In this document: piece after piece, positions 1 through 64,000 of the stretch
How positions within the stretch are numbered: the first letter of the stretch is position 1
How the letters are laid out: every line of letters starts with the position of its first letter
Assembly: GCF_030345715.1 (NCBI RefSeq)
Contig: NZ_JAUASX010000001.1
Location: 124,001-188,000 of the forward strand
Length of the DNA: 64,000 nt
From: Solimonas sp. SE-A11
Lineage (GTDB): Bacteria; Pseudomonadota; Gammaproteobacteria; Nevskiales; Nevskiaceae
Direction: 5' to 3'
The notes under the pieces: model-generated
Database searches by the model: none
The model's input: the letters and a program-made list of their open reading frames with translations, nothing else
Told to the model about the DNA's origin: nothing
Position numbers and translations under genes: made by a program

Positions 1-68
1 GCCCCGGCGGCGTAGTCGGGCAGGCGGCCGGGGCTGGAGCCGCAGTAGACGCAGATGTTCTTGAGCAT
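1..68 (-). CDS. LOG-family (lysine decarboxylase-like) nucleotide hydrolase, N-terminal fragment
   Basis: Only the first 22 codons lie in the window; the gene runs off the left edge. The ATG is at 66-68 on the minus strand. The fragment begins MLKNICVYCGSS followed by PG, which is the typical Rossmann-fold start of the LOG/TIGR00730 family (cytokinin riboside 5'-monophosphate phosphoribohydrolase type). Members cleave nucleoside monophosphates to base and ribose phosphate. The catalytic PGGxGTxxE motif would lie outside the window, so activity cannot be judged. The gene is divergent from the GST-like gene at 200, with a 131-bp shared upstream region. Confidence 0.75.
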   Translation of the reverse strand, partial: MLKNICVYCGSSPGRLPDYAAG

Positions 69-199
69 GGAGGTTACAGTCGCAATCCGTCGCGTAGTCT
101 AGCCATCCGCGAGGAGCGGTGGATCGTAATCCATATGATGAGTGAGGCCCCCGTCTGGCAGCAGGTAGGATAGAGCGTCTTCTCGCCGATGCTCTACCC

Positions 200-1120
200 A
201 TGCCTGAACTGATCCTGCATCACTACCCGCTGTCTCCGTTCTCGGAAAAGCTCCGCGTCATGCTCGGCTACGCTGGACTGTCCTGGCAGTCGGTGATTAC
301 GCGCGAGATGCCGCCACGGCCACGGCTGGAGGCCCTGGCTGGCGGCTACCGCAAGGTGCCGGTCGCGCAGATCGGCGCCGATGTCTTCTGCGATACGCGC
401 ACCATCGCCTCCGAAATCGCCACGCTTTCCGTCAGGCCCGAACTGGGCTTGGAGAATTGCTCCGCCGAGGTGCGTGAGTTCGCGGCGATGGCGGACCTGG
501 AGGTGTTCCTGGCCTGTGTCATGGTTGGCGGCGCGGGCAAGATCACCCAACGCGTCCGCGAGGCGATGTCGCTGCCCGACGTACTGCGCTTCGCCTGGGA
601 CCGCATTGGCATCGGCCTACGGGCGAAGGTGAAGGGTGTGGGCATTCGCGGCGCGCGTCCGCGCGTGCTGCGGCACCTGGCCGAGGTGGAGGGACGGCTG
701 CAGCAGCGGGACTTCCTGTTCGGTCCGCGGCCGAACCATGCGGACTTCTCCACCTACCACAGCCTCTGGTTCATCCGTGACATGGGCGGCTCGTCGCTGA
801 TCGATGCCTTCCCGCGAACCCTCGCCTGGATGGATCGCATGAAGGCCTTCGGTCATGGAGAGCCTCGGCAGATCAGTGCGCAGCAGGCGCTGGACGTGGC
901 GCGTGCGGCGGAACCACGAGCCATTGCCCCGGAGCACCGCCAGGATGCATTGATCGGGAGCAAGGTGAGGGTGGCGCCGACCGATTACGGGCAGGACCCG
1001 ACCATCGGTATCCTGGTGGGAGCGACGCCGGAGCGCTGGATCCTGATGCGGGAGCCGCAAGGCGGCGGTCGCCTGCACGTCCACCTGCCGAAGGCGGACT
1101 TCGAACTGAAGGTTGTGTAG
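200..1120 (+). CDS. Glutathione S-transferase-like protein with a C-terminal extension
   Basis: A 306-residue protein. Residues 1-80 look like a GST N-terminal thioredoxin fold: beta strand LILHHYPLS, a helix with FSEKLRVML, and the cis-proline segment KVPVAQI followed by an acidic CDTRTI segment where glutathione is usually bound. Residues 90-220 fit the all-helical GST C-terminal domain. The last 70-80 residues are an extra tail not usual in the family (normal length 200-230). Substrate unknown. No strong Shine-Dalgarno precedes the ATG at 200; TAGGAT at 166-171 could be a -10 box. It stands alone and converges on the lipoprotein gene ending at 1299. Confidence 0.75.
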   Translation: MPELILHHYPLSPFSEKLRVMLGYAGLSWQSVITREMPPRPRLEALAGGYRKVPVAQIGADVFCDTRTIASEIATLSVRPELGLENCSAEVREFAAMADLEVFLACVMVGGAGKITQRVREAMSLPDVLRFAWDRIGIGLRAKVKGVGIRGARPRVLRHLAEVEGRLQQRDFLFGPRPNHADFSTYHSLWFIRDMGGSSLIDAFPRTLAWMDRMKAFGHGEPRQISAQQALDVARAAEPRAIAPEHRQDALIGSKVRVAPTDYGQDPTIGILVGATPERWILMREPQGGGRLHVHLPKADFELKVV

Positions 1121-1223
1121 CGTGGAGGCCCATTGGGTCGCTGGCCGGATGCCCTAGAGCATCCCCCGCAGCGGGCCTTCCTGCGTGAAAGAGGGCTCTG
1201 CGCCCGACGGCGTGCCCATGACC

Positions 1224-1252
1224 AAAAAGAAGCCCGGCTTTCGCCGGGCTTC
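1224..1252 (-). terminator. Intrinsic terminator of the lipoprotein gene
   Basis: Reading on the minus strand, a 10-bp perfect stem (GAAGCCCGGC/GCCGGGCTTC) with a GAAA tetraloop is followed by five T residues. It lies 46 bp past the stop codon at 1299 and sits between two convergent genes. Confidence 0.85.
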
Positions 1253-1298
1253 ATCAACAGCCGCATGGCCCCGGAAACCTCCGGCGACCATCCGCGCG

Positions 1299-2144
1299 TC
1301 ATCGTTTACGCCCGCGCCCGATCAGGAAGCGGACCGCTTCCGTCTGAGCGGCGTTGACCAGGAGTCCAACCAGGAGGTTGCTGTCGGACTGCGGGCGGAA
1401 GGCAACTCCTTCGACGGTCTGCCCCGCCATCGGGCAAGGCGCGGCACCAAAGCTCACCTGCAGGGAGTATCCACCCTTCACCGGGTTCAGCTTGCCCGAC
1501 AGGGTGCAGTCACTGACCGCCTTGGCTTCCGCCGCCTCGACCGCCGCCGGTGCCGCGGTGTCCGGTTCTGCGATCACAGGGTCTGTGACCACGGGGTCGG
1601 CAACAACGGGCGCTGCAACGCTGGTGATATCGCCGGTCGCACTGATGTTGAGCTGGACGTTCACAACTGTCGCCGAGGCCGTCGTACGCAATTCCCCCGA
1701 CGGTTCCCGATCCAGGCTCTCGGTGGTCGGCATGTCCGCGTACAGGGATGTGAATTCATATTCATTAGAGTCGCCGTCGATGTCCTCGACCTCCACGGTC
1801 GCGCGCGCGCCACCCTCGGCTATTGTCCCGGTGGTGTAGGTGCCGGTCACGGTAGTGTCTTGGCCGTCAGGGACAGATCCCATGGAGAACACCCTGAAAT
1901 CGCTGCTGGCAAACGAGTTGTCGCGGCCGGGTGCCAGGGTGCCACGCCCGAAGACCAGGTCTCCGGTGAAGAGGTAGTACTGCCCGGAGTTGAGGATCAG
2001 CGTAAAGGCTTCACCGTCGATATCGCTGTACAGACCCGAAAAGGCTGCTGCCTTCCCCTCACTGCTGTTGTCGTTGCCGCCGCAACCCGCCAAGACCAGG
2101 CCCAAAGCCATCGCTGTCACTAACTTTTTCACGATTTCCCTCAT
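1299..2144 (-). CDS. Secreted lipoprotein of unknown function
   Basis: A 281-residue protein starting MREIVKKLV. It has a basic n-region, a hydrophobic core and the lipobox LAGC (about residues 17-20), so it should be lipidated and anchored in the envelope. Two possible ATGs (2144 and 2150) are in frame; neither has a clear Shine-Dalgarno. The mature part is acidic, threonine- and glycine-rich and probably beta-structured, with an alanine/proline/valine-rich stretch near residues 165-195. The C-terminal part carries two Cys (SDCTLSGK and APCPMAG) that may form a disulfide. I recognise no domain. It has its own terminator at 1224-1252. Confidence 0.7.
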   Translation of the reverse strand: MREIVKKLVTAMALGLVLAGCGGNDNSSEGKAAAFSGLYSDIDGEAFTLILNSGQYYLFTGDLVFGRGTLAPGRDNSFASSDFRVFSMGSVPDGQDTTVTGTYTTGTIAEGGARATVEVEDIDGDSNEYEFTSLYADMPTTESLDREPSGELRTTASATVVNVQLNISATGDITSVAAPVVADPVVTDPVIAEPDTAAPAAVEAAEAKAVSDCTLSGKLNPVKGGYSLQVSFGAAPCPMAGQTVEGVAFRPQSDSNLLVGLLVNAAQTEAVRFLIGRGRKR

Positions 2145-2217
2145 GTCCATTGGATGTGCGGGCGCATCGGTGGCCCGCATGGGCGAGAGGATGGAGAGGG
2201 CCTCCGGGCCTGGCATC

Positions 2218-2229
2218 TACCACGTGGTA
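2218..2229. promoter_or_regulatory. 12-bp perfect palindrome upstream of the lipoprotein gene
   Basis: TACCACGTGGTA is perfectly self-complementary and lies about 70 bp upstream of the lipoprotein start at 2144/2150, just past the 3' end of the LuxR-hydrolase gene. Position and symmetry suit an operator, but the binding protein is unknown. It is not a parS site. Confidence 0.3.
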
Positions 2230-2275
2230 TATCGGCCCCCGGGAATGTGACCGACCCCGCATCCCGGCCATCGGG

Positions 2276-4021
2276 TCAGCCGTCGCGCCGCTCGCTGGCC
2301 AGGTGCGCGAGGATCGTCTCGCAATGGGTCAGGGCCAGGGTTTGCCCCGCGCCTTCGATCGGACGCAGCACGTAGCGCTCATTCAACTCTGCCAAACGCG
2401 AGGTCAACCCGGGGCGGGTAATGCGATTCTCACTGCCGTAGAACAGTGTGCAGGGGTGCCGCAGTGCGCGCGCTGTCTCGGTCCAGTCGCGCGCCGTGAG
2501 CAACACATCCATCTCGAAACCCAAAGCCGATTGCGAGAGGTTGAATGCATAGGCGCCGGGCAGGCCGCAGGCAAACTCGGGGGTACGCAATAGCGCCATC
2601 TCCGCTGGAACCTCCCCGAAGATCGGTTCGATCCAGCGTTCCGGCCCCAGCTTGCGCATCTGGCTCATGCCCAGCCGGATCAGCAGCCGCACCAGCCACG
2701 CGGTATGACGCGCCGCGGAGATGAACAGCCGCTGCTGTACCGGCATCGGGTCCAGTGGCATGCCCGGGGTCAACGGCGCCGGCGCAGACACGGCGGTGAG
2801 GCTGTGTACCCGCTCTCCCGCACGCTCGCACAAGACCAGCGCAGGCAGGAAGGCGATGTCATGGCAGAGCACCTGAATCCCCTCGAGACCTTGCCGGTCC
2901 AGCAACAGCAGGATGTCTTCCACCTGGCACTGCACCGCATCTTCCTGCGGCATCGGCGGGTCGGTGCGGCCATAGCCGGGGCGTTCGACCGCAAACACAT
3001 CCAGGCCGAAGTGCGCCGAGAGTTGGCGCTCGAATTCGTATTCACCCACGCCGAAGAACGGCCCGTGCAACAGCAGCACCGGATGCCCGCCGACGCGGCC
3101 GTAGCGACGCCAGCCGACGCGCCGGCCCTCGCGCGTGAGTTCGCCGGTGGTGAGTGTGCTGCTTTCGAGCACCTGCAGGCGGTCGCTGGATCGTCCGCTT
3201 TCACTGACGGCATTGGCGGCGGCAGCGGCAAAGCTGGCGGCCTGAACCTGGGTTCGCGCATCCAGCTTTTGCAGGATGGATTTGATCTGCTGTCGCACGG
3301 TCCCCAGGCTGCGCTGGCGTTGTGCCGCGATACTCTCCGCGGAGCCGCCCTGTGCCAGGCCGGCCAGCACTTCACGCTCGGCCAACGACAGCCCGAACAG
3401 ATCCTCCAGAGCGCGATCAATCGAGTCCGGCCAACTGTGCTGCAGCACGGTCAGAAGGAAGATGCGTGCGTCCTGCTGGTAGCTGCCCACCATCACCAGC
3501 GTGGGCTGCCCGATTTGCAGGGGGGCCACTTTCAGCAGGCTAGGACCCTGGTACTCGAACAGGCGGCTGCGAAAGGCATGAAACGCGGCGCGGTTGATGC
3601 CCAGGGCTTCATGGCTTTCGCCCGGCGTGATGCCGAACAACTGGCGTGCAGCGGCGTTTGCGGCGGCCACCACACCGGAACCCAGCAGGGCGACGGCGGG
3701 TGCCGATTGTCGGTCCACCAGCACGTGCGCCTGGTCACCGTCGCGCGACTGGCGATCGATTTCGCCCAGGGTTACGGCCATCGCCAGAGCCATCGGCGGG
3801 GTGAGTGCTTCCGTGTCGCAGATCAACGGCGACAGCGAGGCGATCAGGTCGGTGAATTCCGCCCGCCCGCCGGCCACCTCATGCAGCAACTCGGACAAGC
3901 TCTCCGGCGACGACAAGGCCGGGGGCTGCTGCAGCGGAACGCTCGACGCATTCACGGGTTCAGGCACCGTCGGCACCCACTGATGCGAACGACCGGGACG
4001 GCCGGCTTTCCAGCACGCCAA
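2276..4021 (-). CDS. LuxR-type HTH regulator fused to an alpha/beta hydrolase
   Basis: A 581-residue fusion. Residues 60-200 resemble a PAS-like sensor. About 210-265 is a LuxR/GerE helix-turn-helix (LAEREVLAGLAQGG through SLGTVRQQIKSILQKL). About 300-575 is an alpha/beta hydrolase with the oxyanion motif LLLHGPFF, a nucleophile elbow LCHDIAF and a late catalytic-type His in LALTH. The elbow has Asp at the nucleophile position (as in epoxide hydrolases and haloalkane dehalogenases) rather than Ser. In most LuxR proteins the HTH is C-terminal; here it is in the middle. The start used is TTG at 4021; in-frame GTG codons 15-22 residues further in are alternatives. Target and substrate are unknown. 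Confidence 0.8.
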   Translation of the reverse strand: MACWKAGRPGRSHQWVPTVPEPVNASSVPLQQPPALSSPESLSELLHEVAGGRAEFTDLIASLSPLICDTEALTPPMALAMAVTLGEIDRQSRDGDQAHVLVDRQSAPAVALLGSGVVAAANAAARQLFGITPGESHEALGINRAAFHAFRSRLFEYQGPSLLKVAPLQIGQPTLVMVGSYQQDARIFLLTVLQHSWPDSIDRALEDLFGLSLAEREVLAGLAQGGSAESIAAQRQRSLGTVRQQIKSILQKLDARTQVQAASFAAAAANAVSESGRSSDRLQVLESSTLTTGELTREGRRVGWRRYGRVGGHPVLLLHGPFFGVGEYEFERQLSAHFGLDVFAVERPGYGRTDPPMPQEDAVQCQVEDILLLLDRQGLEGIQVLCHDIAFLPALVLCERAGERVHSLTAVSAPAPLTPGMPLDPMPVQQRLFISAARHTAWLVRLLIRLGMSQMRKLGPERWIEPIFGEVPAEMALLRTPEFACGLPGAYAFNLSQSALGFEMDVLLTARDWTETARALRHPCTLFYGSENRITRPGLTSRLAELNERYVLRPIEGAGQTLALTHCETILAHLASERRDG

Positions 4022-4266
4022 TCGTGCCGCCGCGTGTGACCGTGGCGAGCATGAGGCACAGGCCCGAAGGCTCGCGCGGCCGCATTGCCGTGGGGATGCC
4101 CGGAACTTCCTTGGACACGATGGTTTCGACTGTTCCTGCTTTCACGGGAATACAAGCTGCCCAAGGAAAATGCCCCCGGACTGCGAGCGTGATGCCCACT
4201 TTTCGAGGTGCTTGAAGCCATGGCAGGAAAACTGCCGACATGCCGCAGCTGTGCGTGATTGGGACT

Positions 4267-4342
<76 letters not shown>

Positions 4343-4385
4343 GTTGAGACGGGCGCGCAAAATACCAAAAAAACAGGCGGCCGGC

Positions 4386-5640
4386 TCAGGCGGGCGCGCC
4401 GCTGGCGGCCACGGACTCGGCGATCACGGTGCGGTTGCGGCCCTGGCGCTTGGCGGCGTAGAGCACGGTGTCGGCCATGCGATAGGCCTCGGCCATGGGG
4501 ACGTCGGCGTGCACGCCGACACCGCCGGCGCTGATCGTGACGTGGCCCAGGGCGGTATCGGTGTTGGCCAGGTCCAGGGCCTCGACCTGCTGGCGCAGTT
4601 CTTCCAGGCGGCGCTGGCCGTCGCTGCGCGAGCAGTCGTACAGCACCACCGCGAACTCCTCGCCACCCAGCCGGGCCACCATGTCCAGCGGGCGCCGAGC
4701 GAATTCGCTCAGCACCAGGCCGATCTCGACCAGGACGCCGTCGCCGTAGTCGTGGCCATGGCGGTCGTTGAGGTTCTTGAAGTGGTCCATGTCGACCAGG
4801 GCCACGAACAGGCGCTTGTACTCGCGCCGCGCGTGGCGCGCCACGGATTCGTAGTGCTGCTCGAAGGCGCGGCGGTTGGGCAGCTTGGTCAGCGGGTCGA
4901 CGTAGGCCAGCGACTTGAGCAGCTGCTGCGCGGCCCAGTTGCGGCGGCTGTAGAGCTCGTTCCACATGGCGCCGCTGATGACCACGCCAACGAAGATGCC
5001 TTCCACCAGCCAGTCCACCGGGTTGCGCACCGGGGGGGCTCCCGACGGGCGCATCCAGTCGGAGAACAGCATGAAGCCCAGGTACAGCGCGACGAAGGCG
5101 GCGGCTTCGCGCAGGGGTACGCGGCCGATCACGATGAAGCCCACCAGCACGCAGGACGACAGGCTGGGGCTGAGATGGAAGCCCATGGACATGCCGCTAT
5201 GGCGCAGCCACTCCAGCGTCACCGCCAGCACCAGGAAGCTGACCATGAACAGGGTCTCGCCGATGACGCTGCTGGGCCGGCGCCACAGCATCCAGGCGGA
5301 CACCAGGCACAGCGGCACGATCAGTGCGAACTCGAAGGCGCGGATCAGCTCGATGAAGCCTGCCGGCGGGTGCATCAGGGGCTGGCCCCACAGGGGCGAG
5401 GTCACCAGCATCAGGGCCGGCAGCAGGCTGGTCAGCGCGCGGGCCTGGCCGAACTTGGCGCGGGAGTCTTCGCGGAAGCGCCGCTCGTGTTCGGGGGGGG
5501 AAGCGCTTCAGCGGATTCGACGTGCGCGAGGCCGCATCGAGCTGGCGGAGGAAATCCGCGCTCCGGCTGAGATCTTCGTAGTCCGTCAGCGGCGCCTGGC
5601 GGGAGGCACCGTCCGAGCGGTTCTCCTGGCTGGGCGACAT
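4386..5640 (-). pseudogene. Membrane diguanylate cyclase (GGDEF), interrupted by a one-base frameshift
   Basis: The gene reads in two frames. The first about 50 residues start MSPSQENRSDG at 5640 and run to LKRFPP. The rest continues one frame over as EHERRFREDSR and through the membrane and GGDEF parts. The switch falls in a run of eight C on the coding strand (G8 at 5493-5500); seven would restore a single frame of about 417 residues. The second part has five or six hydrophobic segments and then a GGDEF domain with active site GGEEF and an I-site RPLD five residues upstream, so it should make c-di-GMP and be product-inhibited. The shift may be a sequencing error, a real mutation or a slippage switch. 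ATG 5411 could start a shortened version. Confidence 0.8.
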
Positions 5641-5711
5641 GGCAAGGGACTGATTGCTCTAGGAATACATGATGCCGCCCGGTGCTCCGGGGTGCATCGT
5701 GCGTTTGCGCC

Positions 5712-5725
5712 ATACGTCCCTGTAT
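5712..5725. promoter_or_regulatory. Operator-like inverted repeat, near copy of the TetR operator at 24.6 kb
   Basis: ATACG-TCCC-TGTAT lies 72-85 bp upstream of the diguanylate cyclase start. It differs at one arm position from the ATACG-N4-CGTAT pair in front of the TetR gene. The preceding bases give the 12-mer TTGCGCCATACG (5705-5716), which is repeated exactly at 24639-24650. Confidence 0.35.
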
Positions 5726-5804
5726 TCGGCGGCGTTCGGCGGCCGGTGGCGGACGTGCAAGTTAACCGATTTCCTGCGGGAACAGCTACTTGGCCCCTTT
5801 TGAG

Positions 5805-5820
5805 TGTGATTTTCGTCACA
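5805..5820. promoter_or_regulatory. CRP/Vfr-type binding site
   Basis: TGTGA-TTTTCG-TCACA is a perfect match to the CRP-family half-site pair with a 6-bp spacer. It overlaps the stop codon of the AraC gene and lies 165 bp upstream of the diguanylate cyclase start, the most plausible target. Confidence 0.5.
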
Positions 5821-6673
5821 TTTCAGTGGCTTGGCGGGCTCGCCGGAAGTGCCCCGGGCCGTGGCCGTGGACGCGCTTGAAGCTGCGCCGGAACGCGGCC
5901 TCGGTCTGGTAGCCCAGGCGGCTGGCCACCGCCAGGACCGACAGGCGCGGCTCCTGCAGCAGGCGCAGGGCCGACATCATCCGCCATTGGGTCAGGTACT
6001 GGATCGGGGATTGGCCCATCAAGCGGCTGAACTCCTCGGCGAAGCGGCTGCGGGACATGGCCGACACCTCGGCCAGGCTAGCCACCGACCAGTCGCGACC
6101 GGGTTCGCCGTGCATGGCCTGCAGGGCGCGGCCCAGTTGCGGGTCGGCCAGGGCGGCGAGCAGGCCGCGGCGCTGGGGGGTGCGTGCCAGGTAGTGGCGC
6201 ACGCTCATCACGAACAGGGAGTCGGCCAGCTTGTCGACCACCGCGCCGCTGCCGAAGCTCTCCAGGCTGGCTTCCTCGCACATCAGCTGCGCTACCCGGC
6301 GCAGGGCCGAGCCAGCCTCGGTCTCGCGCACGATCAGGCAGTCGGGCAGGGCGTCCAGCAGGGGGTTGCGGTGGCCGCAGACGAAGTCGAACTGGCCGCA
6401 GAGCATGGTGGTGAAGCCGTCGCCGTCCAGCCGGTGGGCGTGGCCGCGCGGGAAGATCACCAGGTCTCCCGGCGCCAGGGTTTCGGCCTGGGGCAGGCCG
6501 GCTCCGCTGACCGCGCAATGGCCGGAGCCGATCAGGTGGAAGATGCAGGCCTCGACGGACGGCTCGGCCTCGTGCCAGCGGCCGCAGTAGCTGGCGTTGT
6601 CGGTCACCCGAGCGTGCAGCTGGTAGGCCGCCAGGGCGGAATCGAGCACACGGTCTTCCGGATTCTTGAGCAT
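5816..6673 (-). CDS. AraC-family transcriptional regulator
   Basis: A 285-residue regulator. The N-terminal half has a cupin-like sensor (LAPGDLVIFPRGHAHRLDG near residues 65-85). The C-terminal 100 residues hold the double HTH of AraC/XylS proteins (WSVASLAEVSAMSRSRFAEEF and LSVLAVASRLGYQTEAAFRRSFKR). It is divergent from the DoxX gene at 6755, with only 81 bp between the starts, so it is a likely regulator of the DoxX-precursor-MNIO-DUF2063 operon. The cupin has several His and Cys, so metal or redox sensing is possible but unproven. Confidence 0.85.
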   Translation of the reverse strand: MLKNPEDRVLDSALAAYQLHARVTDNASYCGRWHEAEPSVEACIFHLIGSGHCAVSGAGLPQAETLAPGDLVIFPRGHAHRLDGDGFTTMLCGQFDFVCGHRNPLLDALPDCLIVRETEAGSALRRVAQLMCEEASLESFGSGAVVDKLADSLFVMSVRHYLARTPQRRGLLAALADPQLGRALQAMHGEPGRDWSVASLAEVSAMSRSRFAEEFSRLMGQSPIQYLTQWRMMSALRLLQEPRLSVLAVASRLGYQTEAAFRRSFKRVHGHGPGHFRRARQATEM

Positions 6674-6754
6674 GAATGCTGGACGTGCGGGCGCAGTCGG
6701 GGCAGATGCGGGAGCCTAGCATTGCCACCATCGAAACCGACATGGGGCCGGAGC

Positions 6755-7360
6755 ATGAAACCGCTGATTGCCGCGCAGGACCTGCTGGATCGCAGCCGCG
6801 TGGCTCAGGACCTGGCGCCGCTGCTGATGCGCCTCTACCTGGCCCCGGTGTTCTGGATGGCCGGCATGCAGAAGGCCATGAACTTCCCGGACACGGTGCA
6901 GTGGTTCGGCGACATGATGTACGGGCTGGGCCTGCCGTTTCCGGGGCTGATGGCCTTCCTGGCCACGGCCACGGAGCTGGTCGGGGCGGTGGCCCTGGTG
7001 CTGGGCCTGGGCTTGCGCTGGATGTGCATCCCGCTGATGGTGACGATGCTGGTGGCAATCTTCACGGTGCACCTGCCGCATGGTTGGCTGGCCATCGCCG
7101 AAGGGGCGGGTCCGTTCGCCACCGAGCGCACCATGCTGGCGGTGGAGCGCCTGGCCGAGGCCAAGGATATCCTCCGGGAGCATGGCGATTACGAGCATCT
7201 TACCGAGTATGGCCCGCTGGTCATCCTCAATAACGGCATCGAATTCGCCGCAACTTACTTTGTCATGCTGCTGTCGCTATTCTTCACCGGCGCCGGCCGC
7301 TACGTCAGCGTGGACGGGTGGCTGCGCCACCGCATCCATGGCGATTCCCTGCGCGTATAA
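6755..7360 (+). CDS. DoxX-family membrane protein of the EGKCG-peptide operon (HvfD-like)
   Basis: A 201-residue inner-membrane protein with four hydrophobic segments and the DoxX hallmark near the start (YLAPVFWMAGMQKAMNF). The ATG at 6755 was chosen because the protein then begins at the family's usual point; the open frame upstream is antisense to the AraC gene. A loop of about 50 residues (HLPHGW to YGPLVILNN) separates the last two membrane segments. DoxX proteins accompany EGKCG-type precursors and MNIO enzymes in several proteobacteria, including hvfD in Haemophilus. Their role is not settled; membrane redox coupling or export have been suggested. First gene of a four-gene operon. Confidence 0.85.
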   Translation: MKPLIAAQDLLDRSRVAQDLAPLLMRLYLAPVFWMAGMQKAMNFPDTVQWFGDMMYGLGLPFPGLMAFLATATELVGAVALVLGLGLRWMCIPLMVTMLVAIFTVHLPHGWLAIAEGAGPFATERTMLAVERLAEAKDILREHGDYEHLTEYGPLVILNNGIEFAATYFVMLLSLFFTGAGRYVSVDGWLRHRIHGDSLRV

Positions 7361-7409
7361 GCGCATATCATCATCGGCCTTCCCGGCCCGTTCACCAGGA
7401 GAAAGCAAC

Positions 7410-7709
7410 ATGCGTCAGTCCAAGAAGCCCCTCGCCATCGCCCTCGGCGCCGCCTTTGCCATGACCGGCATGGCTGCCCAGGCTTCCGTGTTCAAGACCA
7501 CCGACCTGTCCGGCGGCTACATGCAGCTGGCCGACGCCAAGGCCGGCGAAGGCAAGTGTGGCGAGGGCAAGTGCGGTGAAGGCAAGTGCGGCGCCAAGGC
7601 CGGCGAGAAGAAGGCCGAAGGCAAGTGCGGCGAGAAGAAGGACGCCGACAAGAAGGCGCACGAGGGCAAGTGCGGTGAGGGCAAGTGCGGCGAGAAGAAG
7701 GCCAAGTAA
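7410..7709 (+). CDS. Modified-peptide precursor with six EGKCG motifs (HvfA-like)
   Basis: A 99-residue protein with a Shine-Dalgarno AGGAGAAA at 7397-7404. Residues 1-26 are a Sec signal peptide (MRQSKKPLAIALG...AAQA). The mature part is low-complexity Gly/Lys/Glu/Ala and contains exactly six EGKCG motifs; these hold all six cysteines of the protein. In the Haemophilus HvfA family such cysteines are converted by an MNIO enzyme plus a partner protein into oxazolone/thioamide groups that bind copper. By family I infer a ribosomally made, exported, copper-binding peptide. The enzyme genes follow immediately. Confidence 0.88.
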   Translation: MRQSKKPLAIALGAAFAMTGMAAQASVFKTTDLSGGYMQLADAKAGEGKCGEGKCGEGKCGAKAGEKKAEGKCGEKKDADKKAHEGKCGEGKCGEKKAK

Positions 7710-7741
7710 GACTTCGGCCTGCACCGTAGAGGGATGAGCCC

Positions 7742-8605
7742 ATGAAGGCCGTCACCACTGCCGTGCAGGGCGCCGGACTCGGTCTGCGGCGGGCCCTGCT
7801 GGGCCCGCTCGCAGACCAGTCGCCCGGCGAGATCGGCTTCCTCGAGGCCACGCCGGAGAACTGGATGAACATCGGCGGCCGCTACGGCCGCGCGTTCCGC
7901 GAATACACGGAGCGCTTCCCTTTCGTCACCCACGGCCTGTCGCTGTCGATCGGCAGCCCGGCGCCGCTGGATGAGGATTTCCTGTACCGCCTGAAGGCCT
8001 TTCTCGATCTTCACGGCATCGCCGACTACACCGAGCACCTGACCTATTGCTCGGACGACGGCCACCTTTACGACCTGATGCCGATCCCGTTCACGGAAGA
8101 GGCGGTTGAATACGTCGCCGCGCGCGTGCGGCGCGTGCAGGACATCCTGCAGCGGCGCATCGCGCTGGAGAATGCGAGTTTCTACATTTCGCTGGGCGAC
8201 AGCATCGGCTCGCGCATGAGCGAGCTCGACTTCATGCGCGCCGTGCTGGAGCGCGCCGACTGCGACCTGCTGCTGGACGTCAACAACATCTACGTCAACA
8301 GCATCAACCATCGCTACGATCCGGCGGCGTTCCTCGATGGCCTGCCGGCCGAGCGCGTGCGCTACATCCATGTGGCCGGCCACTACGACGAGGCCGAGGA
8401 CCTGCGCGTGGATACCCATGGCGCCGACGTGATCGACCCCGTCTGGGCGCTGCTGGAGCGTGCCTACCAGCGCATCGGCGTGGTGCCGACGCTGCTGGAG
8501 CGCGATTTCAATATCCCGCCGTTGCCGGAGCTGATGCAGGAAATCCGCCACATCAATACCCTGCAGGCACGCCATGCCGCGCCGCGGCGGGTAGCCCATG
8601 GCTGA
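7742..8605 (+). CDS. MNIO-family (DUF692) multinuclear iron oxidase, precursor-modifying enzyme (HvfB/BufB-like)
   Basis: A 287-residue TIM-barrel protein of the usual family length. Expected iron-ligand motifs can be seen in order: FLEATPENWMN, VTHGLSLSIG, ALENASFY, LLDVNNIYVNSINH, HVAGH, DTHG and LLERDFNIP. MNIO enzymes use two or three iron ions and O2 to rearrange cysteine residues of a peptide substrate; the substrate is presumably the EGKCG protein just upstream. A GAGGGA Shine-Dalgarno precedes the ATG. It overlaps the DUF2063 gene by 8 bp, which suggests translational coupling. Confidence 0.9.
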   Translation: MKAVTTAVQGAGLGLRRALLGPLADQSPGEIGFLEATPENWMNIGGRYGRAFREYTERFPFVTHGLSLSIGSPAPLDEDFLYRLKAFLDLHGIADYTEHLTYCSDDGHLYDLMPIPFTEEAVEYVAARVRRVQDILQRRIALENASFYISLGDSIGSRMSELDFMRAVLERADCDLLLDVNNIYVNSINHRYDPAAFLDGLPAERVRYIHVAGHYDEAEDLRVDTHGADVIDPVWALLERAYQRIGVVPTLLERDFNIPPLPELMQEIRHINTLQARHAAPRRVAHG

Positions 8606-9344
8606 GGCTGTATTCCAGCAACTGCAGCGGCAGTTCGCCGCGCACCTGCGCGATCCTCAGGCCCATGCCGCGCCGGCCGGCATCGAGGATCGGCGCCTGC
8701 AGATCTACCGCGAGCTGTTCTACAACAACGTCGAGGACTGCCTGGCCGGCGCCTTCCCGGTGTTGCGCGCCATCACGCCGGATGACGCCTGGCATGCGCG
8801 CGTGCGCGACTTCTACGCGCGCCACCGCAGCGAGTCACCGCAGTTCCACCAGATCGCCGCGGAATTCCTGCGCTACCTGGAAGAGGAGCGCGGCGAGCAT
8901 CCCGACGATCCCCCGTTCCTGCGCGAGCTGGCGCACTACGAGTGGGTGGAGCTGGCGCTGGACGTGGCGGAGGAATCGCTCGATGCGCCGCAGGGCGCCG
9001 GAGCCGATGGGCTTGAGGCGGTGCCGCGGCTGTCGCCGCTGGCCTGGTCCCTGGCCTATGAGTGGCCGGTGCACCGGATTTCGGCGGACTTCCAGCCGGA
9101 GCAGCCGCCGGAGCAGCCGACCTATGTGCTGGTGTGGCGCAATCGTGCCGACCAGGTGCGCTTCATGGAGACCAACGCCGTCACTGCGCGCCTGTTGCAA
9201 CTGATCGAGGAGCAGCCGGGGGTTGCGGGGCGTGAGCTGCTGCTGCAACTGGCCGCCGAGATGGGGCATCCGCAGCCGGAGGCGGTGGTGGAGCAGGGCG
9301 CGGACATCTTGCGCGACCTGCGCGAGCGGGAAGTGCTGCTCTGA
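8598..9344 (+). CDS. DUF2063 partner protein of the MNIO enzyme (HvfC/BufC-like)
   Basis: A 248-residue protein. The N-terminal half matches the DUF2063 DNA-binding-like fold (RLQIYRELFYNNVEDCLAGAFPVLRAI near residues 32-58). The C-terminal part resembles the second domain of these partner proteins, which bind the precursor and present it to the MNIO enzyme. Gene order DoxX, precursor, MNIO, partner matches the Hvf layout apart from the position of DoxX. It is the last gene of the operon; a strong hairpin lies at 9450-9475. Confidence 0.85.
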   Translation: MAEAVFQQLQRQFAAHLRDPQAHAAPAGIEDRRLQIYRELFYNNVEDCLAGAFPVLRAITPDDAWHARVRDFYARHRSESPQFHQIAAEFLRYLEEERGEHPDDPPFLRELAHYEWVELALDVAEESLDAPQGAGADGLEAVPRLSPLAWSLAYEWPVHRISADFQPEQPPEQPTYVLVWRNRADQVRFMETNAVTARLLQLIEEQPGVAGRELLLQLAAEMGHPQPEAVVEQGADILRDLREREVLL

Positions 9345-9449
9345 GTGAGGCCGCCGAATGGTGAGGAGGTGTTCCTGGCTTTTCAGAAACCCTCTCTCTC
9401 GGCAATTGCTCCTGCATGGCCCTACCCCGGGCATCCATGCCCTCGCCGG

Positions 9450-9475
9450 CCTCTCTCCCGCATGCGGGAGAGAGG
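9450..9475. repeat. Intergenic 12-bp perfect hairpin (REP-like)
   Basis: CCTCTCTCCCGC and GCGGGAGAGAGG form a perfect 12-bp stem around AT. It lies between the convergent DUF2063 and patatin genes. There is no T-run on either strand, so it is more likely a dispersed REP-type element or a 3'-end stabiliser than an intrinsic terminator. Confidence 0.6.
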
Positions 9476-9486
9476 AGAAGGGGGTA

Positions 9487-11256
9487 TCAGCTCTTCAGCA
9501 GCTGTTCCCGCACGGCAGTCAGCTTCTCCAGGGCGTGCTGGTAGCCGCGCTCCACCACCTGGTCCAGCTTCTTCCAGTCGAACAGCGCCACGCCGCTGAC
9601 GGGCATGCGCACATAGGCGTCGGCGCGCGCGGCGCGCTGGGCGGTGCCGCTTTCGCTGGTCAGGGTGGCGGTGCGGAAGACGATGGCGAACAGGCCCGGG
9701 CGCTCGTCCTCCTTCTTGAACTTGAACAGCGCCTCCGGGTCCGGCCCGACCACGCCGGGTGCGGAGATGCCGCCCTCGGTGCTGACGTCGGAGGCGACGA
9801 TGGGGCCACGGCCCCAGGCCTGCATTACGTCGGTGGGCAGGCTGTTGATCACCGAGCCGTCGGCCAACAGGTCGCCGTTCCAGGCCACCGGCGGTGCCAC
9901 GCCGGGCACGCACATGCTGGTGGCCACCCACAGGTGCAGGGGGCCCTGGTCGTGCACCATGGCACGGCCGCGCGTCAGGTTGGTGCTGACGCAGAAGTAG
10001 GGCGTGCGCAGCGCCTCGATGCGGCGCTCCTCGAACAGCTCGTGCAGGCGCTTGGAGAACTTGCGCCCGCGGATCAGGGCCACGCTGGGGAACAGGTAGT
10101 CGTTGAGGTAGTTGTGATGCACGAAGGTCTCGCGGGCGACGTGCAGCATCTCCTCGTGCGTGTACCCGCAGGCGGTCAGCGCGGCGAAGAAGGCGCCCAT
10201 GCTGGAGCCGCCGGTGGCGTCGATCGGGATGTCCAGCTCGCGCAGCGCGCGGATCAGGCCGATGTGCGCGAAGCCGCGGGCGCCGCCGCCGCCCAGCACC
10301 ACGCCCACGCCGCGGCCGCTGAGCTGGCGTGCCAGCGACTCGTAGTCGGAGCGGCTGCCGGGGCGCAGGTAGTAGTGGGCGCGGGCCTTGCACAGCTCGC
10401 GCCACTTGAGGATGTGCTCCGGATCGATGCCTTCGGGGCGGATCATCACGATCTCCACCGGGGCGCGCGTGCCGCTCTGGCGCAACTCGTCGAGCATTGC
10501 GCTGAGCTGCGGGTAGGAGCGGCTGGTGACCACCATCAGCACGCGGTCGGCCTGGCGCATGCAGCGCTGCGCCCAGGCGTCGGCGTCGCGGTTGGCGAGA
10601 TAGACCAGGTAGCGCTGCTCGCATTCGATGCGATCGAGGAATTCCAGCAGGCGTCCGTTGATGCTCGGGTCCTGCGACAGCGTTGCGCCCGGACCCAGCT
10701 CGCTGTCGCAGAGCACCGAGTCCACCAGGCGCACCGGGTAGTGCGCCGACAGCGCATCGCGCAGGCCGGCGGCCACCGCCGCCGCGTCGGCGTCGCCCAC
10801 GGCCGGCACCACGGCGAAGCTGCGCACGCTGCGCGCCGCCGCGAGTTGCTGCGAGTGCTGGTTCTGGCGCAGGCGGTGGATGATGACGCGCGTGATCTCG
10901 ATCATCGCGCCCGGGTAGTTCTCGATCACCGCGTAGAGGTCTTCGCGCGGGATGCGCAGCAGGATGCTGTCGCGCACCGCGTAGACCGAGACGCTGCGGG
11001 TTTCGCCGGAGATCACGCCGATCTCGCCGATCGGCTCGTGGTGGCCGATGTCGCCCAGCACCGAGCCGTCCTTGTTTACCGCACGCAGGCGGCCGGTGCT
11101 GACGATGTAGACCGAGTCCGCCGCCTCGCCCGCCTCGAACAGCGCGCTGCCGCTGCGGATGCCCAGCAGCTCGGTATGGGCGGACAGCGCATCCAGTGCC
11201 TCGGGCTGCAGCCGCGAGAACAAGGGTGTCTGCGCCAGGATGGTCCGGGTATCCAT
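9487..11256 (-). CDS. Patatin-like phospholipase with cyclic-nucleotide-binding domain (NTE type)
   Basis: A 589-residue protein. Residues 12-130 form a cNMP-binding beta roll (SALFEAGEAADSVYIV; PIGEIGVISGETRSVSV). About 140-290 is the linker domain found in bacterial NTE-like proteins. The patatin domain starts near 315 with the oxyanion loop GGGGARGFAHIG, nucleophile GGSSMG and catalytic Asp in DGSVIN. It should hydrolyse phospholipids or lysophospholipids with a Ser-Asp dyad, possibly gated by a cyclic nucleotide. The N-terminal residues are hydrophilic, so it is cytoplasmic or peripheral. Divergent from the YdbH-like gene. Confidence 0.88.
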   Translation of the reverse strand: MDTRTILAQTPLFSRLQPEALDALSAHTELLGIRSGSALFEAGEAADSVYIVSTGRLRAVNKDGSVLGDIGHHEPIGEIGVISGETRSVSVYAVRDSILLRIPREDLYAVIENYPGAMIEITRVIIHRLRQNQHSQQLAAARSVRSFAVVPAVGDADAAAVAAGLRDALSAHYPVRLVDSVLCDSELGPGATLSQDPSINGRLLEFLDRIECEQRYLVYLANRDADAWAQRCMRQADRVLMVVTSRSYPQLSAMLDELRQSGTRAPVEIVMIRPEGIDPEHILKWRELCKARAHYYLRPGSRSDYESLARQLSGRGVGVVLGGGGARGFAHIGLIRALRELDIPIDATGGSSMGAFFAALTACGYTHEEMLHVARETFVHHNYLNDYLFPSVALIRGRKFSKRLHELFEERRIEALRTPYFCVSTNLTRGRAMVHDQGPLHLWVATSMCVPGVAPPVAWNGDLLADGSVINSLPTDVMQAWGRGPIVASDVSTEGGISAPGVVGPDPEALFKFKKEDERPGLFAIVFRTATLTSESGTAQRAARADAYVRMPVSGVALFDWKKLDQVVERGYQHALEKLTAVREQLLKS

Positions 11257-11347
11257 CGCTCCCCATGTATTTTCTCGGCAGTCTATCGCTAACGACTGCC
11301 GCCCGGTGTGGTCGAAATCACTTCCGCCCGCGTGACATCATCCCGCC

Positions 11348-13177
11348 ATGCGCCTGTGCCGGCCCACGCTCCTGCTGCTGTTTCCGCTGCTCTGGTCCGC
11401 CGGTGCGGCTGCCGCCGAGTTGAGCCTGGGCATCGGCCGCATCGAGGCCCCGGGCTGGAAGGCCGAGGGCGTGCAGGCCCGGATGGACGCGGCCGGGCGA
11501 GTGTCGGCCCGTGTCGCCCGTGCCGAGGCCGCCGCCCTGCCGGCGCCGCTGCAGAAGCTGGAGGCCTCCTGCCGCATCGCCCCGGGCGAGGGTGGGGGGC
11601 TGGCCTGCCGCGAGGGGCGCCTGGCGCTGTCCTCGGCCAAGCTCGGCCGCCTGCAGGGCCGCTTCGCCGTCAGCATGCGTGGCGCCGACGACTGGCAACT
11701 GCTGCTGCCGGAGTTGCAGGGCGAGATCAGCGGCCAGGACAGTGCCGAGCGCTTCATCGCGGAAAAGCTGGCCTTTGCGCTCGACGCGGACCTGCGCCGC
11801 CAGGGCGGGCGCCTGCGGGGCCGCACAGGCCTGCGCCTGCTGTCCGGCCAGGGCTATGCCGACCCCATCTACGCCGATTTCTCCACCCATCCGCTGCAGC
11901 TTCAGGCCCAGTGGAGCCTGGATACGGCCGCCAGCCACTTGGACCTGGAGGGCCTGCAACTGGAACAGCCCGGCGTCGGCCGCCTGGGCCTGAGCGGGCA
12001 GTGGCGACTGAAGCAGGGCCGCGCCGGTCTCGACGCGGTGGCCGACATCGGCACCCTGGAGTTGGCGCCGGCGGCCGAGCTCTATGCCAAACCTTTCCTG
12101 GCGGGCTCGCGCATAGCCGACGTCAGCGCCCGTGGCCAGTTGCGCGGGCGTATCCAGCTGCAGGCCGGCGCGCCGCGCTCGGTGGCGCTGGAGCTACAGG
12201 ACGCGGGGGTCACCCTGACCCGGCTGGGCCTGGGCGCCGACGGGCTCAGCGGTAGCCTGGGCTGGGCGGCGGAGTCCGGGGCCGCGCCGCCCGCCACCCT
12301 GCGCTGGCAAGCCCTGCGCGTTGGCAAGCTGGAGAGCGCGCCGGGCCAGATGCACTACCAGGCCGGCGCTCGCGATTTCCGGCTGACCGCGCCGCTGCGC
12401 CTGGGGCTGCTCGATGGCGCGGTCAACGTCCGCCAGCTGGACCTGCGCCGCGCCGGCCAGCCCGGCATGTCCGCCGCCCTGGATGCCGACATCGAACCCA
12501 TCGAGCTGGCGCGCCTGTGCCGCGCCTTCGGCTGGCCCGAGTTCAGCGGCACCCTGTCCGGGCGCATCCCCGGCGTGAAGCTGGAGAACGACCTGCTGTC
12601 GCTGGACGGCGCGCTGACCGCCCGGGCCTTCGACGGCGACATCCGTATCGGCGACCTGCGCGTGATCCAGCCCTTCGGCGTGCTGCCGCGCGTGGCGGCG
12701 GACATCCGCCTGCGCAACCTCGACCTGCAGCAGGTCACCAGCGCCTTCTCCTTCGGCCGTATCGAGGGCCGCCTCAACGGTGACGTCAGCGGCCTGCGCC
12801 TGCTGGGCTGGCGCCCGGTGGCGATGGATACGCGCCTCTACACGCCACCGGACGACCGCTCGCGCCACCGCATCTCGCAGCGCGCCATCGACAGCATCTC
12901 CCGTGCTGGCGGCGGACCCGCCGGGCTGCTGCAGCGCACCGCCCTGCGCGTGTTCGACGACTTTGCCTACGACCGCATCGCCTGGAGCTGCCGCCTGGAC
13001 AACGGCATCTGCATCATGGACGGCCTGGAGCCGGCGAAGAACGGCGGCTACGTGCTGGTGAAGGGCCGCCTGCTGCCGCGCATCGACGTGGTGGGCTTCT
13101 CGCGGCGGGTCGGCTGGGACACCTTCCTGGCGCAGCTCAAGGCCGCCATGGCTGCCGAGAAGGCCGAAGTGAGATAA
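11348..13177 (+). CDS. ydbH: YdbH-like (AsmA superfamily) intermembrane phospholipid transport protein
   Basis: A 609-residue protein with a short hydrophobic N-terminus (LLLLFPLLWSAGAAAAE) and a long beta-rich body, consistent with a periplasm-spanning groove. The C-terminal 200 residues hold the conserved part: ALDADIEPIELARLC, FSGTLSGRIPGV and the final segment with DDFAYDRIAWSCRLDNGIC. E. coli YdbH is larger (879 residues), so this is a shorter form. The next gene encodes a YdbL/DUF1318 protein whose N-terminus resembles YnbE, as in the E. coli ydbH-ynbE-ydbL operon. That operon is one of three redundant AsmA-like systems moving phospholipids between membranes. Confidence 0.75.
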   Translation: MRLCRPTLLLLFPLLWSAGAAAAELSLGIGRIEAPGWKAEGVQARMDAAGRVSARVARAEAAALPAPLQKLEASCRIAPGEGGGLACREGRLALSSAKLGRLQGRFAVSMRGADDWQLLLPELQGEISGQDSAERFIAEKLAFALDADLRRQGGRLRGRTGLRLLSGQGYADPIYADFSTHPLQLQAQWSLDTAASHLDLEGLQLEQPGVGRLGLSGQWRLKQGRAGLDAVADIGTLELAPAAELYAKPFLAGSRIADVSARGQLRGRIQLQAGAPRSVALELQDAGVTLTRLGLGADGLSGSLGWAAESGAAPPATLRWQALRVGKLESAPGQMHYQAGARDFRLTAPLRLGLLDGAVNVRQLDLRRAGQPGMSAALDADIEPIELARLCRAFGWPEFSGTLSGRIPGVKLENDLLSLDGALTARAFDGDIRIGDLRVIQPFGVLPRVAADIRLRNLDLQQVTSAFSFGRIEGRLNGDVSGLRLLGWRPVAMDTRLYTPPDDRSRHRISQRAIDSISRAGGGPAGLLQRTALRVFDDFAYDRIAWSCRLDNGICIMDGLEPAKNGGYVLVKGRLLPRIDVVGFSRRVGWDTFLAQLKAAMAAEKAEVR

Positions 13178-13261
13178 GCGGGCCCTGCGTCACAAAGCTT
13201 CATCACCGGTTCAGTGCCCCGATCTATACTTCGCGCAAACGACACCCCTAGGAGACGTCAC

Positions 13262-13852
13262 ATGACCCGCTGGCTTTCCGCGACCCTGGCCACCGCTGCC
13301 CTCAGCCTCGCCGCCTGCGTCACCATCAACGTCTACTTCCCCGCCGCCGCAGCCGAGAAGGCTGCCGACCGCATCATCGACGACGTCTGGGGCCAGCAGC
13401 CGGGCGCCCCGGCACCGGCCTCGGTACCCTCGCCGACCTCCAGCCGGGACCTGCAGCGCCTGCTGGTGGGCCTGCTGGACCTGGTGATCCCCCCCGCCGC
13501 CGCGCAGGAGCCGAACATCGACGCCTCCTCGCCCGAGGTCACGCACCTCAAGGCACAGATGGAGAACCGCTTTGCCGAGCTCAAGCCGCTGCTGGATTCC
13601 GGCGGCATCGGCCTGACCAACGACGGCCTGCTGGCCGTGCGCGAGGTGCCGCTGGCGCAGCGCACCGCGGCGCGCAACCTGGTGGGCAACGAGAACGCCG
13701 ACCGCACCGCGCTGTACCGCGAGATCGCCACCGCCAACAAGCAGCCGCAGTGGGAGAAGGACATCCGTGCCGTGTTCGCCCAGCGCTGGATCGCCAAGGC
13801 CGCGCCGGGCTGGTGGTACCAGGATGCGAATGGGGCCTGGAAGCAGCGCTGA
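13262..13852 (+). CDS. YdbL/DUF1318-family lipoprotein with YnbE-like N-terminus
   Basis: A 196-residue protein. The N-terminus is a lipoprotein signal with lipobox LAAC (Cys19) followed by VTINVYFPAAAAEKAADRI, a stretch typical of YnbE/DUF1318 proteins. Residues 95-196 match the YdbL domain (GIGLTNDGLLAVRE; QPQWEKDIRAVFAQRW; GWWYQD). In E. coli YnbE docks on the C-terminus of YdbH and YdbL modulates the pair; here lipid anchor and YdbL domain are in one polypeptide. TATACT at 13225-13230 could be a -10 box for its own promoter. A terminator follows at 13861. Confidence 0.8.
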   Translation: MTRWLSATLATAALSLAACVTINVYFPAAAAEKAADRIIDDVWGQQPGAPAPASVPSPTSSRDLQRLLVGLLDLVIPPAAAQEPNIDASSPEVTHLKAQMENRFAELKPLLDSGGIGLTNDGLLAVREVPLAQRTAARNLVGNENADRTALYREIATANKQPQWEKDIRAVFAQRWIAKAAPGWWYQDANGAWKQR

Positions 13853-13860
13853 GGCTGCAA

Positions 13861-13896
13861 CACGAAAAAGGCCGCCCTCGGGCGGCCTTTTTCGTG
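13861..13896. terminator. Bidirectional intrinsic terminator
   Basis: A 16-bp stem (outer arms CACGAAAAAGG / CCTTTTTCGTG, inner GCCGCC/GGCGGC) around the loop CTCG. T5 follows the GC stem on both strands. It ends the ydbH/ydbL transcript. Confidence 0.9.
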
Positions 13897-13936
13897 AGCG
13901 CTGGCCAGCGGGCCGTCCATCCCAGGCATCGCGGTG

Positions 13937-14058
13937 CCTCGATTCGCCCTGTGGCTACTCGGCGTGAACGGGTGGGTTGAAGCTTTGCCAGGCAAAGCTG
14001 GCGGTGGGAGACGAGATGCAAACGACCAGGCTGCGAGAGATCGCGGCCCGGTCGTTTG
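13937..14058. repeat. Cluster of intergenic palindromes and a dispersed repeat
   Basis: This 220-bp gap holds three elements. At 13937-13975 a CTCGAT...ACTCGGCGTGAACGGGT sequence resembles one at 28005-28045. At 13981-13999 AGCTTTGCC-A-GGCAAAGCT is a perfect palindrome. At 14019-14058 a long hairpin has 9-bp arms CAAACGACC/GGTCGTTTG and an inner 7-bp stem capped by GAGA, a GNRA loop. The last one sits just downstream of the POT transporter stop and may protect its mRNA end. Confidence 0.5.
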
Positions 14059-14076
14059 TGGGTTGAGGGCGGGGAA

Positions 14077-15549
<1,473 letters not shown>

Positions 15550-15570
15550 CGTGGCGGGTTCCCCTGTGGT

Positions 15571-17289
15571 TTATTCGTGAGGCAGGCGCAGGCCCACGTC
15601 GGTGATGATGTCGCGGTCCATCTTGCGCACGACCAGATCGATCTCGCCCAGGCGCAGGCGGTCGCCGACCACGGCGTTGGGCAGGTACTTGGCGAAGACG
15701 CCGCGCACGTCGAGATCGGCACCGCCGGCCGGCGGCGGTACGCCGTAGGCATCGGCGATATCGGCCATCTTCGCGGTGGGATCAAGATGGAACTCGCCGA
15801 AGTAGCGCTGCTCGGCCTCGCGCACCGGACGGCGCGTGCTCTGGAAGACCTCGTCGAGCTGCGACAAGTCGCGTTCCGCGGCCACCAGGGAGACATAGTC
15901 GCCGGCCCGCAGCGTGCCCCATTCGCGATAGTTCTGCAGGCGCCCGGCGCGAGACAGCGCGATCACGCGCGAGACGTCCTGCAGCGGCAGTTCCTTATGG
16001 CGCAGGCCGATCAGGCTGCTGTCATGGCCGATGCGGTAGCTGACGATCTCGTAGCCGCGCTGGCCGGGCAGGTCGAACTCGATGCGATGTACCAGGGTGG
16101 AGCTGGCCGGCATCTGCAGGCCCAGCAGGCGGGCCGCGGGCGCTACCGTCCAGCCCTGCACCAGCAGCGACACCAGCACGATGAAGAAGGCGATGTTGAA
16201 GAACAGCGCGGCGTTTTCCAGGTTGGCCAGCCAGGGGAAGGTGGCCAGCACGATCGGCACCGACCCGCGCAGGCCGACCCAGCTGATGAAGACCTGCTCA
16301 CGCGCGGGGAAGCGGAAGGGCAGCAGCGACAGCCACACCGACAGCGGGCGCGCCACCAGGATCAGCACCAGGGCGATCAGCAGGGCGGGGCCCGCCACTG
16401 GCCAGAGCTTGGACGGCGAGGCCAGCAGGCCCAGGATCACGAACATGCCGATCTGGGCCATCCAGGCGATGCCGTCGTGGAAGCGGCGGATGCTGGCGAC
16501 GGCGCGCACGCGGCGGTTGGCCATGGTGACGCCCGCCAGGTACACGGCCAGGAAGCCGCTGCCGCCGAGCACGGCGGTGACGCCGAACACCAGCAGGCCG
16601 CCGAACAGGGCCAGTAGGGGATACAGGGAGTCCGACAGTTCCAGGCGGTTGATGGCTTTCACCAGCAGCCGTCCGCCGCCGATGCCGAAGGCGGCGCCCA
16701 GGCCGCCCTGCAGCACCAGCATCCACAGGGTATCCAGGGCGCCGAAGGCCTCGGGGTCCTGCAGGTAGGCGATCAGCACCAGGGTCATCAGGATCGCCAT
16801 CGGGTCGTTGCTGCCCGACTCGATCTCCAGCACCGAGGTGACGCGCTTGTTCAGGTGGACCGCGTTGTTGTGCAGCAGGGAGAACACGGCGGCGGCGTCG
16901 GTGGAGCCGACGATGGCGCCGATCAGCAGGCCCTCGGCCCAGCCCAGGTCCAGCAGCCAGGCCGCGAAGCTGCCCACGACGCCGGCGGTGATCAGCACGC
17001 CGAGGCTGGCCAGGCTGACGGCGGGCTTCAGGCCGACGCGGAAGTCCTCCATGCGCGTGCGCATGCCGCCGTCGAACAGGATCACGGCCAGGGCCGCGGT
17101 GCCAGCCAGGTTGGCCAGGGGATAGTCGCTGAAGTGGATGTTGCCGGGCCCGTCCTCGCCGGCCAGCAGGCCGATGATCAGGAACACGAGCAGCAGCGGC
17201 ACGCCCAGGCGGGGCGTGATGACGGTGGCGAGGATGCTGGCGAGGAACAGCACCGCCGCCAACAGGATCATGTGGTTGGCGAATTCCAT
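15571..17289 (-). CDS. Potassium/proton antiporter, CPA1 family (NhaP2/CvrA-like)
   Basis: A 572-residue protein. About 390 N-terminal residues form a CPA-type transport core with FDGGMRTRM, GSTDAAAVFSLL (ion-binding Asp) and LEIESGSNDPMA. It is followed by a cytoplasmic RCK_C domain (residues 400-480) and a CorC/HlyC-type C-terminal domain ending RDIITDVGLRLPHE. This order is that of NhaP2/YcgO, which exchanges K+ (or Na+) for H+ and is gated by cytoplasmic ligands. A weak sigma-54-like sequence lies just upstream at 17321-17336. Confidence 0.9.
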   Translation of the reverse strand: MEFANHMILLAAVLFLASILATVITPRLGVPLLLVFLIIGLLAGEDGPGNIHFSDYPLANLAGTAALAVILFDGGMRTRMEDFRVGLKPAVSLASLGVLITAGVVGSFAAWLLDLGWAEGLLIGAIVGSTDAAAVFSLLHNNAVHLNKRVTSVLEIESGSNDPMAILMTLVLIAYLQDPEAFGALDTLWMLVLQGGLGAAFGIGGGRLLVKAINRLELSDSLYPLLALFGGLLVFGVTAVLGGSGFLAVYLAGVTMANRRVRAVASIRRFHDGIAWMAQIGMFVILGLLASPSKLWPVAGPALLIALVLILVARPLSVWLSLLPFRFPAREQVFISWVGLRGSVPIVLATFPWLANLENAALFFNIAFFIVLVSLLVQGWTVAPAARLLGLQMPASSTLVHRIEFDLPGQRGYEIVSYRIGHDSSLIGLRHKELPLQDVSRVIALSRAGRLQNYREWGTLRAGDYVSLVAAERDLSQLDEVFQSTRRPVREAEQRYFGEFHLDPTAKMADIADAYGVPPPAGGADLDVRGVFAKYLPNAVVGDRLRLGEIDLVVRKMDRDIITDVGLRLPHE

Positions 17290-17320
17290 GGGCTACCAAG
17301 AGTAACCGCAGAATCGGGTC

Positions 17321-17336
17321 AGCAAGAACCCTGCCG
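17321..17336 (-). promoter_or_regulatory. Weak sigma-54-like -24/-12 sequence before the antiporter gene
   Basis: On the minus strand CGGCAG-GGTTC-TTGCT keeps the GG-N10-GC frame but departs from the TGGCA consensus at two places. The predicted start would leave a leader of about 20 nt. Confidence 0.3.
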
Positions 17337-17360
17337 TGACATCGGTCAAAAAATAACCGC

Positions 17361-18614
17361 TCAGCGCAGCTGGACCTTGAACAGTTCCTTGGACCGCCGC
17401 CAGACATAGGCCACGGTCAGCAGGGTCACGCCGCTGCCGAACAGCACCGAGGGCACCACCCCCATCAGGCGGGCGGCCAGGCCGGACTCGAAGGCGCCGA
17501 GCTCGTTGGAGGAGGCCACGAAGATGCTGTTGACCGACAGCACCCGGCCGCGCAGGTGCTCGGGCGGTATGGTCTGCAGGATGGTGCCGCGGATCACCAC
17601 GCTGACGCTGTCGGCAGCCCCGACGAAGAACAGCGCGGCCAGCGACAGCCAGAGGCTGTCGGACAGGGCGAACACCAGGGTGCCCAGGCCGAAGCCGAGC
17701 ACCGACAGCAGCATGTTGCGCCAGGCGTGGTTGGTGGGCGGGTACCAGGCCAACACCAGCACCGTCAGCATCGCGCCCACCGCCGGCGCGGCGCGCAACA
17801 GGCCCAGGCCCTCGGGGCCGACCTTCAGGATGTCCTCGGCGAAGATCGGCAGGATCGCCACCACGCCGCCGAACAGCACCGAGAACATGTCCAGCGAGAT
17901 GGCGTAGAGGATGATCTTGCTCTTCCAGACGTATTGCAGGCCCTGGTGCAGCGATTGCCAGAGGGTCTCGCCTTCCTCGGGCACGGCCGCCACCGGCCTG
18001 GGCCGGATCAGGAACAGCAGCAGGAAGGCGGCGACGAACAGGGCGATGGACACCAGCAGCGCGCCGGTCAGGCCCAGGCCGGCGTAGAGGAAGCCGGCGG
18101 CCACCGGGCCGACGATGGCGCCGGCCTGCCAGAACGTGCTGGACCAGGTGGCACCGTTGGCGTAGTGCTCGCGCGGCAGCAGGAAGCCCCGGAGCGCGGA
18201 ACTGGCCGGGGAATAGAAGCCGCGGGCGAAACCCACCACCATGAACATGGCGTAGATCACCAGCAGCATGCCCCACTGCGGTAGGTGGGCCCTGGCGCCT
18301 TCATGGCTGACCACGGTCAGCACCACCGAGCCGGCGATGATCACCAGCAGGGCGTACTGCATGATGCGGCGCTTCTCGTAGCGGTCGGCGAAGTAGCCGC
18401 CGAACAGCGCCAGGGCGATGAAGGGGATGGCCTCGGCCAGGCCGATGAAGCCCAGCGTCAGCGGATCGCGTGTCAGCTTGTAGAGCTCGTAGCCCAGCGC
18501 GACCTGCTGCACCAGGATCGCCATGGTGGCGAGCAGGCCGCCGACGATCAGGTAGCGGTACTCCGGGAAGCGGAGCGCCGCATAGGGGTCGTGCCTGCCG
18601 ACGGCGGTGGACAC
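17361..18614 (-). CDS. MFS transporter (EntS-like group)
   Basis: A 417-residue protein with about 12 membrane segments. The loop 2-3 motif GGYFADRYEKRRIM is the MFS signature, and PPEHLRGRVLSVNSIF belongs to the MFS_3/EntS branch of exporters. Substrate unknown; siderophore or drug export is typical of the group. It ends 71 bp before the antiporter start and begins 13 bp after the prfC stop, so prfC and this gene are probably co-transcribed. Confidence 0.8.
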   Translation of the reverse strand: MSTAVGRHDPYAALRFPEYRYLIVGGLLATMAILVQQVALGYELYKLTRDPLTLGFIGLAEAIPFIALALFGGYFADRYEKRRIMQYALLVIIAGSVVLTVVSHEGARAHLPQWGMLLVIYAMFMVVGFARGFYSPASSALRGFLLPREHYANGATWSSTFWQAGAIVGPVAAGFLYAGLGLTGALLVSIALFVAAFLLLFLIRPRPVAAVPEEGETLWQSLHQGLQYVWKSKIILYAISLDMFSVLFGGVVAILPIFAEDILKVGPEGLGLLRAAPAVGAMLTVLVLAWYPPTNHAWRNMLLSVLGFGLGTLVFALSDSLWLSLAALFFVGAADSVSVVIRGTILQTIPPEHLRGRVLSVNSIFVASSNELGAFESGLAARLMGVVPSVLFGSGVTLLTVAYVWRRSKELFKVQLR

Positions 18615-18627
18615 CGGGTGGCTGTCC

Positions 18628-20217
<1,590 letters not shown>

Positions 20218-20239
20218 AAGGGGCGTGATTCTAAGGAAA

Positions 20240-20255
20240 GGGCACGGCCATTGCA
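20240..20255 (+). promoter_or_regulatory. Sigma-54 promoter for the membrane protein/AgmX-like operon
   Basis: GGGCAC-GGCCA-TTGCA matches the -24/-12 consensus (TGGCAC-N5-TTGCW) except for the first base, with GG-N10-GC spacing exact. The predicted start near 20266 leaves a leader of about 88 nt before the ATG at 20354. Confidence 0.6.
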
Positions 20256-20277
20256 TGCCGGGCGCCAGCCCCGAACG

Positions 20278-20336
20278 CCGGCATGGACGCCAGGGTCATC
20301 TTTTTCCGCTAGTCTCGGGCTACCGGGACGGCACCC
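20278..20336 (+). promoter_or_regulatory. Possible ANTAR-type hairpin pair in the leader (weak)
   Basis: Two short stems carry hexaloops with A at position 1 and G at position 4. One has loop ATGGAC on stem CCGGC/GCCAG with one mismatch (20278-20293); the other has loop ACGGCA on a 3-bp stem (20325-20336). The stems are short and the 31-nt linker is longer than in the four good leaders at 35-52 kb, so this is only a candidate. Confidence 0.25.
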
Positions 20337-20353
20337 ATCAGGACAGGAGACCC

Positions 20354-20755
20354 ATGGAGTACGCGATCGGAGTGGTGCTGGCCCTGGCAGTGTCCCTGCT
20401 GGCCCGCTGGATGGGGTTCGACCGGGACCGCTCCTTCTACCCGACGATCCTGATCGTGATCGCGTCCTATTACGCGCTGTTCGCGGTGATGGGCGGTTCA
20501 CTGCAGGTGCTGGCGCAGGAGGCCGCGGTATTCGTGGGCTTCACGCTGCTGGCCATCGGCGGCTACAAGCTCAGCCCCTGGATCATCGTGGCCGCCCTGG
20601 CGGGACATGGCCTGTTCGATGGCCTGCACCCCTTCGACAACCCCGGCATGCCGGCCTGGTGGCCGGGCTTCTGCCTGGGCTACGACCTGGCCGCCGCCGC
20701 CTTCCTGGCCTGGAGCATCGGCCAGGCGCGCGGCCGCCGGCTGCGCATGGAGTAG
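20354..20755 (+). CDS. Small inner-membrane protein of unknown function
   Basis: A 133-residue protein with four predicted membrane segments (starts MEYAIGVVLALAVSLLARW; others near residues 30-50, 55-85 and 105-125). A Shine-Dalgarno AGGAGA lies 4-9 bp upstream. A HGLFDGLHPF segment between helices 3 and 4 is the most distinctive motif. I do not recognise the family with confidence. It is co-directional with, and 2 bp from, the AgmX-like gene. The pair has a sigma-54 promoter at 20240. Confidence 0.7.
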   Translation: MEYAIGVVLALAVSLLARWMGFDRDRSFYPTILIVIASYYALFAVMGGSLQVLAQEAAVFVGFTLLAIGGYKLSPWIIVAALAGHGLFDGLHPFDNPGMPAWWPGFCLGYDLAAAAFLAWSIGQARGRRLRME

Positions 20756-20757
20756 CC

Positions 20758-21135
20758 ATGAAGACGTTTGTTTCCCTGTTTTTCGCCCTGCTGCTGTCCT
20801 GGTCGGCCGCCGCGCCGGCGGTGGCGGCCGGCGCCGCGACACGCAGCCCGCAGGAGGTCCAGGATGTGTTCGATCGCAACCGCGCACCCCTGCAGCGCAT
20901 CTTCATGAAGTACCAGCAGCGCATGCCGCTGGAACAGGTGCTGCGGCTGGAACTGCGCTTCACCGTAGCCCCTGACGGGCGGGTCAGCGAGCCGGCGGTG
21001 GTGTCCTCCACCTATGGCGACCGGGAACTGGAGGGGATGGTGCAGGCCTGGCTGAGTGGCCTGCGCTTCGAGGCGCGGGACGTCCCCGCGGTGGTCATCG
21101 ACCGCTACCCGCTGATGTACCACCCGGCGCGCTGA
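20758..21135 (+). CDS. Secreted stand-alone AgmX/PglI (TonB-C-like) domain protein
   Basis: A 125-residue protein with a signal peptide (residues 1-25, AVAAG cleavage region). The rest is one domain: a helix with VFDRNRAPLQRIFMKY, then LRFTVAPDGRVSEPAVVSS and LSGLRFEARDV through IDRYPLMYHP. It aligns throughout with the last 100 residues of the TonB-like protein encoded at 42821-43738 (AFDRNKSSLFSIF; VSLTIAPDGSVTRCELVSS; YPINFLPS). It lacks the membrane anchor and proline-rich arm, so it would be free in the periplasm. It may compete with or bridge partners of the anchored protein. Confidence 0.75.
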   Translation: MKTFVSLFFALLLSWSAAAPAVAAGAATRSPQEVQDVFDRNRAPLQRIFMKYQQRMPLEQVLRLELRFTVAPDGRVSEPAVVSSTYGDRELEGMVQAWLSGLRFEARDVPAVVIDRYPLMYHPAR

Positions 21136-21145
21136 ATCCGGCGTC

Positions 21146-22249
21146 TCACCACAGCAGCGAAAATTTCCACTGCAGCAGGTCGTCGCTGACGGTTTCCTCG
21201 CTGCCGATGCTGCGCGTTCGGCTGTAGTACAGACCGGTCTGGGGACTGCGTCCGGGCAGCAGTCCACCGGCCCAGCGCGACAGGTCCAGGCCCAGGTTCA
21301 GCTGGTCGCTGCGCTCGGCCGACTCCGGCAGGAACCAGGCTGGATTCATGCCGCTGGAGACGCCGGCCGACACACCGACGCCGCCCAGCTTGCGCTGCAG
21401 GCTGGCCTCGGAGGTCCAGCCCTGGGATACGGCGGGATTCTGCGCGTCGGGTACGCGCTGCCAGGCCAGCCGGGCCTGTGTGGACCAGGCGCCCAACTCC
21501 TGCTGCTGCGCCACGCCCAGTTCATAGCCCGCGGCCGGATCGGCCATTGCCGCGCCGGGGGCGGGTGTCGGATCGATGGCCTGCAACCTCAACTGGGAGC
21601 GGCTCTTCTCTTCGCCCCATTCGACCGCCGCGGACCAGGTGCGCGCGTCCATGTCGGTGACCGTGGCATCCGCCGCCACCACGCGGCAGCTGCGCCCGCG
21701 CAGGCGCAGGGCCAGCGTGTCGGCCGGCAGCGGCATGCGCATCGAGCCCTCCAGCGCGCAGTCCAGCGGCGCGGCCGGGGCGGTGGTGTTGGCCCATTTG
21801 AGGTCGAAGGCCGCCAGCGAGGGCGCCCAGCCGAGATTGACCGACTGGCGCACCTGCTGAGCCTCGCCGGCCAGCTGCCATTCCGAGCGGGTCTCCTGTG
21901 AAACGCCCAGACGCAGGGGCGCGCCGGCCACTTCGCTGAGGCGCAGGTCGGCGTTCTGTCCCATGGTTTGCAGCGCCAGCTGCTGCGAGGGCGCATCGAA
22001 ATTGGCGGTGCCGGACTGGAACAGCTGGCCCGGCTGCACGCGGTAGCCGGCGCGGTAGAGCAGCAGTCCGTCGGTGCTGCCCAGGGTGAAGTCGCTGTTG
22101 AGCCCTCGCAAGGGTGTTTGCTGGGGTGCGGTCATCTGGCCGTCGAGCTTCAACTGCACGGCGGGTGTCTCGCGTTGCGGCGTGGACGCACAGGCGCCGA
22201 GCAGCAACGCGCCCAGCGTCAGCATGATGTTCCCGCTACTCCGCTTCAC
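21146..22249 (-). CDS. Lipoprotein with beta-barrel-like C-terminal region, unknown function
   Basis: A 367-residue protein if started at GTG 22249, chosen because it supplies a basic n-region (KRSSG) before the hydrophobic core and lipobox LGAC; starting at the ATG 22225 would leave no positive charge. The mature part consists of alternating strands, and the protein ends DLLQWKFSLLW with a terminal aromatic residue, as many outer-membrane barrels do. A lipidated barrel-like protein is unusual. Family not recognised. Convergent with the AgmX-like gene (10 bp apart). Confidence 0.6.
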   Translation of the reverse strand: MKRSSGNIMLTLGALLLGACASTPQRETPAVQLKLDGQMTAPQQTPLRGLNSDFTLGSTDGLLLYRAGYRVQPGQLFQSGTANFDAPSQQLALQTMGQNADLRLSEVAGAPLRLGVSQETRSEWQLAGEAQQVRQSVNLGWAPSLAAFDLKWANTTAPAAPLDCALEGSMRMPLPADTLALRLRGRSCRVVAADATVTDMDARTWSAAVEWGEEKSRSQLRLQAIDPTPAPGAAMADPAAGYELGVAQQQELGAWSTQARLAWQRVPDAQNPAVSQGWTSEASLQRKLGGVGVSAGVSSGMNPAWFLPESAERSDQLNLGLDLSRWAGGLLPGRSPQTGLYYSRTRSIGSEETVSDDLLQWKFSLLW

Positions 22250-22330
22250 TTCGTTTGTTCCATCGGCTGGATGCAGTTTGCCGCCAGCGGGTTTGAACGG
22301 CCACGGCGGCGGCGAGTTCCCGCAGTGCAC

Positions 22331-22360
22331 AAAAAAGCCGGCGGCCTTGCGGCCGCCGGC
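22331..22360 (-). terminator. Intrinsic terminator of the OmpA-family gene
   Basis: On the minus strand a 10-bp perfect stem GCCGGCGGCC/GGCCGCCGGC is followed by six T, 20 bp past the stop at 22380. Confidence 0.9.
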
Positions 22361-22379
22361 TGGTGCTACCACTGAAGGC

Positions 22380-23546
22380 TTACTGCTTGATCACCTTGAA
22401 CTCGACACGGCGGTTCTCGGCGCGGCCCTCGTCGCTCTTGTTGCTGGCCACCGGCACCGATTCACCCAGCCCCTTGGCGGTCAGGCGACCGGCCTGCACG
22501 CCCTGGCTGACCAGGTAGTCGCGGACCGAGTTGGCGCGGGACTTGGACAGCTTCAGGTTGTAGGCGTCCGAGCCGATGCTGTCGGTGTGGCCCTCGATCT
22601 CGACTTCCATCGTCGGCTGGCCGCGCAGGCCCGCCGCAATGCCGTCGAGGATCGCGCGGCCGTCCGGCGTCAGCGTGGCCTTGTTGAACTCGAAGTTGAT
22701 GTTGCGCAGCACCAGGCGCTGGGCCTTCACGGCGCAGCCACGCTCGTCCACCTTCATGCCGCGCGGCGTATCCGGGCAGAGGTCGTTGGCGTTGAGCACG
22801 CCGTCACCGTCCGCATCGGGCGGCGGCGGCGGCGGCAGGCCGCAACCGTAGGCATCCACGGCGATCCCGCGCGGGGTGCCCGGGCAGCGGTCGATGTTGT
22901 CGAGCACGCCATCACCGTCGCTGTCGGCCACGACCGGCGCCGGAGCCGGCGGCGGGGGAGGCGGCGGAGGCGGAGCGTTCTCGCTCAGGTTGAACTGCAC
23001 ACCGGCATTGACACGGGTGTCCCAGACATTGTCGCGGCCGGCAGCCATGCCGGGGATCTCGTCGCTGAAGATCGCGTAGCGGCGGCCTTCGACGCGCAAC
23101 GCGGCGTCACGGGAGCCGCCGAGCTTGAACAGCAGGCCACCACCGGCATTGGCATAGCCGACGATGCGGTCGCGGCGGCGCTCGCTGGCCGGCGGATCGC
23201 CCAGCGCGTCCTCGTAGGTCGCACCACCGCCGAGCAGCAGGTAGGGGTTGACGCGGCTGTTGGGGGCCATGCCGAGCTTGAAATCCAGGCCGGCGCCGAA
23301 GTTGCTGTCGGAGCGGCCGGTCACGTCATTGTTGACCTTGTGGCCGAAGACGTTCAGTTCCGTGGCGAAGTGATCGTTGAGCGGAAAGCCGAACAGCACA
23401 TGGGCGCCGATGCCGTCGTCGTCGGCCTGGCGGCTGCTGTCGGGGTCCACCCAACTGCCCATGATGCCCATGTAGGGCTTGGCTTCGGCGTGAGCCGTGC
23501 CCAGCACGCCTCCCAGGAGCATCAATGCAAGAGCTTGGTTTCTCAT
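22380..23546 (-). CDS. OmpA-family outer-membrane protein with thrombospondin type-3 repeats
   Basis: A 388-residue protein. Signal peptide 1-20, then an eight-strand OmpA-like barrel (about 22-190), a proline hinge (PPPPPPPPP near 193), and two calcium-binding type-3 repeats (DSDGDGVLDNIDRCPGTP and DADGDGVLNANDLCPDTP). The C-terminal OmpA peptidoglycan-binding domain (about 275-388) has INFEFNKATLTPDG, EGHTDSIGSDAYN and RAENRRVEF. The Asp and Arg that hold diaminopimelate are present. It links the outer membrane to the wall and has its own terminator. Confidence 0.92.
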   Translation of the reverse strand: MRNQALALMLLGGVLGTAHAEAKPYMGIMGSWVDPDSSRQADDDGIGAHVLFGFPLNDHFATELNVFGHKVNNDVTGRSDSNFGAGLDFKLGMAPNSRVNPYLLLGGGATYEDALGDPPASERRRDRIVGYANAGGGLLFKLGGSRDAALRVEGRRYAIFSDEIPGMAAGRDNVWDTRVNAGVQFNLSENAPPPPPPPPPAPAPVVADSDGDGVLDNIDRCPGTPRGIAVDAYGCGLPPPPPPDADGDGVLNANDLCPDTPRGMKVDERGCAVKAQRLVLRNINFEFNKATLTPDGRAILDGIAAGLRGQPTMEVEIEGHTDSIGSDAYNLKLSKSRANSVRDYLVSQGVQAGRLTAKGLGESVPVASNKSDEGRAENRRVEFKVIKQ

Positions 23547-23626
23547 CTGATTTCCCTATCACAGTGGCTGAATTGCACGGTGCGATGCTCGTGCCGAAGC
23601 CCTGAACATGTGCTGAACACTGCCCT

Positions 23627-24538
23627 TTACTGGGCCTGGAACCCCACTTCTGCACCGCCGCCGGCCTCGCCGCTGGCCTTGAGGCGCGTGGCGGCAATGC
23701 CGAGGTCCACCAGGAAGATACGCACCGCCTGGGCCCGCGCCAGCGCCAGCCCCTTGGGCTCGCCGGCAGCGGTACGGCCGATCAGCTGCAGCTGCAGGTC
23801 CGGCTGCGAGCGCAGTGCGGCCAGCACGCCGTCGAGTTGCTTGCGAGTGGCGCCGGTGAGCTTGGCCGAGCCGGTGTCGAAGCTCGCGGCCGCGAGGCTC
23901 GGGCTGGGCGGCGGAGTCGCGGAAGGCGTGGCCGCCGGCAGGATCGACACGCCGGGTGGCAGGGCGACGGCGGGGGCGGTCCAGGGGATCGGCGTGGCCG
24001 GCTGCGGCCCGGGCACGTGGACCACCGGCTCCGGCTCGGGTGCCGGTGTGGTGGCAGCTGCAGCCGGCTCGGCCGGAGCCGGGTGGCTGGCGACAGGGGC
24101 GGCCGCAGGCGCCGCCACTTCGACCGGGGGAGCCGGGGTCGGGGCGGGGGCAACCGTGGCTTCCGGCTGGGCGATGACGGGCTCGGCTTTGGCGGCCGCT
24201 GCTTCCGCGGCGACCGGCTCTACGACCGGCTCCACCGCCGGTGCGGGGGCCACGGCCGCAGCAACCGGCACTGCCGCCTCGGGCGGCGGCGCGGGCATGG
24301 CGGCCGCGGTGGCGGCTTCGGCCGCCGCTTCCGGGAACTCGTCGGCGGGCAGGGGCGGGAGCTTGGCGGCGCAGCCCTTGCGATCCACCAGCGTGCCCGC
24401 TGCGGTTCCGGGGCATTCGTCGACGGCGTCGGCCGTGCCGTCGCCATCGGCATCCGCGGGCTGGGCCCAGGCCGTGCCCTGCATCAGGGCGGCCAGCGCA
24501 AACAGGGCCGCAGAGGCGGAGTGCGAACGGTGTTTCAT
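23627..24538 (-). CDS. Periplasmic protein with one type-3 repeat and a degenerate OmpA-like C-terminus
   Basis: A 303-residue protein. Signal peptide 1-25 (AWAQ cleavage), one type-3 repeat (DADGDGTADAVDECPG), then about 170 residues that are mostly Ala, Pro, Val and Glu. The last 85 residues resemble an OmpA wall-binding domain (FDTGSAKLTGATRKQLDGVL; GLALARAQAVRIFLVDLGI), but the TD pair of the HTD motif is lost (LIGRTAAGE). It probably no longer binds peptidoglycan in the usual way. It lies upstream of and in the same direction as the full OmpA-family gene, 80 bp apart. Confidence 0.65.
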   Translation of the reverse strand: MKHRSHSASAALFALAALMQGTAWAQPADADGDGTADAVDECPGTAAGTLVDRKGCAAKLPPLPADEFPEAAAEAATAAAMPAPPPEAAVPVAAAVAPAPAVEPVVEPVAAEAAAAKAEPVIAQPEATVAPAPTPAPPVEVAAPAAAPVASHPAPAEPAAAATTPAPEPEPVVHVPGPQPATPIPWTAPAVALPPGVSILPAATPSATPPPSPSLAAASFDTGSAKLTGATRKQLDGVLAALRSQPDLQLQLIGRTAAGEPKGLALARAQAVRIFLVDLGIAATRLKASGEAGGGAEVGFQAQ

Positions 24539-24645
24539 GATGTTCCCCGAATGGAATTTCGGCCGTTTTTGCCGTGAATGGGCTTATAACACGGCCACTT
24601 GCAGGGGATGAAGCGTAGCGTCCGTGCGCTTGGGCCGCTTGCGCC

Positions 24646-24659
24646 ATACGCACGCGTAT
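24646..24659. promoter_or_regulatory. TetR operator, distal copy
   Basis: ATACG-CACG-CGTAT is a perfect inverted repeat with a 4-bp spacer. Its centre is 33 bp from that of the proximal copy, about three helical turns, so two repressor dimers would sit on the same DNA face. Confidence 0.6.
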
Positions 24660-24678
24660 CCTTAAACTGGCCCTTTCA

Positions 24679-24692
24679 ATACGCCACCGTAT
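24679..24692. promoter_or_regulatory. TetR operator, proximal copy
   Basis: ATACG-CCAC-CGTAT has identical arms to the distal copy and ends 14 bp before the tetR ATG. This suits autorepression of the regulator and, by read-through, control of fadE. Confidence 0.6.
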
Positions 24693-24705
24693 GTAGACTC
24701 GCATC

Positions 24706-25359
24706 ATGAAGCCCACGGCCACCGCCGACAGTCGAACCAGCCTCAGTGCCGATGATTGGGCCGAGGCGGCGCTGGACGCGATCGCGGTCGGCGGGATGGA
24801 TGCCGTGGCGGTGGAGCCGCTGGCCCGCGGCCTGGGTGTGACCAAGGGCAGCTTCTACTGGCATTTCCAGAACCGCGACGCGCTGCTGCGCGCGGCCCTG
24901 CAGCTGTGGGAGCGGCAGCAGGTCGATACCCTGCTGTCCCGCATTGATCCGGCGGCCAGCCCCTACGAGCGCATTGTCAGCCTGTTCAAGGCGGCCAACA
25001 TGAGCGTGCGCGACGGCCGCCTGTACCTGGCCATCGCCGCCGCCGCTGACAACCCGACCGTGCAGGCCTTCGTGCAGCGCCTGTCGGAACGCTGGATCAG
25101 CTACCTGGACGAAAGCTACCGCGCGCTGGGCTATGCCGGCCCGCGGGCGCGCCAGTGGGCGCTGTTCGCGTTCGCCACCTTCATGGGCAACCTGCAGGTG
25201 CGGCGCGACACGCCGCAGATGATGCCCGAGGGGCAGGATTTCAGTGATTACGTGAAGTTGATGATCAAGACGCTCATTCCCCGGGAGGCGAGGGGACAGG
25301 GCGCGGAAGAAGAAGACGACCACCCGCACGTGGTGCCGATGCGCCGCCCGGGTTCCTGA
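24706..25359 (+). CDS. TetR-family regulator next to fadE
   Basis: A 217-residue regulator. The HTH spans about residues 15-60 (ALDAIAVGGMDAVAVEPLARGLGV, then TKGSFYWHFQNRDALL, the TetR recognition helix). The C-terminal ligand domain is helical and unassigned. It ends 42 bp before fadE in the same direction, and two identical operator-like palindromes precede it. A fatty-acid or acyl-CoA responsive repressor of beta-oxidation is the natural guess, but the ligand is unproven. Confidence 0.85.
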   Translation: MKPTATADSRTSLSADDWAEAALDAIAVGGMDAVAVEPLARGLGVTKGSFYWHFQNRDALLRAALQLWERQQVDTLLSRIDPAASPYERIVSLFKAANMSVRDGRLYLAIAAAADNPTVQAFVQRLSERWISYLDESYRALGYAGPRARQWALFAFATFMGNLQVRRDTPQMMPEGQDFSDYVKLMIKTLIPREARGQGAEEEDDHPHVVPMRRPGS

Positions 25360-25401
25360 TTTCCGCAAGGGGCCTTGAGCGGCCCTCCAAGGAGGTACCC
25401 C

Positions 25402-27879
25402 ATGTCGATTCTCTCCGTTGTACTGGCCGCGCTGCTGGTGGCCTGGGTCCTGGCCTATGTCGGCGCTCCGCTGCTGGTATGGACGCTCGGTGCCGGGTTA
25501 CTGCTGCTGGCGCTCAAGCTCGCCGGCGCGCTTGGTGCCACGGCCTTCGCGATATCGGCGGCCGTGTTCCTGGCGGTGGCGGTCCTGCTCAATGTCCGCC
25601 CCCTGCGCCGCGCGGTGCTCACCGGCCCGATCTTCGGCGTGTTCAAGAAGGTGCTGCCGGAGATGTCGTCCACCGAGCGCGAGGCCCTGGAGGCCGGCGA
25701 TACCTGGTGGGAGGCCGATCTGTTCCGCGGGCGTCCGGACTGGAGCAAGCTGCTGGAGTTCCGCTACACCGCGCTGACTCCCCAGGAACAATCCTTCCTC
25801 GACAACGAGTGCGAGGAGCTGTGCAAGCTCTGCGACGACTGGAAGATCGAGTTCGAGGACCGGGACCTGCCGCCGCAGGTCTGGGCCTACATCCGCGAGA
25901 AGAAGTTCTTCTCGATGCTGATCAAGAAGGAATATGGCGGCCTGGGCTTCTCGGCCAACGCGCAGTCGGCGGTGGTGACCAAGCTGGCGACCAAGTCGAT
26001 CACCATGGCGGTGACGGTGATGGTGCCCAACTCCCTGGGCCCCGGCGAACTGCTGATGCACTACGGCACCGACGAGCAGAAGCAGCAATGGCTGCCGGGC
26101 CTGGTGTCCGGCAAGGAGATCCCCTGCTTCGGCCTCACCGGCCCCGAGGTCGGCTCCGATGCCACCGCGATGCCGGATCTCGGCACGGTCTGCTACGGCC
26201 AGCACGAGGGCAAGAAGGTGCTGGGCATCCGCCTGGATTTCTCCAAGCGCTACATCACGCTGGCGCCCATCGCTACGGTGGTGGGCCTGGCCTTCAGGCT
26301 GCGCGATCCGGACGGCCTGCTGGGCGACAAGGCCAAGGCCGACTACGGCATCACCTGCGCGCTGATCCCAGCGAAGCACGAGGGCATCGAGATCGGCCGG
26401 CGCCACTACCCGGGCGCGGCCTTCCACAACGGTACCATCCACGGCCGCGGCGTGTTCATCCCGGTGGACTGGATCATCGGTGGCCCCGCCATGGCGGGCA
26501 AGGGCTGGCGCATGCTGGTGGAATGCCTGTCTGCCGGCCGCGGCATCTCGCTGCCGGCACTGGGCACGGCGGCGGGGCAGAGCGCCTACCGCATGACCGG
26601 CGTGTACGGCCGCTTCCGCCGCCAGTTCAAGGTGGCGGTCGGCAAGTTCGAGGGCGTGCAGGAGGCTACCGGGCGCATCGCTGGCTACGCCTACACGCTG
26701 GAAGCCATGCGCGTGCTCACGGCCTCGGCGGTGGATCACTGTGCGCCGTCGGTGGTCACCGCCATCGCCAAGTACCACATGACCGAGCTGATGCGGAAGA
26801 TCGTCTCCGACGGCATGGACGTGATGGCCGGCAAGGCGATCCAGCAGGGGCCGCGCAACTTCATGGCCACTGCGTACAAGGCGGCGCCCGTGGCGATCAC
26901 CGTGGAAGGCGCCAACATCCTGACCCGCAACCTGATGATCTTCGGCCAGGGCGCCATCCGCTGCCACGAGTACGTGTTCCCGGAGATGGAAGCGGCGCGC
27001 GACGACGACCTGTCCAAGTTCGACCAGCTGCTGTTCGGCCACATCGGCTTCTCCATCAACCGGGCGGTGCGTGCCTTCACGCTGGGCCTCACCGGTTCGC
27101 GCCTGGCGTCCTCGCCGGTGGCGGGCGAGATGGCGCCGTACTTCCGCCAGATGGAGCGCTTCTCGGCCAGTCTGGCCTTCTGCTCCGACCTCACCATGGG
27201 CGTGCTGGGCGGCAAGCTCAAGTTCATGGAGCGCCTGTCGGCGCGCCTGGGCGACGTGCTGAGCCAGCTCTACATCGCCTCCGCAGTGGCCAAGTTCTAT
27301 CTCGAGGGCAGCAAGTCCGAGGCGGAGCTGGCGCATGCACGCTGGGCGCTGGACCATGCGATGTACGAGATCGCCAAGGCCTTCGAGGGTTTCATCGACA
27401 ACTTCCCGGTGGCCTGGGCGCGCGGCGTGATGCGCTTGGTGGTGTTCCCGCTGGGCAATCGCGTGAAGCCGGTCGGCGACCGCCTCAACGCCCAGGTGGC
27501 CGACATGATCCTGGAGCCCAGCGACGTGCGCGAGCGCCTGTCCTGGCTGGTGTTCAAGAACGGCGGTGTGCATGACCCGGTTGGCCGCATGGAGCATGCC
27601 TGGGAGGTGGCGCTGCGCAGCGAGGCCGCGTACCTGAAGTACTACAAGCACGCCAACCGCGGCGAGCTGGCAGGCGACACCGTGGCGGATCGACTCAAGG
27701 ACGCCGTCACGCGCAACCTGATGACGCGCGAGGAGGCCGACCAGGCCGCCGAGTACGACCGCGTGCGCTTCGACGTGATCCTGACCGATGACTTCAGCAA
27801 GGAATACATCGCCGGCAATTACGCGGCGGAGCGGGCGGACGTGATCGAGCGGTCGGCGGCACGGGCGAAGCTGGCTTAG
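25402..27879 (+). CDS. fadE: Acyl-CoA dehydrogenase, FadE type
   Basis: An 825-residue protein, close to E. coli FadE (814). Two hydrophobic segments lie at residues 5-65, which is typical of this membrane-associated class. The acyl-CoA dehydrogenase core follows (KKEYGGLGFSANAQS; FGLTGPEVGSDATAMPD; SAGRGISLPALGTAAG; VEGANILTRNLMIFGQG) and then the DUF1974-type C-terminal domain (DMILEPSDVRERLSWLVF). It catalyses the first FAD-dependent oxidation of fatty acyl-CoA. A strong AAGGAGG Shine-Dalgarno at 25389-25395 decides the ATG at 25402 over an upstream TTG. Confidence 0.95.
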   Translation: MSILSVVLAALLVAWVLAYVGAPLLVWTLGAGLLLLALKLAGALGATAFAISAAVFLAVAVLLNVRPLRRAVLTGPIFGVFKKVLPEMSSTEREALEAGDTWWEADLFRGRPDWSKLLEFRYTALTPQEQSFLDNECEELCKLCDDWKIEFEDRDLPPQVWAYIREKKFFSMLIKKEYGGLGFSANAQSAVVTKLATKSITMAVTVMVPNSLGPGELLMHYGTDEQKQQWLPGLVSGKEIPCFGLTGPEVGSDATAMPDLGTVCYGQHEGKKVLGIRLDFSKRYITLAPIATVVGLAFRLRDPDGLLGDKAKADYGITCALIPAKHEGIEIGRRHYPGAAFHNGTIHGRGVFIPVDWIIGGPAMAGKGWRMLVECLSAGRGISLPALGTAAGQSAYRMTGVYGRFRRQFKVAVGKFEGVQEATGRIAGYAYTLEAMRVLTASAVDHCAPSVVTAIAKYHMTELMRKIVSDGMDVMAGKAIQQGPRNFMATAYKAAPVAITVEGANILTRNLMIFGQGAIRCHEYVFPEMEAARDDDLSKFDQLLFGHIGFSINRAVRAFTLGLTGSRLASSPVAGEMAPYFRQMERFSASLAFCSDLTMGVLGGKLKFMERLSARLGDVLSQLYIASAVAKFYLEGSKSEAELAHARWALDHAMYEIAKAFEGFIDNFPVAWARGVMRLVVFPLGNRVKPVGDRLNAQVADMILEPSDVRERLSWLVFKNGGVHDPVGRMEHAWEVALRSEAAYLKYYKHANRGELAGDTVADRLKDAVTRNLMTREEADQAAEYDRVRFDVILTDDFSKEYIAGNYAAERADVIERSAARAKLA

Positions 27880-27902
27880 GGAGAGCGTTGTGATCGGCAA
27901 AG

Positions 27903-27923
27903 GCCGGGCGACGTTCGCCCGGC
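27903..27923 (+). terminator. Hairpin after fadE, probable terminator
   Basis: A 9-bp stem GCCGGGCGA/TCGCCCGGC with loop CGT lies 24 bp after the fadE stop. The following TTCCTCATT is only weakly T-rich. Confidence 0.5.
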
Positions 27924-27966
27924 TTCCTCATTGCCGTCTTTATCAGGACCCGGTCATACCAAGTGA

Positions 27967-28045
27967 CCCGCCATGGCGGGCCGTATCGAGGGACGCGCGC
28001 CCCCTCGATACACCGCTTCGCAGCACTCGGTGTGAACGGGTCGGG
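27967..28045. repeat. Palindromes and dispersed repeat between fadE and the HerA-like gene
   Basis: CCCGCCATGGCGGG (27967-27980) is a perfect palindrome. TATCGAGGG/CCCTCGATA (27984-28010) forms a 9-bp hairpin. The tail ACTCGGTGTGAACGGGT (about 28027-28043) resembles the element at 13937-13975. These look like REP-type intergenic repeats. Confidence 0.5.
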
Positions 28046-28128
28046 AGTAATTCCTACAGTCCGCGCCTTCCCTTTGAAGGGCTCGATTGGCGAAGATGGG
28101 CCACATCTCCATTGCGACCCTTCCAGCC

Positions 28129-29679
28129 ATGACCGACCCGATCCTGATCGGCAAGGGCGACGACACGCCCCAGTTCCTGCTGCCGGCCTACGCCAACCGC
28201 CATGGCCTGATCGCCGGCGCCACCGGCACCGGCAAGACCATCACCCTGCAGGGCTTGGCGGAGGGCTTCGCCGACATCGGCGTGCCGGTGTTTGCGGCCG
28301 ACATCAAGGGCGATCTCTCCGGCATCGCCGCCGCGGGCGAGGCCAAGCCCAAGCTGGTCGAGCGCGCCGCGCAGATCGGCCTGGCCGGCTATGCGCCGCA
28401 GAACTATCCCACCGTGTTCTGGGACGTTTTCGGTGTTTCCGGACACCCGGTGCGCGCCACCATCTCCGACATGGGGCCGACGCTGCTGTCGCGCCTGCTG
28501 GACCTGTCCGACGTGCAGGAGGCAGTGCTGTCGCTGACCTTCAAGTACTGCGACGAGCAGGGCCTGCTGCTGCTGGACTTCAAGGACCTGCGCGCCGCGC
28601 TGGTGCACGTGGCGGATAACGCCAAGGCCCTGGGCGCCGAGTACGGCCTGGTCAGCAAGGCCTCGGTCGGGGCCATCCAGCGCGCACTGATCCAGCTCGA
28701 GCAGGACGGCGCGGAAGCCTTCTTCGGCGAGCCGGCGATGGACCTGAACGATCTGATGCGCACCGACCTCAGCGGCAAGGGCATCGTCAACGTGCTGGCC
28801 GCCGACCAGCTGTTCCAGAAGCCGCGGCTCTACGCCACCTTCCTGCTGTGGTTGTTGGCAGAGCTGTTCGAGCGCCTGCCCGAGGCCGGCGATCTCGACA
28901 AGCCCAAGCTGGTGTTCTTCTTCGACGAGGCGCACCTGCTGTTCAAGGACGCACCCAAGGCGCTGGTGGAGAAGGTGGAGCAGGTGGTGCGCCTGATCCG
29001 CTCCAAGGGTGTCGGCGTCTACTTCATCACGCAGAACCCGCTGGACCTGCCGGAGAGCGTGCTGGGCCAGCTCGGCAACCGCGTGCAGCATGCGCTGCGC
29101 GCCTTCACGCCGCGCGACCAGAAGGCGGTGAAGGCCGCCGCCACCACCTTCCGCAGCAATCCCAAGCTGGATGTCGCCACCGCCATCATGGAGCTGGGGG
29201 TGGGCGAGGCCCTGGTCTCGACGCTGCAGGACAAGGGCGTGCCCGGCATCGTCGAGCGCACCCTGATCCGCCCGCCGCGCTCGCGCATGGGCGCGCTGAC
29301 CCCGGAGGAGCGCAAGACCGTGATGTCGCGCAGCCCGGTGGCCGGCAAGTACGACACTGTGGTGGATCGCGAGTCGGCCTACGAGAAACTGTCGCAGCGC
29401 GCCGCCGAGGCCACCCCGCCGCCGGCCGCATCCCGGCCGGCGCCCGCCCCGGCACCCGCGCCGAAGGCCGGAGGCGATGGCTGGTGGGACGAGGCCTCAT
29501 CCCAGCCGGTGCCGGGCGGCCGCCGGGCCGAGCCGGCCCCGCGCAAGCCCGCGGCCCGCCGCAGCGACACCGTGACCGAGGCCGCCATCAAGAGCGTTAC
29601 CCGCAGCATCGCCAATACGGTGGGGCGCGAGGTGGGGCGGACACTGCTGCGCGGCATCCTGGGGTCGCTGAAGCGCTGA
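28129..29679 (+). CDS. HerA-like ATPase of the YjgR/DUF853 family
   Basis: A 516-residue protein. Walker A GATGTGKT lies near residue 27 and Walker [14 protein letters not shown] near 250, followed by a Q/N-rich sensor ([11 protein letters not shown]) and an arginine-rich motif. After residue 430 there is a Pro/Ala-rich linker and a basic helical tail ([22 protein letters not shown]). Family members are bacterial relatives of HerA translocases of unknown role. ATG 28129 begins at [10 protein letters not shown], the usual family start; the frame is open 14 codons further upstream. Confidence 0.88.
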
Positions 29680-29744
29680 GCGGCCAAGGCCCCCCGGGGG
29701 CGGCGGCGCTATACTGCGCGCCCTTTGGAGCCTGCCGTCCCGCC

Positions 29745-30395
29745 ATGAGCCCGTCCCCCTCCCCCTACCGCCGTGCCCGCAATCCGCGCGCGCAGCTGGA
29801 AGCCGGACTGGATGAGCTGGGCCTGGATGCCGGCCTGGCCGAGCCGCTGATGGCCTACCTGGACGAGCTCCAGAAGTGGAACGCCGCCTACAACCTGACG
29901 GCGATCCGCGACCCGGGCGAAATGGTCACCAAGCATCTGCTGGACTCCCTGGCCCTGCTGCCCCATGTTGGGGGGCGCATGCTCGATGTCGGTGCGGGCG
30001 CCGGCCTGCCGGGCATTCCGCTGGCCATCGCCAATCCGGCGCTGGACGTCACGGTGCTGGACAGCAACGGCAAGAAGGTGCGTTTCATGCGCCACGCCGT
30101 CCGGACCCTGGGCCTGCCCAACGTGGCCGTCGCCGAGGCCCGGGTCGAGGCCTTCCGACCTGAGTCGCCATTCGGCATGATCACCAGCCGGGCCTTCGCC
30201 TCGCTGGCCGATTTCTTTACCGGTACCGAGGCCCTGCTGGCCCCGGGTGGCCAATGGGTGGCCATGAAAGGCAAACTAGACCCCGAAGAGCTGGCCAGCG
30301 TGCCGGCTCGATTCGTCATTGGGGGGACGCATCGCCTGCGGGTGCCGGGGCTGGATGAAGATCGCCATGCGGTCATCGCAGGAATGAAGTCATGA
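29745..30395 (+). CDS. rsmG: 16S rRNA (guanine527-N7)-methyltransferase
   Basis: A 216-residue protein. Motifs are WNAAYNLTAIRDP, HLLDSLALLP and the SAM-binding LDVGAGAGLPGIPLAI near residue 85, then TSRAFASL and MKGK. It methylates G527 of 16S rRNA; loss gives low-level streptomycin resistance. TATACT at 29710-29715 may be its -10. Its stop overlaps the parA start (ATGA), the classic rsmG-parA-parB order often near the replication origin. The usual upstream partner mnmG is absent. Confidence 0.95.
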   Translation: MSPSPSPYRRARNPRAQLEAGLDELGLDAGLAEPLMAYLDELQKWNAAYNLTAIRDPGEMVTKHLLDSLALLPHVGGRMLDVGAGAGLPGIPLAIANPALDVTVLDSNGKKVRFMRHAVRTLGLPNVAVAEARVEAFRPESPFGMITSRAFASLADFFTGTEALLAPGGQWVAMKGKLDPEELASVPARFVIGGTHRLRVPGLDEDRHAVIAGMKS

Positions 30396-31180
30396 GTTAC
30401 GTCATCGCCGTAGCCAACCAGAAGGGCGGGGTGGGCAAGACCACCACGTCCATCAACCTTGCCGCGTCGCTCGCGGCCACCAAGCGCCGCGTGCTGCTGG
30501 TGGACCTCGACGCCCAGGGCAATGCCACCATGGGCATCGGCGTGGACAAGAGCGCGGTCAGCAAGACCGCGCGCGACCTGCTGCTGGAACAGGCCCAGCC
30601 GGCCGAGGTCATCCAGTACCTGCCGGAGATCGGCCTGTCGCTGATGCCCGCCAACGGCGACATGACCGAAGCCGAGATCAAGCTGCGCGACGTCGCCGCC
30701 GGCGACTTCGCGCTCAAGAGCGTGTTGGCCGAGGTGGCCGACCAGTTCGACTACGTGCTGCTGGACTGCCCTCCGGCCCTGTCCAAGCTGACCGTCAACG
30801 CCCTGGTGGCGGCCGACGGCGTGCTGATCCCGATGCAGTGCGAGTACTACGCGCTGGAAGGGCTCACCGCGCTGATGGACACGGTCAACAAGATCAAGCG
30901 CGTGATCAACCCGAAGCTGGAGATCGAGGGGCTGCTGCGCACGATGTTCGATCCGCGCAACAACCTCGCCAACGACGTCAGCAACCAGTTGACGCAGCAT
31001 TTCGGTGAGAAGGTCTACCGCACCATCATCCCGCGCAACGTGCGCCTGGCCGAGGCGCCCAGCCATGGTCTGCCGGTGATGCTCTACGATGCACAGTCCT
31101 CCGGCGCCAAGGCCTACCTGGCGCTGGCGGGCGAGGTCCTGCGCCGCCATGACGGCGGGCAGATGAGGCTCAGCGCATGA
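30392..31180 (+). CDS. parA: Chromosome-partitioning ATPase ParA (Soj)
   Basis: A 262-residue protein with a deviant Walker A KGGVGKTT at residues 11-18, Walker A' LLVDLDAQGN near 38 and Walker B YVLLDCPP near 125. It binds DNA as an ATP dimer and is stimulated by ParB to move origin regions. Overlaps rsmG and parB by 4 bp each, so translation is probably coupled. Confidence 0.95.
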   Translation: MSYVIAVANQKGGVGKTTTSINLAASLAATKRRVLLVDLDAQGNATMGIGVDKSAVSKTARDLLLEQAQPAEVIQYLPEIGLSLMPANGDMTEAEIKLRDVAAGDFALKSVLAEVADQFDYVLLDCPPALSKLTVNALVAADGVLIPMQCEYYALEGLTALMDTVNKIKRVINPKLEIEGLLRTMFDPRNNLANDVSNQLTQHFGEKVYRTIIPRNVRLAEAPSHGLPVMLYDAQSSGAKAYLALAGEVLRRHDGGQMRLSA

Positions 31181-32031
31181 ATGCACAGAAGAAGCGCGGC
31201 CTCGGCCGCGGGTTGGATGCCCTGCTCTCCAGCGCCACCGCGGTGAGCCCCACGGCCGAGCCCGGCGAGGAACTGCGCGAACTACCGCTGGAGCGGCTCG
31301 GCCCCGGCAAGCACCAGCCGCGCCGCCAGTTCGACGAGGAGGCGCTGCAGTCCCTGGCGGCCTCGATCCGCGCCCAGGGCGTGGTGCAGCCGATCGTGGT
31401 GCGCCCGGCGGGTGCCGACCGCTACGAGATCATCGCCGGCGAGCGCCGCTGGCGCGCCGCCAAGCTGGCGGGGCTGAAGCAGATTCCCGCAGTGGTGCGC
31501 TCGCTCGACGAGCGCGGCGCGATGGCGGTGGCGCTGGTCGAGAACATCCAGCGCTCCGACCTGAACGCGCTGGAAGAAGCCGAGGCGCTGCACAAGCTGA
31601 TCGAGGAATGCGGCCTGACGCACGAGGCCTGCGCCGAGGCGGTGGGCAAGTCGCGCGCGGCGGTCAGCAACCTGCTGCGCCTGATGGAACTCAATGCCGA
31701 CGTGCAGGACCTGGTGCGCGAGCGCCGCCTGTCCTTCGGCCACGCCAAGGTGCTGCTGGGCGTGCAGGGTGCGCGCCAGTCCTCGCTGGCGACGATGGTC
31801 GCGGAGCAGCACCTGTCGGTGCGCCAGACCGAGGCGCTGGTCCAGGCCAACCCGCAGCAGAAGGCCGCGCCCAAGGCGGCGCCCGCGGCGATCGGCGAGA
31901 TCGAGAAGGAAGTCGCTGGCCGCATCGGCCTGGCGGTGAAGCTGCAACAGAACGACAAGGGACGCGGCAAGCTCACGGTCGCGTTCAAGAGCAACAGCGA
32001 ATTGCAAAAATTGTTGGGTCTCCTCCGCTGA
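31177..32031 (+). CDS. parB: Chromosome-partitioning protein ParB (Spo0J)
   Basis: A 284-residue protein. The N-terminal CTP-binding region has the motif GERRWRAAKLAGL and the preceding LAASIRAQGVVQPIVVRP. The HTH for parS binding is near 130-165 (LTHEACAEAVGKSRAAVSNLLRLM). A C-terminal dimerisation domain closes the protein (KLTVAFKSNSELQKLLGLL). I found no TTTCACGTGAAA-like parS site in the window; it may lie closer to the origin. Confidence 0.95.
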   Translation: MNAQKKRGLGRGLDALLSSATAVSPTAEPGEELRELPLERLGPGKHQPRRQFDEEALQSLAASIRAQGVVQPIVVRPAGADRYEIIAGERRWRAAKLAGLKQIPAVVRSLDERGAMAVALVENIQRSDLNALEEAEALHKLIEECGLTHEACAEAVGKSRAAVSNLLRLMELNADVQDLVRERRLSFGHAKVLLGVQGARQSSLATMVAEQHLSVRQTEALVQANPQQKAAPKAAPAAIGEIEKEVAGRIGLAVKLQQNDKGRGKLTVAFKSNSELQKLLGLLR

Positions 32032-32048
32032 GGAAGGCGGAAGGGACG

Positions 32049-32128
32049 CAGTCCGCAAATGAACGCGAATAAACGCAAATCAGTCGCCATTCCTTAATTC
32101 GCGTTCATTTGCGTTCGTTCGCGGACTG
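32049..32128. repeat. Large imperfect inverted repeat between parB and the SDR gene
   Basis: Two 32-bp arms (32049-32080 and 32097-32128) pair with about five mismatches, all transitions, around a 16-nt loop. Each arm contains a tandem AACGCRAAT-type unit. This looks like a dispersed intergenic element whose transcript would fold into a long hairpin after parB. Confidence 0.65.
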
Positions 32129-32161
32129 GAATGCTTTGTTCCGGCTGTCCGGGAGAGACAA

Positions 32162-32950
32162 ATGTCCACGACGTATCGCACCGCGCTGATCACCGGCGCT
32201 TCCAGCGGCATCGGCGCCATCTTTGCCGAACAGCTCGCGGCCCAGGGCTCCGACCTGATCCTGGTGGCGCGCCGCCAGGATGAGCTGGAGAAGCTGGCGC
32301 AGCGCCTGCGCGAGTCCCGAGGCCGCCGCGTCGAGGTGATCTCCATGGACCTGGCCAAGCCCGATCCGGGCGAGCTGCTCGCCGACGAGGTGAAGCGCCG
32401 TGGCCTGGAGGTGGACCTGCTGGTCAACAACGCCGGCTTCGGCTCCTCCGCTCATTTCCACGAGGACGGCTACGAGCGCGACCAGCGCATGGTGGCGGTC
32501 AACATCGGCGCGCTCACCGAACTGATCCATGCCTTCCTGCCGGCGATGGTCCAGGCCGGCCACGGCGCGGTGATCAACATTGCCTCCGCCGCCGCGTTCC
32601 AGCCGATGCCCTACATGAGCGTCTACGGTGCCACCAAGGCCTACGTGCTGTCGCTGACGCAGGGCCTGTGGGCGGAGTATCGCGAGCGCGGCGTGCGCTT
32701 CCTCGCGGTCTGTCCGGGACCGGTGGATACGCCATTCTTCGAGGCGGCCGGCGGCGACAAGCTGAAGCAGGAGATTCCCCGCTCGGTGATGATGACGGCC
32801 GAGGCCGTGGTGGCTGGCAGCCTGCGCGCGCTGCAGCGCGACGCCTGCGTCTACGTGCCGGGGTTCGCCGTCAAGCTGGGGGCGGTGATGCCGCGCCTGT
32901 TGCCGCGGCGCATGCTGGCCGCCACCATGGGACGCGTGATGAACCGCTGA
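32162..32950 (+). CDS. Short-chain dehydrogenase/reductase
   Basis: A 262-residue classical SDR with NAD(P)-binding TGASSGIG at residues 11-18, LLVNNAGFG near 88 and the catalytic set Asn, Ser, Tyr and Lys (YGATKAYVLSL holds YxxxK near 155). An Arg in VARRQDE after beta-2 suggests NADPH preference. Substrate unknown. GGGAGAG provides the Shine-Dalgarno. Confidence 0.88.
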   Translation: MSTTYRTALITGASSGIGAIFAEQLAAQGSDLILVARRQDELEKLAQRLRESRGRRVEVISMDLAKPDPGELLADEVKRRGLEVDLLVNNAGFGSSAHFHEDGYERDQRMVAVNIGALTELIHAFLPAMVQAGHGAVINIASAAAFQPMPYMSVYGATKAYVLSLTQGLWAEYRERGVRFLAVCPGPVDTPFFEAAGGDKLKQEIPRSVMMTAEAVVAGSLRALQRDACVYVPGFAVKLGAVMPRLLPRRMLAATMGRVMNR

Positions 32951-32969
32951 GACGGGTGAAGGGCGGGGC

Positions 32970-34625
32970 ATGAGCGAAGTGGCCGAACCGCGGACCGAGA
33001 TTCTCAAGCGCCTGTTGCGTGCGGGCGAGTATGCGTCCGCGCTGCCGATCCTGGACCAGAAGCTCGCCGAACGTCCCGACCAGGCGCCGCTGCACTGGCA
33101 TCGCTCCCATTGCTTGTCGGCCCTGGGGCGGCAGGAGGAAGCTCTGGCGGCGGTGCTGCGCGTGATCGAGCTCAATCCGGATTTCGCCAAGGCCTGGCTG
33201 CGCCGCGCCGAGTTGACCTTTGCCTTGCGCGGCGACTATCCGGAACGCGAGGGTGACCTGCAGCTGGCCGTGGCACTGGACGGTACGCTGGCGCCGGCGC
33301 ATCGCGCACTGGCGCTGATCCGCTACCAGCGCGGCCGGCTTGCGGATGCCGAGGAGTCGCTCGACCAGGCGCTGGCGCTCGACTCGGCCGACGGCGAAGG
33401 CCATGCCCTGCGCGCGCTGTGGGCCGGCAATGCCGCCCGTCGCCCGTTGCCGGGCGAGGACACCGTGCCGGGAGCCAATGGTGCGTTGCTGTCGCGTGCC
33501 CGGCTCGAGTCCGCAGTGTCCGACCTGCGCCGGGCCTTGCCGCTGGTGGCGGATGCGTCGCGCTATCGCATGCAGCTGGCGCGACGCCTGCAGGACCTTG
33601 GGCGGCATGCGGAGGCGGTGACGGAGTACGAACTGCTGCTGGCGGCGCTGCCGGGCGGCCACGTCCTGCGCAACGTCGCCGAAGAGATGCGCCGGCAAGC
33701 CTGGGAGCAGGGCGCCGCCGAGCGCGCCGCTGCCGCGGCGGCCCAGGCTTCCGCCCTGGCGAGTCGCCTGGAAGCGGCCGCGACACCGGAGCCGGAGGCC
33801 GGCCGCCGCAGCGTGGAAGATGATCTCGCCGCCTCCCTGCTGCGCAATGCCGCGGAGCAGATGCGCCAGGGCAAGGATTTGTCGGCGGTGCTGGAGCCGC
33901 TCGGCGATGGCGAGCCCGACACCCTGCTGGCCATCGGCATCGCCGACAAGCTGTTCCAGCTCGGGCACCAGCCGGCCAGCGAACTCCAGCCGGTACCGGC
34001 CGAGATCTTCCCCGCCTTCATGCGGCGCCATGCCGCCGCTGCACGGCAGCAGCTTGCGGCGCTGGGTTTCAGCTATCTCGGCGACTTCGACCCGCGCCAC
34101 CTGGCGCCGATGCTCAGCGAGAGCACGCTGCTGCGCTGCTATCTCTCCAGCGAGGGCGGCGTGGCGCTGAGCTTTGCCCTGCGGCCGGCCTGGCCGGGGT
34201 GGATCGGCTGGCTGCGCCTGCGGCTCGCCCGCCAGGCGCGCAGCGCGGGGGTGATCGAGTTCGGCCCCGAGTTCGACGACGGCCATTTCCTCGTGACCAA
34301 CAACGGCGGCGATGCCAACGCCTTCGGGCCCGGGCCCCAGGTCGGCTTGCTGTCGCTGGTGCCGGCCACGTCGGCGGAGCGGCTGTTCGAGAACCATGTA
34401 CGCCGCTGCGGCGACTACCTGCGCCAGCACCCGCAGGCTGGGAGACGCCCGGTGGCCGACCTGGCCGGGCTGGTGGCGATGCAGGACCGCTACGCCCAGG
34501 CCAGGAACGCCTACCGTCAGTCCATCGGCTACGCCACCGACCAAGAGCTGCATCGCCTATTGGGTCCGCGCCGGGACCTGGCCGAGCGGGTGCGCGGGCA
34601 GCTGGCGCGCCTGGCCGCCGCCTGA
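32970..34625 (+). CDS. TPR-repeat protein of unknown function
   Basis: A 551-residue cytoplasmic protein without signal peptide. The first about 240 residues are TPR units (ILDQKLAERPDQAPLHWHRS; AVLRVIELNPDFAKAWLRRA; ALALDSADGEGHALRALW; AVTEYELLLAALP). A glutamate/alanine-rich helix (about 240-280) and a unique 270-residue C-terminal domain (YLGDFDPRHLAPML; LLRCYLSSEGGVALSFALRP) follow. It starts 20 bp after the SDR stop, so the two probably share an mRNA. Confidence 0.7.
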   Translation: MSEVAEPRTEILKRLLRAGEYASALPILDQKLAERPDQAPLHWHRSHCLSALGRQEEALAAVLRVIELNPDFAKAWLRRAELTFALRGDYPEREGDLQLAVALDGTLAPAHRALALIRYQRGRLADAEESLDQALALDSADGEGHALRALWAGNAARRPLPGEDTVPGANGALLSRARLESAVSDLRRALPLVADASRYRMQLARRLQDLGRHAEAVTEYELLLAALPGGHVLRNVAEEMRRQAWEQGAAERAAAAAAQASALASRLEAAATPEPEAGRRSVEDDLAASLLRNAAEQMRQGKDLSAVLEPLGDGEPDTLLAIGIADKLFQLGHQPASELQPVPAEIFPAFMRRHAAAARQQLAALGFSYLGDFDPRHLAPMLSESTLLRCYLSSEGGVALSFALRPAWPGWIGWLRLRLARQARSAGVIEFGPEFDDGHFLVTNNGGDANAFGPGPQVGLLSLVPATSAERLFENHVRRCGDYLRQHPQAGRRPVADLAGLVAMQDRYAQARNAYRQSIGYATDQELHRLLGPRRDLAERVRGQLARLAAA

Positions 34626-34749
34626 GACGCCGCCGAGCGGTAGCGCAACGCCGATGAGCCACGGCCGCCGTTGACGCGACGGTGACACGCCCCCCCGCAG
34701 CATCCACCTTGCGCGAATCCCGCGCAGTGGAGTGGCCGCAGGTGCCCCG

Positions 34750-35499
34750 ATGCAGTGGAATCCCCTAGTCCGGAGCCTTGTCAGCGCCTGCATCGCAGCA
34801 TCGTTGCTGGTATCGGTCCCGGCGCGCGCTGGCGATACCACGCAGACCCTTCACAACGTCGAGATGAGCGGCGACCTGCTGCAGTTCGGCGTGCCGGTGG
34901 TGGGGTTGGCGCTGACCTGGCTGCTGAACCGCGATCGCGATGCCCCGTCCTTCGACTTCAGCTCGCTGGGTGCGGCGCCTGCCGAGGAAGGCACCGGCGG
35001 CCTGAACTGGCCCGGGCCCTCCCTGGATGGCTCGCCGCGCCGTGATTTCCTGGTGTCGTTCACGCGCATGGAGTTGGTCACCTACGGCCTGAAGTACGCC
35101 GTCGATGCCAAGCGCCCCAACGGCGGACCGCGGTCCTTTCCCTCGGGACACACCGCCTCGGCCTTCATGGGTGCCGAGTTCATCCGCAAGGAATACGGCT
35201 GGGGCTGGGGTGTGCCGGCTTACCTCACCGCCAGCTGGGTGGGCTACAGCCGTGTGGAAACCGACAACCACTACTGGCGCGATGTCATCGCCGGCGCGCT
35301 GATCGGCGTCGCCGCGAACCACGACTTCAGCGCCATCAAGCTGCGCCACGGCGAGATCAGCGTCAGCCCGACCGTGGTGGCGCCGGATTCGGTGTCGCGG
35401 CCCTCGGGCATGTCTTCCTGGGACGACGACAAGGAATCCGGCCTGTTCGACGGGCACTCCGACCTGAGTCCGGGCCTGCAAATCCGCTGGACCTTCTGA
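34750..35499 (+). CDS. Exported PAP2-family phosphatase
   Basis: A 249-residue protein. Residues 1-27 are a signal peptide (SVPARA|GD). All three acid-phosphatase motifs are present: KYAVDAKRPNG (KX6RP), SFPSGHTAS and GYSRVETDNHYWRDV. Only one other hydrophobic stretch is seen (FGVPVVGLALTWLL), so it is likely periplasmic or membrane-attached and acts on lipid phosphates or small phosphate esters. Just upstream of the sigma-54 operon but probably separate from it. Confidence 0.85.
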   Translation: MQWNPLVRSLVSACIAASLLVSVPARAGDTTQTLHNVEMSGDLLQFGVPVVGLALTWLLNRDRDAPSFDFSSLGAAPAEEGTGGLNWPGPSLDGSPRRDFLVSFTRMELVTYGLKYAVDAKRPNGGPRSFPSGHTASAFMGAEFIRKEYGWGWGVPAYLTASWVGYSRVETDNHYWRDVIAGALIGVAANHDFSAIKLRHGEISVSPTVVAPDSVSRPSGMSSWDDDKESGLFDGHSDLSPGLQIRWTF

Positions 35500-35528
35500 C
35501 AGGCTCGCCGCCAGGGCGACATTTAATC

Positions 35529-35544
35529 TGGCATGGCCATTGCT
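35529..35544 (+). promoter_or_regulatory. Sigma-54 promoter of the TPR-ExbB-ExbD-AgmX operon
   Basis: TGGCAT-GGCCA-TTGCT has exact GG-N10-GC spacing and matches the consensus at all but one conserved base. The predicted start is near 35555, the first base of the P1 hairpin. It is nearly identical to the sites at 43765, 46154, 47278 and 51827. Confidence 0.8.
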
Positions 35545-35554
35545 ACTTCTGAAT

Positions 35555-35627
35555 CGAGGTCAACGCAGACCTCGTAGGTACCGCGGTCAACGATGCCCGC
35601 TTCCTGTGCAGCACTTCTCAGGGGAGC
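35555..35627 (+). promoter_or_regulatory. ANTAR-type leader: two hexaloop hairpins plus a possible SD-sequestering stem
   Basis: P1 (35555-35574) is CGAGGTC/GACCTCG with loop AACGCA. P2 (35583-35600) is GCGGTC/GCCCGC with one T-C mismatch and loop AACGAT. Both loops have A at position 1 and G at position 4, the known ANTAR recognition pattern, and the linker is 8 nt. No intrinsic terminator follows. Instead GCTTCC (35599-35604), which uses the last two bases of P2, can pair with GGGAGC (35622-35627) over the Shine-Dalgarno. Formation of P2 would therefore free the start site of the gene at 35634. Confidence 0.7.
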
Positions 35628-35633
35628 TTGGTC

Positions 35634-37412
35634 ATGTCGTTGATCGCAGAAGGCAAAACCGCGTCGGAGCCCGCATCGGGCCGCGGTTCGCTGGCGATCC
35701 TTCGCGGTGCATCCATCTGGTGCATGCTGGCGACGGCGCTGCCGGCCTTGCCGGCGCATGGCGCCGAGACGCCCGTGGCGCTGGCCTCCGCGGCATTGGA
35801 GCTGGACCGCCAGGCGCAGTCCCTGCCGGCGACGTCCGACGCGCAGCGTCTCATCCTTTACGTCGGCAATCGCATCGAGGGTTCGCTGCTGCGTGAGGTC
35901 AGCGTGACGCTGGACGGTCGCACGACCGCGCGCCACCGCTACAGCGACCGTGAGGCCCTGGCGCTGCGCAGCGGCGGATTGCACACGATCACCCTGGCGC
36001 CGATGGCCGAAGGCGTCCATCGCCTGCGCGTGGACTTCATCGCGCGAGCCGAGGATGCCCAGCCGGGCGATGCGCGCCTGCACGCGCAGATCGAACAGGA
36101 GTACAGCAAAGGCGTTGCCGCCGGCCGTGTCGAGCTGACCTTGACCAGGCAGGGCCTGCGCGGCAGGCCGAGCCTGCAGTGGCAGGACTGGGCGCAGCCG
36201 CAGGCCGCACTGGAGGCGCCGGAACTGCGCGCCGCCGATTTCCTGCTGCGTACCGGACGGGCGCTTCACGCCGCCGCGGTGCTGGAGCGCCTGCGTGCCA
36301 GCGGCATGCCGCTGCCGGTGGCCTTCGAGCGCCGCATGGCCGACAGCTTCGCCGCGCTGGGCCTGGCGGCGCCGGCCGTGCCGGGCGGTTCGCCGCTGCT
36401 GGATCGCTTCGGCGCCGCCGTTGCCGCGCTGCGCCAGGGCGATGCGCAGGCCGCGGCGCAACTGGAGGCCATGGGCAGTGCGGATTCGCCGGACGCCGAG
36501 TCCCGCATGCTGCGCGACTACGCCAACCTGGAGCTGGGGTACCAGTTGCTGCGCCAAGGGCAGGGCGAGCGCGCCAAGCCGGTGTTCGCGCGCATCCGCA
36601 GTCCCGGGCCCTGCTCCAACGCCGCGCTGCTGGGCTTCGGCTGGTCCTTCCTGGTGCCGGCGGAAGCCCAAGGCAGCGGCATGTTCGTCGCGCAGGCGCC
36701 CCTGTGGCCGGCAGGCCCCGAGGATGCTGCCCGCCTGCGGCGCAGCACGCCGTTCCGTTACCTGCATTCGGTGGCGCTGTCCGGCGAGCGCAAGCTCGAC
36801 CTGCAGCGGGCGCTGGTGCCCTGGGTGGAACTGCTGGGGCGCGATGCCACCGATCCGGCGGTGCAGGAAGGCCTGCTGGCCGTGCCCTATGCATTGGCGC
36901 ATCTCGGTGCGCACGAGCAGTCTCAGCAGTACCTGCGCCGCGCCGTGGGCGACCTGGAGCGTGCACGACAGGAACTCGATGCCGCGATGCGTCACGTCTC
37001 CGGCGGCGAACTGAGCGCGCGCCTGCGGGAGCGCATGGACGACGAGGTCGACGGCTGGCGCCGCGAACTGGCGGACCTGCCCTATGCCGGGGCTACCGCC
37101 TACCTGAAACCGCTGATGCTGGAGCCGGCCTTCCTCGACGCCCTGGCGACGCAGCAGCGCCTGGCCGAGATCGACCAGGTCCTGCGGGCACAGGCCTCGC
37201 GTCTCGACTCCGCCCCGGCCGGGATGGCGGCCTCCATCGCCGGGCTGCGGCAGCGTGTCGCCGCCGTGGCGCAGCAACAGGATGAGGACTTGCGCACGCT
37301 GACGCTGGACCATCTGCGCCGCCAGCAGCAGCACACGCTGGCCTATCTCGCGGAGGCGCGCCTGGCGCTGGCGCGCGTGCATGATCGACCGCTGGAGGAC
37401 GAAGCCTCATGA
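35634..37412 (+). CDS. Large exported protein, first gene of the ExbB/ExbD-linked operon
   Basis: A 592-residue protein with an N-terminal segment and signal-like hydrophobic stretch ending AHG|AE near residue 45. The body is helical, with beta-rich residues 70-170 (VSVTLDGRTTARHRYSD; VDFIARAEDAQPG) and then TPR/Sel1-like helices (LELGYQLLRQGQGERAKPVFARI). A coiled, glutamine-rich tail (QQQDEDLRTLTLDHLRRQQ) closes it. I recognise no named family. Shine-Dalgarno AGGGGAG at 35621-35627. Its stop overlaps the next start by 4 bp. Probably a periplasmic scaffold working with the TPR protein that follows. Confidence 0.75.
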   Translation: MSLIAEGKTASEPASGRGSLAILRGASIWCMLATALPALPAHGAETPVALASAALELDRQAQSLPATSDAQRLILYVGNRIEGSLLREVSVTLDGRTTARHRYSDREALALRSGGLHTITLAPMAEGVHRLRVDFIARAEDAQPGDARLHAQIEQEYSKGVAAGRVELTLTRQGLRGRPSLQWQDWAQPQAALEAPELRAADFLLRTGRALHAAAVLERLRASGMPLPVAFERRMADSFAALGLAAPAVPGGSPLLDRFGAAVAALRQGDAQAAAQLEAMGSADSPDAESRMLRDYANLELGYQLLRQGQGERAKPVFARIRSPGPCSNAALLGFGWSFLVPAEAQGSGMFVAQAPLWPAGPEDAARLRRSTPFRYLHSVALSGERKLDLQRALVPWVELLGRDATDPAVQEGLLAVPYALAHLGAHEQSQQYLRRAVGDLERARQELDAAMRHVSGGELSARLRERMDDEVDGWRRELADLPYAGATAYLKPLMLEPAFLDALATQQRLAEIDQVLRAQASRLDSAPAGMAASIAGLRQRVAAVAQQQDEDLRTLTLDHLRRQQQHTLAYLAEARLALARVHDRPLEDEAS

Positions 37413-40225
37413 TCCGCGCCGGACTCATGCTGAGCCTGCTGCTGGCAAGCGCTGCTGCCGTTGCGGCGGATGCGGTCTCCACCGTCGGCTCGGTCACCGA
37501 GAACAATGGCCTGTCGAAGAACGGCTGGCTGCTGGTGCGCACGCCCAGCATCCTGCGCGTGACCGGATCGGCACAGGTCACGCCCGATCCGCGCCAGGCC
37601 CTGGAGCAGTATGACCGCATCCAGGAGTTGTCCGGTATCGATCCGGCGATCCGCGCCGAGGCCCTGCGGCGCTCGGCCGACCTGCGCATCCGGCTCGCCG
37701 AGTCCGGCGAGATGGATGCCGCAGAACTGGACCGGGCCGTGAATGCCTATCGCCGCCTGCTGGCCGAACAGCCGGACTACGTGCGGGCCGATCGCGTGCT
37801 CTACCAGCTCGCCCGCGCCAGCGAGATGCGCGGTGACGAGGCACAGGCCGTCGCCAGCCTGAGGCAGCTCGGACAGCGCTATCCGCAATCGATCCGCCGC
37901 GCAGATGCGCAGTTCCGTGCCGCCGAACTGCTCTACCGTGATCGCCGCTACGCCGAGGCCGAGTCGCAGTATCGCGAGGTGGTGGCGTTGGGTGGCAAGA
38001 CGCCGTTGTTCGAGCCGGCGCAGTACAAGTACGCCTGGTCGTTGCTGCAGCAGTCCAGGCACGAGCAGGCCCTGCCGGTGTTCATCGCCGTGCTGGATCG
38101 CGAGTTGCCGCCGGGCGAACTGAGCGACCCCAAGGCCGCGCTGGCGGCCGTGCGCAGCGGACGCGCCGAACTGGCCGGCGACGCGCTGCGTGGCGTCGGG
38201 CTGTCGCTCGCGGCGCTGGGTGGTGGCGCTGCGCTCAACCGCCAGTTTGTGCAATCCGGCGAGCCGCGCTTTGCCGCGCTGCTGCATGCGGCGCTGGGCG
38301 AGCAACTGCTGGAGAAGCGCCGCTACAGCGACGCCGCCGGCAGCTACCTGGCCTTCATCGAGCGCCACCCGCGCCATGCGCTGGCGCCGGGCTTCCAGCG
38401 CCAGGCCATTGCCGCCTACGAGCGTGGCGGCTTCACCGAGCAACTGGTGGCCGCCAAGGAAGCCTATGTACGCGAGTACGCGCCGGGCAGCGCCTACTGG
38501 GCCGTGGCGGCCGTACCGGCCGAGGTGCAGGCGCAGGTACGCCAGGACATCGAGGAGCTTGGCCGCCACTACCAGGCCAGTGCGCAGCGTACCGCGGCGG
38601 GGCCGATGCGACGGGCGCAATTCCTGAAGGCGGCCGAGTGGTACGGCCGCTGGCTGTCGCTATACCCGCAGGACGCACAGGCGCCGGCCATCCACCTGAC
38701 GATGGCGGATGCCCTGCTCGACGGCGGCCGCGCGGAAGAAGCCGCGCGCCAATACGCCCGCGTGGCCTACGACTATCCCGTGCATGCGCGCAGTGCCGAG
38801 GCCGCCTACGCCGTGGTGCAGGCCTGGCAGCAGGCGGCAGCGATGCCCGCGGCGCACAGCGATGCGTTGCGCGAATCGGTGGCGGCGAGCCTCAAGCTGG
38901 CCGAGCGCTATCCGCAGCATTCGCAGCGCTTCACCGTGCTGGCGCGTGCCGCCGGAGATCTTTACGCGCTGGGCGATCACGCACAGGCGGTGGCGCAGGC
39001 ACAGCGCGTGCTGGACGGCTCCGCGCAGTTGCCGCCGGACCTCGCGCGCAGCGTGCTGGGTATCGTGGCCGACGCCAGGTATGCGCAGAAGCAGTACGCC
39101 GAAGCGGAGTCGGCCTATGCCGCACTGCTGCAGCGAGTGCCCGCCGGCGATACCGCGCGGCAGGCGACGGTCGAGCAGCTCGCCGCCTCCATCTACCGCC
39201 AGGGCGAGGCGGCGCGCGGCGCGGGTGACCTGCGCGGCGCCGCGGCGGCCTTCCAGCGAGTCGGACGCGCGGCCCCCGAGGCCGGCATACGCGCCACCGC
39301 CGACTACGACGCGGCTGCCGCACTGATCGCGCTGCAGGACTGGCCGCAGGCGCAGGCGGCGCTGGAAGCCTTCCGGCAGCGCTACCCGCAGCAGCCGCTG
39401 CTGCCGGAGGTGGATCGCAAGCTGGCGGTGGCCTACCAGAAGGGTGGGCGCCCGGCGCAGGCGGCCGATGCCTATGCCCGGATCTCGGCACGTGCCACCG
39501 AAGAGCCGGCGTTGCGGCGCGATGCCACCTGGCTCGCCGCCGAACTCTACGGCGAGGCGCGCATGCCATCGGCCAGCCTGCGTGCCTACGAGGACTACCT
39601 CTCGCGCTATCCGCAGCCGCTGGAGCCGGCGCAGCAGGCACGGCGCCGCCTGGCAGACCTGGCCCGCGATGATGCGCCGCGTTACCAGCGCTGGCTCGTC
39701 GAACTGGTGGATGCCGATGCGCGCGGTGGCTCGGCGCGTACGCCGCAGACACGCCTGCTGGCCGCGCAGGCCAGCCTGGAGCTGGGCCGCATCGAGGCGT
39801 CGAAGGCGCGCGAGCTGGCGCTGCGCTCGCCGGTGGAAAAGACCCTGCCGGCCCGCAAGGCCGCCACCGAGCGTGCCATCGCCGGCCTCAGCCGAGCCGC
39901 GGGCTACGGCTTCGCCGAGGTCACCACCGCCGCCACCTACGACATCGGCGGCGTATGGCGCGACTTCAGCCGGGCGCTGCTGGCGTCCGAGCGGCCGCGC
40001 GAGTTGCGCGGCGAGGCGCTGGAAGAGTACGAGCTGCTGCTGGAAGAGCAGTCCTATCCCTTCGAGGAAAAGGCGATCCAGGCGCACGAGATGAACTTGC
40101 AGCGCCTGCGCCAGGGCCTTTGGGACGAGTCGATCCGCCGCAGCAGCTGGGCGCTGGCGGAACTCGCGCCGGCTCGCTACGGCAAGCAGGACCAGAGGGA
40201 GACGAACTATGAAGCGCTACGCTGA
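37409..40225 (+). CDS. Large periplasmic TPR protein
   Basis: A 938-residue protein with a clear signal peptide (residues 1-20, AVAAD). Nearly the whole length is TPR-like (AVNAYRRLLAEQPDYVRADRV; AAELLYRDRRYAEAESQYREV; AARQYARVAYDYPVHARSAE; AVAQAQRVLDGSAQLPPDLA; ALEAFRQRYPQQPLLPEVDR). Such proteins accompany MotA/TolQ-type motors, for example AglT and related proteins of Myxococcus gliding motility, where they help couple the motor to the periplasm. The role here is inferred only from this resemblance. It overlaps both neighbours. Confidence 0.8.
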   Translation: MIRAGLMLSLLLASAAAVAADAVSTVGSVTENNGLSKNGWLLVRTPSILRVTGSAQVTPDPRQALEQYDRIQELSGIDPAIRAEALRRSADLRIRLAESGEMDAAELDRAVNAYRRLLAEQPDYVRADRVLYQLARASEMRGDEAQAVASLRQLGQRYPQSIRRADAQFRAAELLYRDRRYAEAESQYREVVALGGKTPLFEPAQYKYAWSLLQQSRHEQALPVFIAVLDRELPPGELSDPKAALAAVRSGRAELAGDALRGVGLSLAALGGGAALNRQFVQSGEPRFAALLHAALGEQLLEKRRYSDAAGSYLAFIERHPRHALAPGFQRQAIAAYERGGFTEQLVAAKEAYVREYAPGSAYWAVAAVPAEVQAQVRQDIEELGRHYQASAQRTAAGPMRRAQFLKAAEWYGRWLSLYPQDAQAPAIHLTMADALLDGGRAEEAARQYARVAYDYPVHARSAEAAYAVVQAWQQAAAMPAAHSDALRESVAASLKLAERYPQHSQRFTVLARAAGDLYALGDHAQAVAQAQRVLDGSAQLPPDLARSVLGIVADARYAQKQYAEAESAYAALLQRVPAGDTARQATVEQLAASIYRQGEAARGAGDLRGAAAAFQRVGRAAPEAGIRATADYDAAAALIALQDWPQAQAALEAFRQRYPQQPLLPEVDRKLAVAYQKGGRPAQAADAYARISARATEEPALRRDATWLAAELYGEARMPSASLRAYEDYLSRYPQPLEPAQQARRRLADLARDDAPRYQRWLVELVDADARGGSARTPQTRLLAAQASLELGRIEASKARELALRSPVEKTLPARKAATERAIAGLSRAAGYGFAEVTTAATYDIGGVWRDFSRALLASERPRELRGEALEEYELLLEEQSYPFEEKAIQAHEMNLQRLRQGLWDESIRRSSWALAELAPARYGKQDQRETNYEALR

Positions 40226-40847
40226 GCTTTGCGCCCTGGCCGCGATGGTCCTGGGCCTTGCGGCCTGCGCCGGTGGTCCGGCGCCGCGCCCGCATCCTCC
40301 GGCACCTCCGCCGGCACCGAAGGCGGCCGCGGTCCAGGCGCCTGCGGCGGGCAAGGCGGAGCAGCGCTACCAGGAAGCACTGGCCTTGCTGAAGAACGGC
40401 CAGCGCAAGCCGGCGCAGGACATTCTGCTGGTGCTGACGCGCGAGCAGCCCGAGCTGTCCGGACCCTGGACCACGCTAGGCATCAGCCAGGCCCAGGGCC
40501 AGCAGCGCGACGCCGCCATCGCCAGCTTCACGCGTGCCGTGGCTGCCAATCCACGAAACGCCATGGCGTACAACTGGCTCGGTAGCCTCTACCGCGAGTC
40601 CGGCAACCTTGTCGCGTCCGAGCAGGCCTACCTGAAGGCCCTGGCGTCACAACCGGACTACGCCGTGGCGCACCTTAACCTGGCGATCCTCTACGACGTA
40701 TCGATGAAGCGCCCGCAGCAGGCGCTGTCGTACTACCGCAGCTACCAGCAATTCAAGGGTGGCGAGAACCTGATCGTGAGTGCCTGGATCAAGGAGCTGG
40801 AAGCCGCGCAGCCGCCGCCGGTGAGCGTCGCCGGGGTACAGCCATGA
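40209..40847 (+). CDS. TPR lipoprotein
   Basis: A 212-residue protein. Lipobox LAAC at about residues 17-20, a proline-rich spacer (RPHPPAPPPAPK), then about four TPRs (ALALLKNGQRKPAQDILLVL; ASFTRAVAANPRNAMAYNW; AYLKALASQPDYAVAHLNLA). No sorting Asp follows the Cys, so it is likely outer-membrane bound. It resembles PilF-type lipoproteins in layout. It overlaps the previous gene by 17 bp and the next by 4 bp, so it belongs to the same operon. Confidence 0.85.
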   Translation: MKRYAELCALAAMVLGLAACAGGPAPRPHPPAPPPAPKAAAVQAPAAGKAEQRYQEALALLKNGQRKPAQDILLVLTREQPELSGPWTTLGISQAQGQQRDAAIASFTRAVAANPRNAMAYNWLGSLYRESGNLVASEQAYLKALASQPDYAVAHLNLAILYDVSMKRPQQALSYYRSYQQFKGGENLIVSAWIKELEAAQPPPVSVAGVQP

Positions 40848-41116
40848 GAGGCCTGCTGCTGTCGCTATGCCTGTGGGGCACGGTCGCCCTGGCGCAGCCT
40901 CCCGCGCCCGAGGCCGGTACCACCATCGTCGGCGAGCAGGAGTCGGCAGTGGGGTTGTTCCTGACACCCTGGCAGGACGAGCGTGCCAGCGATGTCGACC
41001 GGCCGCCCTCGCGCCTGTCGCCAGTAACGCCGGATGCCGGCTCCTTCGCCGCCAGCGCCATGGCCTACGAGTCGCAGTGGGCCTACCGGCGCGAACAGTT
41101 GCAGCGCGTGCATTGA
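40844..41116 (+). CDS. Small exported protein of unknown function
   Basis: A 90-residue protein with a signal peptide (MRGLLLSLCLWGTVALAQ). The mature 70 residues are polar with no cysteine and no recognised domain; the end AYESQWAYRREQLQRVH is probably helical. It starts inside the stop of the TPR lipoprotein gene (ATGA), so it is a true part of the operon. Confidence 0.65.
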   Translation: MRGLLLSLCLWGTVALAQPPAPEAGTTIVGEQESAVGLFLTPWQDERASDVDRPPSRLSPVTPDAGSFAASAMAYESQWAYRREQLQRVH

Positions 41117-41147
41117 TTCACGTGCCCCGATTCAACGGAGAACCCGC

Positions 41148-41792
41148 ATGGAAACCTTCGAACCCCTGGCCCGCTTCTTCAACAGCGGCGGCATCTTCAT
41201 GTACCCCATCGCGATCACGCTGGCGCTGGCGCTGGCGGTCGCGGTGGAGCGCTTCATCTTCCTGATGCGCTGGCGGCGCGACAACCGCCGACTGTGGTCG
41301 GAGGTCTCGCCGCTGTTGGCGCAGGGCGACCTGGCCGGTGCCGAACTGCTGACCGCCAGCTCTGATACCGCGGTGGCGAAGATCCTGGCCAATGGCCTGG
41401 CGCAGACGCGCATCGACAGCCGGCGCAGCGAGCTGGAGATCGCCACCGAGGAAGGCCTGATGGAAGTGCTGCCGGCCATCGAGCGGCGTACGCACTACCT
41501 CGCCACCTTCTCCAACGTGGCCACGCTGCTGGGCCTGCTCGGCACCGTGCTGGGCCTGATCGGTGCCTTCGCGGCACTGGGCGCCGCCGATGCTTCGCAG
41601 AAGGCCGACCTGCTCTCCGCCGGAATCTCCGAGGCCATGAACTGTACCGCCTTCGGGCTGATGGTCGCCATTCCCTCGCTGCTGCTGCATTCCTGGCTGC
41701 AGAGCCGCACCGGTGAGTTGGTGGACAGTCTCGAATCGGTCTGCTCGCGCTTTGTCAGCAGCATCTGCAATCCCGCGCGGGCGGCTCGCTGA
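41148..41792 (+). CDS. MotA/TolQ/ExbB proton-channel protein
   Basis: A 214-residue protein with three membrane helices: IFMYPIAITLALALAVAVERF, FSNVATLLGLLGTVLGLIGAF and ISEAMNCTAFGLMVAIPSLLL. The last two carry the small-residue and Thr pattern that lines the proton path in ExbB/TolQ. It should form a pentamer around a dimer of the ExbD-type proteins encoded next. ATG 41148 has Shine-Dalgarno GGAG at 41137-41140. Confidence 0.9.
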   Translation: METFEPLARFFNSGGIFMYPIAITLALALAVAVERFIFLMRWRRDNRRLWSEVSPLLAQGDLAGAELLTASSDTAVAKILANGLAQTRIDSRRSELEIATEEGLMEVLPAIERRTHYLATFSNVATLLGLLGTVLGLIGAFAALGAADASQKADLLSAGISEAMNCTAFGLMVAIPSLLLHSWLQSRTGELVDSLESVCSRFVSSICNPARAAR

Positions 41793-41802
41793 GACCCCTG
41801 CC

Positions 41803-42348
41803 ATGAGCACCTGGTCCCTCGACGAAGACGAATTTCCGCGCACCAGTCGCCGACGTGAGCGCCGGCAGCAGCGCCTGCTGCGCCAGGGCGAACAGGAGGA
41901 ACTGAACCTGGTGTCGATGATCGACGTCTTCGCCGTGCTGGTGTTCTTCCTGCTGGTCAGTGCTTCCGTCGGGGCCCTGAAGCTCAAGGTCTTCGGGCTG
42001 GACCTGCCGGCACCCGGCGCCGCCATGGCCGCAGCTCCCGCGCCGCCGGTGGTGCGCCTGCTGTCCGAGGCGATGCTGGTGGAGATCGCACCGGCTCCGC
42101 GACGGCGGCTGCCGCGCACGGCGGCAGGGCATGACCTTGCGGCGCTGTCGGCCCTGCTGGTGCAGGCCAAACAGCTGGCTCCGGCGCAGCAGCAGGTTAC
42201 GCTGCTGGTCGATGCCGACGTGTCCTACGACGAAGTGGTGCAGGTGATGGAGACGTTGCGCCGTATGCCTGCCGCGTCCCGCCGGATCGGCTTGCCCACC
42301 GAACTGTTCCCGAAGATCGCTCTCGGCGACGTGGAGCGCGGCACATGA
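41803..42348 (+). CDS. ExbD/TolR-type protein, first copy
   Basis: A 181-residue protein. A basic cytoplasmic tail (RRRERRQQRLLRQG) precedes one membrane helix with the essential proton-carrying Asp41 in LNLVSMIDVFAVLVFFLLV. The periplasmic domain is about 125 residues with VTLLVDADVSYDEVVQVMETL, as in TolR/ExbD. Two different ExbD-type partners with one ExbB-type protein recalls AglR-AglQ-AglS of Myxococcus. Confidence 0.9.
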   Translation: MSTWSLDEDEFPRTSRRRERRQQRLLRQGEQEELNLVSMIDVFAVLVFFLLVSASVGALKLKVFGLDLPAPGAAMAAAPAPPVVRLLSEAMLVEIAPAPRRRLPRTAAGHDLAALSALLVQAKQLAPAQQQVTLLVDADVSYDEVVQVMETLRRMPAASRRIGLPTELFPKIALGDVERGT

Positions 42349-42824
42349 ATGCACGCCAGCACCAGCGCCGGCAGGCCCGCGAACTTCGCGGCCGCTCGCG
42401 CCGTGCCGTCATCAACCTGGTATCGATGATCGACGTGTTCGCGGTGCTGGTGTTCTTCCTTCTGGTGAATGCCCTGGTGGTGCAGGTTATCCCCACGCCG
42501 CCGGCCCTGCAGTTGCCCGCGGCGGCGATCAGCCCCGAGCCGAATCCTGCGGTGGCGATCACGGTGGGCACCGAAGAGGTGCGCCTGGGCGACCGGGTGG
42601 TGCAGGGCACGGCGCAACTGCTGCGCGGTGACAGTGCGGGCTTGCGGGCCGCGCTGGCCGAATTGCCGATGGCCAATGGGACCGATCGCGGCGAGATCAA
42701 CATCCTGGCCGACAAGCGCGTGTCCTACCGCGCGCTGCGCGAAGTCATGAACGCCTGCAGCGACAACCGCTATGCGCAGGTTTCGCTGGCGGTGGCGGAG
42801 CGCGATCCCGGAGATGGGGCATGA
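42345..42824 (+). CDS. ExbD/TolR-type protein, second copy
   Basis: A 159-residue protein paralogous to the preceding one. The membrane helix INLVSMIDVFAVLVFFLLV is almost identical to it (Asp30), but the periplasmic part differs (GEINILADKRVSYRALREVMN). It starts within the previous stop codon (ATGA). The pair may form a heterodimeric rotor. Confidence 0.9.
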   Translation: MNARQHQRRQARELRGRSRRAVINLVSMIDVFAVLVFFLLVNALVVQVIPTPPALQLPAAAISPEPNPAVAITVGTEEVRLGDRVVQGTAQLLRGDSAGLRAALAELPMANGTDRGEINILADKRVSYRALREVMNACSDNRYAQVSLAVAERDPGDGA

Positions 42825-43738
42825 GCACCACGGTGGGCCTGCGCCTGGGTGATGAGTGGGGCATTACCGCCGAGGCAGATCGGCGCTTCCGTGCCTGGTC
42901 CACCGGCAGCCTGGCCCTGGTGCTGGCCACGATGCTGGTGCTGCAGTCCTGGACGTTCGTCATGCCGGATGCCGAGGAGGAGCCGGTTCGCGTGACGCTG
43001 TTGCCTCCTCCGCCCCCGCCTCTGCGCATGAAGCCGGTGGCCGAACCGCCGGTGTCCAGGCCCCAGCCGAAGCCGCAAGCCAAACCCACTCCGGCGCAGG
43101 CTGCGCCAAAGAAGGCTCCCGCTGCACCGGCTCCGCGCGAGCTCGCCGCACGATCCGGCCTGATGACCATGCGGGACCAGCTTTCGTCGATGCGCGACAG
43201 CACTCCGGTGACGGGCCCGCAGACGCTGGTGCGCGATTCGGCTACGTCCATCAGCAGCCGCCGCAGCGGCGAAACGCTGGCGGCTTCGGCGGCCAGTGGC
43301 AGCAGCGGCATCGGCAGCGGTGCGCGCAGCGTCACGGCGGTGCAGGGCAGCGGCAGCATCGGTGCGCGCCGCACCGCGGAGGTTCAGAGCGCGCTCGGAA
43401 CGGGCAGGGCGGATGCTGCGGGCGCGGGAGGGGATGCCGGTGGATCGCGCTCCCTCAAGGAGCTGCAGCTGGCTTTCGACCGTAACAAGTCCTCGCTGTT
43501 CTCTATCTTCAACCGCGCGGCGCGCGAGAGTGCCGATGTCGGCGCCGGCAAGATCGTGGTCAGTCTTACCATTGCGCCCGACGGCTCGGTGACGCGCTGC
43601 GAACTGGTGTCCAGCAGCTTCGGCAATCCCGACCTGGAACAGAAGATCCTGCAGCGCGTTCGCATGCTCAACTTCGGAGCGAAGGACGTGCCGCCCTATA
43701 CCTACGCCAACTATCCGATCAATTTCCTGCCGTCCTGA
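42821..43738 (+). CDS. TonB-like protein with AgmX/PglI C-terminal domain
   Basis: A 305-residue protein. One membrane helix lies at about 27-48 (GSLALVLATMLVLQSWTFV). A proline/lysine arm follows at 60-105 (PPPPPP; KPQAKPTPAQAAPKKAP), then a Ser/Gly-rich linker. The C-terminal domain (about 205-305) has AFDRNKSSLFSIF, VSLTIAPDGSVTRCELVSSSF and YPINFLPS. The layout is that of TonB: the anchor meets ExbB-ExbD and the C-domain reaches an outer-membrane partner. The C-domain is of the AgmX/PglI class of the Myxococcus gliding set. Last gene of the operon. Confidence 0.85.
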   Translation: MSTTVGLRLGDEWGITAEADRRFRAWSTGSLALVLATMLVLQSWTFVMPDAEEEPVRVTLLPPPPPPLRMKPVAEPPVSRPQPKPQAKPTPAQAAPKKAPAAPAPRELAARSGLMTMRDQLSSMRDSTPVTGPQTLVRDSATSISSRRSGETLAASAASGSSGIGSGARSVTAVQGSGSIGARRTAEVQSALGTGRADAAGAGGDAGGSRSLKELQLAFDRNKSSLFSIFNRAARESADVGAGKIVVSLTIAPDGSVTRCELVSSSFGNPDLEQKILQRVRMLNFGAKDVPPYTYANYPINFLPS

Positions 43739-43764
43739 TGCATGGATGTGCATCGCAGCATAAG

Positions 43765-43780
43765 TGGCATGGCGTTTGCT
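43765..43780 (+). promoter_or_regulatory. Sigma-54 promoter of the DUF3034-globin operon
   Basis: TGGCAT-GGCGT-TTGCT, with exact GG-N10-GC spacing. The predicted start near 43791 gives a leader of about 168 nt that contains the hairpin pair and terminator listed next. Confidence 0.8.
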
Positions 43781-43821
43781 TGATTTGAAAACAGTGAGCC
43801 TGAAGTGCTCGCAAACAGGGA

Positions 43822-43860
43822 GCGGACAGAGTCGCCCGCCCCGAACGGACAGAGACGTCC
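43822..43860 (+). promoter_or_regulatory. ANTAR-type hairpin pair in the DUF3034 leader
   Basis: P1 (43822-43835) is GCGG/TCGC with a closing G-T pair and loop ACAGAG. P2 (43847-43860) is GGAC/GTCC with loop AGAGAC. Both loops have A1 and G4; the linker is 11 nt. The 3' arm and loop end of P2 overlap the 5' arm of the terminator that starts at 43855, so P2 and terminator cannot form together. This is the textbook ANTAR antitermination layout. Confidence 0.8.
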
Positions 43861-43903
43861 ACGTTGTCGGCATCGCAGCCGGCCAACGTGGACGTTTTTT
43901 TTT
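43855..43903 (+). terminator. Leader (attenuator) terminator before DUF3034
   Basis: A 12-bp stem ACGTCCACGTTG/CAACGTGGACGT closes a 17-nt loop and is followed by nine T. It lies inside the leader of the next gene, so it can stop transcripts from the 43765 promoter and also read-through from the ExbB/ExbD operon. Confidence 0.9.
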
Positions 43904-43958
43904 GGGCGGTTGGGACGCCGGAACGATTCCGGGGGTACCACAAACAAGGAGTTTCAAG

Positions 43959-44996
43959 ATGAATGGGTCACAAGGGAGCAAGCTTCGCCTCTGGTCCTGC
44001 GCCGCAATCCTCGGCGCGGCAGCGGCAATGCACAGCGGGTTGGCGTCTGCGGGGTACAACGACGGCAAGGTATTCCTTACCGGCGGCGTGTTCACGGTGG
44101 ACGGTGCGGGCGGCGGCGGTGCCGTGCCCTGGGCCACCATCACGGGCTATGAAACCCGCGACGGCATCAACGGCGGCGTGGGCTATACCTACGCCAACCT
44201 GCCGGCGCTGCAGTTGAACGTGTTCGGCGGCGCGATAGGCTTCTACGATCGCTTCGAGTTGTCCTACGCCACGCACAAGCTTTCGCTGAACCTGTCCAAC
44301 CTCGATACGGTGGCACTGGTGGCGGAAGCGGCGGGCCTGGACCTGGGCACCGATCCCTGGAACTCCACGCTGCAGATGGACGTCTACGGCGCCAAGCTGC
44401 GCCTGTTCGGCGATGCGGTCTACACCTCCGACAGCTGGATCCCACAGGTGGCCATCGGTGGCCTGTACAAGGAAAACACGACCAAGGAACTGATCCGCAC
44501 CCTCGGTGCGAACAAGGCCAAGGACTGGGAAGCCTATGTCGCGGCTACCAAGGTGTTCTTCCCGCTCAGCACGCTGGTGAACTTCACGGTGCGCTACACC
44601 TCCGCCAATGAAATCGGCCTGACCGGCTTCGGCGAGTGCAGCGCCAGCGGATGCACCAACGACAAGGAGTTCCGCTTCGAGGCGTCCGTTGCCCACCTGC
44701 TGAGCAAGAATACCGCGATCGGCTTCGAGTACCAGCAGCACGGCGGAAACCTGGACGGCAAGAGCGTTACGGTCGCCGGCCTTCCGCTCACGGGCCTCAC
44801 CGATCTGCTGGGCGGCGTGCTGGGCGGGGTCGAGGATGCACTGACCCAAGAGAAGGAAAGCGACTGGATGGACGTGTTCTTCGCTTATGCGCCGAACAAG
44901 AACCTGTCCTTCGTCATCGCCTACCTGATGCTCGGCAACATCTCGGTGGCGCAGGACCAGAACGGCTTCTACATGTCGATGCACGCCACGTTCTGA
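43959..44996 (+). CDS. DUF3034-family outer-membrane protein
   Basis: A 345-residue protein with a signal peptide (about residues 1-31, GLASAG). The mature part is made of amphipathic strands with many Gly, Tyr and aromatic ends (GGVGYTYANLPALQLNVFGG; DRFELSYATHKLSLNLS; LVNFTVRYTSANEIG) and ends GFYMSMHATF. A C-terminal Phe is the usual barrel-assembly signal. It is most like the DUF3034 family, whose function is unknown. Shine-Dalgarno AAGGAG at 43946-43951. It is followed 26 bp later by the exported globin. Confidence 0.75.
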   Translation: MNGSQGSKLRLWSCAAILGAAAAMHSGLASAGYNDGKVFLTGGVFTVDGAGGGGAVPWATITGYETRDGINGGVGYTYANLPALQLNVFGGAIGFYDRFELSYATHKLSLNLSNLDTVALVAEAAGLDLGTDPWNSTLQMDVYGAKLRLFGDAVYTSDSWIPQVAIGGLYKENTTKELIRTLGANKAKDWEAYVAATKVFFPLSTLVNFTVRYTSANEIGLTGFGECSASGCTNDKEFRFEASVAHLLSKNTAIGFEYQQHGGNLDGKSVTVAGLPLTGLTDLLGGVLGGVEDALTQEKESDWMDVFFAYAPNKNLSFVIAYLMLGNISVAQDQNGFYMSMHATF

Positions 44997-45021
44997 TCGG
45001 CCCCCACACAGGAGAAACATC

Positions 45022-45492
45022 ATGAAGCTATCAAAGATCGGCCTCAGCCTCTTCACCGGCGCAGCGCTGCTGGCGGCCTCCGCCCAGCCCGCCTTCGCCG
45101 GCGAGCAGAAGACCAAGCCCATCCTCGGCATTCCCAAGAGCGCGCTCGACGACTTCGGTGGCGCGGCTGGCGTGCATGCCTGGGTGGAGAGCCTGTTCTA
45201 CTACATCATGCTCGACAACCGCATCAGCCACATCTTCCGCGAGTTCGGCAACGTGGAGCGCCAGATCGCGCTCAACACCCAACTCGAGCAGATGGTGCTG
45301 GGCGGTGCGGTGGAATACCAGGGCGCCAGCATGAGCGCGGCGCATGCGGACCTGGGTATCACCATGACGCAGTTCAACGCGGTGGTGGAAGCGGCCTACA
45401 ACGCCTGCGAGCGCAACAACGTGCCTTACAAGACCTGCAATCACCTGATCGCGGCGCTGGCACCGTTCACGCGGGTAATCGTCACCAGGTAA
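45022..45492 (+). CDS. Exported group 1 truncated haemoglobin
   Basis: A 156-residue protein. Residues 1-26 are a Sec signal peptide (ASAQPAFA|GE), which is rare for a globin and puts it in the periplasm. The rest follows group 1 truncated globins: FGGAAGVHAWVESLFYY (Tyr60 or Tyr61 at the B10 position), GGAVEYQGASMSAAH with the proximal His108, and LGITMTQFNAVVEAA. Such proteins bind O2 and NO and can act as NO dioxygenases when reduced. With NsrR next door, NO scavenging is a fair inference. Two Cys (residues 133 and 143 region, NACERNN and KTCNH) might form a disulfide. Confidence 0.88.
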   Translation: MKLSKIGLSLFTGAALLAASAQPAFAGEQKTKPILGIPKSALDDFGGAAGVHAWVESLFYYIMLDNRISHIFREFGNVERQIALNTQLEQMVLGGAVEYQGASMSAAHADLGITMTQFNAVVEAAYNACERNNVPYKTCNHLIAALAPFTRVIVTR

Positions 45493-45549
45493 GGGCGTGG
45501 TTCCTGTCCGGCGCTCCTCTCCTCGTCCGGTTCAGGTGCCGCAAACTGA

Positions 45550-45586
45550 AGAACCCCGTTGGGCTGGCCAACGGGGTTCTTTTTTT
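45550..45586. terminator. Intrinsic terminator of the globin operon
   Basis: A 13-bp stem AGAACCCCGTTGG/CCAACGGGGTTCT with a 5-nt loop is followed by seven T. It lies between the convergent globin and nsrR genes. Confidence 0.92.
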
Positions 45587-45603
45587 CGCGGTTCCAATCT
45601 GGA

Positions 45604-46038
45604 TCAGGCGGCGCGCAGCAGACGGTTGAGGCGCACCAGGGTGGGGCCCTTCACGACGTCGGCGAGGGTGTATTTCTTCAGCTCGTCGAGGAAGCCGCGC
45701 TCTGCGGCATCCAGGGCGGACTTGAGCAGGCAGGCGCCGTTGAGGGCACAGGGGCCACGCTTGCAGTCGGCCAGCCGGCCGCTGCCTTCCATGGCTTCCA
45801 CCACGTCGCCGATGCGCAGCTGGTCCATGGGCGTGAGCAAGCGCAGGCCGCCGAGACGGCCGCTGACGGTCTCGACATAGCCGAGCTTGCGCAGGCCTTG
45901 TGCCACCTTGTGGAGATGATGCGTGGAAACACGCAGCTGCTCCGAGATGCGCGCAGTGCCGACGGGTTTTCCGTCGGTATTGCCGGCGAGATACACCAGC
46001 AGGCGCAAGGACAAATCGGTGTAAAGGGAGAGGCGCAC
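45604..46038 (-). CDS. nsrR: NsrR, Rrf2-family NO-sensing repressor
   Basis: A 144-residue protein started at GTG 46038, giving MRLSLYTDLSLRLLVYLA, the usual NsrR N-terminus; the frame is open far upstream but without homology. The winged HTH includes RISEQLRVSTHHLHKVAQGL. The Fe-S ligands are C92, C97 and C103 in DCKRGPCALNGAC, the C-x4-C-x5-C spacing of NsrR. The [4Fe-4S] or [2Fe-2S] cluster reacts with NO and DNA binding is lost. Divergent from the ANTAR regulator gene. NsrR may repress itself and nearby operons. Confidence 0.9.
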   Translation of the reverse strand: MRLSLYTDLSLRLLVYLAGNTDGKPVGTARISEQLRVSTHHLHKVAQGLRKLGYVETVSGRLGGLRLLTPMDQLRIGDVVEAMEGSGRLADCKRGPCALNGACLLKSALDAAERGFLDELKKYTLADVVKGPTLVRLNRLLRAA

Positions 46039-46153
46039 GCCCGGCTCCGAAGCGGTCAGGTAGCCGGATTCTAGCCTCAAAACCTTTTCAAGGGGGTGGG
46101 GAGGGCATTCTTCCCCACAAGTATCGGATGGACGCATCAATCCGGCAGAAAAG

Positions 46154-46169
46154 TGGCATCTGCTTTGCA
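46154..46169 (+). promoter_or_regulatory. Sigma-54 promoter of the ANTAR regulator gene
   Basis: TGGCAT-CTGCT-TTGCA keeps exact GG-N10-GC spacing. The predicted start near 46180 leaves a 25-nt leader with Shine-Dalgarno AGAAGGA and no hexaloop hairpins, so the regulator is not controlled by itself at RNA level. Confidence 0.75.
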
Positions 46170-46204
46170 ACATATTTGATGGGGATCGGGAGAAGGAACA
46201 ATCC

Positions 46205-46813
46205 ATGCTTTCTGAACACACAAAACTACGTGTGATGCTGGTCGACGACGACCAGGAAAGGCTGGCCTTGCTGGAAAGGGCCCTTGTTACGGAGGGGCAC
46301 CAGGTGGTGGCCCGGTTCAACACCCATGCGGACCTGACCATGGCCGTGGCAGTGCACAAGCCGGAGGTGGTGTTCATCGACGTCGATGCCCCTGGACGGG
46401 ACATCCTGCAGTCGCTGGGCGAGATGTACCGCGAGCATCCGCGGCCCATCGTGCTGTGGGCGGAGCAGAGCGATGCGCAGACCACGCGCCGCGCACTGGA
46501 TGCGGGCGTCAGCGCCTACGTGGTGGACGATCTGCAGAGCCGGCGCAATTTCAGTGCATTGCTCGACCTGGCGATTGCCCGCTTCGAAATGCAGCAGGCG
46601 CTGCACCAGGAACTGGATCGGGCGAAGACGCGGCTGGCTGATCTGCGCGATATCGAGAAGGCCAAGGGCCTGTTGATGAAGCGCCGCAGCCTGGATGAGG
46701 CCTCGGCCTACAACCTGCTGCGTCGCATGGCGATGGACCGCAAGCAGCGCATCGGGGATTTTTCGCGGACGCTGCTGAGTGCGGCGGATGTGTGGACGGA
46801 GTTGGGGGGGTGA
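46205..46813 (+). CDS. NasT-like response regulator with ANTAR RNA-binding domain
   Basis: A 202-residue protein. The REC domain (residues 8-125) has the acidic cluster Asp14-16 and phospho-acceptor Asp59 in VVFIDVDAPGRD, a stretch typical of NasT. Residues 130-145 are a coiled linker. The ANTAR domain (about 140-198) has LADLRDIEKAKGLLMKRR and AYNLLRRMAMDRKQRI. ANTAR proteins dimerise and bind two hexaloop hairpins in mRNA leaders, usually preventing a terminator. NasT is held by the nitrate/nitrite sensor NasS, which is not encoded in this window. Its likely targets are the four leaders at 35555, 43822, 47304 and 51745-51815. Confidence 0.88.
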   Translation: MLSEHTKLRVMLVDDDQERLALLERALVTEGHQVVARFNTHADLTMAVAVHKPEVVFIDVDAPGRDILQSLGEMYREHPRPIVLWAEQSDAQTTRRALDAGVSAYVVDDLQSRRNFSALLDLAIARFEMQQALHQELDRAKTRLADLRDIEKAKGLLMKRRSLDEASAYNLLRRMAMDRKQRIGDFSRTLLSAADVWTELGG

Positions 46814-47277
46814 TCTCTCTCCCTTCTCCGTCGCTTTGTTGGAGTGTGGGGCTCTTGGTCAAAAACGTTGATGCCGGCGACGACACCGGTCAGGTGCTTT
46901 GGATCTTTGGAGGTTAATTTCGCCTAAGGGCGAGTTACTTTTCTTTGGCGGCCCCGCTGAGACGGGGCAAGCCGCCCGGCGGTCGGTAGCGACGGGTCGG
47001 GCACACAGGCCATCCATGGCCTGCGTGTCCTCGGCCGGGCATCCATGCCTGGCTCGACCCTGCGCCCGACCACCGGGCGGGCGCTACTGGAAGGGGCCCG
47101 AACATCAACAGCATTCGCTGCGCTCACCAAGCTCTCTCATGACGCAGATTCGCACCACCAGCGCGCGCCTGCGCTCGTTTACAACGCAGCAGATTGCCTG
47201 CGGGTGTTCCACGTCTTGGCGCATCCGCCCTGAAAAAGTACACCGGGTCAGGCGCTTAAACGTGGCATCCGAAATAC
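46814..47277. other. Gene-free stretch with a repeat-like core
   Basis: No convincing gene in 460 bp. An open frame at 46899-47285 has no homology I recognise and its codon pattern is unlike the neighbours. The core around 46915-46960 contains GGCGAGTTACTTTTCTTTGG, a phrase I have met as a dispersed intergenic sequence in other GC-rich proteobacteria, here followed by inverted segments (GCCCCGC..GAGACGGGGC). It may be a degraded repeat. Confidence 0.4.
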
Positions 47278-47293
47278 TGGCATAGCGATTGCT
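47278..47293 (+). promoter_or_regulatory. Sigma-54 promoter of the FMN-binding/PepSY/ApbE operon
   Basis: TGGCAT-AGCGA-TTGCT with exact GG-N10-GC spacing. The predicted start near 47304 is the first base of the P1 hairpin. Confidence 0.8.
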
Positions 47294-47303
47294 ACTTTTA
47301 TCC

Positions 47304-47348
47304 TGCGGGCAGCGACGAGGCTGCCTGCATTCGAGGACACCGACGTCC
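47304..47348 (+). promoter_or_regulatory. ANTAR-type hairpin pair in the FMN-operon leader
   Basis: P1 (47304-47329) is a 10-bp stem with one G-T pair, TGCGGGCAGC/GCTGCCTGCA, and loop GACGAG; it has G4 but G instead of A at position 1. P2 (47335-47348) is GGAC/GTCC with loop ACCGAC, A1 and G4 as expected. The linker is 5 nt. P2 overlaps the 5' arm of the terminator at 47343, so the two exclude each other, as in the DUF3034 leader. Confidence 0.75.
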
Positions 47349-47386
47349 ACGCCACCGGAGTTTCCGGCGACGTGGACGTTTTTTTT
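47343..47386 (+). terminator. Leader (attenuator) terminator before the FMN-binding gene
   Basis: Outer stem ACGTCCACG/CGTGGACGT, inner CCGG/CCGG, followed by eight T. The outer arms are the same as in the terminator at 43855-43903. Confidence 0.9.
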
Positions 47387-47437
47387 GGCCTGCCCTCGGG
47401 CCGCTTCGGCGTGCGAGGCAGGCCGGTTCGCCCACCC

Positions 47438-48061
47438 ATGAACGATCCGATAACGATGACCACATCACCAGAAAAGTTCGCACTCTCCGTCCCCCCGGCG
47501 CCGGCCGTTTCCGGAACGCGGCGTTCCTTACTGCGTGGCGCGCTGGCGCTGCTGGCCCTGCCCATGACCAAGGTCGCGATCGGTGCGGGGGAGATGGACA
47601 AATTCTTCAAGACCTTCCAGACGCCCGAGGCCTTCCTGGCGGAGGCCTTCGGCGCCACGGTGCCACCGGCTTCGACGCTGGACCTGGACGATGCCAAGCA
47701 GTCCCAACTCTCCGGTGTCTATGGCCGCCGCTATCCGCAGGCGCGCCTGCGCTATTGGCGCGCGCCCAATGGACGGACTGCCTGGATATTCGACGACATC
47801 GGCAAGGAGGGCTACGTTCCCACCACGTCCGGTTTCGTGGTGCAGAACGGTGTCGTGGAATTCGGCCGCGTGCTGATCTATCGCGAGTCGCGCGGCGAGC
47901 AGATCGCGGAGCGCTCTTTCCTGCAGCAGCTGGTGGGCGCCCGCGCCTCCGGCAACGGCATCGACAGGAAGGTCGACAACGTTTCCGGCGCGACCTATTC
48001 GGTGAAGATGATGCAGCGCATGGCACGCACCGCCCTCGTGCTCGACTCCCTGGCCCGGTGA
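47438..48061 (+). CDS. Exported FMN-binding domain protein
   Basis: A 207-residue protein (ATG 47456 is an alternative start). The N-terminus has a twin-Arg segment GTRRSLLRGALALLALP, consistent with Tat export of a folded protein. The FMN-binding domain includes AWIFDDIGKEGYVPTTSGFVV and ends with DNVSGATYSVK. The Thr in SGATYS (Thr186) is the residue to which ApbE links FMN by a phosphoester. It should be a one- or two-electron carrier in the periplasm. The partner membrane protein and ApbE follow in the operon. Confidence 0.85.
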   Translation: MNDPITMTTSPEKFALSVPPAPAVSGTRRSLLRGALALLALPMTKVAIGAGEMDKFFKTFQTPEAFLAEAFGATVPPASTLDLDDAKQSQLSGVYGRRYPQARLRYWRAPNGRTAWIFDDIGKEGYVPTTSGFVVQNGVVEFGRVLIYRESRGEQIAERSFLQQLVGARASGNGIDRKVDNVSGATYSVKMMQRMARTALVLDSLAR

Positions 48062-48066
48062 TCACC

Positions 48067-48954
48067 ATGCCCGAGCCCCAGACCCTTGCGGCCCAGGTGC
48101 CTGACGGTGATCGAGAGCCCGGCGCGCGCTGGCAGCGCTGGATGCAGCGACTGCGCATGGGTGCAGCGCCCTCCCCGGCGGGGGTGCGGCCCAAACGCAA
48201 TCTGAATGTCCTGCTGCGCGAGTGGCACAAGCGCGCCGGCCTGTTCGCCTTCCTGTTCTTGATCTGGCTCGGCTTCAGCGGGTTCCTGATCAACCAGAGC
48301 GCCAGTTGGGGTTACGACACCAAGCGGGTCGACTGGGATTGGGTCATGCGCCTCTACAGCCTCCATCCGGAGCCGCCTCAGGTGGGCTTCCGTGCCGGCA
48401 ACTACTGGCTCGCCTCCACCAGCGACTACACCCTGATCGATGCCAAGCCCCTGGAGACGCCGATCCGCGAATTGCGCGGCTTCGTGCAGGGCGGCAGTGC
48501 CGACAAGCCGCTGCTGTTCGTCGCAGCGACGGAGAGCCTGCTGCTGCTGACCCCGAAGGGCGAGCGCATCGACGAACTGACGCCGCCGATCCTGCCGGTG
48601 TCCACCATCCGCCGCATCGGCAGCGTGAAGGGCCATCCGGGCAGCATCGCCGTGCAGGACCTGGACGCCTTCCAGAGCCTGGACGAGGGCAACAGCTGGA
48701 CGCCGGTCGCGTCCACGGCTGTGGAATGGTCGGAGGCGCAGCCCTTGCCGGACGGCGAACGGTCGCGGCTGACGCCGTATTCCCGGCCCAGCGTTTCGCT
48801 GGAGCATGTCCTGGTGGACGCGCACAGCGGCCGGCTGTTCGGCAGCTTCGGGGCCTGGGTGATCAATTTCGTCGGTATCGCCGCGATGCTGCTGGCGATC
48901 AGCGGCATCTGGATGATGTATCGCACCAGCAGTGCCCGCAGGAAGAGGCAATAG
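48067..48954 (+). CDS. PepSY-like membrane protein
   Basis: A 295-residue protein. A basic N-terminal region precedes LLREWHKRAGLFAFLFLIWLG (first helix, about 50-80, with the His typical of PepSY_TM proteins). A periplasmic domain of about 170 residues follows, then a second helix near the C-terminus (VINFVGIAAMLLAISGIWMMY). Proteins of this type pass electrons across the membrane to FMN-binding partners or act as accessory subunits. The start ATG 48067 lies 6 bp after the previous stop; a GTG overlapping that stop is also possible. Confidence 0.75.
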   Translation: MPEPQTLAAQVPDGDREPGARWQRWMQRLRMGAAPSPAGVRPKRNLNVLLREWHKRAGLFAFLFLIWLGFSGFLINQSASWGYDTKRVDWDWVMRLYSLHPEPPQVGFRAGNYWLASTSDYTLIDAKPLETPIRELRGFVQGGSADKPLLFVAATESLLLLTPKGERIDELTPPILPVSTIRRIGSVKGHPGSIAVQDLDAFQSLDEGNSWTPVASTAVEWSEAQPLPDGERSRLTPYSRPSVSLEHVLVDAHSGRLFGSFGAWVINFVGIAAMLLAISGIWMMYRTSSARRKRQ

Positions 48955-48981
48955 GCTGATCGGGCTGACAGGACGTCTCGC

Positions 48982-49998
48982 ATGACCATGATGCGACCGC
49001 TGCTGGTGCGTGGCCTGCGGCTGCAGACGCCGGCGATCATCCGCCGGCGCTTCCTGGCCATGGGTACCGAGGTGATGGTGACCGTGGCCTGCCGCGGACG
49101 CCGCAACGATGCCGAGGCGGCGGTCCTGGCAGTGCGGCGGCTGATCGAGGATTTCGGCCGCGATTGGTGGGCCTGGGGCAGCGGCGCGCTGGGAGGCATC
49201 AACCGGCGCCTGGCGGCCGGCGAGGCAGTCGACATACCCATGGTGATGCGGCCCCTCTTTTGCCGCGCCTGGGAGATCCACCTGCGCACCGGTGGCGCCT
49301 ACGAGCCGCGCATCGGGGCGCTGGTGCGGCTCTGGGGCTTCGACGATGTCGCACGCATCCGTGATGCCCCGCCGCCGGCCGATGACATCGCGGCCGCGCA
49401 TGAGGCATTGCGCGCCGCGGCGCCCTACGATGATGCGGGCCACTATGGTCCTGCGCCGGGCGTCAGCTGGGATTTCGGCGGTATCGCCAAGGGCTGGATC
49501 GTGGATGCGGCGCTGGACCTGCTGGCGCATCACGGCTTCACCGACGCGACGGTAGATGCCGGTGGCAACCTGGCCACACGGGGCCAGCGGCATGAGCGCG
49601 CATGGCGCATCGGCATCCGCGATCCACGCGCTGATCCGGACCAGCCCGGCCTTCTGGCGAGCCTGGAGACCGGCGACGAGGCCGTGAACACGCACGGCGA
49701 CGACCAGCGCTGGTTCGAATACCAGGGGCGTCGCTACTCGCACCTGCTGGACCCGCGCAGCGGCTGGCCCGCGCAGGGCCTGCGCGCCCTGACGGTGCTG
49801 CATCCCGACGGCAGTTGGGCGGAAGCCGCCGGTGCCGCACTGTTCGTGTCGGGCCCGCAGGGGTGGCAGCTGCTGGCCCGCCGCCTGGGCCTGACGCAAC
49901 TGCTGGTGGTGCACGAGGACGGCCGCGTGCAGGCCACCGCGCCGCTGCTGGCCCGGCTCACGCCGGAACCGGGCGTGCACATCGAGCGCCTGGATTAG
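48982..49998 (+). CDS. apbE: FAD:protein FMN transferase
   Basis: A 338-residue protein. Motifs are RRFLAMGTEVMVTV, SWDFGGIAKGWIVDAALDL, TVDAGGNLATRG and the Mg-site region HLLDPRSGWPA. ApbE moves FMN from FAD onto a Thr of target proteins; the target is very probably the SGATYS motif of the FMN-binding protein two genes upstream. No lipoprotein signal is obvious. The N-terminus is slightly hydrophobic only, so its location (cytoplasm or periplasm) is unclear. Confidence 0.9.
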   Translation: MTMMRPLLVRGLRLQTPAIIRRRFLAMGTEVMVTVACRGRRNDAEAAVLAVRRLIEDFGRDWWAWGSGALGGINRRLAAGEAVDIPMVMRPLFCRAWEIHLRTGGAYEPRIGALVRLWGFDDVARIRDAPPPADDIAAAHEALRAAAPYDDAGHYGPAPGVSWDFGGIAKGWIVDAALDLLAHHGFTDATVDAGGNLATRGQRHERAWRIGIRDPRADPDQPGLLASLETGDEAVNTHGDDQRWFEYQGRRYSHLLDPRSGWPAQGLRALTVLHPDGSWAEAAGAALFVSGPQGWQLLARRLGLTQLLVVHEDGRVQATAPLLARLTPEPGVHIERLD

Positions 49999-50017
49999 AG
50001 CTCAACAGAAAGCCCCG

Positions 50018-50061
50018 AAAAAAAGAATCCCGCGGCGGAAGGGGAGGCATCCGCCGCGGGA
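50018..50061 (-). terminator. Intrinsic terminator of the OmpA-cupredoxin transcript
   Basis: On the minus strand a 12-bp perfect stem TCCCGCGGCGGA/TCCGCCGCGGGA with a 10-nt loop is followed by ATTC and seven T. It lies between the convergent apbE and OmpA-cupredoxin genes. Confidence 0.88.
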
Positions 50062-50079
50062 AAGCACACCCCATTCAGT

Positions 50080-51540
50080 TCACTTCACGATCACCTTGCC
50101 CGACATCGACGGGCCGTGGATCGAGCAGTCGTAGGGATACTCGCCCGGCGTGGTGAAGCTGCGGCTCCAGGTGGCGCCCTTCTTCATGCGGCCGCTCTTC
50201 TGGTCGCTGAAGGAGACGTTGTGGTTGGAGCCATCGTCGTTGGTCCAGGTCACCGTGCTGCCGGCCGTGACCGTGATCTCCTTGGGCTCGAACACCATCA
50301 TGCCGATCGTGACCTGAGCATTGCCGCCGGCCGCGGCCGGCGCCGGTGCAGGGGCAGCCTCCGGTTCCGGCACCAGGACGGTCTCCGGCAGGGCTTCGGG
50401 CTCATGGGCATGAGTCATGGGGGCCGCAGCCGGTGCCGGCTCGGCGATCTGCACCTCGGAGCTACCTTCCGGTGTCGGGGCATAGGTGACCACCGCGGCG
50501 CCGCTGATCTCCACCACCTTGAGTTCCACGCGGCGATTGAGCTCGCGGCCCTCGTCGGTGTCGTTGGTGGTGATCGGCTTGCTCTCGCCGAAGCCGACCG
50601 TGGTCATGCGCATCAGGTCCACGCCGCGGCTGCTGAGATAGTCCTTGACCGATTGCGCGCGACGCTCGGAGAGCTTCTGGTTGTAGGCATCCGATCCCTT
50701 GGCATCGGTATGGCCGTCGATTTCCACCTTGATGTCGGTACGCGCCAGCAGGGCGTCCGCCACCATGTCGAGCAGCGTCTTGGCGTTGACCGTGAGCTTG
50801 GACTTGTCGAACTCGAAGTTGACGCCGCGCAGCACGATCACGTCGCCGGCCTTGCAGCCTTCCAGCGTCATCGGCTGGCCTGGTGCCGGCAGTTCGCAGG
50901 GCGGCACCGGGGGTGGCGGCACTGGCTCGGCGGCCATTTCCACCGGCGGCACCACCTGCACCGGTTCAACGATTTCCTTGGGGGCGGCGCGGCTGCCGAT
51001 AGGGATGTGCAGGCCGAGGTTGAACTGCGTTTCCTCGTAGTCGCCCTCGTCGCTGTGGAACAGCGCCTCGGCACGCAGGCCCCAGCCGCCGTCGCTGCCG
51101 CCCAGGTGCAGGCCGATGCCGGCATTCATCAGCGTGCTGTCGCCGCCCATGACGTCGCCGTGCAGGTAGAAGTGGCGGCCCAGGAACAGGTTGGCGCCGG
51201 CACCGAGTGCGTAGATCTCCACGTCCTCGGGTTCAGGGCAGGGCAGCAGTCCGCAGAGCAGGCCGCCGACCAGGCCGCGATCAATGCTCTTGGCGTCGTA
51301 CTTCAGGTAGTTGCCACGCAACTCCAATTCGAACATCGGCGTGATGCGCTTGCCGAAGGCCAGCGTCGCGCCGATGCCATCGTCGGTGTTGCGCGCGTCG
51401 TCGGCCAAGACGTAAGAGGCCATCGGCTGGATGTAGTAGCGGTCGTCATAGTCGTCGTCCGCCTGCGCCGCGCCGCAGAACATTGCGGCGGCGAGCAGGG
51501 GGATCAGGCGGGGTTGCAACCGGAGGTGGAGGTGGTGCAT
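50080..51540 (-). CDS. OmpA-family protein fused to a C-terminal cupredoxin domain
   Basis: A 486-residue protein. Signal peptide about 1-27, an eight-strand barrel (about 30-180), a proline hinge, and an OmpA wall-binding domain (about 225-345: VNFEFDKSKLTVNAKT; DGHTDAKGSDAYNQ; GRELNRRVELKVV). After an Ala/Pro/Glu linker, residues 413-486 form a plastocyanin-type domain (MVFEPKEITVTAGSTVTWTN). Type 1 copper ligands are visible as His440, Cys472, His475 and Met479 (SNHN; DCSIHGPSM). A copper electron carrier tethered to the cell wall is inferred. The fusion is unusual. It follows a small gene under the sigma-54/ANTAR leader at 51745-51842. Confidence 0.88.
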   Translation of the reverse strand: MHHLHLRLQPRLIPLLAAAMFCGAAQADDDYDDRYYIQPMASYVLADDARNTDDGIGATLAFGKRITPMFELELRGNYLKYDAKSIDRGLVGGLLCGLLPCPEPEDVEIYALGAGANLFLGRHFYLHGDVMGGDSTLMNAGIGLHLGGSDGGWGLRAEALFHSDEGDYEETQFNLGLHIPIGSRAAPKEIVEPVQVVPPVEMAAEPVPPPPVPPCELPAPGQPMTLEGCKAGDVIVLRGVNFEFDKSKLTVNAKTLLDMVADALLARTDIKVEIDGHTDAKGSDAYNQKLSERRAQSVKDYLSSRGVDLMRMTTVGFGESKPITTNDTDEGRELNRRVELKVVEISGAAVVTYAPTPEGSSEVQIAEPAPAAAPMTHAHEPEALPETVLVPEPEAAPAPAPAAAGGNAQVTIGMMVFEPKEITVTAGSTVTWTNDDGSNHNVSFSDQKSGRMKKGATWSRSFTTPGEYPYDCSIHGPSMSGKVIVK

Positions 51541-51578
51541 GGGATCCCTTACTTGTATGTGTAGCTGAGGCGAAGCCT

Positions 51579-51743
51579 TCAGCGGACCGGCGCGCGCGGC
51601 TTGTCGCTCCGCAGCCGGCCGGCGACCGAGCGAAGTCCCTGGGTGAAGCGCGGTAGCTGGAGCAGCAGTGCGAGGCCAAGGCCCAGAAGGGCGATGACCT
51701 CGATGGCGGATCCGATGAAGGGAAATAAAACAGGCTCTGACAT
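51579..51743 (-). CDS. Small single-span membrane protein
   Basis: A 54-residue protein, MSEPVLFPFIG then a membrane helix IEVIALLGLGLALLLQL and a basic tail (RFTQGLRSVAGRLRSDK). Shine-Dalgarno AGGGAG lies 6 bp before the ATG at 51743. The frame extends further upstream but the ANTAR leader and this Shine-Dalgarno fix the start. It lies 38 bp before the OmpA-cupredoxin gene in the same direction. Function unknown. Confidence 0.6.
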   Translation of the reverse strand: MSEPVLFPFIGSAIEVIALLGLGLALLLQLPRFTQGLRSVAGRLRSDKPRAPVR

Positions 51744-51744
51744 G

Positions 51745-51815
51745 GCGACTCCCTGGCTGAAGCTCGGAACAGTCGCGGACGTCATCGGCCGCACAACACG
51801 GGGGCAGCAGTGCCC
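51745..51815 (-). promoter_or_regulatory. ANTAR-type leader: hexaloop hairpin pair and possible SD-sequestering stem
   Basis: On the minus strand P1 (51802-51815) is GGGC/GCCC with loop ACTGCT (A1, G4). P2 (51775-51792) is GCGGCC/GTCCGC with one C-T mismatch and loop GATGAC (G1, G4). The linker is 9 nt. No terminator follows. GCGACT (51771-51776), sharing two bases with the 3' end of P2, is perfectly complementary to AGTCGC (51745-51750), which overlaps the Shine-Dalgarno. The geometry is the same as in the leader at 35555. Confidence 0.65.
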
Positions 51816-51826
51816 GGATTTAAATC

Positions 51827-51842
51827 AGCAAACCGTATGCCA
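51827..51842 (-). promoter_or_regulatory. Sigma-54 promoter of the small membrane protein/OmpA-cupredoxin operon
   Basis: On the minus strand TGGCAT-ACGGT-TTGCT with exact GG-N10-GC spacing. The predicted start near 51816 is at the first base before P1. Confidence 0.8.
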
Positions 51843-52049
51843 AGATTTTGACGCGAGCCTGCACCGCGACGGTGCGTGTTGCCCGCTGCTTGCATCGATG
51901 GACGGCCGCCGCTAGTCTGCGCGCCGCTACCGGAGCCTCCGGCGGCCGTAAGCGTTCACGTCAACCAACGCGTCACATCTCCAGTTCGCCGGGCGGTCCT
52001 CCGCCCTGCGGGAGCGTGGCGCCCGGCGGACCGGATCACGGAGATTGCA
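51843..52049. other. Upstream region between the sigma-54 promoter and the DUF2798 gene
   Basis: With the leader this makes a gene-free gap of 306 bp. It holds a perfect hairpin GCACCG-CGA-CGGTGC (51861-51875) and a possible -10 TAGTCT near 51914. Enhancer sites for the sigma-54 activator would be expected here, but I cannot define them. Confidence 0.35.
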
Positions 52050-52325
52050 ATGAACGCTTCAAACCCGCAGCACACCATCGTCTTCGGCATCCGCAAGCTG
52101 CTGCCGCGCTATGCGACCCTGGTGATGCCGCTGTTGTTGTCCATCATCATGACCTGCATCGTGTCGCTGATCAGCACACTGCGCGGTATCGGCTTGGCTC
52201 CGCACTTCCTGTCGCTCTGGATGAGCGCCTGGGCGCTGTCCTGGGTGGTCGCTTTCCCGGTGCTGCTGATGGTACTGCCGCTGGTGCGGCGTGCCACGGC
52301 GCGGCTCGTGCGCGCGGAGCCCTGA
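52050..52325 (+). CDS. DUF2798-family small membrane protein
   Basis: A 91-residue protein with two membrane helices (YATLVMPLLLSIIMTCIVSLI and LSWVVAFPVLLMVLPLV) joined by STLRGIGLAPHFLSLWMSAW, the DUF2798 pattern. Function unknown. Shine-Dalgarno ACGGAGA at 52038-52044 selects this ATG over upstream in-frame codons. Confidence 0.8.
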   Translation: MNASNPQHTIVFGIRKLLPRYATLVMPLLLSIIMTCIVSLISTLRGIGLAPHFLSLWMSAWALSWVVAFPVLLMVLPLVRRATARLVRAEP

Positions 52326-52347
52326 AGGCTGGACGATGCGGTACGCG

Positions 52348-52369
52348 GAACGGGCCTTCGGGCCCGTTC
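52348..52369 (+). terminator. UUCG-capped hairpin after the DUF2798 gene
   Basis: A 9-bp stem GAACGGGCC/GGCCCGTTC with loop TTCG and a short TTCTTCGTT tail, 22 bp after the stop. It is also close to the 3' end of the convergent MarR gene. Confidence 0.6.
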
Positions 52370-52382
52370 TTCGTTGCGGCCT

Positions 52383-52811
52383 TCAGAGCTGGTCGTTGAA
52401 GGCGGAGATATGCGCCACCTGAAATACGCCGGACAACGACTGCAGTTGTGCCCGGTGCAGCGCCGCCAGGCGCTTGAGGCAGGCCTCGCCCCGGGCCGTC
52501 AGCCGCACCTGGACCTGCCGGCGGTCGGTCTCGCTGCGCACCCGCTGCACCAGCCCCGCGGCCTCGCAGCGCGTCACCAGGGCCACCGTGCCGTGCTGCT
52601 GGATCTGCAGGCGCTCCGCCAGTTCGCCGACCAGCGCCCAGTCACGCTCCGGATTGCCCTTGATGTGCAGCAGCAACTGGTACTGCAGGCCGGTCAGCCC
52701 CTCGGCCTGTGCGGCGTCCTCGCTGAAGCGCAGGAAGCGCCGCAACTGATAGCGGAACTCCGACAGCGCCTGGTAATCCTGCGGGGTCGGGGCGGGGTGG
52801 GGAGAGGGCAT
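52383..52811 (-). CDS. MarR-family transcriptional regulator
   Basis: A 142-residue protein. The winged HTH covers about residues 45-105: GLTGLQYQLLLHIKG, ALVGELAERLQIQQHGTVALVTRCEAAGLV and the wing RQVQVRLTARGEACL. Ligand unknown. It is divergent from the HPP-CBS membrane protein, with 77 bp between starts; that AT-richer gap has a short ACAT-G-ATGT palindrome (about 52844-52852). Control of the membrane protein is plausible. Confidence 0.85.
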   Translation of the reverse strand: MPSPHPAPTPQDYQALSEFRYQLRRFLRFSEDAAQAEGLTGLQYQLLLHIKGNPERDWALVGELAERLQIQQHGTVALVTRCEAAGLVQRVRSETDRRQVQVRLTARGEACLKRLAALHRAQLQSLSGVFQVAHISAFNDQL

Positions 52812-52888
52812 GGGCGGGGCTCGGCGGGTGGCGCTGTTATGTCACAACATGATGTAATTGGCGACTCATCATTGTCTCCCGAATCTCC

Positions 52889-54064
52889 ATGGAAAACCTG
52901 TTGCCGGGCTGGCTGCGGAGCCTGCTGCCGTCCGCCGCCACCGTCAGCCAGGCGGAACGCCTGCGCTCGGGTACCGGCGCCCTGTTGGGCGTCCTGCTCG
53001 CCGGCCTGGGCAGCACGGCGATCCTCGGCGCCACGCCGGGGGCTGTCTGGCTGCTCGCGCCGATGGGTGCCTCGGCGGTACTACTGTTCGCGCTGCCGGC
53101 CAGCCCGCTGGCGCAGCCCTGGTCGCTGCTCGGTGGCAATCTCGTCGCCAGCCTGATCGGCGTCAGTTGCGCGCGCTACATCCCGGCGCCGGTGGCGGCG
53201 GCCGCCGCGGCGATCTTCCTGTCGATCGGCGCCATGTTTGCGCTGCATTGCCTGCATCCGCCCAGCGGCGCGATCGCGCTCACGGCGGTGCTCGGCGGAA
53301 GCCAGGTGCAGGCGCTGGGCTATGGCTTCGTGCTGGCGCCGGTGATGCTCAATGGCCTGCTGCTGGTGGCGGCTGCCGTGATCTACAACCGCGCCGTCGG
53401 CCGTCGCTATCCGCATGCGCAGCAGCCGGTCGTGCCGCATCCGCACCATACCGCCGATCTGCTGCCGACTACGCGCCTGGGCTTTACCAGCGCCGACCTG
53501 CAGGCGGTGCTGAAGGCGCATGACCAGGTGCTGGACATCAGCGCCGACGACCTGGAGGACCTGTTCCTGCGTACCGAGCGCCACGCCCACCGCCGCCGCT
53601 TCGGCGAGACTTGCTGCGCCAACATCATGGCGCGCGACATCGTCACCGTGGAGTTCGGCAGCAAACTCGCGGAGGCCTGGGCGCTGATGCGCGAGCACGC
53701 CGTCCAGGCGCTGCCGGTGGTGGACCGTGGCCGGCACGTGATCGGCATCGTCACGCGCTCGGATTTCCTGCGCCACATCGATCCGCTGGAACTGCGCGGC
53801 ATGGGCCGCCGGCTGCGCGCTTTCCTGACCTATACCGCGCACAGCCACACCGACAAGCACGAGGTGGTAGGGCAGATCATGACCACCCGGGTGCAGACGG
53901 TGCGCGAGGGCACCCCCATTGTCGAGCTGGTGCCACTGATGTCCGATGCCGGCCTGCATCACGTGCCGGTGGTGAACGGCCAGGGCAAGCTGGTGGGCAT
54001 GATCACGCAGACCGATTTCGTGGCGGCGCTGTACGAAACCAGCCTGGCGGAGCTGCAGGACTGA
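52889..54064 (+). CDS. HPP-family membrane protein with two CBS domains
   Basis: A 391-residue protein. Residues 20-170 form the HPP domain with four membrane helices and the name-giving motif LHPPSGAIALTAVLGG. About 235-385 is a CBS pair (IMARDIVTVEFGSKLAEAW to GIVTRSDFL; IMTTRVQTVREGTPIVELV to GMITQTDFV). HPP proteins of cyanobacteria and plants move nitrite; the role in proteobacteria is not established. CBS domains usually sense adenosine nucleotides. Confidence 0.88.
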   Translation: MENLLPGWLRSLLPSAATVSQAERLRSGTGALLGVLLAGLGSTAILGATPGAVWLLAPMGASAVLLFALPASPLAQPWSLLGGNLVASLIGVSCARYIPAPVAAAAAAIFLSIGAMFALHCLHPPSGAIALTAVLGGSQVQALGYGFVLAPVMLNGLLLVAAAVIYNRAVGRRYPHAQQPVVPHPHHTADLLPTTRLGFTSADLQAVLKAHDQVLDISADDLEDLFLRTERHAHRRRFGETCCANIMARDIVTVEFGSKLAEAWALMREHAVQALPVVDRGRHVIGIVTRSDFLRHIDPLELRGMGRRLRAFLTYTAHSHTDKHEVVGQIMTTRVQTVREGTPIVELVPLMSDAGLHHVPVVNGQGKLVGMITQTDFVAALYETSLAELQD

Positions 54065-54109
54065 GACCTTGCCCGGCGCCGTTACCCTCTGGATGGGGTG
54101 CATCTGCGG

Positions 54110-54129
54110 CCAAGCGTGCACCAGCGCAC
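54110..54129 (+). promoter_or_regulatory. Shared upstream motif, first copy
   Basis: CCAAGCGTGCACCAGCGCAC, containing the inverted repeat GTGC-N6-GCAC, lies 42 bp before CATACT, a possible -10, and 105 bp before the lipoprotein ATG. An 18-of-20 match with the same spacing to AATACT occurs at 55770. Confidence 0.45.
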
Positions 54130-54234
54130 AGCCTCTGGCTGTGGTGGCGGCATACTCTGGGGGGATCGTGCGCCGCTTCCGCCAGGGACTGGTCCGCGAC
54201 ATCGCCATCCACGACGCTCTCCGGGGGAGTGAAC

Positions 54235-55647
54235 ATGAAGAAGGTCCTGCGGTGCCTGCTGCTGCTTGGCACGGCCCTGGCTGTAGGCTGTAGCGACAAC
54301 GACGGTGCCGGCCCGGATGGAACGACTCCGCCGCCGGCTGTCACCAAGACGGTGGGCGGCCTTGCCGCCATCGGCGCGGCGATCTCCGGTGGCCAGGTCA
54401 GCCTGCGCTGTGCCGACGACAGCACCTACTCCGCCACCACGGCCGCCAACGGCAGCTGGAGCATCGCGGCCGTGCCCGCAGCGGCGCTGCCCTGCGCGGT
54501 CCGCGTGACTGGCGGCACCACCGGTGGCGCCGCCAACACCAACACTTTCTATTCGCTGGCGACCAACCGCGACGGCGCCATCAGCGTCAACGTCACGCCG
54601 CTGACCGACCTGGCCCTGGCGCGCGCCGTGGGGGGCAGTCTCGATACCTGGTTTGCCGCCACTGGCGCCACCCGCCTGGGCGACGCGGCGACGGACCTGC
54701 CCGGTGCCATCGCCGCCCTGCGCACGGATCTGGGCACCGCTGGCTACACGCTGCCGGCTCCGGCGGGGACGTTCGATCCGTTCCTGGCACCGCTCTCCGC
54801 CGGCACGCCGACCGATCTCCACGATGCCCTGCTGGATCGCCTGGGCGAGGCGCTGCGTGACGAGGGGCGCAGCTACACGCAGTTGCGTACGGACTTCACC
54901 GAGCCGGATGAGGGCAACATCCTGCCCTCGCCATTGGAGGAGGAGCCTGAACCGGCCGGCACCCTCGCCGCGCAGATCGGCGCGTCCTTTGCCGGAACCT
55001 ATGTGCTGTCCTGCCCTGCCGAGGGTGGGCCGGTGACGAAGACGGTGACGATCGCCGCCGATGGCAGCAGCACGCTCAATGGCGCGGTGGCCGTGGGCGC
55101 AGGCCAGGGCGGGACGATCGAATTGAGCAGCTCCGCAGTGCTGGCGCTCCTCATCGAGCGCGATGGACTGTACATCCGCCTGCAGTTCAACGGCGATGGC
55201 AGCCTGGCCAGCGGGCAGGTGGGGCCCTCGCGGCAGTCGCCCGGCTGCACGGCCGTCAGCGGCAGCGCGAGCCTGGGCAGTCTCAATGCGCCCTCGCTGA
55301 TCGGCAGCCTGGCGCGCACGCAGACGCTGAACTGCGGTGCGGCGGCCAGCGGCACGCCATCCCTGAACGGGACCACGACCTTTACGCTGGCCGCAGACGG
55401 GAGCATGACCCTGGGCAGCTTCAACATCTCGCAGGCGCAATACCTGGCCAACGGCTATGACATCAAGGACGGCAGCAGCTTCCCGGGACCGGCAGCAGGC
55501 AATGAGATCGAGCTCTACAGCCCGACCTCCGGCCCCAGCGGCCGCGAGCTCTACCTGACCCTCTACACCAATGCGGCGGGCGGCACCGCCAAGGTGACAT
55601 ACCGCAACTTCACCTCCACCGCGGGCGAATGCCTGCCTCCGGCCTGA
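54235..55647 (+). CDS. Secreted lipoprotein of unknown function
   Basis: A 470-residue protein with signal MKKVLRCLLLLGTALAVGC and lipobox AVGC (Cys19). Residues 35-115 resemble a carboxypeptidase-regulatory-like fold (GGQVSLRCADDSTYSATTAANGSW), then NVTPLTDLALARAVG, a phrase common in large secreted proteins. Two similar beta domains follow (FAGTYVLSCPAEGG..TVTIAADGSSTLNG and LARTQTLNCGAAASG..FTLAADGSMTLGS), each with a Cys. No enzyme motif seen. A strong GGGGGAG Shine-Dalgarno and a terminator at 55669 frame it. Confidence 0.7.
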   Translation: MKKVLRCLLLLGTALAVGCSDNDGAGPDGTTPPPAVTKTVGGLAAIGAAISGGQVSLRCADDSTYSATTAANGSWSIAAVPAAALPCAVRVTGGTTGGAANTNTFYSLATNRDGAISVNVTPLTDLALARAVGGSLDTWFAATGATRLGDAATDLPGAIAALRTDLGTAGYTLPAPAGTFDPFLAPLSAGTPTDLHDALLDRLGEALRDEGRSYTQLRTDFTEPDEGNILPSPLEEEPEPAGTLAAQIGASFAGTYVLSCPAEGGPVTKTVTIAADGSSTLNGAVAVGAGQGGTIELSSSAVLALLIERDGLYIRLQFNGDGSLASGQVGPSRQSPGCTAVSGSASLGSLNAPSLIGSLARTQTLNCGAAASGTPSLNGTTTFTLAADGSMTLGSFNISQAQYLANGYDIKDGSSFPGPAAGNEIELYSPTSGPSGRELYLTLYTNAAGGTAKVTYRNFTSTAGECLPPA

Positions 55648-55668
55648 GCGAGTCGAGCTGTCATCACG

Positions 55669-55697
55669 GGGAGCGGGCTGTGGCCCGCTCCCTTTTT
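55669..55697 (+). terminator. Intrinsic terminator after the lipoprotein gene
   Basis: A 10-bp stem GGGAGCGGGC/GCCCGCTCCC with loop TGTG and five T, 21 bp after the stop. Confidence 0.9.
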
Positions 55698-55769
55698 GTT
55701 ACGAGGCTCGAACACGCCCGGCGATGCCCCCAAGCCCACTGCCCTGTGCGGCGCGTCTCAGTCTGCCTT

Positions 55770-55789
55770 CCAAGCGTGCGGCAGCGCAC
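55770..55789 (+). promoter_or_regulatory. Shared upstream motif, second copy
   Basis: CCAAGCGTGCGGCAGCGCAC matches the first copy at 18 of 20 positions and lies 43 bp before AATACT, a possible -10, upstream of the small secreted protein at 55852. Confidence 0.45.
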
Positions 55790-55851
55790 GGATGCCGGCC
55801 GGTGCCGGCGGAATACTCGCAGCCGCTTTTGGGGATTGCGGAGATCGGTTC

Positions 55852-56091
55852 ATGAACAACAACAGCATTCGTTGCCTGGCCCTGCTGCTGGGCCTGGGCA
55901 TCACCACTGTGCAGGCGCAGGGCGAGCCGTCGCCTGGTGTCGTGGATGGGGTGGGGCAGGTCGTCACCGAAAAGGCCGAGCGCCAGCAGAACCGCGTGGA
56001 GAATGCGGTGGACTACCGCGTTGACCAGACCACCGACCGTGCCGTCGACAAGGCCCTGAACAAGGCCCTGGACAAGATCTTCGGCCGCTGA
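55852..56091 (+). CDS. Small exported helical protein of unknown function
   Basis: A 79-residue protein with signal peptide MNNNSIRCLALLLGLGITTVQAQ. The mature 56 residues are charged and strongly helical with heptad-like repeats (VTEKAERQQNRVENAVDYRV; AVDKALNKALDKIF), suggesting a coiled coil. No family recognised. It shares its upstream motif with the lipoprotein gene at 54235. Confidence 0.65.
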   Translation: MNNNSIRCLALLLGLGITTVQAQGEPSPGVVDGVGQVVTEKAERQQNRVENAVDYRVDQTTDRAVDKALNKALDKIFGR

Positions 56092-56154
56092 GGGCATTCC
56101 ATCCGCTAGACTGGCTCTCTGGCGGATGACAACGGGGCTTGGCCCCAGACCGGG

Positions 56155-57567
56155 ATGACCCTCTACAAGGCCTACGCCGACGATCTGGCGGAGATGATCG
56201 AGCGCGGTGCCCTCAAGGCGGGGCAGCGCATGCCCTCGGTGCGCGAAGCCGCGCGCCATCGCGGGCTGAGCGTGGTCACCGTGCTGAAGGCCTACCACTG
56301 GCTGGAGGCTCGCGGCCTGATCGTGGCGCGGGAGCGTTCGGGCTACTACGTCGGCAGCCGGCCCCAGGCCTATCCGCCGCAACCGGCGGTGTCGCGCTCC
56401 GCCACCGTCTCCACCGCGGTGAAGAAGGGCGACCTGATCTTCGAAGTTCTGGATGCCGTGCAACGGCGCGTGGTCGTGCCGCTGGGCTCGGCGTTTCCCA
56501 GCCCGCTGCTGTTTCCCCTGCAGAGCCTGTATCGCTCGCTCAACCGCAGCGTGCGGCACCTGGACCCCTGGCGCACGGTCACCGACCTGGCGCCCGGCAA
56601 CTGGGAGCTGCGACGCCAGATCTCGCTGCGCTACCACATCGACGGCATGGAGATTCCGCCGGACGAACTGGTGATCACCGACGGCGCCATGGAGGCGCTC
56701 AACCTCTGTCTGCAGGCGGTGACCCGGCCGGGCGATGCCGTGGTGATCGAGTCCCCGACCTTCTACGTGGCACTGCAGGCGCTGGAACGGCTCGGCCTGC
56801 GCGCCATCGAGGTCGCCACCCATCCGGGCGAAGGTATCGACCTGGCCGCGCTGGAGGCGGTGCTGCGCCAGCAGCGCCCGGCGGCCTGCTGGCTGATGCC
56901 CAACTTCCAGAATCCCACCGGGGCGCTGATCCCGGAGGAGCGCAAAGAGCAGTTGGTGGCCCTGCTGGAGCGCTACCGCGTGCCGATGATCGAGGACGAT
57001 GTGTACGGCGAGCTGTACTACGCCTCCACGCGTCCCAAGCCGGCCAAGGCCTTCGACCACAGCGGCAACGTGCTGCACTGCTCCTCGTTCTCCAAGTGCC
57101 TGGCGCCGGGCTACCGCATTGGCTGGACCGCACCGGGGCGCCATGCTGCGGCGGTGCGCAGGCTCAAGCTGGGCACGACGCTGTCCGCCGCCATCCCATC
57201 GCAGCTGGCCCTGGCCAACTATCTCGAAGGCGCCGGCTACGACCGCCACCTGCGCCGCCTGCGCGATGCGCTGTTCGTGGAACGCGATGCGATGATCAAC
57301 GCGATCCGCGAGTTCTTCCCCGAGGGCACGCGCGTGACGCGGCCGGAGGGCGGTTACTTCCTGTGGGTGGAGATGCCGCGTGGCACCGACAGCCTGCAGT
57401 TGCACCGCCGCGCGCTGGAGCAGGGCATCAGCATCGCGCCCGGTGCAATCTTCACCGCGCGCGACCGCTATTCGAACTGCCTGCGCCTGAACTACGGCCA
57501 CCCGCAAGACCGGCGCGTGCTGCGCGCGCTGAAGACGCTGGGGCAGCTCGCGCGCGAATGCCGCTAG
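56155..57567 (+). CDS. MocR-type regulator (GntR HTH fused to aminotransferase fold)
   Basis: A 470-residue protein. Residues 1-72 are a GntR-type winged HTH (GALKAGQRMPSVREAARHRGLSVVTVLKAYHWLEARGLI). About 95-465 is a class I aminotransferase fold with IESPTFYVALQALERLG, NFQNPTG, EDDVYGELYY and the PLP lysine in SSFSKCLAPGYRIGW. MocR proteins usually use PLP as a ligand rather than for catalysis and often control vitamin B6 or amino-acid genes. No clear target beside it. Confidence 0.9.
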   Translation: MTLYKAYADDLAEMIERGALKAGQRMPSVREAARHRGLSVVTVLKAYHWLEARGLIVARERSGYYVGSRPQAYPPQPAVSRSATVSTAVKKGDLIFEVLDAVQRRVVVPLGSAFPSPLLFPLQSLYRSLNRSVRHLDPWRTVTDLAPGNWELRRQISLRYHIDGMEIPPDELVITDGAMEALNLCLQAVTRPGDAVVIESPTFYVALQALERLGLRAIEVATHPGEGIDLAALEAVLRQQRPAACWLMPNFQNPTGALIPEERKEQLVALLERYRVPMIEDDVYGELYYASTRPKPAKAFDHSGNVLHCSSFSKCLAPGYRIGWTAPGRHAAAVRRLKLGTTLSAAIPSQLALANYLEGAGYDRHLRRLRDALFVERDAMINAIREFFPEGTRVTRPEGGYFLWVEMPRGTDSLQLHRRALEQGISIAPGAIFTARDRYSNCLRLNYGHPQDRRVLRALKTLGQLARECR

Positions 57568-57582
57568 GGAAGCTCTGAAGAG

Positions 57583-57682
57583 GTTACCGCTCGTCCTGAG
57601 CCTGTCGAAGGGAGTGAACGGTAACTAATTGTCCGGCCTTGGGAAAAGTCTGCCCGTGCTTCGACAGGCCCAGCACGAACGG
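57583..57682. repeat. Paired intergenic repeat with CTGTCGAAG cores
   Basis: One unit is framed by GTTACCG (57583-57589) and CGGTAAC (57619-57625) and contains CCTGTCGAAG. The second unit (57655-57682) carries the reverse complement CTTCGACAGG. Such REP-type elements are common in proteobacterial intergenic regions. The pair lies between the convergent MocR and DUF2970 genes and may act as a transcript end. Confidence 0.65.
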
Positions 57683-57713
57683 ACTTCTTCAGCGCTTACC
57701 CAGGCGGCCAGCC

Positions 57714-57941
57714 TCACTGGCCCGCCATCCGCAGTGCCAGGTGTACCGCGCCGTAGAAGATCAGCGAGACGATGCCGGTCATCACGAATCCCAGCAGCAG
57801 GAAGTGCCAGGGGTTCCCATGCGTGAAGTCGCGCTCGCGGTTGCGCGAGCTCTGTACCCCGAAGAACGAGGCCGCGACGCTGGCGAAGGTCTGCATCAGC
57901 GTGGGCGTGGCGATGGGGCCGGTCGGCTTGGGCTGGTTCAT
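57714..57941 (-). CDS. DUF2970-family small membrane protein
   Basis: A 75-residue protein with one membrane helix near the C-terminus (WHFLLLGFVMTGIVSLIFYGAV) and the family motif FASVAASFFGVQSSRNRERDF before it. Function unknown. It overlaps the DUF934 gene by 4 bp. In many proteobacteria DUF2970 lies in the assimilatory sulfite-reduction neighbourhood. Confidence 0.8.
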   Translation of the reverse strand: MNQPKPTGPIATPTLMQTFASVAASFFGVQSSRNRERDFTHGNPWHFLLLGFVMTGIVSLIFYGAVHLALRMAGQ

Positions 57942-58429
57942 GTTGTGCTCCGGTGAAGGGTATGGGGGAGGCTGCGCGTGGCCAGGGCCTTGAGGGCGTC
58001 CTGCGGATCCTGGCCGGGGGCCAGTTCAAAGCTGTCGAAGCCGCAGCGGCGCATCTGGCGCAGTTGTCCGCGCAGCACATCGCCGAAGGCGCGCAGTTCG
58101 CCGGTCCAGCCGTGCTGCTGGCGCAGGCGATGCGCCACCGACAGGCTGCGGGCGTCGCGGAAGCTCGGGAAGCGCACTGCGATCAGCGCCGCCTCCGTCA
58201 GGAAGCCGGTGCGGGTTTCGAAATCGTCATCGGGGCCGATCCAGATGCCGCAGGCGCCACCGCGCGGCCGCTGCGCCCAGCTCGCCATATGCAGGATCGG
58301 CTTGCGGCTTACCGCTACCGATCCCGGGGCGAGCAGTTGCCATTGGTCCGCGACCAGCCGCGGCTGCCCGTCGATCAGCTTGATCAGGCGGGCGTTGGCG
58401 GCAGTTGGCTGGATATCGGCGCGGGGCAT
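57938..58429 (-). CDS. DUF934-family protein (sulfite reduction-associated)
   Basis: A 163-residue protein. ATG 58429 is chosen because GGAG lies 8 bp upstream and MPRADIQ fits the family; the frame is open 19 codons further. Conserved parts are IGPDDDFETRTGFLTEAALIAVRFPSFRDARSLSVAHRLR and LRAFGDVLRGQLRQMRRCGFDSFEL. DUF934 normally follows cysI (sulfite reductase) and is thought to assist it. Here no cysI is adjacent, and a strong hairpin lies 72 bp upstream. Confidence 0.85.
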   Translation of the reverse strand: MPRADIQPTAANARLIKLIDGQPRLVADQWQLLAPGSVAVSRKPILHMASWAQRPRGGACGIWIGPDDDFETRTGFLTEAALIAVRFPSFRDARSLSVAHRLRQQHGWTGELRAFGDVLRGQLRQMRRCGFDSFELAPGQDPQDALKALATRSLPHTLHRSTT

Positions 58430-58500
58430 CGGGACATCTCCGGTATGGCGTCCAGAGTGCCGTGCCTGCGTCGGGGAGTTAATCACCAGATGCCCCGATA

Positions 58501-58549
58501 AAACCTATAACAGTTATACGTCAGGCGATCATCTGTTATAGGTTTTTTT
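58501..58549 (+). terminator. Orphan terminator-like hairpin upstream of the DUF934 gene
   Basis: A 13-bp perfect stem AAACCTATAACAG/CTGTTATAGGTTT with a 19-nt loop, then T7 on the plus strand. No plus-strand gene ends here. Inside its 5' arm is the perfect palindrome TATAAC-A-GTTATA (58506-58518). It is AT-rich in GC-rich surroundings. It may end a small RNA or antisense transcript, or act in the DUF934 leader on the minus strand. Confidence 0.5.
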
Positions 58550-58633
58550 GCCGCTTCTGACGACTCACGGCCCTGTCCCGGCGCCGGACAATCACCACCG
58601 GCGTCATGGGACGCATGTGGACGAGGTGGGCAG

Positions 58634-59323
58634 ATGAAGAAGCGATTCCAGGCGGCATGGCTCACGGCCCTGCTGCTGGCTTGCGCCGGCACGGCCGGGG
58701 CGAACCCGGCGGACCCGATGGCCGAACGCGTGCAGGCCTGTGCCGGCTGCCACGGCGAAGAGGGTCGCTCGGCCGCCGAGTCATACGCGCCTTCGATCGC
58801 CGGCAAGCCGGCGGGCTACCTGTATCAGCAACTGCTCGGATTCCGCGACGGCCGTCGCAAGCATGCCGTGATGCAGCAGATGCTGGCTTGGCTGTCGGAC
58901 GACTACCTGCGCGACATGGCGGCCTACTACGGCACGCGTGAGCCGGCGCAGGTGCCGCGCCCGCCGCGGGCCACCGCCGCCGTGCTGGCGCGCGGGCGCC
59001 AACTGGTGGAGCAGGGCGATGCCGCCCGGCGCCTGCCGGCCTGCGCAGCCTGCCACGGAGACCAGCTACTGGGTGTGCAGCCGGCCATCCCCGGCCTGCT
59101 GAACCTGCGTGACGAATACCTGCAGGCCCAATTGGGGGCCTGGCGCAACGGCTCGCGGCATGCGCCCGCGCCCGACTGCATGGCCGACATCGCGCGACGC
59201 CTGAGCGGCGAGGAGATCGCCGCCATCACCGCCTGGATCGCGACCCGCGAGCTGCCGCAGGAGCATCGCCCCGCGCCGCGCCGCGACCAGCCGCTGCCGA
59301 TCGATTGTGGAGGTGTGCCGTGA
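58634..59323 (+). CDS. Dihaem c-type cytochrome (c4-like)
   Basis: A 229-residue protein with signal peptide (GTAGA|NP near 24). Two haem motifs are present: CAGCH (about residue 37) and CAACH (about 136). Each sits in a class I cytochrome c fold with a downstream Met candidate (HAVMQQML; DCMADI). It is a periplasmic electron carrier. Its stop overlaps the GTG start of the triple-haem cytochrome, so they form an operon. Confidence 0.88.
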   Translation: MKKRFQAAWLTALLLACAGTAGANPADPMAERVQACAGCHGEEGRSAAESYAPSIAGKPAGYLYQQLLGFRDGRRKHAVMQQMLAWLSDDYLRDMAAYYGTREPAQVPRPPRATAAVLARGRQLVEQGDAARRLPACAACHGDQLLGVQPAIPGLLNLRDEYLQAQLGAWRNGSRHAPAPDCMADIARRLSGEEIAAITAWIATRELPQEHRPAPRRDQPLPIDCGGVP

Positions 59324-60585
59324 AGACCCTGCTGAAGTGGTTCGCGTTGCTGCTGCTGCCTGCACTGGCCGCCGCACTGTGGCTGGCCTGGCCGGACGTG
59401 CGGGAGCCTGCGCTAGTCGAGGGAGCGGCGCTGCCAGCCACGGCCGCGCGGATCGAGCAGGGCCGTTACCTGGCGCGCGCCGGCAACTGCATCGCCTGCC
59501 ACACGCAGGCCGGGCAGGCGCCGTATGCCGGTGGCCGCCGCATCGGCACGCCCTTCGGCGATGTGTTCAGCACCAACCTGACGCCGGATCGCCAGACTGG
59601 GCTGGGGGCCTGGACGCCGGGCGAGTTCTGGCGTGCCATGCATCACGGCCGCTCGCGCGACGGCCGCCTGCTGTACCCGGCCTTTCCCTATACCAGCTAT
59701 ACGCGGGTGAGCCGGAAGGACAGCGATGCGATCTTCGCCTACCTGCAATCGCTGCCTGCGGTGGCAGCGCCGCGGCAGGAGCCGGAGCTGCGCTTTCCTT
59801 ACAACACCCAGCTCGCCCTGCGCGCCTGGCGCGCGCTGTATTTCCGCCCCGGTGAGCAGCGCGAGGATGCGCAGCGCACGGCGCAGTGGAACCGCGGCGC
59901 CTACCTGGTTGAAGGACTGGGGCACTGCAACGCCTGCCATACGGCCCGCAACGCGCTGGGCGGGATCGACCTGGCCCGCAACTACGGTGGTGGGCCAATT
60001 CCGACGCTGGGTTGGGAGGCGCCGCCGCTGGCGTCGCCGCAGCCGATGTCGGATGCGCAGGCGGCCGAGATGGTGGAGCTGCTGCAGGGCGGCACCTCGC
60101 GCCATGGCGTCACCACCGGGCCGATGGCCGAGGTGGTGTTCCACAGCCTGCAGTACCTGCAAGCCGCGGATATCGATGCCATGGTCACTTACATCCGCAG
60201 CCTGCCGCCGGTGGGCGACGCACCCGTGCCGCGCCAGCCGCGCGTGTCGGCCGCACGCAGGGCCGAACTGATGCGCAGCGGCGAGCCGATCTACCGCCAG
60301 CACTGCGCCGACTGCCACGGCCAGCAGGGCGAGGGACGCGACTACGTCTACCCGGCCCTGGTGGGCAACCGCATGCTCACGGGGGCTTCGGCCGGCAATG
60401 CCATCCGCAGCGTGCTGCTGGGAGGCTACGGCCCGAGCACGGCGCGGCATCCGCAGCCGCATGGCATGCCCTCGTTCGCGCAGCGTCTCACGTCGGAGGA
60501 GATCGCCGCGGTGCTGACCTACGCGCGCGGCAACTGGGGCAACGAGGCGCCCGCGGTTTCGCCGGTGGAGGTGCAGCGGCACTGA
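59320..60585 (+). CDS. Triple-haem c-type cytochrome (alcohol dehydrogenase AdhB-like)
   Basis: A 421-residue protein started at GTG 59320, overlapping the previous stop. Residues 4-25 form an N-terminal membrane anchor or signal (LLKWFALLLLPALAAALWLAW). Haem motifs are CIACH, CNACH and CADCH. The phrases FSTNLTPD and GLGAWTPGEFWRAMHHGRSRDG are typical of the cytochrome subunit of membrane alcohol, aldehyde or gluconate dehydrogenases. No dehydrogenase subunit gene is adjacent. Confidence 0.88.
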   Translation: MKTLLKWFALLLLPALAAALWLAWPDVREPALVEGAALPATAARIEQGRYLARAGNCIACHTQAGQAPYAGGRRIGTPFGDVFSTNLTPDRQTGLGAWTPGEFWRAMHHGRSRDGRLLYPAFPYTSYTRVSRKDSDAIFAYLQSLPAVAAPRQEPELRFPYNTQLALRAWRALYFRPGEQREDAQRTAQWNRGAYLVEGLGHCNACHTARNALGGIDLARNYGGGPIPTLGWEAPPLASPQPMSDAQAAEMVELLQGGTSRHGVTTGPMAEVVFHSLQYLQAADIDAMVTYIRSLPPVGDAPVPRQPRVSAARRAELMRSGEPIYRQHCADCHGQQGEGRDYVYPALVGNRMLTGASAGNAIRSVLLGGYGPSTARHPQPHGMPSFAQRLTSEEIAAVLTYARGNWGNEAPAVSPVEVQRH

Positions 60586-60607
60586 ACCCGCCGCATTGCC
60601 ATGGCCC

Positions 60608-61354
60608 TCAGTGCAGCGTCATCACCAGTGGTGAGCCAAGGGTGATGATCATGGTGTGCTCATACTGGGCCGAAAGGTTGCCGGGCGCCGCCATCAGCGT
60701 CCAGCCGTCGGTGGCTTCGCGCACGGTGCGGCTCCGGGTCGACAGGAAGGGCTCGATGGTGATGACCATGCCTTCCTTCAGCAGGCGGCGGTCGCGGGGA
60801 TTGTGGTAGCCGAGAATATCGACCGGCTCCTCGTGCAGCGCACGACCCACGCCATGGCTGGCCAGGTTCTCGATGACGCGGAAGCCATGCTGGCGTGCCA
60901 CGCGCTCGATGGCGGCGCCGATGCTGTTGATCGGCTGGCCGGCACGGGCCACCTTCATTGCCTCGGCGAGCGCGGACTGCGTGGCCTGGCAGAGGCGCGT
61001 CTTCAAGGGGCTGCCCGGCGGGATCGCACGCGTGCCGCCGGTGTCGGCGAAGTAGCCGTCCAGCTCCGCCGAGACATCGATGTTCAGCATGTCGCCGGCA
61101 CGAATGACCCGCTCGCCGGGAATGCCATGGGCGGCTTCCTCGTTGAGGCTGATGCAGGTAGCGCCGGGGAAGTCGTAGGCCAGCTGCGGAGCGGAGCGTG
61201 CTCCCTGTCCGGCGAGCAGGGCAGCGCCGAGGGCATCCAGCTCGCGGGTGGTCATGCCCGGCTCGGCCGCTTCCAGCATGCGCTGCAGCACTTGCGACAC
61301 GATGCTGCCGATACGCCGCAGCCCGGCGATGTCGTGCTCGCTTTCGATCGTCAT
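60608..61354 (-). CDS. map: Methionine aminopeptidase, type I
   Basis: A 248-residue protein. The metal ligands of the pita-bread fold are visible: the first Asp in LNIDVSAELDGYFADTGGT (with the second Asp close behind), His in ASHGVGRALHEEP, Glu in ITIEPFL and Glu in QYEHTMIIT. It removes the initiator Met. ATG 61354 has GGGAG nine bases upstream. It is a single gene, not next to rpsB, so it may be a second copy in the genome. Confidence 0.92.
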   Translation of the reverse strand: MTIESEHDIAGLRRIGSIVSQVLQRMLEAAEPGMTTRELDALGAALLAGQGARSAPQLAYDFPGATCISLNEEAAHGIPGERVIRAGDMLNIDVSAELDGYFADTGGTRAIPPGSPLKTRLCQATQSALAEAMKVARAGQPINSIGAAIERVARQHGFRVIENLASHGVGRALHEEPVDILGYHNPRDRRLLKEGMVITIEPFLSTRSRTVREATDGWTLMAAPGNLSAQYEHTMIITLGSPLVMTLH

Positions 61355-61435
61355 GTCCAATGCTCCCGGAGGTTGACGGTCATTCTACGCTTGGCTCCGG
61401 CAACGGCCAGCGGCGCAAGCGCCGCTGGCCGGCGC

Positions 61436-62830
61436 TCAGCCCACTAGCACGATGATGTCGCGACCGCGGAGGCTGGGGGCAGTCTGCATGGCGTAGGCCA
61501 CGGCGCGCGCGTCGTCCAGCGCCAGCTCGGACTTAAGCTGGCTGCGCAGGTATTGCTGGACCCGGGCACCTTCATCGACCGACACCTCGGGATATTTCAC
61601 GCGGCCGCTGCCCTTGATCCAGGCATGTTCGCGACGACGCTCGCGGTAGGCCCCGCTCCAGGCCTTCTGCTCGCGGTCTTCCATCGGCTCGTGATCAGGC
61701 TCGATCAACACCAGTTCGGCCGAGGCTTCACGCAGGAACGGCAGGATGAAGCCGATGCTGTCCGCGCGACTCTGGGTAGCGGCCACCAGCATCGGGAACA
61801 CCGGCCGGATGCCGGGGTGCTGCCGGTACTGCATCAGGGTTTCGTGGCCCAGCAGCGCGTGGAAATCGTTGGCCAGCAGGGCGTAGGGATGGGGTCCGGC
61901 GCCCAGGCTGTGCACGAAGTGCGTGCTCTCCTCCACCGAGGCCCAGTGTCGCAGGGCGGCGGTGCGGGCGTCGTCCTCGTCGGTGACCTCGATCCGGGCG
62001 CCGTGCTTGGTCAACTCCATCAGCAGGGACAGGTCGTCGCGCAGGTCCTGCCGGCGCAGGAAGATGGTGCAGGGCATCTGCTGCACTTCGGCCACGCGTG
62101 CCACCGCCAGGCTGTGCTGCTTGAACTCGTTGGAGCACAGCAAGGCTTTCTTCTGCAGCAGCTTGGCGATACTGGCCTGCACCACGGCGTTCTCGAATTC
62201 CGGCGTGGTCCGGCGGCTGTCCTCGCGCTTGATCAGTACGCGGGCCTGCTCCCTGTCCGACACCGCCAGCGGCAGCTGCACCAACGGGGTAGGGCGCTGC
62301 AGCACGGGAGCAATCGCGGTAAATACCCTCTCATGGAAGCGCGCCTCCCGACGCAGCTCCCGATAGCGCGACGCGAGGCGCTCCAGTGTTTCATGGGCTT
62401 CGCCCTGGACCATGTCGCCCAGGCGGCGTTTGCGGGGGGCGGCCGTGACCGGCTCGGGCTCGGCGTCGGGCGTCGGGACCTGGCGGGGTGTCTCGGGGGT
62501 GGCCTGATCGAGCGCCTCGCCTTCGTTGAAGGCTGCCCAGAGGCCTTCAACGGCGCTCCAGTCCAGCGCCTGGTTGGCGACCGGCTGCGCGCGTGCGTTT
62601 CTGGCAGCCCGGCGGAACAGGTCGCGATTTCCCTGGGCACGGTAGACGTCGAACAGCATCAGCCAGAGATCGCTGCGATCGGGCTGGACCTGGATTGTCT
62701 GTTGCAGCAGCAGGGCAATGTCGCCGGCCAGGTCGCTGCCGGACTCGATGTCCACGTGCTCCACATCCATGGTCGGACGGATGCCACGGACCAGCGTGTG
62801 GGTTTCTTCGATGCCCGATACGGCTTTCAT
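61436..62830 (-). CDS. TrpB-like pseudoenzyme with a FimV-like N-terminal region
   Basis: A 464-residue protein. Residues about 25-85 look like the helical C-terminal repeat of FimV (LLQQTIQVQPDRSDLWLMLF, then DVYRAQGNRDLFRRAARNA). After a proline-rich linker, residues 185-460 follow tryptophan synthase beta: RPTPLVQL, LIKREDSRR, LGAGPHPYALLANDFHALLG. The PLP lysine, normally in HK after LKRED, is replaced (TTPEFEN), and the catalytic Glu region AETGAGQHG has become CSNEFKQHS. It should not bind PLP covalently. A structural or regulatory role, possibly at the cell pole, is a guess. Confidence 0.75.
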   Translation of the reverse strand: MKAVSGIEETHTLVRGIRPTMDVEHVDIESGSDLAGDIALLLQQTIQVQPDRSDLWLMLFDVYRAQGNRDLFRRAARNARAQPVANQALDWSAVEGLWAAFNEGEALDQATPETPRQVPTPDAEPEPVTAAPRKRRLGDMVQGEAHETLERLASRYRELRREARFHERVFTAIAPVLQRPTPLVQLPLAVSDREQARVLIKREDSRRTTPEFENAVVQASIAKLLQKKALLCSNEFKQHSLAVARVAEVQQMPCTIFLRRQDLRDDLSLLMELTKHGARIEVTDEDDARTAALRHWASVEESTHFVHSLGAGPHPYALLANDFHALLGHETLMQYRQHPGIRPVFPMLVAATQSRADSIGFILPFLREASAELVLIEPDHEPMEDREQKAWSGAYRERRREHAWIKGSGRVKYPEVSVDEGARVQQYLRSQLKSELALDDARAVAYAMQTAPSLRGRDIIVLVG

Positions 62831-63010
62831 GGTGTATTCAGGAGGGTTCGTTCTCGTTGTTGGAACCGCCCTTGTACCGTCTTTGCATGACACTTCACCA
62901 GAAATGAGGGGTCGTTCACGCGCTGCAGTGAGCAGGAGCGAGTCCTCAGGCGAGGGAAATGGAGTGAGGTCGCGGATTTCCGGGCCGCGACGACGACGGT
63001 GGGGACGGCG

Positions 63011-63433
63011 CTAGGGCTTCGCGCCGGAATCACTCGTGTGCTTCACACGTTTCAGGGTCTCGATCCTGGAGATGGGGCACTGGCTGCGGCCGCTGGAATC
63101 CTGGACCACCACGCTGTCCAGCGTGGTCAGCCGGCCGGCTGTGCTGGTGAAGCCCAGCTCCGAGGTGAACAGCAGGCCGGTGCAGGGTGCCATCAGGGTC
63201 AGCAGGTAGTCGCTGGAAGGCCCCGCGTTGATGATGACGTGGTTGGCGTCCACCGAGTTCCAGCCGTCCACCCGGTGGTTGAGGATTTCCTTCACTGGCT
63301 CGCCGATGACGTAGCCGCGCGCGGCGACGACGTCTGCGATCGGCTTGATCTCCGTGATCGGCGTCTGCGTACAGGCGGCCAGCGCCAGCGCGATGATTGG
63401 CATGACTCCAAGGCAGGTCTTGGACACGGGCAT
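63011..63433 (-). CDS. DUF6491-like lipoprotein
   Basis: A 140-residue protein started at ATG 63433 with lipobox ALAAC (Cys20). The body has GWNSVDANHVIINAGPSSDY, LMAPCTGLLFTSELGFTST and a C-terminal CPISRIETL. The two mature Cys probably form a disulfide. This pattern resembles DUF6491 proteins of Xanthomonadales-type bacteria; function unknown. It lies between the glycosidase and TrpB-like genes, all on the minus strand. Confidence 0.7.
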   Translation of the reverse strand: MPVSKTCLGVMPIIALALAACTQTPITEIKPIADVVAARGYVIGEPVKEILNHRVDGWNSVDANHVIINAGPSSDYLLTLMAPCTGLLFTSELGFTSTAGRLTTLDSVVVQDSSGRSQCPISRIETLKRVKHTSDSGAKP

Positions 63434-63492
63434 CTCCGGCAATGCTGGGGCTGATCTTACTCCGTCCCCGGCGGCCGCCGGCAGGCCGCGTG

Positions 63493-64000
63493 TCAGCCCA
63501 GTACGGGCCTGTAGTCCGGCGGAACGCCCTGCTCCCGGATCAGCTCCCGATAGGCCGCCACGGCATCGGTGGGCCTGCGCTTCAGCTCGGGGTCGGTCAG
63601 CACGTCCACGGTGTAGAGGCCGAAGCGAGGGCCGTAGTGTCCCCACTCGAAATTATCGGTGAGGCTCCAGTACATGTAGCCCACCACGTTCGTGCCCTCC
63701 GCGCGGGCGCGCTGCAACCAGTAGACGCAGTCACGCAGGGCATCCTCGCGGCGCACGCCGTCCGGGCGCGGTTCGGCGTTCAGGGTCGGCATGCCGCTCT
63801 CCGCCACCAGCAGGGGCAGGCGCGGATGGCGGCGGGACAGCTTCTTCAGCGCACGCCCCAGGCCCGAGGGGCAGGGGTCCGCTTCCCAGGAGCGTCCCTT
63901 GAGCACCGCGTCGGAAATCCCGCGGTAGTAGTAGTCGATCGCCATGCAGTCGATCTTGTCGGTTACACCGTCGAGGAACAGCCAGTCGGTGAACCACTGC
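63493..64000 (-). CDS. Glycoside hydrolase family 1 protein, C-terminal part
   Basis: The 169 codons seen are the C-terminal part of the gene; it runs off the right edge and stays open to base 64000. The catalytic nucleophile Glu is in LLVAESGMPT (family pattern xTENG/xTESG). GYMYWSLTDNFEWGHYGPRFGLY is the family 1 signature near the C-terminus and forms the aglycone site. It should be a retaining beta-glucosidase or beta-galactosidase; the acid/base NEP motif would lie outside the window. Confidence 0.88.
   Translation of the reverse strand, partial: QWFTDWLFLDGVTDKIDCMAIDYYYRGISDAVLKGRSWEADPCPSGLGRALKKLSRRHPRLPLLVAESGMPTLNAEPRPDGVRREDALRDCVYWLQRARAEGTNVVGYMYWSLTDNFEWGHYGPRFGLYTVDVLTDPELKRRPTDAVAAYRELIREQGVPPDYRPVLG

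Follow-up and report, generated by a model that had tools for sequence, protein, structure and literature searches.

Four operon leaders in the window, the whole 64,000-nucleotide stretch of DNA that we analysed, are very probably ANTAR target RNAs of a single regulon started from sigma54-type promoters, with release from a terminator in leaders 2 and 3 and a Shine-Dalgarno switch in leaders 1 and 4. Computation established the RNA elements and how far they are conserved, the overlap with terminators, the sites resembling promoters and the genes present; from these we infer protein binding, transcript starts, control direction, the inducing signal and the translational step. Transcripts would start at the sigma54 promoters, and the nascent RNA would fold into two hairpins, P1 and P2. 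Without active ANTAR protein, a strong intrinsic terminator in leaders 2 and 3 would capture the 3′ arm of P2 and RNA polymerase would stop, while the active form of the protein, most likely the product of the NasT-paralogue gene at 46205, would grip both hexanucleotide loops and hold P2, preventing the terminator. In leaders 1 and 4 the competitor would instead be a hairpin that covers the Shine-Dalgarno sequence and whose first bases also belong to P2; binding would therefore alter the start of translation.

Direct reading placed paired hexaloop hairpins in all four leaders where the preliminary description had put them, each pair just 3′ of a sigma54-type promoter (Table 1). Exact matching to the pattern TGGCAYNNNNNTTGCT yielded only four sites in the window, one per leader, of 11 genome-wide. 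Under the usual sigma54 spacing, which we take to apply here, transcripts would start at about 35555, 43791, 47304 and 51816; P1 then coincides with the start, or misses it by a few bases, in leaders 1, 3 and 4 and sits about 30 bases into the transcript in leader 2. NtrC-like sites were sought upstream of five promoters without finding a common activator site; the single good match lies at the leader 4 promoter (11/12, equalled by 16 of 1500 random stretches). Rfam matches at the gathering threshold were limited in the window to one tRNA and one to TwoAYGGAY. The promoters go beyond the preliminary description, as do the intrinsic terminators, which were looked for in all four leaders and were found over P2 in leaders 2 and 3 and not found in leaders 1 and 4.

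Table 1. Leader elements, regulators and operons in the window (positions are those of the window).
Feature	Positions	Strand	Basis or remark
Sigma54-type promoter, leader 1 (TGGCATGGCCATTGCT)	35529..35544	+	Exact pattern match
Leader 1 P1, CGAGGTC[AACGCA]GACCTCG	35555..35574	+	Read directly; starts at inferred transcript start
Leader 1 P2, GCGGTC[AACGAT]GCCCGC	35583..35600	+	Single mismatch beside closing pair
Leader 1 hairpin pairing Shine-Dalgarno	35599..35627	+	5′ arm opens with last two bases of P2; moderate evidence
Operon 1: two large proteins, small TPR protein, ExbB, two ExbD, TonB-like protein	35634..43738	+	Pfam
Sigma54-type promoter, leader 2	43765..43780	+	Exact pattern match
Leader 2 P1, GCGGAC[AGAGTC]GCCCGC	43822..43839	+	Probable register
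Leader 2 P2, GGAC[AGAGAC]GTCC	43847..43860	+	Read directly and covariance model
Leader 2 intrinsic terminator	43856..43903	+	5′ arm includes 3′ arm of P2
Operon 2: DUF3034 protein, globin	43959..45492	+	Domain matches
Rrf2-family regulator, nearest solved relative NsrR	45604..46038	-	Structure match; the three cysteines of NsrR align with cysteines here
Sigma54-like site before ANTAR gene	46154..46169	+	Pattern match, one mismatch, ends TTGCA
ANTAR protein, NasT paralogue, receiver-like and ANTAR domains	46205..46813	+	Domains, tree, solved-structure relatives
Sigma54-type promoter, leader 3	47278..47293	+	Exact pattern match
Leader 3 P1, TGCGGGCAGC[GACGAG]GCTGCCTGCA	47304..47329	+	Read directly and covariance model
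Leader 3 P2, GGAC[ACCGAC]GTCC	47335..47348	+	Read directly and covariance model
Leader 3 intrinsic terminator	47343..47386	+	Overlaps 3′ arm of P2
Operon 3: FMN-binding protein, PepSY membrane protein, ApbE flavin transferase	47438..49998	+	Domain matches
Operon 4: 54-residue peptide, OmpA-cupredoxin protein	50080..51743	-	Domain matches
Leader 4 hairpin pairing Shine-Dalgarno	51745..51776	-	5′ arm opens with last two bases of P2; moderate evidence
Leader 4 P2, GCGGCC[GATGAC]GTCCGC	51775..51792	-	Mismatch beside closing pair
Leader 4 P1, GGGC[ACTGCT]GCCC	51802..51815	-	Read directly and covariance model
Sigma54-type promoter, leader 4	51827..51842	-	Exact pattern match

The eight loops previously listed were recovered with one exception, P1 of leader 2, whose loop is probably AGAGTC rather than ACAGAG, two bases further on. 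The two registers tie at a score of 3.5 (four pairs, one of them G-U, for ACAGAG versus five pairs and one mismatch for AGAGTC), and a stem-based hairpin pick took ACAGAG in the window and in two genus-mates. AGAGTC is favoured because the third genus-mate (L046) has this register and the covariance model described below aligns it. Whichever register is used, the rule already noted for these loops holds, with G at position 4 in 8/8 and at position 1 A in six and G in two. For the linkers between P1 and P2 in these leaders, earlier given as 5-11 nt, we obtained lengths of about 5 to 9 nt.

The preliminary description had also proposed a comparison with chance, for which we took as yardstick a score of 7.5, that of the weakest of the four leader hairpin pairs. 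This score was rarely reached by dinucleotide shuffles (13 to 17 of 2000 per leader) or by random stretches of the window (112 of 3916), but two of the seven exact sigma54 sites outside the window also reached it, both with GC-rich loops (GGCGCC/GCCGGC at 8.0 and ATCGGC/GCGGGC at 9.0); by the same scoring, no hairpin pair followed the other five. Because of these two sites, the hairpin score alone proves no single leader, and the case rests on conservation instead.

Relatives of the DUF3034 protein were found on 32 named contigs, mostly Nevskiaceae by title, with a few metagenome-assembled genomes (MAGs) titled Lysobacteraceae, Verrucomicrobia, Rhodospirillales and Salinisphaerales; those closest to the window come from a Solimonas MAG (JASBRP010000053) and Solimonas fluminis. 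At least two of the four target gene groups (TPR/ExbB/ExbD/TonB, DUF3034/globin, FMN-binding/PepSY/ApbE and OmpA-cupredoxin) occurred in 23 of 40 stretches around ANTAR genes. Upstream of target genes in relatives we collected 81 leaders, giving 85 with those of the window; a sigma54-like site was required at collection, so its presence in the 81 is no independent result. A strict P2 stem (RGAY-N6-GTCC, ignoring the loop, with the best upstream hexaloop stem taken as P1) was present in 60 of the 85 and absent from 25, including window leaders 1 and 4. These 60 are not independent, some coming from close species, and their loops carry G at position 4 in 57/60 for P2 and 57/60 for P1 and A at position 1 in 52/60 and 47/60, with linkers of 2 to 13 nt. 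Mismatches beside the closing pair are frequent, and under our first scoring scheme 21/85 collected leaders lacked a hairpin pair. In an alignment of 25 leaders, which admitted P1 stems scoring at least 3.5 and thus used a filter that favours pairing, both sides change in 6/7 P1 pairs, and there are 22 covarying cells, where shuffles average 6.0 and sliding gives no more than 11. P2 gives no covariation because it hardly varies.

The covariance-model search that had been suggested was run with R1, a model built from this alignment of 25 relatives' leaders (5/25 from species named Solimonas), from which the window and genus-mates G001-G003 were left out. Among 81 matches in the window, R1 ranked the four leaders first to fourth, with 35.9, 31.7, 15.1 and 12.9 bits against 11.2 for the fifth; two are strong and two, leaders 1 and 4, are weak (E of 0.029 and 0.12), close to the fifth match. 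The match to leader 1 aligns the leader's P2 to the model's P1. Genome-wide, leaders 3 and 2 came top, followed by an unrelated place on contig C13 (by eye, antisense to a coding frame) and then by the nrtA leader, with leader 1 ranked 15th of 21 and leader 4 not among the matches listed. Across 61 genomes, R1 matched at E ≤ 0.001 in 25/37 from the family (including G003, whose sole match lies outside the regulon) versus 1/24 outside it; many of these matches come by construction because those genomes supplied training rows, but G000-G002, G006, G017 and G027 supplied none. We inspected 29 of the 43 matches, taking element positions for L179 and L187 from the model-match coordinates: 27 precede DUF3034, OmpA-cupredoxin, FMN-binding, TPR or nirB genes, the remaining two, at L193 and L195, showed no regulon gene, and a sigma54-like site (loose pattern) lies before 25.

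Leaders 2 and 3 are predicted antitermination switches, because the 3′ arm of P2 sits in an intrinsic terminator in both, as it does in the relatives' set, where the 5′ arm of the terminator takes in at least three of the four GTCC bases of P2 in 55/60 leaders. The terminators close with runs of nine Ts in leader 2 and eight in leader 3. Together, conservation, covariation, the loop rule and terminator overlap in relatives strongly support the earlier reading of the hairpin pairs as ANTAR targets.

For leaders 1 and 4, the lack of a terminator and a Shine-Dalgarno hairpin that starts at the end of P2 are moderate evidence, suggesting translational control. We extended this comparison to 16 terminator-less leaders picked by the P2 form GCGGYC[N6]GYCCGC, comprising leader 1 and its three genus-mate counterparts, leader 4 and its three, five Solimonas small-peptide leaders and three narK leaders (narK as named by NCBIfam TIGR00886). 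The Shine-Dalgarno sequence was mostly paired (0.75 to 1.00) and above the shuffle mean in 16/16, although no single leader was significant (11 to 154 of 300 shuffles equalled it) and many of the 16 are near-copies. The hairpin begins with the last GC of P2 in 14/16, an overlap of two bases or so. A pattern search for terminator-less P2 elements in 100 genomes was unspecific and was set aside, the reversed control giving as many or more matches in most of them (13 versus 19 in the own genome).

The genome encodes two ANTAR proteins, the one at 46205 and NasT (G000:C23:46794-47360), which share 53% identity. Among solved structures, the 46205 protein matches the antiterminator 1s8n and the response regulator 6wsh best and NasR and AmiR less well, and in a tree it falls into a 20-row clade (support 100/99) apart from the genome's own NasT; NrtA labels in this tree are partly cross-hits to NasS. 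In each of the genus's four genomes, and also in other genera, the ANTAR gene lies among the target operons, as do many clade members. By eye, no hairpin pair follows the sigma54-like site of the ANTAR gene. Against the NCBIfam model of NsrR, the divergent Rrf2 gene scores 102.6 bits, short of the cut-off of 182. NasS has no match in the window, so that no cognate NasS adjoins the 46205 gene; the four PF13379 matches in the genome are NasS beside NasT, an adjacent nrtA-like gene and two weak ones elsewhere. In other genera, NasS does adjoin clade relatives of the 46205 gene. Within the 20 rows, an Rrf2 gene is near in 13, NasS in 8, both in 2 and neither in 1, a distribution as if one sensor had replaced the other, which may have been a single event because the six NasS-only rows form one clade. 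Among 58 family genomes, with kinship ignored, DUF3034 occurs in 39, every one of which yields an ANTAR match at E ≤ 1e-20 (a match that may be NasT), and in none of the 10 lacking such a match.

Who binds these leaders admits a competing answer, that they are ANTAR targets but that NasT (with NasS), encoded elsewhere, is the regulator and the 46205 protein is redundant or controls only part; we regard this as unlikely, though worth serious consideration. NasT, or both proteins, could be the controller because a presumed target upstream of nrtA, at the NasT-NasS locus, shows the same P2, GGAC[AACGGC]GTCC, and a terminator. That the 46205 gene has no neighbouring NasS, which serves as sensor in NasT systems, counts against the leading model. 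In favour of NasT, in stretches of several genera (L059, L065, L066, L070 and L072) the sole ANTAR gene seen near these operons adjoins NasS and lies outside the window gene's clade. Yet operons in the window's genus and in others have their own ANTAR copy among the targets, in a separate and well-supported clade. The 46205 protein is therefore the likeliest binder as judged from gene position and phylogeny, and the earlier proposal that it controls all four operons stands as the leading one, qualified by a possible part for NasT and by the weaker evidence at leaders 1 and 4. Tentatively, and as a larger claim, a NasT paralogue that shed its nitrate sensor NasS and passed under sigma54 and an NsrR-like neighbour of the nitric-oxide-sensing kind might run a multi-operon envelope redox regulon through terminators and Shine-Dalgarno hairpins together.

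The weak model scores and missing terminators of leaders 1 and 4, together with the two outside sigma54 sites that reach the hairpin score, would agree with leaders 2 and 3 alone being targets and the other two being chance look-alikes under sigma54 only. We consider this quite improbable, since leaders 1 and 4 rank third and fourth in the window by a model blind to the genus's four genomes, begin directly after exact sigma54 sites and keep their P1/P2 pattern in three genus-mates, and since five other Solimonas records have a P2 with this mismatch ahead of the small peptide, as do three records ahead of narK. Still less credible is a reading of the repeats, palindromic and located at promoters, as DNA targets of a sigma54 activator or repressor and not as RNA structures: they sit downstream of the inferred start, P2 overlaps terminators, and conservation at loop positions 1 and 4 goes together with P1 stems that vary and do so with covariation. 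Chance in GC-rich DNA would account for random stretches and other sigma54 sites reaching the weakest score, but it has next to no likelihood as an explanation of pairs after all four sigma54 sites of the window, of cross-genus conservation, of the loop rule and of covariation; for leaders 2 and 3 it is contradicted also by model rank, terminator overlap and family-wide matches.

The proposed ANTAR regulation through the four leaders has precedents. NasT binds the nasA leader once nitrate splits NasS-NasT (available text of PMC3795266). The window resembles this system, found in Paracoccus and others, in its NasT-type ANTAR protein and its leader hairpins, with a terminator in leaders 2 and 3, and also in that NasS stands beside relatives of the 46205 gene in other genera and that some nitrate genes share the element; it differs in that the four targets are envelope redox and TonB-type operons and that an NsrR-like gene, not NasS, is beside the ANTAR gene. 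The available text of PMC3369931 describes two hexaloop hairpins with A1 and G4 for NasR-nasF (Klebsiella) and EutV-eut (Enterococcus), a linker of 5 to 12 nt in eut and overlap of P2 with the terminator, and predicts multi-operon ANTAR regulons in other bacteria. Compared with that account, the paired A1/G4 hexaloops and, in leaders 2 and 3, the terminator over P2 are shared, and the sigma54-type sites before 4/4 leaders, the two terminator-less leaders, the frequent mismatch beside the closing pair and the target genes set the present case apart. Among ANTAR RNAs that act on translation, those of actinobacteria and mycobacteria enclose the ribosome site or start codon in the dual hairpin, with repression on binding in mycobacteria (available text of PMC8164766). 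As far as that text goes, the element here is likewise near the ribosome binding site, but a predicted third hairpin after P2 would cover this site. PAL is another protein with an ANTAR domain. Its representative NmPAL, an RNA-binding photoreceptor, acts on a Shine-Dalgarno hairpin in switches that, by the available text of PMC11381354, share this hairpin with leaders 1 and 4, but are engineered, take light as input and use a different aptamer.

PepSY-type flavinylated clusters have DUF2271/DUF4198 partners and Fur control in the available text of PMC8238504, the main text of which does not contain DUF3034 or cupredoxin. Going by this source, operon 3 is similar in its FMN-type flavinylation partner, PepSY membrane protein and ApbE, and the window is unlike such clusters in having DUF3034, globin and ANTAR leaders. 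A search of the open-access literature, covering titles and abstract starts among the matches listed, with supplementary tables (for example, those of the 2012 ANTAR survey) outside its scope, did not find this regulon described. What appears to be new is the proposed ANTAR-type control over these envelope genes, antitermination by paired hexaloops being already known.

The products of the four operons look like secreted or envelope proteins. The second large protein of operon 1 is TPR-rich and the first has no Pfam match; the FMN-binding protein of operon 3 scores just above the Pfam cut-off and has an SGAT motif by eye. A structure model of the DUF3034 protein (pLDDT 58.5) matches FapF, OmpG and other barrels, which suggests, at low confidence, an outer-membrane barrel with no finer assignment. 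None of the four is a nitrate assimilation operon, although some relatives' stretches have nirB- or nasA-like genes close to the regulon, and the same RNA element occurs before nirB of G027, before narK in three records and before nrtA. A strict P2 with a T-run was found at 5/71 gene starts of nirB, nasA or nrtA type, a total that may include operon-internal starts. The envelope redox and TonB-type apparatus thus probably has a link with nitrate, nitrite or nitric oxide, which would be a clue to its physiology. If the proposed scheme is correct, ANTAR control extends to an uncharacterised envelope system (ExbB/ExbD/TonB-like, TPR, DUF3034 barrel, globin, flavinylated carrier and cupredoxin), and the leaders form a natural set in which one RNA element is joined to a terminator or to a ribosome-site hairpin. 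This would allow a direct comparison of two outputs from a single kind of RNA-binding protein, because the same element occurs in both contexts. The globin of operon 2 has an apparent signal peptide by eye, and peptides similar to the 54-residue one of operon 4 sit behind leaders of other Solimonas.

The genome's own nasT, located on contig C23, is preceded by an exact sigma54-type site (G000:C23:47742-47757, in the extracted stretch L063), after which inspection by eye revealed a hairpin, CGGGC[AATGGC]GTCTG, that merges into a terminator. Our pair-finding script recovered no full hairpin pair at this leader. Autoregulation of nasT through its own leader hairpin and terminator is possible.

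Among the 20 rows of the ANTAR clade (the gene at 46205-46813 and its relatives), just two had both NasS and an NsrR-like gene near the ANTAR gene. DUF3034, which is adjoined by the globin in many relatives, occurs twice with equal or near-equal scores in three of the genomes compared (G035:C44, G033:C1 and G050:C10), and two of these, G035 and G033, also carry two equal-scoring leaders each. The short peptide of operon 4 had no match in Pfam or NCBIfam. Five other Solimonas records also encode a similar peptide behind an ANTAR-like leader, and three of these have it upstream of the TPR operon.

Products of operons 2 and 4 and an Rfam match in the window
Feature	Position	Strand	Remark
Bacterial-globin-family protein	45022-45492		Apparent signal peptide (by eye)
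Rfam TwoAYGGAY match, partial	46991-47062	minus	Between ANTAR gene and leader 3
54-residue peptide MSEPVLFPFI...	51579-51743	minus	

A second Rfam TwoAYGGAY match was found in the same genome (L063:14075-14195), and the two perhaps represent a dispersed palindromic repeat. Elsewhere, another exact sigma54-type site (G000:C10:39278-39293, in stretch L008) is followed downstream by a Guanidine-I riboswitch (90 bits) and, farther downstream, by a PF13379 match (C10:39641-40303).
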